From Antedon bifida (Eukaryota > Echinodermata > Crinoidea > Comatulida > Antedonidae), in contig OY727097.1 in NCBI GenBank assembly GCA_963402885.1, forward strand, positions 558,001 to 622,000: DNA of 64,000 nucleotides, written 5' to 3'. The notes beneath the pieces were generated by a model, which was not told the origin of the DNA, ran no database searches, and saw only the letters and a program-made list of their open reading frames with translations. Made by a program: the position numbers and the translations under genes. Shown here in pieces: positions 1 through 64,000 of the stretch; position 1 is the stretch's first letter, and every line of letters starts with the position of its first letter.

Positions 1-97
1 TTAATTTATTCTTTTTAAATAGACTCAGTGAAACTTAAATTGTGTACTTTAAATTGTATTTATTATCCAATACTTTTATTGTAACATGCTTGTGTAG

Positions 98-3000
98 GGC
101 TTTGATGATGGGAGAATACAGAACACAAAGATACAGCAGGTAGTACACATTTTGAATCATGTCACCGCTAAAAAAAACTAAATTTACAAGATGTTTCATT
201 TCATTTTAAAAATGGTTTTATCTCTGTTTAATGAATGTTGTGTTTTTTTTCCTAATCCTAACAAATTTCGCTCATAAAATTGTGTTTCATTCCATTTTAA
301 TAAGTATTTTCGATTGACATTGTTTTTCACTCTCTCTCTAATAAATACTGTATTATTTTTTTATGTTTTCCTTCTAATCTAAGTACCATTTAATATATTT
401 CACTCATGGAATTTTTATGTATTCTACAAAACACATTCATGAATAAACCTTCAGTCTGCAGATTTCTTGGTTCATTTCCAAGCTAAATTTCATTGACTAA
501 TTATTTTGTTGCTTGTATTTTCATAAATATACCTACAAGTTTAAGTTCCATATCTCAGCAGCTCAAGGACATATAAACCTTCTTCAGCAATTGCATATTT
601 CGCCAAACTAAAAGATGCAGAAAAAAAACAGCTATAAAGGTTGCTGGTTCATTTCCCAGCTAAATGTCATTTACTCAATAATTAAACGAGCTAAAGGTTG
701 CTGTTGCCCTTTTGGTGTAATGTCTCAAAATCCAGAGAATTGATTCCAATTGTGATTTGTTTGACCTAATGCTTTCAAAAGTTGCCTTACTGCTTGTTAT
801 ATAATGTGTGAATATGGTAGGCTGCGCTTTAGCAAAAAGAAAAAAAAAACAAACCTTGTATTTTGTTTTAGGTCCGCCATAGTTGTCTGGTCTTTTAATT
901 TTGTCTTATTGGTTCATTGTAAAATAAAGTAATTTTAGTACGTATTATTTACCATACAGACCTTTAAAAACTAACACCCTGTTTATTGATTTAAATATTT
1001 TGTTTATTAACTTTACAGGTAAACCCACTTCTTGAGTGTTTTGGTAATGCACAGACAGTCATGAATGATAACTCAAGTCGCTTTGGTAAATACTTGGAAA
1101 TACAGTTCAGTGAGAATGGCCATGTACAAGGAGGTATGCTTTCATATTATTACAATGTTGTAATGTTAACAACTGTATAATGGATGTGCACACTGTGTGT
1201 GGCGTAATACCAGTTTTGATGTGTTAGATTTGACTTGGTTTTAGCGAGTGAGTGGTCAAGTGGTTAAGACAGTGGAACTGTTATTATGTAGCCATAACAT
1301 CGGCAAGCGTTCGAGGCTCACTCGCTCCATGGTTCTGATGGTAGAGCTATAAATAAATAATTAATAAAATTAACTGTCTCTCTCCTGTTTTCGTGGTTTT
1401 TGCAATGGGATGGAATTTGTCCCTGTTTAGAATTAAATACTGAGCTAGCTTTAAGGTGATATTTTCATTCTTGCTGTAATGTTATTCTAAAAGTTTAGGC
1501 CTACTGGGTCTAGACATGACAAAGGCCTATTTTAATCTGCATACAATTACAATGTAACCAGTATATTAATTGCATGAGCCTGCATCTATTATGTTAGTAG
1601 CAAGTAAACATTCAGTAATCTTAGCTCATACCTTGAATTTTATCTTTCAAAACACATTGTCCCCATTGACACGCTTTTTGTTTTCTTTATTTTTTCACAC
1701 TAAGTATGTGTTGTATAAACCCATTTTTCCTGTTCTACTTATTAAATCTAATTATTTCATGTTACTTTCTTTTTTGATTTCCCAGCCAAGATTTCTGAGT
1801 ATCTGTTAGAAAAATCACGTATTGTTTATCAGAATGAAGGAGAGCGAAACTTTCACATATTTTATTTGATGTTCAGCGGCCTCTCACCTGATGAGAAGAA
1901 ACGCTACTCATTAGACTTTCCATCCAGACACTTGTAAGAATAAAAATGCTATGATAATTGATTTTGAGAAATTCCTTTATGTATTTGATACTTTAAGATA
2001 GGAAAAATGTAACAAATAAAATATATGTGTTATCCCCTTAATTACATTTTTTGAAAATAATAATAATAGTTCATTCTTATGTAACCCATTTAAGCAAGCT
2101 CTCAATGCGCTGTACATAAATTAGACAAGAAGTGGCAATAATTTAAATTAATGAAAAATTGCTTAATGAAAATCTACTTAATGAAAGTAACCCTCTCATG
2201 TTACATGACGATCCCTCATAACTTATTCTATTTTTTAACTCTTTTCAATTTCAGCTACTTGAGTAACACTAAAGACACGAAGGATTTGACATCGCCAAAG
2301 AACGTGGAGCGATTCTTTGGCGTCAGAGAATGCCTTCGTCTTATTGGTTTCACCTCTGATGTAAGTCAACATTTTCATTTATTTGAATCTGCAATAAAAC
2401 ACAGCTATTTTTTAAAGGATCCATTGCAAACAAAAATATTTATTAACATTTCTAAAATGTAAGAAATGGAGATCATTGTCCATTGACATCTGCTTTGTTA
2501 GTGACATGTTTGTCTCAAGCCCTTTAAAAAATAATTTCTTACTTTTAAAAGAAAAGAAAAAAACCCAATAAAATAATTGCATTGAAAACAAACATTTTAT
2601 TTTATTTTTGCTTTTCTGGCATCAGGATGAAGACAACTTGTTCAGAATTTTGGCATCACTTCTTCACATTGGAGATATAGAATTTAAAAAACTGGACAAT
2701 TCTGACGCAGCTGTCATCATTAACCCAGAAGTGCTTGACATCGTCTCAGAGTTTCTTCAGGTTCCGTCTGAGGATCTCGAGGCTGCCATCATTTCAGAAT
2801 CAAACTTTGTTAGAGGTAATATATATCTTCTAATTACTGAATATAACCATATATTTAAAAGCTGTTTTGGCAGTAATACTGTTTTATCTATGCAAATCCT
2901 GCATTGACAAGCAAATTATCTAACAATCTGTAGTATTTATAACTTCAATTTAACTTCATTAGTTTAGGTTTTTTTGTAAATTGACGCCAAGTTTTGTTTT

Positions 3001-6000
3001 ATACCAAACTTAACATCACAAGCCCCTTGGGGTTTCCTGGAGGTCCCTTTCATCTTCTTTCAATTTGTTTTACTCCTTTTTGTTGTATTTTTTTTGTTTT
3101 TGTGTATTGTTTTGATGAGATTCATAAAGAAAAGATTGATTTGAAAACAAAACAAGCGTTATTTAAATCTTTCACAGGTGAGATGATTAAAAGAGAGCGA
3201 AACGTTTCACAAGCTTGCGATTGTCGTGATGCACTTGCTAAGGCATTGTACGGCCGTCTCTTTAGTTGGGTTGTTAACAGCATCAACCAGCTTTTGCAAC
3301 CTTTAGAAGATGCACCAGCATCGGTGGATATTGGTGTTCTTGACATATTTGGTTTTGAAAACTTTACTAAAAACAGCTTTGAACAGGTATGAAAATATAG
3401 CTCCGTCTACACTATCCAACTTTAAAAAAAATGTTATGTGCCCATATATGGACATGATGATTTCATATTATTACTACCATATTTGGGCACATCACACTTT
3501 TTTGTCAAAGTAGTTTGATAGTGTTTTTTTTTTAACATTTGTGTAAGGAAAGATTGTGTGATGATTCAGAAAAACTTTCATCTTTAGTAAGAAATAACTA
3601 ATGATAAAGATATTCAATAACCAAAATTCAATTACTAATTAACATTTGTGTTTTAATAACTTTATAAAATACCTTTTTTTGGCAGATTTGTATTAATGTT
3701 GCAAATGAACAGCTTCAAACATTTTTCAATCGTCACATATTTCAACTTGAACGGCAAGACTGTGAGAGTGAAGGAATTAAGATGGACAACATTCAGTTTA
3801 CCAACAATGAACCCATTGTTAACATTTTTCTACAGGTAAGACATCAGCATCACATATATACATAGTTTACTTCATAATGTTTCTAATTGAAAGGCAAAAA
3901 TTAATTTTCTGATAACTGAAATAAAATAAACACCAATCGATCAATCAATCATAATAAGGAATAACAGGTTTTTTAAAGATTTGTGTGTATGCAAATGGCA
4001 AAAACAACACATGTTACAAGAGTTGTCAAAACAATATAGATTATCTGATATAAAAATCCTAAAAAGTAGGAAGCCTTTTGCCACTTTCCCCTGACTGTAC
4101 ATAATACAAAGGAAATAATCCGTAAAATCAAAATCTTTCATTACCCTCATACTTTATTTTAGCCATGTGTGCAAGTTAGATCATCACTATATCATCACTT
4201 ATTAATTAATATTATTGTTAAAAACACTTTGATTAAACTGCTTTCTATGCTGTACAATTAGAAACATGTTGGTATTTTTGCCATTCTGGATGAGGAAAGT
4301 CATTTCCCAAAAGCATCGGATAAATCCCTTGCGCAAAAGTTGCATAACGGTCCAGGAGCCACCGGCAAAGGCATCTACTTTACTCCTAAAGACAAAGGAA
4401 CCACATTCCAAATACTTCACTATGCTGGCCAGGTAAATGTAGTTTAAATTTCACATTTTTATTTTCTGATTATCTAATAAATCATTATTTTGTTAGTCCA
4501 TGACCTGTTTCTATTGTGAGAACATTACCTCAATTTTCTTGGCAGCAGAATGGAAAAAATTTCAAAGGTGATTCATTTTCTCTCTGAATAATGTTCGATT
4601 TTTGTCTTTTCCAGGTGAAATATGATTTAACAGGTGTTTTGGAGAAAAACAGGGACACTCTACCAAAATCAATCCTGTTCACAATGAAAAGTAAGTATTC
4701 AAGGTTTTTTATTTAAAAAAAATTGATCGTACCTAAATGCATTACCGTGATTAACTATACATTTTTTTTCATTTCAGCAAGTAACAGTTTAGTTGTCCGT
4801 GAGCTCTTTCAAGGTCGTCTAACGAGGACAGGTTCTCTGGCTCCTAGCGCAAGGCAACGGCAATCACGAAAATCACAAAAGAATACCCATGATGCATTTG
4901 AATTCTTTAAGAAAAAGAAGGCACCTGATGTGGCAAGAAAGGTAGTGTTAATTAACTGGTTGTGATGTGCCCAAATATGGTTGTGATGTGCCCAAATATG
5001 GTAGTGATATGCCCAAATATGGTGGTGACATCCTTATATGGGAACATCACATTTCTTTGTCACAAAAAGTTTGATAGTGTAGACAGAGCTTTAAAAGTTT
5101 CTGTTTTGCGTTTGTAGCTATAAAATAAGATTCTGCCAATTAACTACAATTAAAGTATTACAGTGTATTTATTTGTTACCATTTTTATTTAAATATAGAA
5201 ATTAATATTGAATTAAATTTATTTTATGCATTATTTCGTTCTTTGCAGCCATTAAAAAAGAAAGGCCCTCCTGTCAATGTTACTGAACGAAAAGGGCCAG
5301 CAACTGTTGCCTTTCATTTCAAGGTAAGCCAACATCCTTTATCCAATATTAATTTGTCCATTTATCTTTAAAATATGCTCTTGATTTATAATTCTTATAT
5401 TGATTTTTTTATCTTGTTTGCCACTGTTGTTTAGTTCTTCTACGTAACTTTACCAAGTGAAGAATAGATGTATAAATAATGTCAATATCTTTTCGAAAAA
5501 CCAACAACAAAAACCAAAAACTAACCTTGTAGTTTTGTTGTCCTGATCGGACAGTTTCTTCAGATAAATGACAAAAAAGAATTGTCAATTTATAACTAAA
5601 AACCAGATGAACATTTTTAGTCAATATCTTTCACTTATATTTTCATTTCAAAAACTGCAAATTGAAGTTTTCTGATTTCTACCATAGAATTCACTAGCCG
5701 AGTTGATCTTGAAAATGTCCAAGTGTGTCCCTCATTTTGTTCGTTGTATAAAGCCAAACACGACCAAAAAGCCTGACAAGTTTGTCCCAGAGTATGTGAT
5801 AGCCCAGATGCGATACACAGGCATCATGGAAACAACACGTATCAGGCAGCAAGGCTTTGCTATGAGAATTACATTTGACGAATTCTTGTCCAGGTAACAT
5901 TTAGAATATTTTCTTTTTAAGTTTCTAAACTATCAGTTTAGATTTTAACTGCATAAATTGCATAATATTAATAATTGTTATTTGTATAGGGCCTAACCAA

Positions 6001-9000
6001 AATAAATTTTCTCTAAAGTGCTACAATACAAGGCTTAAACTAGGTAGAAATTATGTCATAGATTAGATATAGCTAAGGCACATCTCATTATATTGCAATA
6101 CTTAGAGACATCAGATGGAATTTAATACTGTAGTATTGTTTCTAGGTATTACGCTCTAACATTAGGCAGTGTACCAATGAACAGCACTCTTCCAGCTCTG
6201 CAGAAATGTAAAAAGGCTCTGGAAGCATGTCAGCTGAAAGATTTCAAGGTAAAATTTTTTATATTTTTATATCATGTAAATACAATGCTCTCAGCTTCTG
6301 CTGCTTTTGAATTTTTGTTATACTACTGTATTTAAATAAGGATTAATCAAATTGTTTTCATCTTTTTAAAATTTTCTTTACTAAACTAAGGAAAAATTTC
6401 AATAAACAGTATTCCTAGACAGTTCCTTTAACTTGAAGAGAAGAAAATATCTATGTACTACCCTCTATAAGAGAATACATTCCAAAGATCTCTTTCTTTA
6501 TTTATTTGTATTAAATAAATAGTTGTACTAGGATATATAAAACAGTAAACTTAAACTACCTATTTACTCACTGCAGGGTTTAATTATACCAAGACTTTGC
6601 TGATGTGATAAATGAAATATATTATCATTTATTTATTTTTTTATTTATGCATTAAACACCACCATTCTTAATATCTAAGTACATATACTTACTGACAATA
6701 AAAGTACAAGTAAATCATACAGTATACAATAAAGTATATATGCTTATGGTTCAATGAACGCACATTTTAACAATGCACCAACTTAAGCTACTATGAAAAC
6801 AAAGTTAATTAAAAATAAAATTAAGTTAATCAAGTTGATTATTGATTATGTCTCCTGGCGATTGATAATTAGTCATGTGGTACATTGTTCATTTCTTTTA
6901 ATTCAATTAGAAATAAGTCTTCTTTGTTACTGGTGTTAAGTTCTTGTTAGTTCATGTGTTAGTCCTTCTTTGTCAGTTCTTTCATTAGGTTGGAAGTAAA
7001 AGATGATAATGATATAAATAGTTTTTAAATTATCAGCAGAATTAAAAGTGGTACACAACCTAAAGTTAAATACACTGAATGCCTAGTATGTTGCAATGTG
7101 TCTTTGCACCCAGGAGTATAAGTTGGTACCAATAGACAATACACAAAAACCTGAGCTGCACTGTTTAGAATAATTTATAGACAGTAAGGTGTAAACCCTA
7201 TTTTTATTTGTCATTTTTTCCCTAAAAATAATAATTTTGCAACTACAGTACATTAGAAGGGACACCTTCAAGAACTAACAAAGTGTCCCTTTATTAGGGT
7301 GTCCTTTGAATAGGGATTTGCTGTAATATTTGCCTCATTTGTTTCATTATAAAGCGTCCCATTAATAGAGGCCGGTGTCCCCTGAATAGGAGTGTCCAAA
7401 CGAGGACTATTGTATAATATCCATGTTGTTACTTACAATTGTAAGTAAGTAAATTGTATTATCACATTTCAATTTCAATGCTCCTTCTTTCTTTAATTCT
7501 CTACCTTTAAGCATTCCTAACTCTTACAGTTTCTTCTCCTTTAAATCTCTTTTGAAAAAACACTTGTTTCTCTCTCTCTGATTTTATTTCTTTTTATCCT
7601 TCTTTCATTGTAGGCCACTTCTGTATATTTATATTTATAGGAATAAATGATAATTTATTTATTTCTATTTAGCTCTACATTTTGTATCGAGCACTTTCGC
7701 TTTCATGATCTGCGTTAATTTTACCACGAATTATATTTATATATATTTTTTTTTTTAATATCTTTGTTAATTTTGTGTTTTTATAGTTTATTTTGTATTT
7801 ACTGTTTGTATTGTTTGAGGGTCCCTAATGATCAGCTGATGCTGGATGGACCACCCTCATAAAATATTGTTGAAATAAAATAAAAATAAAAAATGCATAC
7901 AGCAGTGTAGCTACAAACTAATCAGCCAATATAATTAACAGAATCTCATTTTAGTATGTCGTAATAAAGTACCTTACTTTATCTTATTGATTTTTGCAAA
8001 CACCATTGATCACATTTCCCGTGGTAATTTTAATACCTACCCACTTCCTATCCCTTTGGGGATAATAGACGGTAAACTGTCATTCCGAATTGGTTACCTA
8101 TTAAAGCAAACTACAGTTTAAGCTGCTGCTGTACTGTGTGATATTCAGTTTGTAAGCTATAGAGGCTGTATGTACGCTACTTATGAATGAGTATGTTTGT
8201 GGGGATGACCGCAGTCTATACTAAGCCAGAGGTTGAATCATAATAATTATACAAGCTCCTCTAAGCGCTACCAGTATAAGTGAGATACTCAATCAATTTA
8301 TCTCAATTCCAAGGGCTCTTTTAAATCATTAGTGAATATGTAGGAACAAGGTAAGTGGTGGTTTTATTCATTTTTTATCAATATCAAGCCAGAAGTGATT
8401 AGTATGTAATAAATGTGAGCGTTCTAGGCCAATGTTGACGCACAGTTTACCTTCATGCTCTAGCCTTTCGATCGGTAATTAGCGTTTTCAAGTCTTAGTT
8501 AAATACTTGGCATAATAATCAGTTATGAGACCATTTGAATTCTCTGACCTATATCTCGCGGCAACCTTTGCAGACCGGAATATTCATATATTGAATTATT
8601 TATTTTGCGGCAATTTACTGATTTAATTTGTTTACCTTATCATGTTAGTATTTTCTGTCTGTCTGTCGGCCAAATACAGGGTGCGAAAAAATGAACAATA
8701 TCTTAGACAAATTGATTTTAACTAAATAAATAATAATAAATCTAAATATGGCATAAATTGTGACCACTTTTAATCCATTCTCCAAAAGATGGTTCTCAAC
8801 CAAGTTTTGGATACACTTGTGTACGTGTGTCGCAAACAGTGTTTGTGCCATTGCAAACCGTTTGAATCAATAGTTATCTGAATTTCTCCTCTGCTAAACC
8901 AAATGAATGAAATAGGAGAAATTTTGATTTAAAAAAAATATTATATCATGTAAATGTTTACTGTATTTTTAAGCCTGTGTGCTCTGATTCATGTTTTCTT

Positions 9001-12000
9001 AGTGTCAGTGCCCAGGATGTTTATCTTTTAATTTAGTTACAGCATGATTCATAATTCCGTTAATTATCATGATTTCTTTTTACTTCCTTTTGTTCTAGTT
9101 GTACCGAGGGATAGATACGGTTATTAGCACACTTTTTACAGTACTTAACAGTATTATTAGATTATGTGATATTTTTAAAACATCATTTTTATGGTTATTA
9201 TATTAATATAATGTGTATATGGACAGAGCAAAAAGAAAGTAGTTTTGTTTTCGTGTTTGTTTAATAATAGCAATTTCTTTATGGCTGTTACTTTATTGTT
9301 TTGATGATATTGTTTTTGCTTTTTTGTTTGTATCTCCATTGAGATCCAGCCACTGATACCAACAGCATTGACATTTTTTTTAGCAATTTCGCCTTTTGAT
9401 TAATAAATAAAAGAGATTAACAAATATATAATTAGCATAATATTATATATAATAAGGCAATTCAAACACTTTTTGTTTTCAATTGTAAAGGACATGATAT
9501 TGTTTTGTTGTTTTGAATTGCTTGATGGATTCAATTGAAGAAATTGTGCTTCATTAGATAAGCCTACAAGAAGAGGCTTACCACTTCTTAATTAGTCACC
9601 TTGTTTAGTAACAGTTTTCTTACAATTTTCTTGTTAAGTTGGAAAGACAAAGCTCTTTTTCCGGTACTGGCATGTGGAGAAATTAGCTGCCCTTTGCGCC
9701 AAAGAAGACAAGAAAATTAACATCTGTCAGAAAGGTAAAAATTATTGGTTTTATTTATTAGTTCTAATTCCTTTTATTAACATGACCTTGCAGTGGTGAA
9801 ATTACATAGAACATTAGTCACTATCTTATTAATGTTTTGCTGTGTTATGCTGGAATAACATTATTGTTTATTAATGTAGCAGAGAATGAATCATTATCAC
9901 ATTATTATGTACAACATTAAGCCATGGTCTGCCAAATGGCTTAGGAATGACGATTCTGTAATCTTTTACTACATTAGGAATTACATGTTGGTTTTTGCAA
10001 GGATTTTACCACATTTTTTCATCACTTGTAGGGTGTTGAATTTTAATGTAGAATGCATTATAAATATATTACATATGATTTACAGTTTATATCAACTGTC
10101 ATGTTTATAGTAATGCTGTGTTTTGTATAATCCCAAGAGAATTCTTTACTGAACTATAGTTTGTGTTTTCTTTATGAAAAACAGAAACATAAATTGAAGA
10201 ATTTTTTTCTCTGTGTGTTTGTTTTCAATCTGCCCCATTACATTAGTAATACAGTGGTTCATGTAATTGATAATGTACTATGTTAAGTTAAGTCTGGAAT
10301 ACTTCTAGCATTCAATCATTTTAAACATTTGAAAATGTTTGTGTAACATTAATCTCCTTGACAAATTATCAATGTATAAAAAAAGAATAAAGCATCAAGC
10401 AGATATATCAAATGATGTAGTGAAAAAGGTTGTAAGATAAATCTTTTCAAAACACTTACAATGTAATGAAGAAACATCTTAGCTCTCAGCGAAGCATTTC
10501 AAAAACCATTACCTCATCTCAACTACGCATTTAATTTACATCTTATTAGCATAATTTATTTCAATGAAGGAATTGCACATGACCTTGAGCATAAGGATTT
10601 AGAGTTAGGATAAAAAAGATACTTTACTCCTTAGGTGGATTTTTACATTAAATTTTCATTTCATTTTATCATTTTAATTTAACAATCAGGGACAAGGAAT
10701 CTCAATAGACTGAGCAAACTTTAATAAAAAATTTGTTGACGTTGTTTTTCAGACAAAACATTCATCATCTAATGGAATCCCTTTGAATTTTAAAATCTGT
10801 CTACCCTAGCATCTAATTAGCATATCATTAACATAAATACAGTATTCACCTTTAACAATAATATGCATCTAATTAGCATAAAAGTATCATTTATTATTAG
10901 TATGGAATATTAAAATTCCCTATTCATCTAATTAGCATAATCAGCTACAGCATTCAACTTTCATTAAATATTCCAACTTCCCTAAAGCTCTGTCTACACT
11001 ATCAAACTTGATGTGATAAAAAAATGTGATGTGCCCATATATGGACATGATGATGACATCATCATTATTATATTTGGGCATGTCACTACCATATTTGGGC
11101 ACAAAACTAGTTTGATAGTGTAGACAGAGCTTACATTTTGCATCTAATTAACAGTATTAGCATAGTTTTGATATTAAATATCCACATCATTGGGTTGCTG
11201 TAATCCACTGTTCAGTTTCCCTCATTCTCTGCTGTACAATGAGCGTTTGATCTCTCAAATCCCTTTTTAACATACCCCCAGGATTGTTGAAATCGTGAGA
11301 ATATATTTGCCGTCTTATCTTATAAGACATGGATTATTCTTGTGTGTCTGCTTTCGGATTATTTGTAAACTTGAATTATTTGAACTTTCGACTTTTTGAT
11401 TTCCATTTTTTTTTTCTGTAAATGCAGGATGTGAAGTAGTCATGAAATGCTTTGTAATCCTATTTAACATCATTAATTTAGTTTTAAAAATAAAAATATA
11501 TATATCTTAAGCTCTGTCTGCACTATCAAACTTTATGTGACAAAAAAATGTGATGTGCCCTTATATGGACATGATGATGTCATATCACTATCATATTTGG
11601 CATATCACTACCATACTTAGGCACATCAAACTTTTTTGTCAAACTAGTTTGATAGTATAGATAGATAGATCTTAAGACTGGCATGTTTATATGTTTCCTT
11701 TGGGATTTAAAATTTATTTTTTTTGTGATGAGGTCTTCAATTTTAGCTATATTATTATTTTTTATCCTCACTTACTTAGTGTAATTGCTAATTAACTAAT
11801 GACTCATTAACTGAAACTGTCAAAATATTGTGACAAACTTAATTAGGATTGACCTTTGACCTGAGACAGGCACCTTGATGAACAGATGGTAAAGTTATCA
11901 CTCAACCAAAGTGAGATTTACTACCTACTTCCTATCTACACTTCAGCATCTGTACATTTATAATTTGCTCATCTAGCAAGGTACACACTTCAAGTGTAAA

Positions 12001-15000
12001 TGATAACCTCCTCTGTGGATTATAGAAGAATATTCTAATTGCACTTTGTTTTATGTTACTGGCCTCTTTATGACTGAACCAGGGCCAAGGAAATAGGAAA
12101 GATTCAATTTGTGTGAACTTCCTCCTCCACTTATTATGTGAGTGAAAAGACTTAACCCTTCCGTATGCGTAGGCCTAGGATTTTATAATGTAGAAAGTGA
12201 ACTGTTTACCAGCCAAGCTTAGAATTAGATAGAAGAAGTTGTCAAAGAAGCCTATACATGTATTTGATATGACAACAATATAACTGTATGAGACTGATGA
12301 TAGGCAAAGTACAGTACAACAAGAAGAGAAGACAAAATACTACTGCCTAAATACAGCATAAGTCAGTCTCAGCAAGCTTGTACACTAAACTGTATTATAT
12401 TAAGTAAACAAGAAGCTGCTCATTTACCAACATAGAATGAAGTCATACGTTCTCAAACTTCCAGTAGAAGCCTATAGCTGAACACATGTACTAATTTCTA
12501 TTACAATTGAACTACAGCACGGGCTACAGCAGCAGCAGCAGTGAGCTAATGCATTGATCTGTATCGTAGGTCATTGACAGGCTAGGCTATAGATTTTACT
12601 GCATTTATTCTGTGTGTACTCTCTTTGTTAACATCTTGCTTGCAGTGGAATATATTTTATACCCTTATCAAGGACAAGGTAATGTGTTTTAATGTGATTA
12701 ATGCTATTTGAATGTTCTATTTGTTAGACTGTTTTCTGTAGTATGATTTCTTTGTCTTGCGGTTAACATTTGAATGTTTTGATGTTTTAGAGAATGTCAA
12801 TTATCAAGACATTCAAGGATTATTATGCAATAGTGTTATAGTAACAATTGTATAGTAATCATTGATATTATTGTAAGAAAAACCCAATTTATTTATTATT
12901 AATTTATTTAATTGATTATGATATAATATACTGGTAAATACTTTGTTTTTACTCTTTGTAATAACATTTAATGTTCTGAAAACATACAATAAAATTATAT
13001 TAGTATACTTTTAGCATTGCATATAACCTGACGTGCATCACAGGAATATCTGTCTTTTTCAAATGTCACTCTATAATTCATAAATCTTTATAAATATTCC
13101 AGGTAAATAAATTGTAAATAAATTTTTAATGAATTCTTGCACAATTAACGAGTCTTCCAGTTTCATTGACCTTTTAGTGGTATTTAAATTGATTTAAGTA
13201 TTTTTTCATATTTCATTTCGCAAACAAATTTCTTTTGGTTAAAAACATTTCTCTTCCGCTGCTTCTGATGATAGTGATACTAAAATAACATGAATAAAAC
13301 TAGATAAAACATTTCCTTTGTTCCGCTTTCTTAACCAATTAAGAGGTCAGTTGTTGCCATGATAATTTTAAAGTGAAAAAAGTATCTTGTTTATATCAAA
13401 TCTTTAGACACAATGGTTTATCTGTAGTCAAATTATATTGTGCTAAATCGCAATATGTTGGTAACGTGACAATTGAACCATAATGGAGTGTTATACATAT
13501 TTAAAGGAAATTGTTGGGTTAGTATCTCTTCCTATAGGATATAGTTATCAGCATTTCAAGCTGGCCTTGATCAGTTAACTTACATTATTTTGTTAGTCTT
13601 ACCAATTTTTCCATCGATCCATGTTATAATTCTAGTGTATCTGAACTTGGTTAAGGATCTGCTTAGGTCAGTAAGCAACACTTTTTTTTCACAGTAAGTA
13701 CAGTATTACCGTACATGACAGAGATCTAGATATGAAATTTGGTAAAAATTAGGGGGTGATTATACTTGGATTTTACATTAACAAAGATAGGCTTTCAAAA
13801 TCTTTTCTATCTCCAAATTCATCCTAAATTAGTGGTTGGGATTTGTAATGTTATTGTACAATATTTTCAATGGTTTGTTAATAGTACATTTATTGATTAT
13901 TATTTTGAATTTCCAAGAAATTTGATTAATAATTAACTCAGAGGTGATCCTTTTCTCAAATTTACGTACAGGTTATCTAATAATAGCAGTAGCTATATTA
14001 AAACAAGTGTTACATCAGTTTCTGGAAATGACAAGTTATCTAATAACAGTAGCTATATTAAAACATGTGTTATATCATAGAATTATAAACAGATATAAAT
14101 CAGTATCGTATTGCTATAGAGAAGCTATACATTGAAGCAGTCTGTGTCAAACCAGACAGAATATTAATTTTGTTAGCTATGCATATATCATTAACAAATA
14201 TTTTGTTAATTTGTATGCTCTCATCGAATCTTGCCTGCATTAATTTTCCTCAGACATGATTTACTAATTCAAATTCATGACATTTACATAATGACATTTT
14301 CGAGGGACATATTATTAATGTTTGTATGATCAACATTTATTACCAGATGTATCTTCCCTTAAGAAATGTGCCAACTGGAAAATTACTAATTATGAATATT
14401 AACTGTGATGTTTGTTATAGATTTGTACAGTTAGTATAGTCTATATTTGTTTAGATTTCAGATTCAGATTCAGATTTGATTTATTAAGTCATTCATACAT
14501 TAGTATAATGATAATTGTTTTCTTTGACAGAAAAACACAAGCAAAACAATACATACATAATATTTACATTCGTGATCAACTTGGAACTAACAACAACAAC
14601 AACTGATCAAGCAATATCAAATACAACAGACCTAATGACCTATCTTTGAAACAAATAATTTGTTATTATTATTATTTTGAAGGTCGTACTATTACTTTAT
14701 TGCTGGTCAGATGTATAACAAAACATATTGTAATTTATTTAATTTGCAAATTGCAAATATTGACAAAATAAAATCATGAATATGTTCGCTATTTATCTTC
14801 AAAGTTTATTCAACAAAGATAGAATGTATCTAAATTAATTATTAAAATAATCAATACATATTAAACTGTTACCTATATTATTGAGGAGTAATAAATATTA
14901 TTTAGTGAGCCTGTATAAATATTAAACTGTTACTTAATTAAAAAATAGTTTCAGAATTTTGCCATCCAGGTAAGCATTAGTCATAATACACATATATTCC

Positions 15001-18000
15001 AGTTCTGTTTGTTTTCGGTTAACAGGTGAAAACGCCTTAAACTGAAAATTCCTGTATCCCTGTATATTATTATCGTAATAAATATTATTTAGTGAGACTG
15101 TTTTACTATTAATTACAATATTTTTAAATATTATAGTATTTTCAAGTATTAAGAAGAGGTACCTCTCTTCAATTACCTTTTACCAGGAAACCTAGGTCTA
15201 TAAAAACTGTTGCAATATGTTATGCTTTTTTTTTATAAATGTTCAATTTCATCTGATGTTTTGCCAAGTATTAGAACTAGGGAATTCATGTCTTCTTCCC
15301 CAGCAGAACACAACACTATTAGATGACAGGTCTAACCTTCATAATAATATTTTAAGCCTTTACTTATAATGTTAAGGAAATAATTATCTTGGGTTGAACA
15401 CATCAGCATTCATCAAAATCAGCTACAATGTAGTTTACAAGTATAGTATTGTTGTTAATCGAGACAAACATTATCAATCAATTGATGTTTTGCAGAAAAT
15501 GTTCAAGAACATATTAAAATTGAAAATAAATGGAATGTTCAAGAAAACCGTTACCTTATTATAATATCATGAGCAGTATATGCTACAGGGGAATGAACGA
15601 CAATAAGGTGTATTTAACATTAATCTAGAGTTAAATTGCAGCTGTTTGGTTAGTTATTGGGTTTTGTTGCCCCAAACATTATGTTTTCCTTCATGCCTGA
15701 ATTTTAAGGTTTAAACTATGACCGAATATAATATCATGATCACCCTAATTTCTAATTTTGGACTTTGGTAAATTAAGTATAATTCCACCCCCAACAGTTA
15801 CATCATAATCATCTTAGATCATAATACACTCCAATTTTAGGCCTACTGCCAACCACCCTTAACTTTCTGTACTCACAAAATAAAACCTAATCAATAATTG
15901 TTTTAAATTTAACCAAACATTTTGCTTATTTATTTTTTATTTGTTGCAGTAATCCGTGGCTTTATTGTGAGAAGAGAATTCAACCGAAAGCTTGAGAAAC
16001 TAAATCGACAGAGAAAGTACGTTGCCAGCTTCCTTCAAGATTTACAAACACGAGGAAACGCTTTCCATAAGGTAACGGTTCCTGGCAATCCAAGTCTCAT
16101 ATTAAATTCTGCTTTTCTTACAGTAGACCTACAGTATAATCTAGCCACAAAAATACAATAATACTTTTTGTGCACCTTTGCTTACACAAGTTTTAAATTC
16201 TCACAAAAAATAATGTTTAGTTTACTTATAAACTTTGAAAAGCTCTTTATTTCTGTGCCAACTTTCAATTCCTTACTCTAATATTTGTTTAATGTGTTTT
16301 TCATATCTGTTTCCTACTAAAATGGAAATTACAATGTGAGTAGTATATCCAGTTTCTGATGAATGATAAACATTTCTCTTAATATTTCACTATATGTTCA
16401 CTACTGTTATACAGTAAAACTGGCCCTATACTTTGGACACCTGTTAAGCTCTGTCTACACTATCAAACTAGTTTGAAAAAAAAAAGTGTGACGTGCCCAA
16501 ATATGGTAGTGATATGCTCAAATATGGTAGTGATATATGAGCACATCACTTTTTTTTGTCACATAAAGTTATTCAGTGCAGAGAATTACTTTCTTGTGAA
16601 ACAAGGGACGTATGTTTTAGCACTATGGCCAACCCTAATTCTGGGAACACCCCTATTAAGGGGACACTTTGTTGTGTTCTAACTGTAATTATCAAAATTC
16701 CAATTGATACTTGTGACATTGTTCTTTTTTTTTGTTTCCTATTTTTGTAGACCTTTGTTGAACTGAATGAACATGACACTATAACAGATCTGGAAGAAGA
16801 ATTAATTAATATTGCTGATGATAATGGTCAAATATGGTAAGTCTTCCTTCCATCTCCAGTGACCGCTTGACCACTCAGCTTGATTGATACTTAGTTCTAA
16901 TATATTAGAGTTCTTTAAGGAAACACAAGACTACCATTATTTTGAATATCAATAATGTTTAAGTGGCAGTTTATATTACACAAATAATAGCAACATTATT
17001 TTAACAGTATAAAGCCTTGTCTACACTATCAAACTTTATGTGACATAAAAATGTGATGTGCCCATATATGGACATGATTGGACATCACTACCATGTTTGG
17101 GCATATCACTTCCATATTTGGGCACATCACACTTTTTTTTGTCAAACTAGTTTGATAGTGTAGACAGAGCTTTAGGCTAGGTTTATGTTACACAAGAGTT
17201 TTTGTGATGTGAATTAATAATTTCTGCTATATTATTAACACTAGCTTGGGAATCATGTAAAAGGTATTCTACTGCAGTTACTGCAGCAACTACATTTTGC
17301 TAGGACTGCAATATTCTATGAATATTCTATGATAACCACAAACAAACTGCTAAAAAGAGTAAGCGTAGTTACTGCATTAACTGCAGTAGAATCATTTTGA
17401 CATGATCCTAGAACTGCAATATACGATACTGGTAAATAATGATGGGTTTTGATATTAGTCAACATTATCTTGTTTTTAGTTTTCTTGTTTGTTTTTTTTC
17501 ATTTCTGGAAAACGCTAATAATGCATCAAAACTATCTCTTTAATTAATTTAAAACAGATTATACTACTGTATAGTCATGATTCAAGCAATCTGATTGGTC
17601 CATATTTGAAATTATAAAAATGTTAATTGCTTGGCAACAGAACTTCACAATATATGCAAATATAATCCAAGAAAAGCTTACTTTTTTCCAAAATGTTCAT
17701 TTGTACTTTACAATACTTAATTTTAGGATTGAATCAGATCCCACATATATGATAATGCACCCTATTAGGTAAGGTCAAAGGTTAACTCACATCTCTCGCT
17801 TAACTTTTATATAATGTTCTTGCAGTATGTTATCTATGCTTTTAGATTAGTAAAATGATGAATTTAGTGATGAGTGGCTGTGCTTCAATAATTCATTCTT
17901 TTGTTTGAGCTGAACTACTGTCTTCTAAGTATTTGTATGCTAAGATTTGATTGATGACATTCTAGAATAGATAGTACTGCTTTGTAGTGAAAAACATAAT

Positions 18001-21000
18001 ATTATTCATTTTCATTATAAATGTCTATTCTGTCATTATCAATTAGTTTCGCTTTGTTTTCATGTTGTATCTATAATCAGTGCTGTAGCCATGAGAAATA
18101 AAGTGGTGCTGTGATCGCAGAAAAGGGAACAATCCCTTGTGTTGTGCAGCCCACTGGGTTGTCAAAGGCCTCTGCAAAAAAGTGGTCAGGTTAAAACCTT
18201 ACAAACAGTACTGGTGGCTACGGCCCTGCTATATTATAGTAAATGTATTTATCGATCAATAATCACATATCTCTACTTTGAATTGAACCAACCTTGAATC
18301 ACAGCTTAACTCATAACAGGGGTCATTTAGCCCAAACTTAACAGGGGGTCATTTAGTTCCAACTTAACAGGGGGTCATTTAGTTCCAACTTAACAGGGGG
18401 TCATTTAGTTCCAACTTAACAGGGGGTCATTTAGTTCCAACTTTCCCAATATACTGAATTTAATGTTTACTTTTCTTTTTTTTTTGCAGTAAACAAGTAA
18501 CCAATAACAACGAATCTGACTTTGTTGACATGGCAACTAACGGACATGTTGTATTGAATGATATTGACAGTAAATACATTGAAGTTTTGAATCCTCAAGC
18601 TCCGCCCCCTCCCAGTCTAGCGGACATGCCGCAGACACCCTACAACGATGATTACATTGTACCGCAACCAGTGGACGATAGCTATGAGGAACTCCAGCAA
18701 ATGTACAATTTACCACCTCCTCCGCCACCACCAACAACTGATGAATATTTTGAGATAGGAGATCTACCCCCTCCCCCACCAATGGCTGAAGTTCCTTTCC
18801 AAAATATTGCGAATATTAGAGAACGATTTCTTCAACAAGAAAAAGAAGAGACACACAAAGAAAAACAGAAGAAACGACAGTCTGCACCAGGAAACTTTGG
18901 AGTAATTCCAAACACTGATGCTGATTTATATGATTCAATCCAACCAGCAGCTCGAATTAAAGACACTATATCGCAGCTACAGTCACGCAACCCAAACGCT
19001 GATACACCAGCTCAAAAGGCAGCTAAGACTCAACAGAGGATATCATCGCCAGCAGGTCTTTACACGGACCAATTTATAAATGGAAAGTCAAGGATTCCAC
19101 CTCCACCGACTCCTAAACGTAATCCTGACACGAGACTAAGTGAAATGACAAATAGTCGGTTAAGCATGCCTATAGTTCCAATACCTGAGGGAATTCCAAC
19201 TCAATTTACAAATATACCCCCTCCTCCATCAGAACCAGCCCCAACACCACCTGCGTTACCTCCAGGTAGACCAAATTCAACTGTTTTTACAAATGTTCCT
19301 CCCCCACCCAGTATACCAGCGCCGACGCCCCCAAGAGCACCAGCATATGTTCCGCCGCCTAGTTATCCAAACTCTTCCACAGGAGGCCACCGTCCCCCTT
19401 CAGTTTCAACATTCCCAAGTAGTAGTATGTCAGTGCCACCACCACCTTCAGGACCAGCACCAGTACCACCTGTAGTTGGCCCACCATTTGTACCACCATT
19501 TGCACCTCCTCCGCCACCAGCAGGTCCTCCAGCTCCGCCACCACCACCTCCTCCAGGGTTTGGTGGACCTTGTGCACCTCCCCCTCCTGCAATTGGTGGT
19601 TTCGCAGGAAGAACACAAGGACCAGTAAGACCAAACACGCAGCAACCTTCAGGAGGACTTAATATAAGTGACATCACTAAGATACAACTTAAACCAGCAC
19701 AAATAACAGGTAAGTACATTCTAGGTTGTAATACTTAGATATATGGCTGACTCAATGACACTTGTAGGTAATATTACTGGTAGTATATGAACAAACTTCC
19801 ACTTTTTGTTAAACATTCTTGATTCTTTTAAATTAAATGTAAGCAAAATTCAGGGTACAATGCATTTTTTTGTTCAATTGGCGTAATATAGATGTTGTAT
19901 TATTATTGTTTTAATAGAAAGAACAGTAGCGTCGACACCAGCTGACTCAATTTGTGCTGAAATTAACAAAGGAATCAAATTAAGACCAACAAATAAAAGT
20001 AAGTTGCTTATAAACAAACTTAGTAACATAGTTTGGTGTTTAACACATTTGTTTGTCAATATCAGAAATCCAGCACTGTTACAATGCCAATTGTTTTGTG
20101 CCAAAGACAACACTCAAATGAGTTTACTATTATGTAATTCGTGTTTACCAACTTTTGGGTGTGAATCCAAATTAAAAAAAGAATGTTTGATGTCTGCTTA
20201 AACAATGTTATTTTTATTTTTTCTTAAAGACATTCGAGGACCAGGTACTCAGACTAACAGTAATCAAAACAATGGTATTCCTCCACCACCAAATGCACCT
20301 GCCCCTACTCCTCCAGTTCCACCCCCTCCATTTGGCCCCGCCCCAACACCCCCAGTAGTTGGTGATAAGCAATCTCCTCCCCCTCCTGCTACCAAGCCAA
20401 AACCCAAGCCAGTAGACAAAGGGAAGACAAGTACAGCATCACCAAAGCTAGGCCCAAAATCACCAGGCCCTATGGATCCAGTGCAGAAGGCAGAACCTGA
20501 GCTTGTTTTTGATGAGAGTATTCCAGTATGGAAACAAGCTATGCTTACCAAAAAACATGCAGAAGCTAAGGTTAGATTCACCAAATAGTATTAGAATTAT
20601 TCTCTGTAAAGAAACAGCAATAAAATTTGTAAATAAATTTATGTGGATCCCTAATAATTCTTTATTAATACATCAAAAGATGTTTGATAAAATTAACATC
20701 AAGAAGATAAGCAACAAACAAATAATATTGTCTTATAACTTTCTTTTATATCAGTTTGAATCTGAAAAAAATTTTTTTAATTATCAATTTTCATATTTAT
20801 AATTCCGGCGGAAAGTTCCAGGATTCTTATAGTATTGTCAGCAACTTAATAATAGCCAAATATAAAGAATTTTAGATAATCTAATACAGTTTTATCTTTT
20901 GTATTAATAGAAAATTGAAGAGGAAGAACTGAAGAAAAAACAGAATGAAGAAGACAAGTGGAAAGGCATTCCAGATTGGAAGAGGAAAATCATGATGGAT

Positions 21001-21132
21001 AAAGAACGTAAACGTCAGGAGGAGGAAGCTTCTAAAATCGATCCTGTGGAAGAAGAAAGAAGAGCAAAATTGATGGCAATGCCAGCTTGGAAGCGAGATT
21101 TACTCATGAAAAAACAAGGCAATGGGGAGTAA
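98..21132 (+). CDS. MYO16: Unconventional myosin, class XVI type, 5'-partial (20 coding exons)
   Basis: Actin-based motor with a long adaptor tail. Coding exons: 98-139, 1019-1133, 1786-1933, 2255-2360, 2626-2815, 3178-3386, 3686-3835, 4262-4432, 4615-4690, 4778-4941, 5249-5323, 5688-5893, 6146-6248, 9638/9639-9734, 15950-16071, 16751-16836, 18490-19709, 19918-19998, 20230-20570, 20911-21132. All phases agree except at the 6248/9638 junction. The joined frame gives about 1307 residues. Visible motifs: switch [10 protein letters not shown], switch II DIFGFE, actin-contact HFVRCIKPN, converter, one IQ motif ([11 protein letters not shown]), polyproline tail. Class XVI is favoured over III by the loop after LTRTGSL, by YWHVEKL and TCQK-like lever residues, and by KRNPDTRLS in the tail, which matches human MYO16 as I remember it. 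The P-loop and any ankyrin repeats lie upstream of base 1. Class assignment about 75% sure. Confidence 0.9.
1243..1329 (+). ncRNA. tRNA-like sequence (tRNA pseudogene or SINE head)
   Basis: Bases 1244-1250 pair perfectly with 1319-1325 (GCGAGTG with CACTCGC), followed by one base and CCA at 1327-1329, as in an acceptor end. TGGTCAAGTGG at 1253-1263 fits the RNA polymerase III A box, and CGTTCGAGGCT at 1308-1318 resembles the B box. The D-arm resembles Ser/Leu tRNAs (GTGG..AAGTGGTTAAG). The T-stem and anticodon stem pair poorly, so a functional tRNA is unlikely. A tRNA-derived SINE head or an old tRNA copy in a myosin intron fits better. Confidence 0.4.
2063..2125 (+). repeat. Dispersed repeat fragment, 'GCGCT' family
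   Basis: An (AAT)n-led fragment with CAAGCTCTCAATGCGCTGTA. It matches 26138-26200 closely; weaker relatives lie at about 22424-22487 and 59203-59250. The type TTATATAGCGC...GCGCT is common in marine invertebrate genomes. It lies in the myosin intron 100 bp before exon 2255-2360. Confidence 0.5.
3399..3523 (-). mobile_element. MITE family copy 1 (3'-truncated)
   Basis: Begins with a diverged terminal repeat (AGCTCCGTCTACACTATC) 12 bp after the splice donor of exon 3178-3386 and ends in TAGTTTGATAGTG before a T-run, so the right terminus is lost. Contains two perfect CArG boxes, CCATATATGG and CCATATTTGG. Confidence 0.7.
4961..5092 (+). mobile_element. MITE family copy 2 (5'-truncated)
   Basis: Lacks the left terminal repeat but keeps the right one (GATAGTGTAGACAGAGCTT). 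The internal unit GTGATRTGCCCAAATATGG is present three times in tandem. It holds four perfect CArG boxes (three CCAAATATGG, one CCTTATATGG). It starts about 20 bp after the donor of exon 4778-4941. Confidence 0.75.
7258..7405 (+). repeat. 'GTGTCCC-TTAATAGAGG' repeat, copy 1
   Basis: Repeated phrases such as AGGGTGTCCTTTGAATAGGG and CGTCCCATTAATAGAGG. Related phrases occur around 16630-16672, in a copy split by MITE copy 5, and at 63258-63290. Type of element not recognised. Confidence 0.5.
7480..7895 (+). mobile_element. 5'-truncated LINE 3' end
   Basis: In frame from 7480, the translation holds [12 protein letters not shown] and [12 protein letters not shown] before a TGA at 7579-7581. This is the typical C-terminus of CR1/Jockey-group reverse transcriptase ORFs (compare WNNLPPSILKS...LLSKLKKY in the intact element of this window). 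A 3' UTR of about 310 bp follows, ending in an AATAAAATAAA-like A-rich tail. Only the last 33 codons remain. Confidence 0.65.
10539..11165 (+). repeat. Degenerate ~58-bp tandem repeat with homeodomain-type cores
   Basis: CATCTAATTAGCATA or close variants begin near 10539, 10809, 10866, 10925 and 11140. The middle three are 57-59 bp apart. The last spacing is long only because MITE copy 3 lies inside the unit. Each unit holds the palindrome CTAATTAG or a variant, the core bound by many homeodomain proteins. Between 10555 and 10808 the repeat is not clear. Confidence 0.55.
10985..11132 (-). mobile_element. MITE family copy 3
   Basis: Both terminal inverted repeats are present (AAGCTCTGTCTACACTATCA at the left, its complement at the right). 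Two perfect CArG boxes. Inserted within the TAATTAG tandem repeat. Confidence 0.85.
11509..11673 (-). mobile_element. MITE family copy 4
   Basis: Complete, about 165 bp. The right terminus has drifted into ATAGATAGATAGATCTT. One perfect CArG box (CCTTATATGG). Confidence 0.8.
13972..14078 (+). repeat. Two-unit direct repeat, period ~61 bp
   Basis: GTTATCTAATAATAGCAGTAG and the bases after it recur at 14034 with few changes, including AGCTATATTAAAACA. A local duplication in a myosin intron. Confidence 0.6.
14459..14660 (-). mobile_element. Probable LINE/SINE 3' end with hexamer tail
   Basis: Read on the minus strand, the sequence ends in TAATAAATCAAATCTGAATCTGAATCTGA, an AATAAA-like motif followed by (CTGAAT)n, the form of a non-LTR 3' tail. 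No coding remnant was found. Confidence 0.35.
16446..16587 (+). mobile_element. MITE family copy 5
   Basis: The left terminal repeat is intact; the right one is degraded (TTATTCAGTGCAGAGAATT). One perfect CArG box. Flanking GTGTCC-like sequence on both sides suggests insertion into an older repeat. Confidence 0.75.
17012..17172 (-). mobile_element. MITE family copy 6 with TA target duplication
   Basis: Full length, 161 bp, flanked by TA at 17010-17011 and 17173-17174. Terminal repeats about 24 bp. Two perfect CArG boxes. One of the best copies for defining element ends. Confidence 0.85.
17267..17391. repeat. Foldback element (27-bp inverted repeat)
   Basis: 17267-17293 pairs with 17365-17391 with only two mismatches (TTCTACTGCAGTTACTGCAG...). 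The loop is about 71 bp. CTAG(G/A)ACTGCAATAT occurs just inside the left arm and just outside the right arm. It lies in the intron before the tail exon; class unknown. Confidence 0.6.
18081..18230 (+). mobile_element. hAT-like non-autonomous element, copy 1
   Basis: Left end CAGTGCTGTAGCC and right end GGCTACGGCCCTG are imperfect inverted repeats. A second copy lies at 24414-24535 and shares GGGAACAATC, GGCCTCTG and GTACTGGTGGCTACGGC. Ends of the form CAGGGCCGTAGCC recall hAT-type MITEs. Flanking octamers are similar, not identical. Confidence 0.5.
18312..18444 (+). repeat. 26-bp minisatellite next to a splice acceptor
   Basis: About five units of ACTTAACAGGGGGTCATTTAG followed by TTCCA; the first is degenerate. 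Each unit holds two AG dinucleotides in acceptor-like settings (TTAACAG/G, CATTTAG/T). The array ends 45 bp before the real acceptor of the large tail exon at 18490. Confidence 0.85.
18490..19709 (+). other. MYO16: Large proline-rich tail exon of the myosin
   Basis: A 1220-bp exon in one open frame. It begins with an acidic region holding several tyrosines ([29 protein letters not shown]). A charged helix follows ([20 protein letters not shown]), then the basic [11 protein letters not shown] element, then about 150 residues of PPPP-containing repeats ([45 protein letters not shown]) that could bind profilin, EVH1 or SH3 domains. It ends with [12 protein letters not shown], a WH2-like segment. 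Human MYO16 also has a proline-rich tail that binds PI3K and WAVE1 partners; whether this protein does so is inference. Confidence 0.88.
19918..19998 (+). other. MYO16: WH2-like exon of the myosin tail
   Basis: An 81-bp exon encoding [15 protein letters not shown], which fits a WH2 actin-monomer motif (helix, then I..G..L+ and a basic/Thr end). With [12 protein letters not shown] at the end of the preceding exon this makes two tandem WH2-like segments beside the polyproline region, a layout known in WASP-family and other actin-assembly proteins. Confidence 0.7.
20230..21132 (+). other. MYO16: C-terminal myosin exons with three WK actin-binding-type motifs
   Basis: Exon 20230-20570 adds further PPPP repeats and a KPKPKP linker, then IPVWKQAML. 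Exon 20911-21132 carries IPDWKRKIM and MPAWKRDLL in a highly charged helix and ends at TAA (21130-21132). The three motifs are about 35-38 residues apart. Similar (I/M)PxWKxxL(L/M) segments occur, as far as I recall, in phostensin/taperin-like actin-binding proteins. Function here is inferred. Confidence 0.8.
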
Positions 21133-24131
21133 GCTCAAATGCTGGAATAGCAAGATACAGACAATGTCTAACAGTATCAGAACAATGAGCATGGAAAAGC
21201 AGGCTAGATCGGATGAAGACATGATAGCCTTTTAGTTCCAGCTTCAAAAAGGTCATCTAGCGCTAAAAAAACAGATTTTAATTGCGCCATAAGGTTCTAT
21301 AAATTATAACACGCACAACCAGCAAATCATGTGTATTATTACTTGATGGAACCATTTGCTAAAGCAGTGAATTTTTATTGTGATTTTCCAAAAGTTGGCT
21401 GTCAGGGCTTAAGCGAACCACAGATGATCAAGCATTATTCTGTTCAGGCCTATTGTGATCAAATACAAAATGCTTCCATTTATATAATGTAGAATGCATC
21501 ATGCATTCCTCTGACCGTGACAGGAAAGTATCTGGCTCGTGCTTCATAAAGTTTTTTCCCGAAATTGCGGCAGAGCTTAAATATAAAATGTAACATTGTA
21601 TTACTGTATATTTAATTAATTCTCAGTATATGTCGGTTTTTATGCCTGTAAATATATATATATATAATAATGAGTAATGTGTTGGGCCATTGTGTAGCGG
21701 AGCATAAACAGTATATTATTGTTGCTGAATCAAATATACTTAAGAATTTGTCTGCCAACTTATCAATAATGGTGCTCAACACACGGGTTTTAGCCTAAAA
21801 TGTTTACATTTTGTAGCTGTATGTTAGTTTCAATCCAATGTATACTCTAATTTGTATGTCTACAACATTGAAACATTTGATAAGTTATGAGTTATAACTG
21901 AAAATCTTTTAAAAATATGTTTTTGCTTTATACACATTTTATTTATCTTTTTTATTAGATGCCAGTATTATTTTTTTAAATATAGTATTTATAAGTCATT
22001 ATTAACATTTGTTGCGAATAGGGTTGATTTAAAATTAATTTGATTACATGATTGTGATTTAATAATAATAATTTTGAACAAATTGTACATTGAGTGTTGT
22101 ATATAATAAACTGCTTTATAGTTTACATAATTTAAATGAGTATTTCCCCAAACAAACCTCCCCTAAATAAATTCCTGTCCTGATTGGATGATTGTGGGTC
22201 ACATGGCGTGCAATAGTACGCACTATATAAGCTTTCATTTAAACATTTTGCATGTGATACCATAAGATGCATCATCCTACCCCCAAACTTAGGCTAAATC
22301 TGGACACAAGACTTTTCCCCCAAATTTCATGGCAGGCCTCTTTAGGACAAATAGTCAAGCAAATACAGTATATCTGCTCCTTCGCTTTCTTTTTGCTATC
22401 TTAATAATAAATCTACTACTCATTTAATAATAATAATGTTTAATTTATATAGCGCAAAATGGAGGGTGCCTCTAAGCGCTGAACAATCAACAGAAAATAT
22501 AAAAAGCACAACAATTATTCAAATGTCTTTTAAAAAATCATTTCAAGAATTCTTGTCTTTCATTTTTCTTATAATTTCAAATTATCCAATTTAAATTAGT
22601 TCCTAGACATCTGTGTGGTTGAAAATTGATAATTACTCGTAGAAAAAACAGTGAAATATATTTGATACAAATATTCAAGCAATTTAAATGCAAATAATCA
22701 ATTATGTTTCTAAAAATATTTTAAAATGTTATGTAAATTCCTTGAATTGAGTGATTTACACATCCTGTGCAAAGATGTAAGTTATTTTAAACGTTAAATT
22801 AGGTAACAATTTCAAGATTTTCTTTAATTTTATGCTGTAGATATTCTATCCATCTATGTACATTTTTATATGGCTCCTTACAAAGAACTAACAACACTAG
22901 CATTATTAATTAAAAAGAAAAGTCAGATATTCCTTTCCTCCCAGCTTTTTCCGAATTTAAATGAATATAAATAAATTGCAGATAAATATTATTAATGAAC
23001 TTATGGAACGCAACACCAATTTTCTAGTATTGTATTTTAAGTTTTTAAAAATTGTATCTAAATATTTTAATATGTTAAGCTAAGAATGATTTATTGTATA
23101 ATTTGAGTATTAAATAGTTGCTATGTTAATGTATAGCTCTATCAAAAGGGATTAATTATAGTCAAAGGCAGGTGCTGGTCACTAATGTGGTATTAGTAGG
23201 GACAACTTCATGGTATTAGTAAACAATAATAAAGAATAAAAAATAATTATTACAAGTTATACATAATTGCTTTATCGTTTTGTACATTTTTATTTTGATA
23301 AACTATTATTAATTTCACGTTACTAGTATTTCACATTTTGAAGAAAGTTACCAAGCATTTTATTTTAAAACAAGAATATACTTTTAAATGTTGAATATGA
23401 CCAAAATAAATGCCAAATCATTATGCAATTGTTATAATATTTTTTGTTAATTTTCAAAAGTTGATATTACTTAATGATGGTTGTACATTTTACATCGGTT
23501 AAAACAGTATTTATTTCCGAAAATAATGTTTAGTTTCTGTAGTAGTCACTGTACGGTATTTTGTAAATTTTGTACAACATTTGTAGGACATTCTAAAAAT
23601 GTTGTCAGTAGCGCTCTACTTATAAATCGGTTTTAGTTAAATGGTAATTTTTTACGAATTTGAAAATGATGATATTTTTAAGCGTTATTTCTTTTAATTA
23701 CAGTAGTAATATTTGTTGTTTCATTAGTACAGTATTGTTAATGTAAAAAATGCAATTTTAGTGAAGTTTCAGGTACATTTTAAATCAAGTAATTCAATAA
23801 ATGTGTTTTATATCTTAATTTACAAGCAATTGGTTTCTGTTTTATGAACCATTGAAAATTAATGCCAATATTACCAATATAAACTAGATTGTTCTATTAT
23901 TATTTTAGGGGTGTTGTTGATTATTTACTCATCAAAGGTTCCAATAATGTTGATTGCTTGTGTAATTTAAGGATTTTAACTTTTATATACAATGTATTGG
24001 TGAATTAGAAGCTAGATTTTTATTAATATTGGATGTTGGCTTTTATCAGCATTGTGTAATGTGACCTGAATAATGACATAATTTAACTATAAATGTAAAA
24101 TTTGTTAGTCTTAAAAATGCTACCAAATAAA
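21133..24131 (+). other. Probable 3' UTR of the myosin and downstream region
   Basis: AT-rich, no coding potential. Poly(A) signals AATAAA occur at 22105-22110, 23796-23801 and 24126-24131; which is used cannot be told. A GCGCT-family repeat lies at 22424-22487. A minus-strand AATAAA at 24172-24167 could serve the methyltransferase, so the convergent transcripts may nearly touch. Confidence 0.4.
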
Positions 24132-24290
24132 GAAAAGTAAATATAAAATATATCTTTGTTTTAATATTTATTTAAAAAATAATTTAAAATACACCATATT
24201 GTATTGAATATAATAATACTGTAATTAGTGAGTAATACTGAACATTTACATGAATAGGAAGCTTACAAGGAAAGATCTAGGAACATGTTA

Positions 24291-24329
24291 GTATCAGTAC
24301 CATATTTGGGCATATCACTACCATATTTG
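24291..24329 (-). mobile_element. MITE family fragment (copy 12)
   Basis: Only the internal unit ACCATATTTGGGCATATCAC and part of a second one remain. One perfect CArG box. Confidence 0.5.
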
Positions 24330-24413
24330 TGGTTTCTAAGTTCAGACGACAGTACATAAAAAGCTGTGAAAACACTTCATGCTCAAACTAGAAACAATGC
24401 AGTGCAAGAAATA

Positions 24414-24535
24414 ATGGTGCGGTTGTAGCAAGACAAGGGAACAATCTCCGCTCAAGCTACTGGGATGTCATTGGCCTCTGTGAAAAAGTAGTCAGTTTGA
24501 AACCTTACCAATAGTACTGGTGGCTACGGCCCTGC
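24414..24535 (+). mobile_element. hAT-like non-autonomous element, copy 2
   Basis: Shares order and sequence with 18081-18230 and ends in TACTGGTGGCTACGGCCCTG. The left end is more degraded. Lies between the 3' ends of the myosin and the methyltransferase. Confidence 0.5.
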
Positions 24536-24689
24536 GATGTCAAACCCCAAGTTAATATAAATACGAATTTACTAAAATTATTTAATTATGTGAATATCCC
24601 AAATAAATAAGTACTAAAATAAGAGCAGCCTTCAAATAAGTGCCACGCTGAAAATATACCCTGACCTGACCTTAAAGTAGTTAAGTATA

Positions 24690-27600
24690 TTAATTGGTGG
24701 TTAATGAATTCTTAATATACTGTTGAATCTTCTGTATGTCCTCTGGACTAGTTCTACAGCAGCCTCCTATACACTTAGCGCCTAACTGGATCCATTCAGG
24801 TACATAAGATTGCCAATCTGCAACTGCATTTTCACCAGTCCACCTAAAATGATAAAGTTAAACAATTCAGTATAGAATTCAAATGTGATATCAAATATAT
24901 GCATAGCCTAATTATATAAAAATTATACATTTAAGTTGAAACTTAATTACTATGTATGGAAACTAATAGGCACCAGCCTGAACTTATTCCATCAAGCATT
25001 AAGTGTAGCATAGTTAGCATGAACTTACCCGCATCCGGTCCAATTTTCCCTTGTGTTAGGGAACACAACAAATGGTTTTCCACTGCTTGCTCCCTGTGCA
25101 CTTTGCAAGAGGGGCGTAACGAAAGCAGGAGGGCAACAATTGATGCCAACAAATGAAAGGTTTGGACAAGTAGAGATGGCTGCAATCGCATCCCGGATTG
25201 ATTCACCATGACATGTTTCAGAACCATTCTGTAAACATTGAGAATTTCATTAATAGGGACATACAATTGTATAAGACTTAGTGACTGCAGCTTTACTAAA
25301 GCTCTGTCTACACTATCAAAATTTATGTGCCTATATATGGACAGGATGATGTCATATCACTACCGTATTTGGGCACATTACACTTTTTTTGTCAAACTTG
25401 TTTGATAGTATAGACAGAGCTTAATATAAGAATGTAGCTAAAAAAGTATAAGGGGTAGGTGTCCAAAACTTGATGGTAGGTGAAAGACAACCAGTACTTT
25501 CATTAAAATTGTTTGTGCTGGTGGTATGTTGAAATTAAACTTGGGTGGAAGAGCTTAAAATATTAGTCTTGGTGGTGGATGACCTTGAATGTGAGTGTCC
25601 CCGCCCACTACTACAATTACATGATTCAATGACACACCCAAATGGCATTATTTGTTAAATTCTGTGATACAGTGTGACATGTGACAGCTGTATCATTTAA
25701 CTTACCTTGCAGATAAAAGCATTGTATGGTATCATACTGTATGATACAGTGTCACAAATTGCATTATTTGTAAAAATTCTATGATACAGTGTGACATTCT
25801 ATGAGACTTTGTATGGTATCATACTGTATGATACAGTGTCATATGTGTCATACCACTTACCTTGCATGTGAAAGCAAGCCATCCAGTGACATCTGGAAAT
25901 TCTTGTAAAAGTGACACAATAGCCTCTGCCTCCTTGATGGCTGGTATAGTTTCAAAAGACATCATCTTAACACCAGACTTCAACAAAGCTTCAATCCTAC
26001 CTCTATGCCAATCTTTTAAATCCTTAAAAAGAAAGTAATATTTAGAAACAAGATATTAACTATAAATAAATCAATGTTTTATGGCTTTTAACCTGTCTTA
26101 CAGCAAAAATGATATTTTGACAAGACACTCCCATATAATAATAGGTCATACTTATATAGCGCATATAAGCAAGCTCTCAATGCGCTGTATATATAATGTA
26201 CTAGGAAGGATATCCACTCCTGGATGATCGATTACCCGCCCCAGAGTGTAAATTAAAACCTTCCCAGTACAATTCCAGTTATTTATGTATGGATGTGTTT
26301 AATAACAAAAATGCTGTTATAATAGATTTGTATAGTTACCTCTACTGTCATATCATCAACATAGTTGCCATGGTATTCTGACATGTTATGCTGGCAGGCT
26401 CCATATGGACCTATAGCACCTACTGCTATCGGTTTACATCTATCTACAAACAAAAAGATGAATCATAAAAAAAGATGAATAAAGTATTAGCTTTTTTTTT
26501 AGTTACAGAAAATACAAATTGTATGTTTTAGGCTTCAGAGTAATGTCTCTGAGAATGTACTTAATAACTGTTATTTGCTCCCAATTTCCTTGAATTCTAT
26601 GATCACAAACATGAGAACCTTTTCTGTTGTGCTGAAAGCTTGTTGGAATTTTCTAACTTAATCAAAATCAAATTGTACAGAACTGGATGATAATTTGAAT
26701 TCCACAAAACGACATATGTATAAACTTTGGTCACAGATAGTCACAAATCAAAAGCCCCCTAATATCTGGCCAGTATGATGAATGTGCATTAAGCTCTGTC
26801 TACACTATCAAACTAGTTTGAAAAAAAAAGTGTGATGTGCCTAAATATGGTAGTGATATGACATCATCAGGTCCATATTTGGGCACATCACATTGTTTGT
26901 CACATGAAGTTGATAGTGTAGACAGAGCTTTACCTTTAGTCTGAGCAGGTTGTAGTGATGACCAGAAGTCTTCAATTGCCTCCACAGCAATCTCACCACT
27001 TCGACTGATTAAGTTGAGTGCTTCAGTTTTAGACAAACCAGCATGAGAAACAAACCCTTCTACAGAGGCCTTGCAATTTAGAAAATATAACACCAAGAAA
27101 TAATACCAGTAGTATTCTACTAATCTATTAAAGCTCTATTCGCACTGAGCCCAGATTGTGGTCTGTTCACAATGAGCCCAGATTGTGGTCTGTTCACACT
27201 GAGTCTGAGTGGATGGTGGCCGAAAGAAAAATTGTGGAAAATGGGTGTAATATTTAACAATAGAATAGAACCGTTTTGGATTTTGTATAAAATGTATGTA
27301 TATGAAAAAGTAGAGTTTTCTCCAGCTACCAGGACCAAATCTGGACTTCAGAATGAAATAGTGTGAACTTGTAGAATAAATTAATTAGTTTTTGTTTTAG
27401 CAACCTTCATTTCTTACCTGGTAGGTACTTGTCTCGATAAAATCACAACCTGCTTCTAAGAAACTAAGGGAAAAAAAACATATTAATTTAGAGAAACTAC
27501 ATTGCACTAGTATACAGAGTTGATGCTTTTTATGATTTGTTTGGGTTTTCACTGTTTTCACATTTAACTTTATAATATGGATTAAAAAATACCTTTTATG

Positions 27601-27970
27601 GATATCTTTGAGGACATCTTGATTGGAAATCAATAACCTAGCATTCCAAAGAGGGTCAGTCTGAAAAAAAAAATATGATAACAATCTTTTTCTAGAGTGT
27701 ATAAAGTTTTCCTAGGTGGTGTAGATATGGAAACTTAGGTTGGGAAAATGGCTGCATTTAAAAATAAGCGAAGTGACCTCAATAATAGTACAAATGAATT
27801 ATAGGTGGATTATAATAAGTAATAAAGTATACTAAACAATATATAAGTTTATTTCTTTTAATAAAATGGGTGAAAATTAAGCTAGTAATAATGACTTCTT
27901 ATACATCTATTTCAAATCCTCTTTTGGAACATTCAGAGCCAAGACCACCATCTAAAAGCTTAATATCCAT
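24690..27970 (-). CDS. Homocysteine S-methyltransferase (MmuM/plant HMT type), complete
   Basis: Transfers a methyl group, probably from S-methylmethionine or S-adenosylmethionine, to homocysteine to give methionine; cytosolic, zinc-dependent. Exons from 5': 27970-27905, 27660-27593, 27463-27418, 27069-26934, 26443-26340, 26022-25861, 25228-25029, 24843-24690. All phases fit; total 936 bp, 311 residues, normal for the family and shorter than BHMT (about 400). Motifs: N-terminal LLDGGLGSE, FIETSTYQ, GAIGPYGAC, SFETIPAI, and the zinc ligands in GINCC and GGCC (NCCPP; CIGGCCRTSPEDI). The start ATG follows an acceptor-like TTTGCAG, so a non-coding 5' exon is likely. The fourth exon's donor is formed by a MITE end. 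Methyl donor not determinable from sequence. Confidence 0.93.
25301..25422 (-). mobile_element. MITE family copy 7 (internally shortened)
   Basis: Both termini present, 122 bp, with an internal deletion after the left terminal repeat. No perfect CArG box remains. In a methyltransferase intron. Confidence 0.8.
25700..25876. repeat. Local duplication including a splice-donor region
   Basis: 25724-25754 and 25811-25841 are identical over 31 bp (GTATGGTATCATACTGTATG...). The 22-bp sequence spanning the donor of exon 26022-25861 (25855-25876) recurs at 25700-25721 with three changes, giving a second donor-like site on the minus strand. Confidence 0.6.
26138..26265 (+). repeat. Dispersed repeat, 'GCGCT' family, longest copy
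   Basis: Starts with (AAT)n, then TTATATAGCGC, CAAGCTCTCAATGCGCTGTA, and continues into GATCGATTACCCGCCCC. Shares its first part with 2063-2125. Intronic. Confidence 0.5.
26791..26930 (+). mobile_element. MITE family copy 8 forming a splice donor
   Basis: 140 bp with both terminal repeats. The right-hand flank is TA (26931-26932), then C at 26933. Read on the minus strand, the methyltransferase exon ends at 26934 and the intron begins G-TA-AAGC: one host base, the target TA, then the MITE terminal repeat. One perfect CArG box. Confidence 0.85.
27135..27200 (+). repeat. Short tandem duplication
   Basis: TGAGCCCAGATTGTGGTCTG occurs twice, about 30 bp apart, followed by a third partial start (TGAGTCTGAG). 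Located in a methyltransferase intron. Confidence 0.6.
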
Positions 27971-29120
27971 CTGCAAATGAAAAGATTAAATTAATCAATA
28001 ATAATAATATATCGATTATCGGTTGTAAAATAATTAAATGGAATTCACAAAAATAGTTAAAACTTAATAAAAGTAATGTTCAAATCAAATACCAATGTGT
28101 TTCTGATTAAAATGTAACATAATAATATATAAATCATATACTGTATTTGATGGCAAATTGCTGGCACCCGTGATTTGGCAGCTTCACTTATATTAGTGTA
28201 GTGCTCTGCAGCCTAGCTAGTTAGTAGTCTAGTAGTAGTAGTAGTAGTAGTAGTAGCAGGCCTAAAACTAGCAGTAGCCTAGCTAGCTAGGGGCCTAATT
28301 ATAGTTAAGCTGTCCTATCTACTTACTAGAACTAGCCTTTTTTGCCTCTAGGCAGTACGGTATAGCTATGGCATCATATAGCTTTAAAGCAAATGATTAT
28401 TTTTACTGATTTTCAATTAATTAAAAAATACATACCGCTAATAATGACCGAACTCAAAATAACAAACACATGTTTACCATGTACGCCACCAACGTTAAGC
28501 AAGTACTTTTATTTATCTTAGATGAATTAAATGCGTTTTCCCCACCTGAAAACTTTAATTTATTAAATAATTTTACCTATTGAAAAAAAATAAAAATGAA
28601 ATTACTTTAACTGCTGTGTGAAAATGAAATGTTCTTTTGTTCAACACATATTGTAGGACAACAAAAGAGGTTCTTTATTTATATTTTAACAGATAATACA
28701 ATAAAACAATAGAGGGAGTAAGTGTAGAACTCACAACGCCAGCTTAATGACAGAGGGACTTCATTATGGTATTGATTTCGAGCAGGCGAGAGCGCGACAG
28801 AACATTTCGAGTGTGGGGGAATAGCTATGTTTACCGGGTAGCAAATTGACGGAATGTTATCGGATTCGTCTTGGAATTTACTTACTTTCTTTTAGTTGGA
28901 GGGATGAATATTTAATGCTTCATTGTTTCAAGATTCCTGGATATTTTATGTTTGTCGGGAGTATTATTAAACCATTGGAGAATTGACCTATTTACAGAAA
29001 TTTAAATCTCGCAAACAAAGAGAGAGAAGAAAGTCGCTAAGCTTAGCCTAGCTAGGATAAGTTCACAACTGGGCTGCCTTGTGTACGGTCGCGGGTAGAA
29101 CGTTTGTTTATACAGTCACA
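27971..29120. promoter_or_regulatory. Divergent promoter region between methyltransferase and glypican
   Basis: 1.15 kb separates the two start codons. It contains a (TAG)n microsatellite at 28228-28256 and a locally CpG-richer segment near 28735-28870 (TTCGAGCAGGCGAGAGCGCG), unusual in this AT-rich window. Both genes' 5' UTRs and start sites should lie here. No TATA box was identified with confidence. Confidence 0.5.
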
Positions 29121-32100
29121 ATGGTGTTTTCGGCTTCTAGGACCCAACCATGTACATATGGATATCTATTTGTAATTTTAACTGTTTTTATTAATTTAAT
29201 AGTAACGGTACAAAGTGATGCCGGCTGTGACATTATCAGGAATATATATGATCGAAAGGGTTTAAATTTGAAAGATGTTCCAACCATGGCATTACCAGGT
29301 AAGTTAAATATTGTTAAATGAATTCCCATTGACATTATATGTATGTTTTCACCAAAACGTTGAAATTCATGATTAATGAAAAAATTGACATAATAATAAT
29401 ACAATATTGTATTAATTATGCATTGTAAAGGCCTACATTTTTAATGATAAAGTAAGTACTATGTAGTTGTTCACAGGTAAAATTCTAACTTAGCAATTCG
29501 TAGCAAGAGGTATGCAAGTACTCTTGTACTGTATACAGTAAACTATAAGTTAGTATTTTTTACCACTAGGGGCTACTAAGGATTAGTTTGGGATGATCCA
29601 TAGTTTTAAATGTTTTTTATTTTTTAATGATCTTACAGGTATGATTAGAATAAAAAGATATTTTAAATTTACTGATCAATCAAACTGATAACATCTTTAG
29701 ATTAAATGATGAGCATGCATATCTAAAATTAATAAATTTTTAAATACAGTATTTTAAGAAAACTGATGACTCATTTGACGAACATATTGATGTTGAAAGT
29801 TCTTAGTTTCTGCTTAACAACTTGATAAATGTTTAATTGTTATAGGATGAGGCGTTATTTAGGGTCTATTATCATGTCTATTCACTCCCTCTTAATCCTC
29901 TTTACTGACATTCATAGAAAATGACTGTACTCCCTGTTGCATGTGAGAAGTTAGTTATCAGCAAAGATCTTTTGTTTCACCAACATTTGTGAAGAAGACT
30001 TAAGTAGCTTTTAAGCGCAAGGACAATGAATGGGGAAATAAAGCTTAGTGACTTATTTTAAGACATTCTTAAGACTTTCGATTCACGGCCAGAGGTGTGA
30101 AAATATTGTCCCTACTGGTATTATGATAATAAAGGATTGAACATGAGTAATTCAAAGTATTTTTAGAAAATTAAAATTTATATCAAAGTTTAAAATATTA
30201 TCATTTTTCTATCTTCGATGTCATCTTGTTTTAATGAATTAAATTTTTTATTTAATGTAGTTTTTATTAAGATTTAAAACCAGCCTGTTAGTGGCGATGA
30301 TTCACTGTTGATCTAGAATTAAATAAAATAAATAAATTAAACTTACTGCTAATGCCATATTGTCTCTAAAAAATAACTGTCTTACCATTTACAGTACAAA
30401 ATACAGTACAGTAATATCTACTGAATTATTAACAGTACTACAAGATATTGCAAACTGCCAATCAAATGTCTATAAACTGATAAATGTCAATGAATGTATT
30501 GTAGTAGTTTTTTTTTGTAAAATCAATAATTCAGATGATCTTGAACTCTGGTTGCCATTTACAATCTCAAAACACAACCTTGGTATAAACTATAAGTACA
30601 GACTTAATTACAGTTTGTCCATGGATAATAATATTTGCTGAATCTTTTTTTAATATTATAATGTAATAACTTTAAAAAAAATTAAATTCAGTGCTACAGT
30701 AGAAAGTAACTAATTTAAAAAAATGGAATTTTAAACAAGCAAAATTCTAAGAAAAATCTACTAGAAAATTGCTAGTTTGCGACAGTGAATTTCGAGCCCT
30801 AAATTTTAAAGCGGAAATTCCAGTTATACAATTTATAGTCCAATTATTGAATTTCATATATTAATATTTTGTTCCATTAAAATAATTTACAAAATATATA
30901 ATCCTCTGTAAAAAATAAATGCTAATGCATGGTAAACAACCTTTTTTTAGAAACCTGTTTGACAAATCCTTTAAAAGCACCATCAATATCACTTACTGTA
31001 CTGCTATTACATGCAACGATATAGTTATTGCTGCTTTGGTAAATACATTGCCCAAAGATAATTTTAATTTGTTTTCTGCCATTTTAAATTTTTACTTCGT
31101 TTTTTAAGATAAATTGGTAAAATCAATACAAAAAGAGACAGTAAATCAAAATAATTGTTGAACTATGATTGAAAAAATGTTCATCTGGTTTTGAATATCC
31201 ATGAGTTACAGTAGTAGTTCTTTTTGCAAAGGCAAAAATTAGCGAAACTGTCAAACAGATTAGTTCGCTAATTTTTTTGGTTTTTGCAAAAAGAACTTTT
31301 AACTCAAATGTTGAACTACAGTAGTTCCAGTCCAGTTCAAATTTTCCAATTTGTTCCAACTCCAGAAATTGAATTTGAAATCTATTTATTTTACAGGAGA
31401 ACACAAAAGTACTTGTGGAACAGGGTTCTCATGTTGTACAGCAGACATGGAATATAAATTAACAGAAAAAGCTGAGGACGAGTTTAAAGCAAATCTGTAT
31501 GAAGCCAGCTTTCTTGTACGAGATAGTTATGTCTCAAAATCAGAAAAATTTGATGGTAAGTTTCCAATATTACTGTACAATGTTTACAGACATAAACAGT
31601 TTTACGGCCACAGTGCTTACTGACTTTGCTTAATACTGTATTGAAGTCTCTAAACTACACTACTATAGGCTCAAGATGGGCTAAAAAAGTATTTACATGA
31701 AAGATCTAAATAAAGTGTAAATTGTATAGAAAGAAATTTAGACTGAAAGCCCATTGACCTCTGACCAGAGTATCATTAGAATTACAGTACATGCTTACTG
31801 TACTACAACTGTATTGTACTTTAAAACAACTGTAACAGTACATTGCAAACAATTGCTATGCTTGTTATTATTTTACTAGTATCGTCATCATCATCATCCG
31901 ATACATAGATACTGTACGTACCTTACTTCCTAACAGATGTTACAATGCCGCCTCTAGGAACCAATGAACATGAAACAACCTCTTTATGTTGGGGTAGTCA
32001 GTGGAAAATTGCTTCAGACTGCATAATACAAACTGGCTACATTTCAGAATTAGAAAATACTATGTAAATATGCGAAAGAATAATATTTAGCCGCAACATA

Positions 32101-35100
32101 GGTAATTATACTAGTAAAGTATATTATTAGTTACAGTAATAAATACAGTATGAAAAGAAGAATACAAAATAACTACAGTACAGTACAAAGGTACTGTATA
32201 GTTGTATAGAAGTAGTGGAATGGATGTACACATTACTATACTGTACATGTTGACATGTGCATTGCCTATTTAGAAGCCTTTACAGTTACACACAGTACAG
32301 TGAGTCCTAAGAAGAAGCCTTTTTAAACCGAAGAGAATGCCACAAACAGATTTCACTGATTTATGTATAAAATGAAAATACTGTAGAATAACATGAACAT
32401 GCTCATTTTCTTTCACTAAGTCATGTTTTCAACACCTAGTCATACTGTTTTTATAATGAGGTCCACATGTTCAAGTTGAGAAAAGGCCTCACTAAACAAA
32501 GAACAGCAAGGACTTGTGGTTCGTGCAAAGGGCAAACCAACCCCCTGCAATTTATTTTATTATTTTAGTAATATTTTTTAAAGAATTGGTTGTTAAAAGC
32601 TACAGTGATATTACTGTTATAAAATATTATGCCTAAAATGAGGCCAGGTCTAAGTTCAAGCACACTTTTTGTATTGTAGTAGGCTACAGTATAGTACTGT
32701 AACACTGTTAACAGCGGTAGTAGCATTTTCAATACCTACAGTACTTTATAATATGTAGCCTGGCTTACGAAATCAAAATTAGAATCATGTTTTGCTGGTC
32801 TTCCCTGTTCATCAGTATCCATCCCATCCATTCCCTTCCCATCTCATCCAAGTACAGTATTTATCATATTGTTGAACATGTTGAATTACACCATTTTTTT
32901 GTTAGCTCTTCTTTGTTTTACAGTCAAATGTAATTACTTTTCATACATATGTAGGTTGTAAAGACAGCATGTAGTTATCATATTACACACAATAAAATTA
33001 CAAAGTTTCACGGTATACCGCTGTAGTGTTTAGCATTACCCATGGACATGGTGTACTGATGTTGTTGTTGGATTTATATGCAGATATCTACTGTATCACA
33101 AATCTTTTAGTATCTTTTCCAAACAGTTGGGATGTACAGTATGATACTCATAACAATAACAATAACATACACTTATCCATCCTACAGAATCCATCCAATC
33201 ACATCCCAGTAAGGAAATTGTTGAATAATATGATAGTTGAATTACAACATACATAATTTGTTTTTTGATAGATCTTCTTTGTTTTGTTAAACATATGTAA
33301 TTGCTTCTCATATTGTATGTGTATTGCCCATGTTTTTCAATATCTTTATTGTGTGTGAATTGCCTGTGTTTTTCAATAGTCTAAATTCAATGAGATTCGT
33401 AACAAATGTCTCAAGACAAATTTGTGACAGTAACATCCCCAGTAAACAGCAGCATTTGCCAAATAGTTGGAGAGACTACAGCTGTAACCTGAGCCCCAGG
33501 AAATAGAGTGACGGCAGAGAATCAAAGGCTGTTTAATTTACATCACTGCAACCAAAACCAGTGCAAGATTGAGACCAATTGAACGGGCACAGCGGGAGCA
33601 ACGACGATCCATTTACACATTGCCGAATTTATACCAGAAAAATAAAATGATTTCTCACCGAAGATTGTGTTTTGATCTGACCTGGAATTAACTTTTGCCA
33701 GAAAACTCATTTAAATTTCCGTTATTTTTAGTTGGTATCTTTTGTTGCATAAACATGGCAATTGAGAGAAGGATATTGCTTTCAGAATGAGATGTTGATT
33801 TTGATAATGAATTTCTCCTTGTAAAGTGTTTGGAGATAATTTGATTATTCCTGCAGTTTGTACTTACAGTATTATGGGACCTGTACTGTATTTCAATTTG
33901 GTTAATGTTGGATTGTGTTGCACAAATTCTTTTTCTTAGAATTGGTATAAATAGTATCTGTATCAGGTTTTGTATTAAGTATTACTGAAGAAGTACTGCA
34001 CAGTACATTGCTCGTAGAATCTTTTCCAAAAATTGTAATTCCTACAAGGAAACCAAGGACATTTGGTTCACCACCAGATATTTTAGTTTCCCCCTAATAT
34101 TTCCCCCAAATTTCACCTTAAACTAGTTGTATGATTGTGTTAGATTTTTTCTGTTAAGATTCTTTAATTTTAAGTATCTCTTTTTTCTTTAGGATTCTGT
34201 AAGTACCTCTGATGGGAGTGAGTCATAATATTTTATAGAGAGGTTCTCAAAATAATAAAATGAATCGCAATCGGCGTAACAAAATAATATTGTGTATTGT
34301 AAAAAAACTTGCGATGATAACTCAATACAATTATATACTGAGTGTGTAACTTAAACTCTTTTGCAATTAATTATACTCCTTGGGAATATCTATGATTTTA
34401 TATTTAATTCTCCAATTTCATTCCAAATATGATTCATCGTGATATTGTTTCTACAACTTTCCAATTATCACGCTTCAATTTCTTTTATGTACGGTTGTTT
34501 CGACAATGGGCATGCTAGCCCCAGTGGGAATTCCCAGTAGGTTTTTGATAACGTGTCAAGTATGCTCATACCAAACCAAAGACTTCTGGCCTAGAATAAC
34601 ATTGTACATATGCAGGGGGGCGTACTGTCATTTCTTAATATCAACTGTACATGTTCATATAATAGTTCTATTTATTAGTTCATTGTTAACATTTCTGAAA
34701 TTCTAACATTGGAATTGGATTTATCCTTGGGTAAATTGGAACTTAATTGCATTTTTATAAGACCTACCATTGAGCAGAGAATTGTTACAAAGGAAAACAA
34801 ATTTGAAAAACAAAATGTTAAAAACAACAATGTGTGGTTCTCATGCATGGCACACATTTTTAATCAAAATACTTTCCACCAATTCTGGATTAACAGAAAT
34901 ATAACAGGGAAACCCTCACATCATTTTACTACAGTACTGTATGAAGCATACACAAATTTATATGGACATTTAAAACAAGTGTACTTGCAGATTATCTAGT
35001 GGGTTCAGATTATATTAAACCTACTGTACAGTAGAGTATACAGTACTGGGGTTGAAAGTACAGTACTTCTTCAGGTTTAGTGTTTGGTAAAATCTTCAAT

Positions 35101-38100
35101 TTGAATGCTCAGTATAATTCTATCACTACAAATGCTTCTGCGGATAACGAGAGAGATACTAGGGATAGTGCCTATATTTTCCATTCAAAATTAACAATTA
35201 CCATATTAACAGGTACTGTATAGAAACTTGTTCATGCATGTTTTGTTGTTCCTCTTTTGTTGCTTGATCAGTTAGCTGGAAAATTGCATTAGCCATCAGA
35301 TGTAAACTTCTGTACATCACAATTTATTGTCCTTGTTCCAGACATTGTCAATTATATAATGGAAAAACTACTGGTGTATCTATCCATCAGTACTCACAGT
35401 TTTATAGTATGTTTATAGTTTACTCATTGCAACCAAGAGACACAGGAACCTTGATTCATTTTAGTTTTAGACTAAACTGGGGCATGTCACTTTCACGATA
35501 TAGAATATACTGTAGTCTCAATGAATTGACAAAATGACAAATTTGTGTTTTTAGTATTATTAAAGTCGTTTTTTTAAAATGGTGAACACGGTTCATATAA
35601 GTCTATGTGAGATGTCATCAGAAGCAAGTATATCTTGACATGGTATTACAGAATTCAAATTTTAAAACTAATTCTAGTAGAATTTCAAAGAAAATTTCGA
35701 ATTCAAAATGCATAGAATTGCTGATGAAATACTGTAGCATATTTATGTTTTCTTAAATTTTGTAGAAGAATGATAAATGATATCTGATCAATCTTGCAGG
35801 AATCTTGAAATAAACTTACTGATTTATGTTTTATCAATAATTATGAAGTTTGTCGTCTAAGAATATTCCTGAATAACTGAACGTCAAATATGAAATTCAT
35901 CATTTGTACACAAATACCAACTCATCAATCAGTTCAATTCATTGACGTACAGTACTAGAGCATATCAAATTATATTATCTTTAAAATATGAACAATATTC
36001 AGTAATATTAAAATGAATTGTGTGAATTATAATCCTAGTAAACAGAGAGTCCACTAATAAGCTATAATACTGTAACATATAATAATGATAATACCGTGCA
36101 GTATAAAAAAAAATTGTAAAAAAGGGCGAGAAAACCCATTATGATTCTATAGTTTTTAACTTTATTTGTTCATCTTTGGTTATACTGTACAGTACATGTA
36201 CATTTTTCTAATTCATGAATATAATTACAGTACCTACAATCATACTTTAGTACACCAACTACTGTAACACTATTCCGATGTACTATTTAGTACTTTATAA
36301 TTTGCTTATTTTCCAAATCTATCCAAACTATTTATGTTTGATAGTGTTTTACAATATTCTAAGTGTTTGTGAAAACTTTAATAAGTTCACGTCAACACAA
36401 ACATCCTGTGCCCAAATCATCTTCATTAATCTATGTTCCTGTCGTAATGTTTGCCAAGTATTCAATTGCCATTACTCTAATCGTAACGCAAACTCTTGAA
36501 CAAACACCGTACTATTGTCTTGTTTGCTTGGACTCGGATAAAAATGTGAAGCAGGTGAAGTAAAGTATGTGTCATATCTAGTTTATATATTTAACCATGG
36601 TCTGTGGTTCAATTTGCTAAAAGTATGGCTGTTGGCCAGTACAGTATATTGCACTCAGCTCTACAGTATCCACATTCTAACTTATTTTTCTTTAAAAATG
36701 CAGTGTATACTGTATTAAAACATGTCTGTGGCTTGATGTAATTCACAAAGTCGAGATACCATACATTTTGAACCAGTAATTAGCCATTTACATATACTGT
36801 AGTTTAGGACACAGTACACCTAATACTGCCTGTACTGTACCAATAGCAATGTACAGTGTCTACTGTATTTTACTTAGTTCCCAAATACAGTCTAAAAACT
36901 TGGGTCTTTTTCAATTCACCAGTTCACTGCCACACTGCAGTACTTTCCTGTAGAATATTATTATTATGCTAATCACAGTTTACATTGCAATAGTCAAACT
37001 CAAACTTCAATGTTAGTTAGATAGGATGTTTTTGTCACAGGTCAGTGAGCAAGAGGTCAAAGTTTTTCACCATTTTTGAGTATCCTGCAGATTTTGTTAG
37101 AAATGTTGCATCAGAACTAAGTTAAGAAATGTTCAATAGTTTATGATAGGCGAGATTATAGTATTATAGTATTAACTGGTCCATTTCATATTCACCATTG
37201 GTGGATGACTTGATCTGATTTCAAATAGATATTGACCCAAAAGAAGCTTACATTTATTTAATTTATACATGCTACTAACCCAGTTATTGTACAGCATTCT
37301 TAGAACATTAAAGTTTATTCAGCTGCTTGTTAATGTTTAGTGATGTTTTTGTAACTAATCACTTAAATGTATCATCATTATGTCATTAAGAAAGTAGTCT
37401 GATAAAAGATAATGCTCAATGTAGAATTATAAAATTCAGTGGGTGATTACAATTTGCTATTAATATAGTTTTGTTTTGTTTGAACTTGTGTTATTATACA
37501 GTAAGAAGGACTATAACCTTTTCTAAACTTGTTTTTTTAAGTGTTTGACCTGGTTTCATAAGTTTAAAGTAGAAGGTAACATGCTTGACAAACTTGCACA
37601 CAGTATAGGGTCTCAACATTTAATTTACATATCATTGACCTTATTTGCATATTTAGATATCATATGCTTTCATGAGGTCATTGAAAAATGACTGAACCCT
37701 GAGGCTACCCATATTGAGCTGTCTATCTCAATTGACTTCAAATATGGCCGCTGTAAGATCTTGCATTCTTCAACATCACAGAAGGACTTGCCAGTACAGA
37801 TTATACTTGTTGTAATGGAACTGTGTAAATATTTTAGAGGTACTTACTTACAGTGCATTACCTGTAAAATATTGTGCATTATCAAGGTTTACTGTAGATA
37901 AAACTATAATCTCTGATTAAAAAAGTTTTTTTTATCCTTTTTAAGCATCATTCTATCTTTTAATCATTCAATTTTCAAAGCGATTTTTTTTTTATTTTCC
38001 ATTTCAAAGTCAAGCATATTGTAGCTTTTTCAGAGGATTAACATGGATTTAGTACAGGGTGAATATCTGCATGTCGATACAAAGTGCAAAATATTGAGTT

Positions 38101-41100
38101 GACATGTACTACCATTGTTTATGATTCAGATAGCCATGATTACTCTTTTGTGCAGGTGTGACATTAACTTAACAAGAATAACAACTGGTATTTTTGAGGC
38201 ACCTAACACTTCATAAATTAATAAATGTCTATGGTTGTAATGTGAGAATGTATTGTATTGTTTCAATGCTCTGAACAGCCACAGTAGTTGTTCATATCAA
38301 CAGTATCATGGCTCATCTCATTGTACAGTACATATAGTATATCCTAGTTTAATATTTTACCAGTAATATGTCTATGTTTCTCTAGACTGCTATAAAAACT
38401 AGAGCTTCAGGAAAAACATGTCTGAACTTGATTCAAGCAAATCAAGCAGTTAAACAATTAGTCACTTCTAATTAGCATGTTGTACTTGTTTGATTATTAT
38501 TGATTATTTTGTTATACATGTTTAAGCACTTCATTAAAAAAACATGCTTTTTTGGCATTATTTCACAGGCAAATAGAAACAATATGTACCCAACCAAAAG
38601 AATGTGTACTTCTACTGTATAGTGTATTATAATACTGAGCATGTTAGGTTACGACTTTTAAAGTACATTTTATTAATGTATAATGAGGTCATTGTGTGGT
38701 GATGAACTAAGTTATTGTTAGATGTCTGTGTAATGTCATTTAAAAACATATTCAAGAAACATTAATGTATTCAAATGATATAGTACATTTACCCTTATGT
38801 TCTAATTTACTGTATGTTCCACATTATGAACAATAAAAAACTTTACATTACATATTTTAGACATACACCTTTTTGATTAATTACCTCATAAAGTTGTTTT
38901 ACAATAAACTTTACCTACAGCAAGTTTTTGATTAATAGATGTTTTTGTTTACCATTATTTTATTCTGACACTAGTGGTAGAAGTTGCTTCATAACAAAAG
39001 CTGAAGAATGCAAATTTACAACCAAAAGCAGTGATTTAACAGCAGAAAACCATAAACAAATGTCTAATAGGAATAGCAAGGAAGACCACACTTTGGTTGT
39101 GAGAATACTTCAGTTGGCCATTATTGTATGGTGATGTTGATTTATCACAGCTCGCACAATAGAGTGCTTGCATTTTGTTGTTTGTGTAGCCTTTTAACAT
39201 AGTTCACCACACTGAATATGGAAACAATGTTTTACCCCATAGTCTTGGTGACTGACTGATAAATAAAACAGTACTTTTAGGCACGCAAACATAAGTTGTT
39301 TTGGGTTGGTTCTTATGAGGCCAAACATGCTTTAGGCTGGTTGCACAATTATACTTACAAGTTACATCCATTTACCTTAATAACTGTTTGATGGTACACT
39401 GATTAAATGTGACTGAATTAATTCTATTGCAATCAGTATGGTTCATTCTTTGTCTACTTCTTATTCTGCTGCCAATTTAAATCTGTCTAGTGGTTTATGT
39501 GGTTTTTGACTATTTTGTCTCAAATTGGTTAATTGTCATGTTTTGTCATTAGTACCTCTTTCATCTGCTGATGGTAAACCTCACCATTAACGTCATAAAT
39601 AGCAATCAACGTTAGGAGAAGAACACTTTCAATAGTTCGCATCGGTGCTTATAGACTAGTAGATTAATCAACAAACACTCCTAAATATGATCTACATTTA
39701 CACAACTGTGTAAGGCATTATGATGAGTCATGTTAATATGCTAGTACCTTTTGTGAAATTCAGACTCTTAACATGGGGTAAAACATGATATATCTGTGTA
39801 TACATACAGTACTGTTACATGAACAGACCATTGTTCACTTTTAGCTACCAGATCACCTTGCTGCCCCGCTTATGATGCTCCATCCTTTTCCTATAACAAT
39901 ATTAATCCCGTAAAATGATGACATTAAATTGAGGTAATAAAAGTTTATGTGAAAATTTGTGTCTTCACCTCTTCTTTTAATTTATCTGAAGAAAGTTAAA
40001 GTTAGTCTTTCCTGTAACTTTCCCCCTACTGTGCTATGCTGTGAAGATAATGAAATGATGGTACTCAAGATGAGTTCATTAACCTATATACATACTGACC
40101 ATGTCTGCCCCTTCCTTCTTATTCTCCCTCAAGCAATCTCCCCCTGGCAACGTTACCCAGACATAATTACCTTATTATCGTGTCGGTAAGCACAAAAGCC
40201 TTCTAATCCCACTCTGACTTCCTTTTCAGTTTTGTCACAATATTCATCTGTTTTGTTTAAAATCCCAACCAGCTGTTTACTGGGTTTTGTGCACCGATTA
40301 ATCATTTATTTCAAAGGCAGTTCTTTTGGAATAATATATTATTTTTCACAGTGAAGAATATCACACTATATATGAGAACAATGATTCGATTGATGAATCC
40401 TTTTAAGAATAAGAACTTACGATGCTCAAGCTTGAGGGAAAATGTACCGTATATTGTTGGTTTCAATGAAAACACAGAAGAAAAAGTACAGCTCTGTCTA
40501 CACTATCAAACTAGTTTACAAAAAAGTGTGATGTGCCCATATATGGTAGTGATATACCCAAATATGTTAGTGATATGAGATCATCATGTCCATATATGGG
40601 CGCATCACATTTGTTTGTCACATGAAGTTTGATAGTGTAGAAAGAGCTTAAGAATATATTAAATTATTTAAATTTATTTAAACTATATAAACCGGATGAT
40701 TTAATATCATCTGTAGACACAATGGATTTATATCCCAGTCCTAATAGTCTAATGTATTCTCAACTACTCTTATCAGGTTGTTCCTATCTGGACTCCATGG
40801 TATACTTGCAGCAATAAAGTGTTGAGTTTGTTTATGGAATTGGTAATATAAAATAAGGTACATGTAAACAAGAGTATTGCTAATGAGGCCAGCGGGAAAG
40901 ATCAAGAATGTCAAAAGCTAATTTAATGGCTATAAATTGTAGACCTTGATCTCAAGAAAGTACTTTTATGTGTTCACACACAGGAAAATAGAAAGCCTGT
41001 AGTTTAAGCATAGAGCTAACAACAAGCCTCACGATTGAAGTCTGTTCACACGTGAAAGATGCTATTATGAATAAAGAAAAATAAATTAAAACAGTAACAG

Positions 41101-44100
41101 TAAATTAGTTTGTTCTCAAATGCAAATTTGTGATGTTGTTTCTCAGATTATTAATATGGTTATTCATCTTAACCATTGTAGCATATAAATGAAGTCACAA
41201 ATTTTAATTAACCTATAATTGACAGACTGCTTACTTTACTTACGTATGAGTTTATATCCCTAAAGCATGTGTTCCAATTAAGTATGATGATCCTAGTAAT
41301 GTATATTGTATCAAGATATTATAATTGAAATATGTCACACTTTCTATAACGTATAAAGAATACTGTTAAACAACACTGTCAGTAAACGGTGGCTGAATTG
41401 AGTTTAGAATTCAATTTTGAAATCAAAATGGCGAAATCAAAATTTTCCATTGACAAGTACAGCTTTACAGTATTCTTTTTTTTTTTTCTTCTTCTCTTAT
41501 TGGTCTAATTTAAATAAACATGTTTAGAGAAAATAAACCAATCTCTCATCAAATATGTTTAAATGTGAATGCATGTCTATTTTTGGATTTCCACTTTCAA
41601 GTGTTTCATAAAATGTTTTTTTTTCTGTATGTTGTCTGGCGTTAGACATGTTTTATTTCCTTTTCTCTCTTTGAAATTAAACAGCAGAGTTTATTTACAC
41701 AAGATGGTGTTTTATAGGACACATCCAGTGCTTTATGACACATCTTGTTCTTATCTGTTGTTTTAGCAGTGTTCTGTATATTATTCTGTACACCACAGGT
41801 ATTCATTGATGGATAAACCTTCCTTTTGTAAATGTTAAAATTCCTAACTTATGTGTGTGAAGTCATTCTGTTGAAATATATGTACATTAGACGTGTTTAT
41901 TTATTGAGACTACTTCATGATCACCTTTAAACTCTGGAATATTTAAACAGTTCACTTTTGGTGTAAATATTGTACTGTATTATCTTGGTGATGTCTAGTC
42001 CCAGTCAAAGAAGTTAGTCATTTACTTTCCTTTATACTTCCATCCAGATCATTTTTCCTTCCAATCTGCTGTGCATCCTCAGTTTCCTTTATGTGAAGCT
42101 TCAAGTCTGTTCTTAACTATTCATACCAGATAAATGCACATTTACAGTGTATACTTTAGTAATCATCATACGATAATTAGTCTAAAGACTGGAATTCTTA
42201 ATCTTACGAATAGGTAGACTTAACTACCACAAATTGCAATCGAGTCCTCCTTAATTACCTCTACAATTTGTTAGATAAAGAAATATAAGCCATACTCAGC
42301 AATGTAATGAGGTTAAAAAGGAAGTTTAAAATGGTGTATTGACAATGGTTAAGTAAAACAGACACAACAGGCCTGTCATTGTATGTATCCTGTAGGAAGT
42401 GGTTTACAAATCAATTTAATTGGAAAGAGTACCATTGCCAAGGATACCAACTTTGATAATTTCAAATTCAGCATGTTCATGCAGTTTTTGAAAATGTGAC
42501 ATTCATTGCTTAACATCATATATACTCATTATGCAAATGTGCCCATCATATTTTATTATTTGCTCTTTTTACAATGAAATTTAAACAAATTACATTTTCA
42601 AACTTTGTGATTGAAGTGTGGAATTGTCCTAGTGTAATATTAGCCCTGACGATGGAATTAATGCATTTCAGCTTAACACTTTCTTAAATTCTGCCTGTTT
42701 ACTTATACCAATTTGATTTAGCTTTTTCTTGTATCTTTAGTTAGTGTATTGAGATCCCGTCACTGATATCCACAGCATTGTAATTTGCTTTTGAAGTATT
42801 GTAATCTATAATAGATAAATAATTGTGTTTTTATTTTATATTTTGCAGATTACTTTCTAGAATTACTAGAACAGTCAGAAAGTGACTTCACTAAAATGTT
42901 TGAACATACATATGGGGATCTGTATAAAGACCATAAAGATATCTTCAGCGATCTTTACGTGGATCTTCGCCAATTCTACCAAGGCAAAATTGATGATCTG
43001 GAAAAAGCTTTGGATGATTTTTTTGGAAGTCTTTTACTTAAAATGTTTGCGTTACTTAATCCTGGAGTGCACTCAGATGAGTTCATGGTCTGTATTACCG
43101 AAAATATGGATGAACTTAAACCTTTTGGAACGATACCAGAAGCGCTGTCGACGCAAATGAGGCGGTCTTTAAATGCAGCTAGAACGTATGTTCAAGGTTT
43201 GGATGCGGCTCGTGACATCATCATAAAGGCAACAAAGGTATTGTATTATTGAATGAAATTTATTTAAAGTTATCCCAGATTCTGAAATATTGTTTTTATT
43301 TTCAATTCACAAGCTGTTAATAAAGAAGTTTCTTTATGTTTATCAAATGTTGAATATAAATAATTTTTCCAAACATACATATCACAACTGTAGATAGAAT
43401 AATAATGAGGGCATTATTTTAAAATCTATGAAAAGAATAAACTAACACACACATCATTGTAAAAGAATATAGTTTGTTTAAATCCAAAAATAAATGTGAA
43501 GGCAGCATTGGATATGAAAGCAATTCCTACATCTCATCATGATGCACAGCCTAGTGCCTGGATTCCAGTGCTTTTTAATTTAAAAACCTATCTATCATGT
43601 CAGCTTGTGGCAGGAATATGGCAGCCCATTCATTGTTATACTTTATATTCTTGTTTTTCTTCTTTCTCCACTGGGTGTTGAGGTTGTAAAAAAGTTCTTT
43701 ATAGGTTAAAGGGGCATTTTAATATTGATCTTTACATAATTCATTCCTTAATGCAATGAACTGCACATGGTTGGATTGGCTTCACTTCATATTGAACTTT
43801 AATCATAAATCATTTATTGTATCATTGCTGTTGGTGGCGAAAAAACAGTTTTGCAGTTGGAAAACCTATGATAGTCATTGACATCAATATTTCGTTGGTT
43901 ATTTCCATTTTTTGTAGTTAATACAATTAGTTTACATTGGCCTATTTTGTACATGATTTCCTCAGTATATTCAGTCAAAATGATATTTAAAACATTAATA
44001 GTCTACTTGTATGTTCATTTTGACCACAGCTTAATAATATTACTCAGCCATCTTTTGACCAAATCCTTTACAAACTTCATAATCAAAAACATAAGATTTA

Positions 44101-47100
44101 GTTACTGCTATATTCTGCAGTACATTGCACATTACAGCAAGTTGTCTCTAGAATGTTGACAAGGAAATAGTTAGGGCTTTTGATCTACCTTTGATCCATT
44201 GCTTCCTCCACACAATTTCCACCATACTTTCTTCAAGCCTGTGCCTAGTTTGACTGGCAGAATAATTATGCCCAATGGACAAGCATACTCTAGGCCTACA
44301 CTTGATGACATCTCTTGACTGGCAGAATAATTAAGCCCAATATAGCAGATGTACTCTTGTTTAGTATCTCCCATCAGGGGATAATTCACTAGCCTAGACA
44401 TATTCCTAACAACCAGCTGTGGATTTGATATTAAACCCATGTGGGACATTTTATTCAAAACTGTGCATTGCTGTCAGTAAACTGCACTTTCAATTTATGT
44501 TGATCAGAAGAATTATGAATACATCATTGACCACATACAGTACTCCAGCTTATATCATATACAACATTTGTCTAGATTACTGTTATTTATACTGATGTAT
44601 GTATATATGACTTTCTGAATTAAAAACTTAACCATTCTCTCTAAACTACACAATTGTAGATAATTAACTACTGTCTAAATATTTCATAATCAATTGCTGA
44701 GCAAAATTTATCAATATTAGTTCTAGGAAAAATTGTGAATTGACCAAATTAGAGTAATCATCTTTTAATATGAAGGAAGGTTTCAACGTTAGGTCGGCTA
44801 TTGTTCATTGCACAGACCAATAATTATGGAAACGACACTGTAATGTAATATGTACAAAATATTCTTATTGAAAAGAATCATACAGTGAAAATGATGTGGA
44901 GAAAAAAGGCCTTCAAAATTGAGGTCAATGAAGCTTGAATTGCAGAATACTGTACAAACCAAAATGTGGAATCAGCTGTGTTTGGTCTTTTTTGGAATCT
45001 GTTAGGAGATGTAAATTAAGATAGAACTGCAAATATACTAGAAGGTTATGATGAAACACAATTAAATTGTATTATTGCAATTGGTAAAAAAGATTTTTTA
45101 CAGCCATTTCAACTTCTTCTACCTCTTCTTCTACTACCACTTCTTTTTGAAGCTTTTTTTGCCAGCATAAACCGGTCTTATACGTATATAAATTTAGTCA
45201 TCCCTAGTCTGGAACTCAGCGTTTTTCAATTGAGTGACTCAGTTTTGTTAACAAACTAAAACCCATTATAGTAATTTTTTTTAGATTTAATAGTGTCATT
45301 ACGGTGACTTAGGGCTCAATTAAATCTCAGTGTATTTGCAGTTTCTTCATTTTATCTAATAATACTAGGCGACTTGAGGTAATGAAGTCCATCATGTGAT
45401 TCATACAAATATAAATCTAACCTATTTTGTGAGGGTTTCTTATCTGCCAATTTGTGAGTTGATAAATTAAAGTTACGAGTTTAAAAATGTTAGTTACGAG
45501 TTGGAAAATGGTAAACGATAGTTGGAAAATGCGTGTTCCAAATTGTGATCTGCAACTCAACATACAATCCTCCACAATTCTTGCACCTGTTTACAGTAGT
45601 TCACACTAATACACATATTCTCCTTTTATGGTTTCCAATGTACTAGTAATTAGCGTTGAATTGAAGGCAATGTTTCATGCTTCAGAAAAAATCAGTTGCA
45701 TTTGTAACCCTTTGATAAAAATAACTTCTTTATAGTAGCCTACAGTATATAATAAGAATAAGAGAATGTGAGAGATGATAACTTAAAATACAATACTGTA
45801 CATTGCATTAAGAACATACACTAAAATAAATTATCAATTTATATTTTTTCTACCCGTTCGTAAAAATCTTAAAGCTGAAAATTTCAACATCAATAGATTT
45901 TGTTGACTCATGGGAGATGATTTTTAATCAAAAGAATCTCATTACTTCGTTTTGTCTATAAAGTGTCGCAAAAATTCAAAGAAGTATGTATTCCCATGAC
46001 AACTCACGGCTTTACGCCTTTATTTTTTTCTATTATTTTATTCTTTTGTTATAATCTGGCTTTAATTAGTATTAAGTCAAAAAGTAATTTCCTTTTTTCA
46101 TACAAGATCTATTACAGTATAAAGCTGCTCTGTCTACACTATAAAATTAGTTTGACAAAAAAAGTGTGATGTGCCCAAATATGGTAGTGATATGACATCA
46201 CCATGTCTATATGGACACATCACATTTTTTTGTCACATAAAGTTTGATAGTGTAGACAGAGCTTTATAGTACATAATGCTTCTTTTTCTTATACAAATTT
46301 TAATGTACTTTACATTAACAGTTTAAAAAAAATTAAATTTTCAACAAATTCAGCCTGATATTCAGCTAAAATTATGTTTTTAGAATAAAAAACTCATCAG
46401 CAATTTCTACCAAAATAGTTTGTGTAGTTTTTCTCACTCTAGATCACAGATACTAATCTGTTGGCTGACATAATTGTGCTAAAAGCTATTTGGCATATTA
46501 GCACATCTTTTGTGTCCATTCAATGGGTCATTCAGTGGATGGAATGCCATTCACTGACATGGCCATAATGATCAAGATAGCTGGACATTGTTCTAACATA
46601 ATGACCATTCAATCACCATTGTTCTCTTAATCTTTGTATGTTTGCTTAAAATGAATAATGTCCAAAATATGTTGGTTAAAACAAGGAATCTATAGATGAC
46701 CAGATGCCTGTGTTTAAAAACTCTTGTTAGAATTTGTGAGATGCTTTAGAAAACAACCTTCATACATTGTTGATTGAAAGACTAAGAATGAATGAATTAT
46801 CGTCAATTATTCCATGATCTTCAAAACCAACATGTTAATGAAACTGATTGTATGTGTTGTGAGTCATAAAGAGGCATGACCGGTCACAATGTGATTAATA
46901 ATCAGTGTTTACCAATCTCACTACATCTTTTCATCCATATAGTAATACAATCACTCTATCACTCTGCTGTGTAAGGACTGATTATTCATGTATGATGTTG
47001 TAGGTTGCTCGAACAAAATTCATAATTCACCAACAATTTCAATTTGTTAATGTGATAAATTGGAAATAAGTTATTCATAAAATCTTTCTTTAGGCTCACA

Positions 47101-49190
47101 TTATCCAAACTGTCAGAGGGGTATTAGTTGTAATGTAATCGTAATACTACAGTGTACTAGCAATTGTTTACCTTACTATTTAGTATAAAAAAAAGATATC
47201 TTCAAAGGTACGTTTCTACAATACTTTTTGAAAATCTGACAAACCTGTGTTTTTGGTATCTTATGTTCAATTGGTTTTCTAAAATCTCAACACAGTCTCA
47301 GTAAATCTCCCAAAACAAGATTTTTGTTGTCTAAAAAGTAAAAAAAATATTAATTCAAAATCCAATCACTTTCCTTACAGAAAAAACACCATCCTACTAT
47401 TTTAAGTCTTTATATCTCCTCTGTTTTTGTTACCACGGTAACTGACAAATCTATTAATAAATCTTACTCTGGCTGAAAAAAAGTGTATCATAGGATGCTT
47501 TTAACATACCACCTGGCTACAATATCCAGGATTATACTATGATTGTGATAGGCTATGATATTATTAGTTCATAATGTATTCCATTTAAAAGAGGGATTAT
47601 CTTTGATTGACAGGGACAGATTCATCCATTATTTCCAAAAATGGAATACATTAAAATATTAAATTATTATCAACGGTCAAAATGAAGTATACTCTATTCT
47701 TATATAGTTCAATTTTAGACAGACTTAAAGAATATTTATATCATCAACCCAAAAAGACTGGCAACTCTCCCCCAAAATACAGCCACAAGACTGGCAACTC
47801 TCCTCCAAAATACAACGACAAGACTGGTAACTCTCCCCCAAATACAGCCACAAGACTGGTAACTAAACTCTCCTCCAAAACACAGTGACAAGACTGGTAA
47901 CTCTCCTCCAACAAAACACAACGATAAGACTGTTAATTCTCCTACAAAATATTTATTAAAAGCTACCTCCCCATTATTATATTTCACTGTTGTTTTATAG
48001 GAATCACCAACACAAGAATGCAAATCTGCTTTGATGAAGATGGAGTATTGCTCCTCATGTAAAGGAATATCATCAGATGTAGCGCCATGTGACGGACTTT
48101 GTACGAACATCATGAAAGCATGTCTAGCGCAACAGGCCGAACTTCAAACAGAGTGGACTAAATTCATTGGTAAGTATGGTCTGGAAATCTACTTCTCGCA
48201 TGTTTATGATGTCAGCGACTTCATTATTCTTTGTTCTTTGTTATTCTGTTATGGAGTGAGTGCAGAATCTGTTTGGGCTTTAGCCTATTCTCATTCCTGG
48301 TTATTTTTACATTGGTGACCGAATAAATATTATTATTATTATTATTATTATTATTGCAATTTTAGTTTTCTTTATCATTTTATTTAGCTACATTATGACC
48401 GAGTAACCAGGTTACGGTATTACTTTGTTAAATTTTAAAGTTAAATAGAAATAACAATAAGTGCATGATCCAAGCAATTTTTGTTACAGTGCATTTTGAC
48501 AATTTTCTTTCAGTTAGTATTCCAAATCGAGTTTCGTTTGAATAATGATGATGATAATGTATCTTCCTTTGTAACATTTATGTCATAGAACATTGACTGT
48601 CTCTTAACACATGTGATGTCGTCCTCTGTAACTAGGTCGCAACAGACACACACACTCATTGATAAATGTATTTGAATGATTTAACGAGTTTTAAATTCGT
48701 TAGCTAGATACAAGCATTTATGTAATTGGCATTTAGAAGGCAATGACACAGATATCAAGTAAATTTACATAATTGTAAATAATTCCACAGAATATGTGAC
48801 TAAAGTTATCAACATATCATTTAATACCTGATGGAGATGCTATACACAAATGCTATATCCAATCAACATTATATCTACATTAAATTTACTACTAACCAGA
48901 TAATTTACTGTTTTGTATCATTGTTACTTTTGCAATAATTTCCTGTAATAGCTACAATGTGGTATTAAAGCAATTTATTAATAAACAAATGAACAAATCT
49001 TATATTCTGACGCCTAATGGTTTATTTCAACAATGATGTAAATGTTTTTTTTTATGTAGAACATATGTTGAAACTAGGAGATAGAATGGGAGCATCTTTT
49101 AACATAGAAACAGTTATTGATTCAATCAATGTTAAAATATCAGAAGGAATCATGAACTATCAAGAAAATACACAGCATGTAACAGAAAAA
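29121..49190 (+). CDS. Glypican, GPC4/GPC6 (dally-like) type, 3'-partial
   Basis: Cell-surface heparan-sulfate proteoglycan core protein, normally GPI-anchored and a modulator of Wnt, Hedgehog, BMP and FGF signals. Exons: 29121-29298, 31397-31555, 42849-43237, 48001-48169, 49060-49190. All phases agree; 342 residues. Exon 1 gives an ATG and a hydrophobic signal segment (LFVILTVFINLIVTV). Exon 2 carries CGTGFSCC, the glypican N-terminal cysteine motif. Exon 3 carries MFEHTYGDLY and the helical N-lobe. Exon 4 carries YCSSCKG...PCDGLCTNIMKACLAQQ, the conserved cysteine block. Exon 5 carries FNIETVIDSINVKISEGIMN, close to GPC4/6. Exon boundaries match my memory of vertebrate GPC4/6. The C-terminal exons, Ser-Gly attachment sites and GPI signal lie beyond 64000. 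Confidence 0.93.
29299..31396 (+). other. Glypican intron 1
   Basis: 2.1 kb, AT-rich, no exon seen. Holds a strong hairpin at 31216-31297, about 100 bp before exon 2. Confidence 0.6.
31216..31297. repeat. Hairpin-forming inverted repeat before glypican exon 2
   Basis: AGTTCTTTTTGCAAAGGCAA... (31216-31246) pairs with 31264-31297 with a 3-nt difference in A-run length and two mismatches. The loop is 17 bp. It may be a small foldback MITE. Confidence 0.65.
40500..40649 (+). mobile_element. MITE family copy 9
   Basis: Nearly complete, 150 bp, both terminal repeats recognisable (left GCTCTGTCTACACTATCA, right TAGTGTAGAAAGAGCTT). Two perfect CArG boxes (both CCATATATGG). Confidence 0.8.
42749..42780 (+). 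repeat. 32-bp sequence shared with 9339-9370
   Basis: TTGAGATCCCGTCACTGATA followed by TCCACAGCATTG matches 9339-9370 at 28 of 32 positions. It lies 69 bp before glypican exon 3; the other copy lies about 270 bp before a myosin exon. Confidence 0.5.
44248..44358 (+). repeat. Two-unit direct repeat, period ~66 bp
   Basis: TTGACTGGCAGAATAATTAT with following GCCCAAT recurs at 44314 with minor changes. Confidence 0.6.
46132..46264 (+). mobile_element. MITE family copy 10 with TA target duplication
   Basis: 133 bp, flanked by TA at 46130-46131 and 46265-46266. The left terminus has a small insertion (AAGCTGCTCTGTC). One perfect CArG box. Confidence 0.85.
47754..47950 (+). repeat. 32-38-bp minisatellite before glypican exon 4
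   Basis: Six units starting AAGACTGG(C/T)AACTCTCC and ending in CAAAATACA(G/A)C; unit length varies from 32 to 38 bp. The first three could be read as KTGNSPPKY repeats, but the length changes break the frame and the array lies 50 bp upstream of an acceptor, so it is intronic. Confidence 0.85.
48329..48355 (+). repeat. (TAT)n microsatellite, possible LINE tail
   Basis: About nine ATT units follow GGTGACCGAATAAATA, the usual form of a non-LTR 3' end with a trinucleotide tail. Located 160 bp after glypican exon 4. Confidence 0.45.
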
Positions 49191-49357
49191 GTAAGTACAG
49201 TCCTTAACACCATCTTATATGTCAAGAGAAAACTTTCATTTATCATCAAAAATGAAAATATTTAAAAAGTGGCAGTTTGGAAGTATGGATTAATTTCAAA
49301 CGACAAACAAATAAATGTTTTTACTGTGGACCTGCGATCAAGTTAATAATAGTTCAC

Positions 49358-49507
49358 TTGAGGGCATATTTGTGGACTGTACCATTTATGGAGAGGGATA
49401 TTCAATGAATTTTCTACTTTTTGAGTATATCTCACTCTTTGAGAAGAATTAGGCATTTGTTGGTTTATCCAGGTAAGTACTACCAACACCATTTCTGGTT
49501 TGTGTAT
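49358..49507 (+). repeat. 'TGTTGGTTTATCCAG' repeat, copy A
   Basis: Shares an ordered set of blocks with 61766-61917 (+) and 63791-63900 (-): TTGAGGGCAT, ACCATTT(A/G)TGGAGAGG, CTCTTTGAG, and TTGTTGGTTTATCCAG followed by CTACCAACACCA. Element class unknown. Confidence 0.6.
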
Positions 49508-52146
49508 TCATTATTATAAAGTATTTTTATATTTCTTTATGAAGGTTGATACATTTTTATTAATAATTCTTGACACATGATTTTGTGTCTAAAAACAAAA
49601 TATGATTCATCTGACTCAATTCCAATTGCAGACTAGTGACGACAGAGTTATATATAGTAGTATGAACATTATAGTGTAACATGATTGATTACATACAAAC
49701 AGATAACATTACTTCATGTATTAAATAAGCATGCAATTTACACCAAGTGACATTACTAAGAACATATAGAGAAACAACAACATCAATCTTCAACATCTTT
49801 CACTGTTCGTTTCTACTGCATAGAGAATATTGAAATTGGATTTTTGTCTTCCTAGTATAAAGTTGTCGTCGTCATAAATTCCTTTCTCAGTATGATAGGA
49901 GTCAGGCTAGTGAATTCCAAATTGCTGGGAGGTGTTCGTCGGCCAAGATATTTGCCGTGATATCATTGTTGTAGGATTTTGTTACAAAGTCTGTTGACTA
50001 ACTGGTGTAATTTTCTTGTCTTCGTCATTGTTCGTGTTTATCAGATCTCGCTAAATTTTCTATTATGTATCAAATTCTTTTTGGTATTAAGCTCTCGAGT
50101 GTTAACCTCTTTTATAGATTTGTCAGTTAAACAGTTATTTAATCAATGTGATAAACTGTAGCTTTTTTTCATATCAAATCTCCCTATTTATTATACTTTA
50201 CAGTAATTCAATCCTAAAATGCCATATTAAATCTGTAAGCATAGTTTTATAGTCAATTGTACTGTAATAAAATATTGAATTAAACAGCCAGAAAGAACAC
50301 AAACTGATCTATCGATATTGGACTGGATTCTTGATGTGGTTGCCCAGGCTAAATTTATTTTTACTTCTTATGTAACTTAGACATAAACTCAGCTTAATTT
50401 CCACCTATTTAGTGTAGTTCCTATTCGTAGTATGATTAAAAAAATTATTATTTAATTTATTTAATATTGTTTCCCCATCTCTAGATTTCTTTAGCTCTGT
50501 ACATATGTCATTGACTTTAACCAAAATCTATAACTATCTAAAATCAATATCTATATATTGCAGTTAATAATGATAGTGATTAATATTGATTTTAATTAAA
50601 TTAAATTGATTAAAATAATTAGATGATTTCAGTGAAAACATTCAGTGTTCAAAAACAAGTATTATCTTCAAATAGATAAATAAATCAGAGAATAAAAAGA
50701 ACGTGGCCATGTTTTGTATTCATGTCATGTCCAGCGAAGGCAAACACTGTAAAACAAATGTATTACAAGGAAAATATATTTGACATTTGTTACAATTTAT
50801 TAGTCATTTAATAGTGTGAGTTGGCATGAATAGCATTTAAGTTATAGTCTTAGTCGATACGCACTGCATAAAGCTAACTAAATTACTCAATATTCGCTGC
50901 TAAGTCTTACTGTGCTAAAATAAATTCTGGTAAATTTGATGCTTTGCCGCCAGATAGACTATAGAACGTGAACGTTGTTTATTGTTCAATGTCTGTGTTT
51001 GCCTGTTTATCATGACAATGTTATTACATTCAAGTTCAAATTTAAAGATGTTTTAATCTTTCTTCTTTATTGTATACACAACAAAGCTTGTTTGACAAAC
51101 AGACATACTAACTATTTAAGCCATAAACCCTAAAGCACATTGTAAAGCAATTTATCAGCATAATGTTCATGTTTTATTGTTAATGTTGAACATACTGTAA
51201 TGTTCACATGATGAATAATGGACCTCCTGAAATTATTGAATATCCAACCAGAGATGATGCCAGTAGGGTACAGTTAGCACTCCTTGCTTTTGACAGCTTT
51301 CTAAAACTATTACTATTTACTAGTATTTTTATTTTTGACAGTCTATAATAATAATTATAAGTTAGCCCTTCCCTGTTCTAGTTTTTTAACAGTATTTTTA
51401 CATTTTAATAGTATTTTAACATTGCCATTTGCAATGTATTTTTTGCTTTGTTGTTTTATTGTCTTAATTTAACCAAGCAAAACAAATTTCCATTTTAAAT
51501 TGGACCAATAAAATGTCTTGAATCTTGCATCAGTATTAATATTATATGTTAGTGCCTTCCTGTTTAAAAACAAAATCCTGCATCAGCTCCTGCCAATTTA
51601 CTTTTAAACATAGTTTTAACAGTATAGAAATTAAGCCTTGTATGTTTCAGAAATATGTTCCCATTTATGACCTGTCAATCAAACTTGACCTTTCAACTTA
51701 TTTCATATTTTGGAGTCAATATTTCTACCATTAAAGGAATGTGTTGATGCTTGTTCAATGGTGCTATAAATTTCACAACCACTGGTAGAATGTAATGTTT
51801 CTCACATTCAATTCACAGTTATTTTTTCATTAATAATTTACAATTTAACTATGTCAGAAAGCTGGATTATTATTATAAAATTATATTACTCTGCGGAAAT
51901 GTTTATAGCATGTCAGTAATGATATTAAATTTAACATGATACCAATATTTTATGTACACTGGGAATACAATGTAAAACATGCTACAACAAGATTATTGGG
52001 ACATAAAAAGGAAAACTATTAAATTCAGATTTAAAATTAACATCAGTATGCAAAAATACAGAATACAGAAAGGAGGTAATATTGAACACCTAAAATAAGT
52101 AATTTTTATAATTTTAAAATCTGATATTTTTTTGCTTTTTTATATT

Positions 52147-52270
52147 CATTCATTCATTCAACTTTTTTATTTCGGAATACCATGATGATATAATATATCC
52201 ATAGCAAAAAAGAAGCTTAATCTAAAGAAAAAATTATAAAGATAACAAAACAAAGAGTTGAGGTTGTACA
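52147..52270 (-). mobile_element. LINE 3'-end fragment with (TGAA)n tail
   Basis: On the minus strand the sequence ends in GAAATAAAAAAGTTGAATGAATGAATGAATA, the same tail type as the full-length LINE at 54053. Upstream sequence is too short or diverged to show coding. Confidence 0.45.
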
Positions 52271-52644
52271 GTATATTACAGACAAAATATATACTGTATA
52301 ACATTCATACATAAAAAATAAATATTCCTATCAAAATATTTGTTGAGAACGTTAATAATTGTCGTTTAAATTCTCCTTACTTAGGCCTCTTTGAGTAGAA
52401 ACATTCCTTCTTCTTTCTCCACCTTCTGTCAATCTAAAATGCCTCCAGCTGACTTCAATTCAATAATCTACACCTGCTGATCAAGCTTAGAAAACAGGAA
52501 CAAACCATTGGAAATATATTGTACGCCTCGATGGGTAATAAGACCTGTATTTTGTACCACCTTAATAACAAGTCTGTAGTATAATATTAGATTCCAGAAT
52601 ATTGTATACTGAATATATGAAAGTAGTATGTTTTGTACATCTAA

Positions 52645-52797
52645 AGCTCTTTCTACACTATCAAGCTTTATGTGACAAAAAAATGTGCCTATATGGAAAT
52701 GATGATGTCATAACACTACCATATTTAAGCATATCACTACCATATTTGGGCACATCACACTTTTTTTTGTCAAACTAGGATAGTGTAGAGAAAGCTT
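52645..52797 (-). mobile_element. MITE family copy 11 with TA target duplication
   Basis: 153 bp, flanked by TA at 52643-52644 and 52798-52799. Right terminal repeat partly deleted. One perfect CArG box. Confidence 0.85.
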
Positions 52798-54342
52798 TAT
52801 AGTGTTGGTAATGAAGTGTAGAGGATGAATGTCAAAAAGTAAGGGCCGGTAGGAACAAAACAGGTACCCATAAGTTTCTTAGTTGGGTGCGGTATTGGAT
52901 TTAGGTTGACAGAAGGTCTTAAAGCCTGCTCCAGAGATGAAGACTTTGAAGGTAGTTACTGTATGTCCTACCCAGCACAATTACATCTATGATCTTAGAA
53001 AGATAATACAAGTCTATAAGACCAAGCTTTGATTAAGTTCAGAACTTAAATTTGTACCACCATTCAGTCAGATCATTTGGTTGTATCGTGGACAAGTTCT
53101 TCCATGTTTGTATGGATATAGGTCAACAGTGTGGTACAATAATTGGGAATTGTTATAAATACATTGTTTTCAAAGAAGTGAATGGTGGTTGGCAGCGATT
53201 TCACCTGAATAGGAAGTATAGAAACAATGTTTGATTGTTACCTTTCACTTTTAAAAACAAAATGCTCTTAACAAACTGTCAATTCAAACCAATAAGTAAC
53301 TTCTAGTCATGGTGCCCGGCGTTCTTTGTAGTAAGTTGTTCGTTGAACCGCCAAGTTTGGAAAGATAATCGGACGTACTGTATGAAGGCGATGTTTGTTT
53401 GTGATCAATGGCGGATAATTATGATTAATATTTGAAACACCTTTGAAATTGTTGCTGATATTTAAAGATTATGCATATTTTGCATAACGCAAGCCAACAG
53501 CTCTGTCATTAATAAAGCAGTCATTTTTCTGTCTATGCTTTATGAATTTGCATTTTTGTAGACGTTAGTATCCATATATTTTCCATCTGGTAAACATTTT
53601 TAATGCAAATATTATCTTATAACTGAATTATTTACATCAAATATGAATGTTTAATTGTTCATACCAGCTGAAATTCATCTTGCCATTATGAGTTCAGATT
53701 TCCTGCAAGCAAATATGATATCATTTTAACGATCCTAGCCACTGACATATAATTTAATTCCTGTAGTAAATGATGAAACTGAAATTATTAAGATTTCATA
53801 AATTAATATCCAATTACACAGTATTTATCACTAGTTATTGGCAAGTTGTTTTCTTTTTTTATGATACTGTATTTGATAATTTAATCCCCCTTAGCAAGCC
53901 TCATTGATGATGTGTCCAACCAGGAAACTTCCTATATTATAGTTGATGTATGGGAATGCTGCAGTAATGTTACCTGGGCAACAGCAGGAGGTCATAGTAG
54001 TTTTTTTCTCTTCTGTGAGGTCATAGTTAATGAAAAGACAGGAAAGATAGCAATTCATTCATTCATTCATTCAATAGACATTTATTTACAAAATCTGAAT
54101 ACATACAGAAGGAAAACAAGAAACAGGATTGTACAGAATTATAAAAGTGTATCAGAAAATGAAGGCAAAAGCCCAGAAAGATGTTTGTAACATCTTGTGT
54201 TGGGCGAGCCTTAACACAAATAAAAAAGAAAAGAAATGCATTGAATAAAATCATAATAAATTTCATAATCTAAAATATGAATAACCGAAAAAAAAAAAAT
54301 CTGTTGGTACTGCAGATCGAGACATGACCGATTAATAAATAT

Positions 54343-57300
54343 TTAATAAGTAGAAAAGGTGTATTTTTTTAATTTTGAGAGAAGCATCTTAGGGGAAGCA
54401 GATTTTAAAATGGAGGGTGGTAGGTTGTTCCATAGGGTGGGTCCAGAGTATCGAATGTTATGTTGGAAAAAATTTGTTCTATGGGAGGGTATAGATAATT
54501 TATTTTTAGTACGTGTGTGATGGGAATGATAGAAGGAATTGGAAGTAAATATATAACAAAGATGGTGAGGAAGGATGTTGTTTAAGGCAGAGTAGACAAA
54601 AATGGTTTGTTGAATTAAGTTGATATCATTAAGTTTGATGAGATTAAGATTTGAAAATAAATGAGAGGAATGGGAAAGCGGAGGCGCGCCAGATATAATT
54701 CTGATAGCCTTCTTTTGGAGGGTATGCAATTTATTAAGGTTTGTAGGGTATGTGTTGCACCAAACAATATTACAATAACTCAAATAGGGAAGAATCATAG
54801 AGCAATACAGGATGCGTAGGATATTAGGGGGTAAATATGAAGACAAACGAAAAATAATACCAAGGCTTTTGGAAATTTTGTTTTCAGTTACACTAATGTG
54901 TGTTTTCCACGTCAGGCCAGAGTCAAGATGGACACCTAAGAATTTTGCTGATTGAACAGAGGGGATGTTTATATTTTCAATGGTAATATTGTATAGTGAT
55001 GGGTCAACATTTTTTAACTTCTGGGGGGTCCCAAACAGGATGAAGTTACATTTTTTATGGTTTATAGAAAGTTTATTAGCAGCAAAGTATTGGGACAACA
55101 TCTCTAGGTGGGAGTTGGTAGTATTAAACAGAGTTTGGATTTCAGGGTGAGAATAAGTGACAGTTGTGTCGTCAGCGTATAGGTAAAAATCAAGTAATGG
55201 GGAAGAAAGATAGATATCGTTAATGTACAGAATAAATAAAAGGGGACCGAGTAAGGAGCCTTGGGGAACACCACAAGTTACATGATTGAAATTAGAGATT
55301 GAATTGGAGAATTTTGTGCATTGGACACGATTAGAGAGGTAACTTTTGAAGAGATTTAAAGCAGGGCCACGGATTCCATAGTGAGATAATTTGAATAAGA
55401 GTATATTGTGATCAATTGTATCGAAAGCCTTGGAGAGGTCTATAAAAATTCCTAATGTGAGGTGACGGTCTTCGAAACCATCAACAATTTTATTAGTTAG
55501 GTCGATTAGAGCGGATGCAGTATTGTGGCTTTTTCTAAATCCAAATTGTTTTTTGTAGAGAATGTTGTATTTATTTATGAATGAGGACGTACGTTCATAA
55601 ATCACTCTCTCCAAGGCTTTCGAGAAAATTGAAAGAATTGAGATAGGACGATAGTTGGAGAGATCAGATTTGTTTCCGGACTTATAAATAGGAGTAACGC
55701 GCGCTATCTTCATCCTGTCTGGGAACACACCATTAGTTAAAACAAGATTAAAAATATGGGATAAAGGGAAAGAGATCAAATTGGCGACATATTTAATGGG
55801 TTTAGTTTTAAAATCGTCAATGCCAGGGGATTTGTTTGTTTCAAAGGATGTGATAATTTTTATAACTTCCGTCTCATCAACTGGATTAAGAAATAAAGAA
55901 TTATGAGTTGGATTTGGCAGAAAGTCTTTAAATGAGTTGTTGACATTGGGAATTTTGTTAGCAAGGGAGGGACCGATTTCTACAAAGTATTTGTTAAAAG
56001 CATTACATATTGTATTGGGATCTTTAGTCAGTTCACCGTTACAGTTGATAGAGATATCGGAGTTTCGATTATTGGGGTTTTTGAGTAGTGAATTGATGGT
56101 TTTCCAGGTTGCCTTGATATTATTTTTATGTTTAATGAAAGTGTCCTTGTAATGTGATTTTTTAGCCAGTTTGACCAAAGTATTTAGTTTATTGCGAAAT
56201 TTTTTGTATGTTTTTTCATTGGCGACAGAAGGACAGTGGAGGAATTTAGAATAAAGTTTCTGTTTATATTTAACTGAATTTAGCAATCCATTAGTCATCC
56301 AGGATTTTATTTTATTTTTTTTTTTTTTTGATTTTTGGAGGGGAAAGTGTTTATTATAAAGTGATTTTAATTTATTGTCAAAATTGTTATATGCAGTGTT
56401 GGGATCGTCAGTATTTATAACTTCAAGCCATTGTTGTGAAGCCACATCAATGCGAAAGTTTTCCAGGGATGTATAGTTTATTTTTCTGAACTCATGAATT
56501 TCTTCCCCATCTGAGCCAGTTGGAATATTATTAATAAAAGAAATATTGAAAACAGGAAGATGATCAGAGATATCACAATACAGTAAACCACTTATGTTGT
56601 GATGATCGAACTGATTTGTAAAAATGTTGTCAAGCAGAGTAGCAGTGGTTTTAGATATACGGGATGGCTTGTGAATACATGGAAGGTAATGGTTACTAAA
56701 CAGTGAATTTATAAAATGGCGGGCTTCATTATCAAATTCATATTTGAGAATGTCAATATTGAAATCGCCAAGGATATACACAATCTTGTTTTCTTTGGAT
56801 AATGTGGAAAGAACAGAATCTAATTCATCTGAAAATGTGTTTGGGTCAAAAGAGGGGGGCCTATAAACTGTTCCAATAACGATGTTTTTTAAATTTGGTC
56901 TGGTAATTTCGATAAAAATTGATTCGCATGTAGAGGGGTGTAGAGTCAAGTCATTTCTTGTGGAATACTGAAGGCTATCACGAATATACATGGCAACGCC
57001 ACCACCGACTTTATGGTCTCTGTGATTTGCAGTAAAATGGTAATTAGGGAGCTGTACAAGAGGGTTATCATATTTAAGCCAGGTTTCACTTACACCAATG
57101 ACATCAAATTGATGCTTTGTTGATTCTAAGAGTTGTTTAATTTGATCAATGTTTTTAAGGATACTTCTAGAGTTAAAATGAATTGTAGAAAAGCAGTCAG
57201 ATTTAGTATTCGGGAATGAGTTGGGGTAGTAGTATTGAGATAAGTTTTGGTCGTTAGAGAAAAAATGTGTATCAGGATCAATATTAGTAGTAAAATTGTC

Positions 57301-57387
57301 AGAATCATTTAAAAAGGGTGAAAAAATTAGGTTGGTTAGTCGGTCATGTTCCGAGGTGCTAGAGTCTATATCATTTGCATAGTACAT
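54343..57387 (-). CDS. LINE ORF2: endonuclease-reverse transcriptase
   Basis: 1014 residues, intact. The apurinic-type endonuclease occupies roughly residues 65-285: FNSRSI (71-76), SETWL (100-104, catalytic Glu), GTVYRPP (172-178), GDFN (207-210), SDHLP (274-278). The reverse transcriptase follows: YRPISIL (579-585), QFGFRKSHNT (614-623), FIDLSKAFD (648-656), GVPQGS (706-711) and the catalytic YADD (737-740). The C-terminus has WNNLPPSI and LLSKLKKY, the usual end of this group. All key catalytic residues seen are present, so the protein could be active. It provides target-primed reverse transcription of its own RNA. Confidence 0.95.
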   Translation of the reverse strand: MYYANDIDSSTSEHDRLTNLIFSPFLNDSDNFTTNIDPDTHFFSNDQNLSQYYYPNSFPNTKSDCFSTIHFNSRSILKNIDQIKQLLESTKHQFDVIGVSETWLKYDNPLVQLPNYHFTANHRDHKVGGGVAMYIRDSLQYSTRNDLTLHPSTCESIFIEITRPNLKNIVIGTVYRPPSFDPNTFSDELDSVLSTLSKENKIVYILGDFNIDILKYEFDNEARHFINSLFSNHYLPCIHKPSRISKTTATLLDNIFTNQFDHHNISGLLYCDISDHLPVFNISFINNIPTGSDGEEIHEFRKINYTSLENFRIDVASQQWLEVINTDDPNTAYNNFDNKLKSLYNKHFPLQKSKKKKNKIKSWMTNGLLNSVKYKQKLYSKFLHCPSVANEKTYKKFRNKLNTLVKLAKKSHYKDTFIKHKNNIKATWKTINSLLKNPNNRNSDISINCNGELTKDPNTICNAFNKYFVEIGPSLANKIPNVNNSFKDFLPNPTHNSLFLNPVDETEVIKIITSFETNKSPGIDDFKTKPIKYVANLISFPLSHIFNLVLTNGVFPDRMKIARVTPIYKSGNKSDLSNYRPISILSIFSKALERVIYERTSSFINKYNILYKKQFGFRKSHNTASALIDLTNKIVDGFEDRHLTLGIFIDLSKAFDTIDHNILLFKLSHYGIRGPALNLFKSYLSNRVQCTKFSNSISNFNHVTCGVPQGSLLGPLLFILYINDIYLSSPLLDFYLYADDTTVTYSHPEIQTLFNTTNSHLEMLSQYFAANKLSINHKKCNFILFGTPQKLKNVDPSLYNITIENINIPSVQSAKFLGVHLDSGLTWKTHISVTENKISKSLGIIFRLSSYLPPNILRILYCSMILPYLSYCNIVWCNTYPTNLNKLHTLQKKAIRIISGAPPLSHSSHLFSNLNLIKLNDINLIQQTIFVYSALNNILPHHLCYIFTSNSFYHSHHTRTKNKLSIPSHRTNFFQHNIRYSGPTLWNNLPPSILKSASPKMLLSKLKKYTFSTY

Positions 57388-57967
57388 ACCAAAAAAAAAA
57401 AAATATATGTGTTACAAAAACAAAAAACTACGACTTAACGTACTTAAAAAAGAGAAAAAAAAAAGAATCAAAATTGCAATTTAACATTTGGTTAAAATTA
57501 AGTTAACTGATATTGATAAAAAATATGATATGATGAATGAAAACAACAACAAAAATTAAAAATAATTAAAATTGAAAATGTTGGAGATGTGTATTTATGT
57601 TTAAAGTGTTAAATTGTTATTATTTTCCATTCAAAAAGTATATAGGCTATCTTGATGCTTGGCATTGTTTCCCTGGCTGACCACTTCCTCTTCTCTTCTG
57701 TCCGCTTCATCTTCTTCATGACTCTCATTCGTGATCCAGCCACTCTCACCAGTTTAATAATAAAAACATTGTCAAACAAAAGTTAATGATGAAAATAGAA
57801 GTAATAATTATGATAATCAAAATAATGATTGATAAATGAAATTAAAATGATGAATAATATGAAGGAAAAAGAAGAGCGTCTTTTATGAATGTTGTTTTCA
57901 GTTATGAGTTTGTGTTAAGTAAGGAGTACTTAGCTGTTTGTTGATCATTCCTGATTTGGGCGGAGAC

Positions 57968-58870
57968 TCAAAGATGGTTGAGGTCAGAATCTGATCTGAT
58001 GACGATCTTTTTCTTGTTCTTTAGCAGACAGTGTACTCTTCCATCTGTGGACCATGCAGCTTCAACCGATTCATTACGTGTTGCTAGATGTAACAGATTT
58101 AAGCGTCTCGATGTTAGGTTCTCAGTAATTGAGTAACCAGATTTTTTTAGTTGTCGTTTATTGCGAAAAACATCAGAGCGAGTGCGGTATGAGGTAAATT
58201 TGATAATGATAGGTCTTGGTTTGGATTTAGATACATCGGAGCCAGGATTTAGTTTCTTTCTGCCTAAACGATGTGTGCGATCAATATCACAAAGTTCAAC
58301 CCCTTCTGAGATCCTTGTTGTTATTACGTCAAGTGCCAGTGTATCTGTATTTTCCTTAAAAGACTCAGGAACACCATGTAATAGTAGACAGTTACGTCTG
58401 CTATACTGTTCTAATTCATCGAGTTTATCCCCCATTGCTCTGTTTTCAGCTAATAAAGTGTCATTCTGTTCACGAAGGCTAGAAATGTTTGCCGCCGTTA
58501 CACCGTTGTCCATGGCAACGCTGTCATAAACACTGTCAGTAACCTGGTCAACTATAGATTTGCTGATTTCAGCGATTAGCGTTTTACTATCACATACAGC
58601 TTTAATTATTTTCTGAAAGAGTTCAGGTGACGATAATATGTGATTGCTAATGCTTGTTGCCACAATTGAAATTAATTGAGGATCGTCGGCTAGAAGGTCA
58701 TGAAGGGGTCCGACTCCGAGACCTAGCGGTGATACCGGCTTCGCCTCCGCTGCTGGCATGGCTTGTTCCGGGTCATCCGTTAGTGGGTCTGGGCCTAGCT
58801 CATTCTTACCTCCATTATCGTTAGATCTTTCTTTTACCTTTTTTTGTTTGGTAGATCTAGTTGACATCAT
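57968..58870 (-). CDS. LINE ORF1: coiled-coil RNA-binding protein
   Basis: 300 residues, intact. N-terminal third is polar and Lys/Pro rich; a coiled coil runs about 125-157 (LREQNDTLLAENRAMGDKLDELEQ). It is followed by RRNCLLLHGVPES (158-170), the start of the RRM-like domain seen in L1-type ORF1 proteins, then DRTHRLG and a C-terminal domain with RPIIIKF (219-225) and ITENLTSRR. The expected role is RNA binding and chaperone activity in the retrotransposition particle. A second Met follows the first immediately; the start is taken as the first ATG. Confidence 0.88.
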   Translation of the reverse strand: MMSTRSTKQKKVKERSNDNGGKNELGPDPLTDDPEQAMPAAEAKPVSPLGLGVGPLHDLLADDPQLISIVATSISNHILSSPELFQKIIKAVCDSKTLIAEISKSIVDQVTDSVYDSVAMDNGVTAANISSLREQNDTLLAENRAMGDKLDELEQYSRRNCLLLHGVPESFKENTDTLALDVITTRISEGVELCDIDRTHRLGRKKLNPGSDVSKSKPRPIIIKFTSYRTRSDVFRNKRQLKKSGYSITENLTSRRLNLLHLATRNESVEAAWSTDGRVHCLLKNKKKIVIRSDSDLNHL

Positions 58871-61765
58871 GCTCAGTTTGCTAGTTGACGTTATTAGTGA
58901 TCAATATCAGAGTTGTAAATGTGCAATTAAGAGACTTTTTTTGTTAGGTTAGGCAATCAAGCTATCATTGTTGCAGCGTCAAGTACCATTATCGTAAATG
59001 ATGTTATCTGTTGATTGAGGCCTAAAAAGGCCCTTGGTTAGGCCACCATCAAAGGTATCTCGCGGCTGCATTTGTCTGCATTGTGCAAAATTTAGAAGTT
59101 TGATATTTTCTTGGAAAATTTAGTAATATGACATTAATCACAGATCCAATCGTAAGTTCTCAAAAGTAAAATTTTAAAGTCTAGCTATATCTAATGGTTT
59201 TAAATTTGTATAGTGCAAAATACAAATAGTCTCTATGCGCTAAAATTCAATTCTAGATTCTTTATTGGTCCATAAACTGGAAATGTTTACTAACAATTTT
59301 AGAAATATTGTGATACATTTTAACATTCTTAAATTGAGAATGACAAAGTTTTGTATATTTTCTATTTATTATAATGATTACAGCATATTATGTTAAGTTG
59401 TCGATTAGTAGCCTCAGCTTCAGCCTAATGTACTGCCATATTACAGTTTAAATAGACAATTTTGACAACATCGAAAGACAGCTAAGTAGATGCTAACTTC
59501 AACAAGAGAACTTAAAATCTGAATCATAAATGTAATTTGTAAAAGCAATTCATAGACTTAGTATTATTGCTGTAGAGAGCCATACTGTATAGTACTCATT
59601 TTCTGATGGTCATTTAGTAATGTTCATTTTCATTTCTCGGTTTAAATAAGTGTAATGGCAGTATATAATGAACACAAGAATTGTGAATCATCATAAAGTA
59701 TAATTTGTTCGACAGCAATTTATATGAATTGCTTTTGTATGATTAGTTTTTTTTCTTCAGTTTATTGTTCCTTTAGCATTTCTTATCATCTCTTATAACA
59801 AATGAAGCTTGGTTCCTACTTAAACACAACACAATGACGTAGACTTAACCCAATATTTGTTATGTTTTTATAATTCTCAAGTACAGTACTGTACAGTATG
59901 TTCTTAACAAACATACTTAAATACCGTTACCAAACTATCTTACATCTACCAAATACTGTAGAGCTAGCAAAACGGAGTTGGAGGAGCAGAGTCTTCACAT
60001 CTGAAGTTGGCTCCAAATACGAAGAAGAAGAAGAAGACATTAATTAAAAATGAACTGTTAAAATATTGAAATACTGTAGGATAAATGTTTGTAATTTTTG
60101 ACAAACATCCCATTTTATTCTAAGTCGAAGATAAACCATTAACGTGTTCTAACCGGTTGTCACACGAGTTAAATGTGTACTATAACAGTGAGACAAGACT
60201 TAAACGATGTTGTTTGCCACAAAATATCCAATGAGAGGATTAAGAGATCAGGATGTTTTAACTTCAACAAAGATTTATGAATGTTAATGTGTCTGGACAC
60301 ATTTTTAGCTTAGTAATTTGTGTGTTGACATTCACAACATAAATGTTTTGTTGCTTAAACATTTTTGTTTGTTTCTGTTCTTGAAAATATTTGTATACTG
60401 TAAATGTCAACACATACCTAATGCTGTGCTGTACAGTATTTTGTAGCAAATAAACTATAGAGGGCAGCATTGAGAGTAGTGTCAATTAAGTAGAATTGAC
60501 TAAACTGTACAGTATGTGCTACATCTGTAACGATTATTTAATGAAAATTACATCATAAACAGTTTCAAATTACAAATGAATTTGATATAGAATTGATAGC
60601 TAAAATTTTAACTCAGTAAACCATAATTTATTATACAATTTTACAGGCACTACCATATATAATTATTTTAAATCTATGATTATACTTTAAAGTTTACTTA
60701 TATTCATCATAATTCATATATCAAACTTATTAGTGGACCCTCTTGTATCCTATATACATTATACAAATGTGTGTACATTTTCATTCAGTACACACAGAGC
60801 ATACTGCATCACAGTACAATGTGATGCTATTCTCTGGCCTTTTATACCTTCATGCTGTGACCAACATTCAGCTCTCATCATGGCATGAAAAGCCTGCAGG
60901 GCTAAACTACTCCAGCTCAAGGTTATAATTTGGCATATTCCATTTACTTAATAGGGTATGTAAAACAACAAAATGCCTGTGTAGTACTACAGTGATTAGT
61001 GTGTGAGGAATTTTACTGTACACTTATGAATGTGGCCTTGTTCATTCCAGAGGTGGCAAGAGAATTGAAAGATATTTTTAATAATTCAGATTCATTTATT
61101 ATTAATTAATGATTTGAAGTGTTTTTTTAGTCAATATAATACATTTGTTTGATTTCATTTGTCATTACTTACAAGCAGTCCAAACTAAAAGCCACAGATT
61201 TCAAATTTAATGTGTTTTGTTTTTTACCAAATGTTATCAGATCTTAATGTAGTATACATCAGACTATGAATATTTAAGATTAAACAAAATGTTTAAAACA
61301 TGAATAATAATTTAGGAATTGAGTTATATCATTAGATATTTATTGCAGCAGTCGTACAAATTTGTAATCAATAATGATTAAATTTATGAATAGGTTTCTT
61401 GTATTAATACATAATACGTGCATTTATACTACTACTACAAATACTGTATACAAAGGATTGCTAACTGTATTTATTATTGATATTCTGTGTATTGAAATAT
61501 CTCTTTTAAAATACATCTATAAATAGTAGACACAGACAATAGAAGATGCTACACCTTCTAGCTATTGTTAAAGATGTGCATTGCATATTGTATTCTTTTC
61601 ATTGGCTACATGTAAAATTATACCAGATTAAACGATGCCGTCCTTCTAGTTGTACAGTTATTCTACTGTGTGAAAAAAAAATGATTCTATAGTTATTATG
61701 ACTTTTATGAAAAAATGGATTATCAGTGAATTACAGATTTCTGTTCAACTTTAAAAATATCAAAT

Positions 61766-61917
61766 TTGAGGGCATAGTTCATGTATTATACCATTTGTGG
61801 AGAGGGGTATTATATAGAGCGAGTTATATCTTGCTTTTCAAGGAGAAAGGGCTATTGTTGGTTTATCCAGATACGCTAGCACTCATAGACTACCAACACC
61901 ACTGTTGGTTTGTGTAA
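61766..61917 (+). repeat. 'TGTTGGTTTATCCAG' repeat, copy B
   Basis: Best preserved copy. ACCATTTGTGGAGAGGGGTAT, CGAGTTATATCTTGC and CTATTGTTGGTTTATCCAG appear in order, ending in CTACCAACACCACTGTTGGT, itself a short inverted repeat. Confidence 0.6.
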
Positions 61918-63790
61918 CTTTCATAATTGGCCAAGATATTCCTCAAACTTACATAAGCTTAAGCGTCTACCAACAGACAGACACATAAACTATCATATGA
62001 TATATTGGAAGGTAATTAATGATATCTTATGATATCTTTATTATCTTGATACTAATAATAGATAATAATGATGACAATATTGATTTGAAATTGAAAATGA
62101 TAGTAATATGTACAACAGTAAACAATAATTGTTATTGCTATCGTCTTACATTTCTATTATTGTGACCTTGTAACTTGCGGGTCACCGTTTCTCATTCATA
62201 TCTTGTTAACGCTAATTATGTGAATCACTACATCTCATTAGTTCCGTTGTCGTGTTTGTTAAAATGTAATAATAATGTGTTGATTAAGATTGAGTTCAAC
62301 TTAATGTTAGAAACAATTGATAATGTAGCAGACAGTCAGACTCATCATACAATTGAGCTGACTTTCAGTATAAGCTCAGTCACTTGGAATCATGGAGGTA
62401 TACTCCGATGCTTGGAATACAGTATTGGGTCGAGTTTGGAAGAGTAGGCTTATATGATTTATACTCAGTGGGCTTCATCTTGAGGACCAATATGATGTAC
62501 AGTAGTTGATCACCCTATAATAATACCTACATCAATAGATACACACACCACATAGTTTATATTACAATACAACATTCAATAATTTAAACATTTTATTTTC
62601 ATTAAGAATCGTCTTAATGCTATGGTCTCTTGGAATATTCAATCATCTCCATAATAATATTCCTTTTTAGAATAGATTTCTAATTTCTTTTTTCATAACT
62701 ATTTCTTCACATTTTTCATGTATTGTATTATTTAATTAGAATTTGCTTTGAAATTTGAAAATAGCATTGTTTCATGAATAAATAATTCCTACTCAGCATG
62801 TCCATCTCCACTTTATTTGTGTAGTTCACTTAGAGATTATGAGATTTGATTGTGGTTTGCCAATGACAGTCAAAAGTGATTACTGTAAGTAAATCTGGAT
62901 ATGTTTTGTTTTTTTCTTATGTAATATTGAAAAATTCATTTCAATCCTAATTATTCTTGGTTTTGTTACAATATTTTGTTTTCATCAGCCGTGCTATGTC
63001 AGTACAGTATCAATTAATTGATAAGTGTGGGATGATATTAATCAAATTTAGTTACTGTACTGTTATTTTAAACAAAATCTTAAATTGGCAAGTGCAACAG
63101 ATCAATTTGAAATATTTTTCTTCGTATGGACATAAAGCAATGATCAGATAGTGTGTAACAACTTCTGTATGTACAATCAGACACTCAATATAGTTTTAGT
63201 TTAGTTTTTATTGATAATGTTATGTTTTAACGTTACAACCAAGCGGAAACTTAATTAGGTCCCAAAGGTGTCCCCTTAATAGAGGTTCTAAATTACATTA
63301 TTGCAATAAGTACTGACAATAGTTATATAAAGTAAAGATATTGAAACAGATGCTGTTAAATTGAATAATTAAGGATGCATTCTGTTATTCATTAAGCATA
63401 CAGTTGTTGAAGATGTAAACAAATGACTGTTATCCCTATGGTAAGCATGCCAAATAACAATCAATTCCCTCTAGTATTAAGTTACTTGGAAGGTTAACTT
63501 ATGTCAACTTAATTACCTCTCCTCTAATCACTTCATTTAACAGTTCAGTAATTATTCATTTAATTTGCATACTGATTTGATAATTGATTACTTGAAATAT
63601 AGATTTCGAAAATGGCTCTTGGTGAGTTAACTTTTTTAAAACATTTCTTAACAGTTTAGAATCAATGTTTCTTACACTTTTTTTTAAACCAAACTTCTAT
63701 TAACTAAATTAAATTAGTTTTTAAGTTGTTTAAATAAGAGCTAGCTCATAATTCAATAAATTATTCCTGAAATTTACTTGTCTATTTCGT

Positions 63791-63900
63791 GCCTAGCTTA
63801 CCTGGATAAACCAACAATAGCCTTTCTCCTCGAAGAGCGAGATATAACTCGAAAAGTAGACGAATCCCCCTCTCCACAAATGGTATAGTTCATGAACTAT
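63791..63900 (-). repeat. 'TGTTGGTTTATCCAG' repeat, copy C (inverted)
   Basis: Reverse complement of the core: CTGGATAAACCAACAATAG, GAAGAGCGAGATATAACTCG and CCCTCTCCACAAATGGTATA. It stops before the CTACCAACACC end seen in copies A and B. Confidence 0.6.
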
Positions 63901-64000
63901 TACTCTTTCTAGATGAAACTACTAGGTTTTATATTTTCTTCTTGTTTAAATATTTTTTTACAAACGCCGTTACAGCTGTGTGTGTATAAGTCAACTTTAT

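Follow-up and report, generated by a model that had tools for sequence, protein, structure and literature searches.

Perfect CArG boxes spread by a high-copy hairpin MITE family in Antedon bifida are probably passengers

We sought to identify why a short repeated element carries perfect CArG boxes, CC(A/T)6GG, through a 64-kb stretch of the Antedon bifida genome (the window). SRF is a regulator of muscle and the cytoskeleton, and the first-pass annotation had described a MITE family that scatters SRF-type boxes through a myosin locus at positions 3399-52797. A MITE of ~140 bp is present there as 11 copies and one fragment (Table 1). Its terminal 20-mer matched the window 18 times at up to 3 mismatches, compared with 0.02 matches by chance, and reading these matches by eye gave seven two-ended copies, four with one recognised end and one internal fragment, in line with the "at least 11 copies and one fragment" first proposed. 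An Rfam scan of the window returned 0 matches at gathering score, and a literature search with four strings of the element found no match.

Table 1. Positions of MITE copies and of gene-coding open frames in the window
Feature	Position	Strand	Details
Two open frames (stop to stop), myosin motor-domain exons	2572..3392	+	PF00063 E 2.5e-8 (33.1 bits, slightly below cut-off 33.3) and 7.9e-21
MITE copy with left end, right end unrecognised	3398..3525	-	boxes CCATATATGG, CCATATTTGG
MITE copy, right end kept	4950..5091	+	CCAAATATGG x3, CCTTATATGG x1; 21-bp tandem units
MITE copy, two-ended	10985..11132	-	2 boxes
MITE copy, right end diverged	11509..11665	-	CCTTATATGG
MITE copy, right end diverged	16446..16575	+	CCAAATATGG; 21-bp units
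MITE copy, two-ended	17012..17172	-	2 boxes; flanks TAA/TTA
MITE internal fragment	24285..24331	-	1 box
MITE copy, two-ended	25299..25422	-	without perfect box; flanks TAA/TAA
MITE copy, two-ended	26791..26930	+	CCATATTTGG; flanks TTA/TTA; hairpin fold z -11.1
MITE copy, two-ended, upstream of both Pfam-glypican frames	40489..40649	+	CCATATATGG x2
Open frames with glypican exons	42815-43252 and 48001-48318 (span 42815..48318)	+	PF01153 E 3.2e-39 and 1.2e-19
MITE copy, two-ended, between two glypican exons	46125..46264	+	CCAAATATGG; hairpin fold z -10.0
MITE copy, two-ended	52644..52797	-	CCATATTTGG; flanks TAA/TTA

The window holds 25 perfect boxes where 5.2 are expected by chance. Eighteen lie inside the 12 copies (fragment counted), which agrees with the number of about 18 given in the first-pass annotation, and all four box variants named there were found. 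The base composition of an AT-rich genome could account for the seven boxes outside the copies (5.2 expected for the window), but not for the 18 that the copies hold within 1,632 bp, at 11.0 per kb vs 0.11 per kb outside, nor for the genome-wide count of 65,912 perfect boxes vs 17,178 matches to the reversed pattern. This explanation of the excess was therefore rejected, with next to no probability left to it. The exact 20-mer end of the element occurs 14,079 times in 315.6 Mb, with 0 occurrences of the reversed control, a high copy number as is typical of MITEs. The window count and the genome-wide ends together uphold the view that a MITE family scatters perfect CArG boxes.

We then consider the gene setting. 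Positions 3399-52797 had been taken as one myosin locus. This is not so, as myosin-head frames occupy 2.6-3.4 kb and glypican frames 42.8-48.3 kb. The second myosin frame has a myosin-VIIa as its nearest solved chain (E 4.3e-15). Copies lie outside the myosin gene as well, at least one of them between glypican exons. MITE density in the window exceeds both the genome mean and the density in the 11 systematic stretches, and the latter contrast speaks for dispersal of working SRF sites near a myosin gene; against this, comparable density recurs on C1, where 18.6% of the 64-kb windows of C1:1-2.98 Mb contain at least the window's number of exact forward ends. With copies found genome-wide, between glypican exons and at similar density on C1, we see no support for tying the family specially to the actin-motor gene and dropped that idea on this evidence.

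The anatomy of the family was read from 74 two-ended copies. The window contributed 7 of these and the 11 systematic stretches 2; the other 65 come from C1:0.07-2.98 Mb and were picked because one end was exact. Ends were paired up to ~900 bp apart; 33 single ends (up to 5 mismatches) were excluded, some of which may be chance matches, for example at window position 10792, and L008 was left out because it overlaps L007. The copies measure 111-185 bp in 67 of 74 cases (full range 62-255 bp), below the ~600 bp expected of MITEs and without room for a transposase gene. The element is bounded by two imperfect terminal inverted repeats, each ~60 bp long, that can be told apart as A and B arms, 56 of 62 aligned columns being identical between their consensus sequences; one A and one B arm were present in 70 of the 74 copies. 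Between the arms lie 0, 1, 2, 3 or 4 internal units of 21 bp (7, 31, 31, 4 and 1 copies, respectively). Each terminal inverted repeat has the CArG box at its inner end, and the box recurs within the 21-bp unit, as part of a repeated module, GTGATGTGCCC-A(A/T)ATAT-GG. The two copies that were folded both gave hairpins (Table 1).

The target site bears on how the element may have moved. Around 114 intact ends (window and genome copies) the flank reads mostly C-T-(A/T)-A, with TWA adjoining the end and C at -4 in 53 of the 114. Among 41 intact pairs, 32 have TNA on both sides, and in 19 of those 32 the three bases are identical (shuffle mean 13.4, p 0.009); the pairs thus bear the short target-site duplication typical of MITEs, with identity over 3 bp in 19 of the 41. 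The combinations included TTA/TTA (11), TAA/TAA (8) and TAA/TTA (11), the last not being the product of a clean 3-bp duplication. A 2-bp TA duplication of the Stowaway/Tc1-mariner kind suits the TAA/TTA pairs, yet the two ends of a copy tend to agree in the third base (p 0.009). The TA duplication reported in the first-pass annotation was correct as far as it went but incomplete, in that many copies are consistent with duplication of a 3-bp TWA. A piggyBac-type TTAA duplication was discarded, the required left TTA with right TAA occurring in 3 of 74 copies and 0 of 41 intact pairs. As described in a review (PMC12595863), Tourist-type MITEs of the PIF/Harbinger group are short, have terminal inverted repeats and use a TWA target, and the present family is perhaps Tourist-like. 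It differs in the 11 of 41 TAA/TTA pairs, and its ends, at up to 5 mismatches, were absent from the 12 loci of 3.3 kb each that were read out of 150 scored matches to PF13359 (Harbinger-type transposase).

Could the boxes nevertheless be functional SRF sites? The match extends past the 10-bp core: the CC(A/T)6GG core has SRF-preferred flanks, with 17 and 16 of 18 letters of the MITE unit agreeing with a published SRF matrix consensus, and the boxes are chemically plausible candidate SRF sites. A functional SRF core would be expected to be conserved beyond its surroundings, and the first-pass annotation had itself listed the lack of such conservation among its refuting conditions. In the arms, ignoring gaps and with columns 1-20 set aside because the C1 copies were chosen by an exact end and the A-run set aside because of gaps, G/C sites were kept in 498/557 cases in the box vs 1469/1665 outside (p 0.49), and A/T sites in 799/843 vs 2731/2858 (p 0.35). 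In 115 internal units CC was kept at 81-83% and GG at 90%, vs 85-94% at other G/C sites. Base for base, neither the 148 arms nor the 115 internal units showed excess conservation of the box, as that refuting condition requires, in a sample that would miss selection on a small subset of copies.

Whole 10-base blocks were also counted, here including those over the A-run. The A-arm box fits CC(A/T)6GG in 39 of 74 copies. The 22 other blocks of that arm, many of which cross the gap-prone A-run, score 24-39, so the box ties with the best of them, and it exceeds all three of the same G/C number (34, 30, 31). The B-arm box, at 36 of 74, is average: six of the 23 other blocks in its arm (range 20-42) equal or exceed it, including both of the same G/C number (39, 38). 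By exact retention the box ranks 5th of 41 in the A arm and 21st of 42 in the B arm. The core is thus not conserved beyond its surroundings when bases are matched, and as a block it is level with the best in the A arm and average in the B arm. In their decay the boxes differ little from the remainder of the MITE, and so they look like passengers rather than switches.

We consider it probable that this is a high-copy non-autonomous MITE spreading potential SRF sites as passengers, with no clear sign that the boxes are kept for SRF. A transposase preferring C-T-(A/T)-A targets, most like PIF/Harbinger (Tourist), presumably mobilised the MITE in trans. The A and B arms enclose none to four 21-bp units in a strand that can fold back, and each box would be copied by transposition and then erased by mutation. 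The module would most simply be a structural or transposase-recognition repeat. Its recurrence in the two arms and the internal units resembles the repeated subterminal motifs of other DNA transposons. That the module serves the element itself, as a subterminal binding site for transposase or a partner protein with a coincidental likeness to SRF sites, is one form of this explanation, to which we give slightly less than an even chance; none of the 12 Harbinger-type loci read supplied a transposase with the MITE's ends. Two observations count against passengers: the SRF-consensus fit is unusually good, which a chance passenger need not show, and the A-arm box equals the best other block of its arm.

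The same observations favor the proposal that the MITE disperses working SRF sites, tens of thousands of near-ideal boxes of which a subset would be co-opted as enhancers. It gains further from MADS-box matches at two genome loci, from the MITE's TGC prefix on 26,474 of the 65,912 perfect boxes (40%) and from precedents in plants, but the missing base-for-base excess weighs against it, and we regard it as unlikely. Still less likely is that the element exploits host SRF, for example for open chromatin or germ-line expression of a source copy. The extended SRF match and the frequent presence of several boxes per element (mean 1.27 perfect boxes, n=74) would suit such use; 19 of the 74 copies have no perfect box, though loss after insertion may explain this.

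The plant precedents are as follows. In Arabidopsis, RC/Helitrons carry CArG boxes bound by the MADS protein PHERES1 according to ChIP-seq evidence (PMC6914339), likewise a transposon group spreading CArG-type boxes for a MADS-box factor; those are plant Helitrons with ChIP-seq, whereas ours is an animal hairpin MITE with putative sites. In Brassicaceae, the review PMC12595863 describes E2F sites amplified by MITEs, with ~85% of E2F motifs in transposons, compared with ~40% of perfect CArG boxes being TGC-flanked here; the factor is different, and E2Fa binding is reported there. Among the papers listed, by title and abstract opening, we saw no animal case of transposon-spread SRF boxes. One might speculate that a single hairpin MITE family supplied ~40% or more of the genome's perfect CArG boxes, with SRF-preferred flanks, in parallel to the MADS/transposon networks of plants, acting as an SRF enhancer source or an SRF-titrating sponge; we hold this to be improbable. 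Were the boxes bound, a single transposon would have shaped much of an animal genome's SRF site landscape, and tens of thousands of near-identical scattered boxes would form a natural experiment on the conditions under which an SRF site works. Were they unbound, they would serve as a warning that scans for SRF-target motifs in the A. bifida genome would be dominated by transposon passengers.

Of the 12 window copies, 7 contain tandem repeats with a period of 20-21. A MITE containing tandem repeats is also listed for the clam Donax trunculus, a likeness drawn from a title in the reference list of PMC5615363. A 91-bp satellite was observed in L006, and its unit sequence is unlike that of the MITE.

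The terminal 20-mer by which the element is recognised matched the window 18 times at up to 3 mismatches, against 0.02 matches expected, resolving into 11 copies and one internal fragment; both ends were present in 7 of the 11. Perfect CC(A/T)6GG boxes numbered 25 against 5.2 expected from shuffles, 18 of them within these 12 copies (fragment included) and 7 outside. The tallies of the first-pass annotation, at least 11 copies with one fragment and about 18 perfect boxes, were thus correct. In a sample of 99 sequences, drawn from the window and from copies fetched on contig C1, 74 copies had two recognised ends and a further 33 ends stood alone. The element's two terminal arms are distinguishable (56 of 62 aligned consensus columns identical) and were combined as 40 AB, 30 BA, 2 AA and 2 BB. 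The A arm ends internally in the CArG box GTGATGTGCCCAAATATGG and the B arm in GTGATGTGCCCATATATGG; between the arms sit 21-bp units, CCCAAATATGGTAGTGATATG, with 0, 1, 2, 3 or 4 units in 7, 31, 31, 4 and 1 copies, respectively. By tandem-repeat detection, 7 of the window's 12 copies contained repeats with a period of 20-21, and both window copies that were folded formed near-complete single-strand hairpins (z -10.0 and -11.1). The element is thus a genuine MITE; it is very abundant and belongs to a known kind.

Nearly all of the 315.6-Mb genome lies in eleven contigs, each 19 to 37 Mb long; the window occupies C10:558001-622000. Genome-wide, the exact terminal 20-mer had 7,096 forward and 6,983 reverse occurrences, and its reversed control had 0. 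Of 60 two-ended copies selected because their left end was exact, 15 also had an exact partner end; at that rate the genome would contain about 56,000 recognisable ends, equivalent to 28,000 copies. Eleven systematic 10-kb stretches held ends of only four copies (up to 4 mismatches), implying about 11,000 copies with a wide error. Taken together, these scalings give an estimate of 10,000 to 30,000 copies, which would occupy about 0.5-1.3% of the genome. On average, copies diverged from the consensus by 7.2%.

The first-pass annotation had described TA target duplications. Preceding 114 intact termini, the bases were in order C (53), T (102), A or T (72/39) and A (110). Of the 41 copies whose two termini were both intact, 19 had identical flanking 3-mers (TTA/TTA 11, TAA/TAA 8), and among 32 TNA/TNA pairs 19 were identical against 13.4 by shuffling (p 0.009). 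This excess favours, but does not settle, a 3-bp TWA duplication, described in the consulted part of PMC12595863 as a trait of Tourist/PIF-Harbinger MITEs, over plain TA. A left TAA with a right TTA was seen in 11 of the 41 intact pairs (mirror case 0/41) and in 16 of the 74 fetched two-ended copies (mirror case 3/74). The middle base of the triplet is often unduplicated; either the element may carry an end base along when it moves, or there may be two insertion modes. A transposase acting in trans would move the element. The genome has 150 scored Harbinger-type DDE matches, and MITE ends (up to 5 mismatches) were absent from the 12 such loci examined, 3.3 kb each. Many of these matches had the same score and an equal frame length, a pattern expected of near-identical copies, and many lacked stops; the members of a dense cluster on contig C8 near 21.5-22.2 Mb carried one stop apiece.

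Against the SRF binding consensus ATGCCCATATATGGWNNT, as given in the consulted part of PMC2553773, the match was 17 of 18 letters for the B arm and 16 of 18 for the A arm. This SRF-like module is striking, and we regard it from its sequence as at most a putative SRF site; it may play a role in transposition. MADS-box matches in the genome numbered 3 at two loci, one with a stop within the matched stretch. Perfect boxes totalled 65,912 genome-wide, whereas the reversed pattern occurred 17,178 times. Boxes preceded by TGC on either strand numbered 26,474; the reversed control, which includes a CG and is probably depressed, gave 161. Among boxes of the two-ended copies, TGC lay on one side of 76 of 94 and on both sides of none (0/94), so as many as about half of the genome's perfect boxes may come from this family, 40% being the direct figure. 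TGC flanked 16 of the 18 window boxes inside MITE copies, 0 of the 7 outside, and 6 of 20 in the systematic stretches. Satellites too raise the genome's box count, since boxes recur at a spacing of about 91-92 bp in a 91-bp satellite (14.5 copies, 98% matches) that directly adjoins a MITE copy in a fetched piece of C1 (L006:1-1326; G000:C1:453578-454903). Precedents come from plants: Helitrons spread CArG boxes bound by PHERES1 in Arabidopsis (PMC6914339, in part), and MITEs carry E2F and MADS-box motifs (PMC12595863, in part). Among the titles and abstract openings listed in searches on SRF cases and transposon-borne CArG/E2F sites we found no animal SRF/CArG transposon, and four sequence strings of the element itself had no match in a literature search.

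If the box were conserved beyond the rest of the element, its sites should be kept more often than others of like base. In a base-matched test (columns 21 onward, A-run left out, gaps set aside), G/C sites were kept in 498/557 cases in the box versus 1469/1665 elsewhere (p 0.49), and A/T sites in 799/843 versus 2731/2858 (p 0.35). Across 115 internal units both C of the box were the least-kept sites (81-83%), both G were kept at 90%, and other G/C sites at 85-94%. Base for base, there was no sign that the box is kept beyond its surroundings. The whole-block view, in which many non-box blocks span the gap-prone A-run, was mixed. The A-arm box fitted in 39 of 74 copies, tying the best of 22 other A-arm blocks (24-39) and exceeding the three of equal G/C number (34, 30, 31). 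The B-arm box fitted in 36 of 74; 6 of 23 other B-arm blocks (range 20-42) equalled or exceeded it, including both of equal G/C number (39, 38). Both boxes lay above an independence estimate (0.31 and 0.25), but the equal-G/C blocks did so too, because damage clusters by copy. Ranked by exact retention, the box came 5th of 41 in the A arm and 21st of 42 in the B arm. Its decay looks mostly neutral.

Genes and frames in the window
Feature	Position in window	Strand	Remark
Myosin-head-matching frames	2.6-3.4 kb		first just below Pfam cut-off
Glypican-matching frames	42.8-48.3 kb		Pfam match
LINE-like element, uninterrupted 1022-codon endonuclease-reverse transcriptase frame	54343-57411	-	
Upstream frame of LINE-like element, 310 codons	57968-58900	-	without Pfam match

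The element had also been described as dense inside an actin-motor gene. The window is indeed denser than average: its 64 kb hold 11 copies, whereas the systematic stretches, 110 kb in all, hold four. It has 4 exact forward ends, and the genome-wide mean per 64 kb is 1.4. The myosin part of that description holds less well: if proline-rich frames up to 20.6 kb are taken, as we infer, to be the tail of the myosin gene, at most six copies (3.4-17.2 kb) lie in it, and one window copy lies between two glypican exons. When C1:1-2.98 Mb, a region itself at 1.8 per 64 kb, was scanned in sliding 64-kb intervals, 18.6% of them had at least 4 exact forward ends, so clusters like this one are common. Two tandem repeats were also seen in the window: five copies of a 26-bp repeat with 96% matches (18314-18443), immediately upstream of a proline-rich frame of 424 codons, and 4.7 copies of a 33-bp repeat (47754-47911), immediately upstream of a glypican frame.
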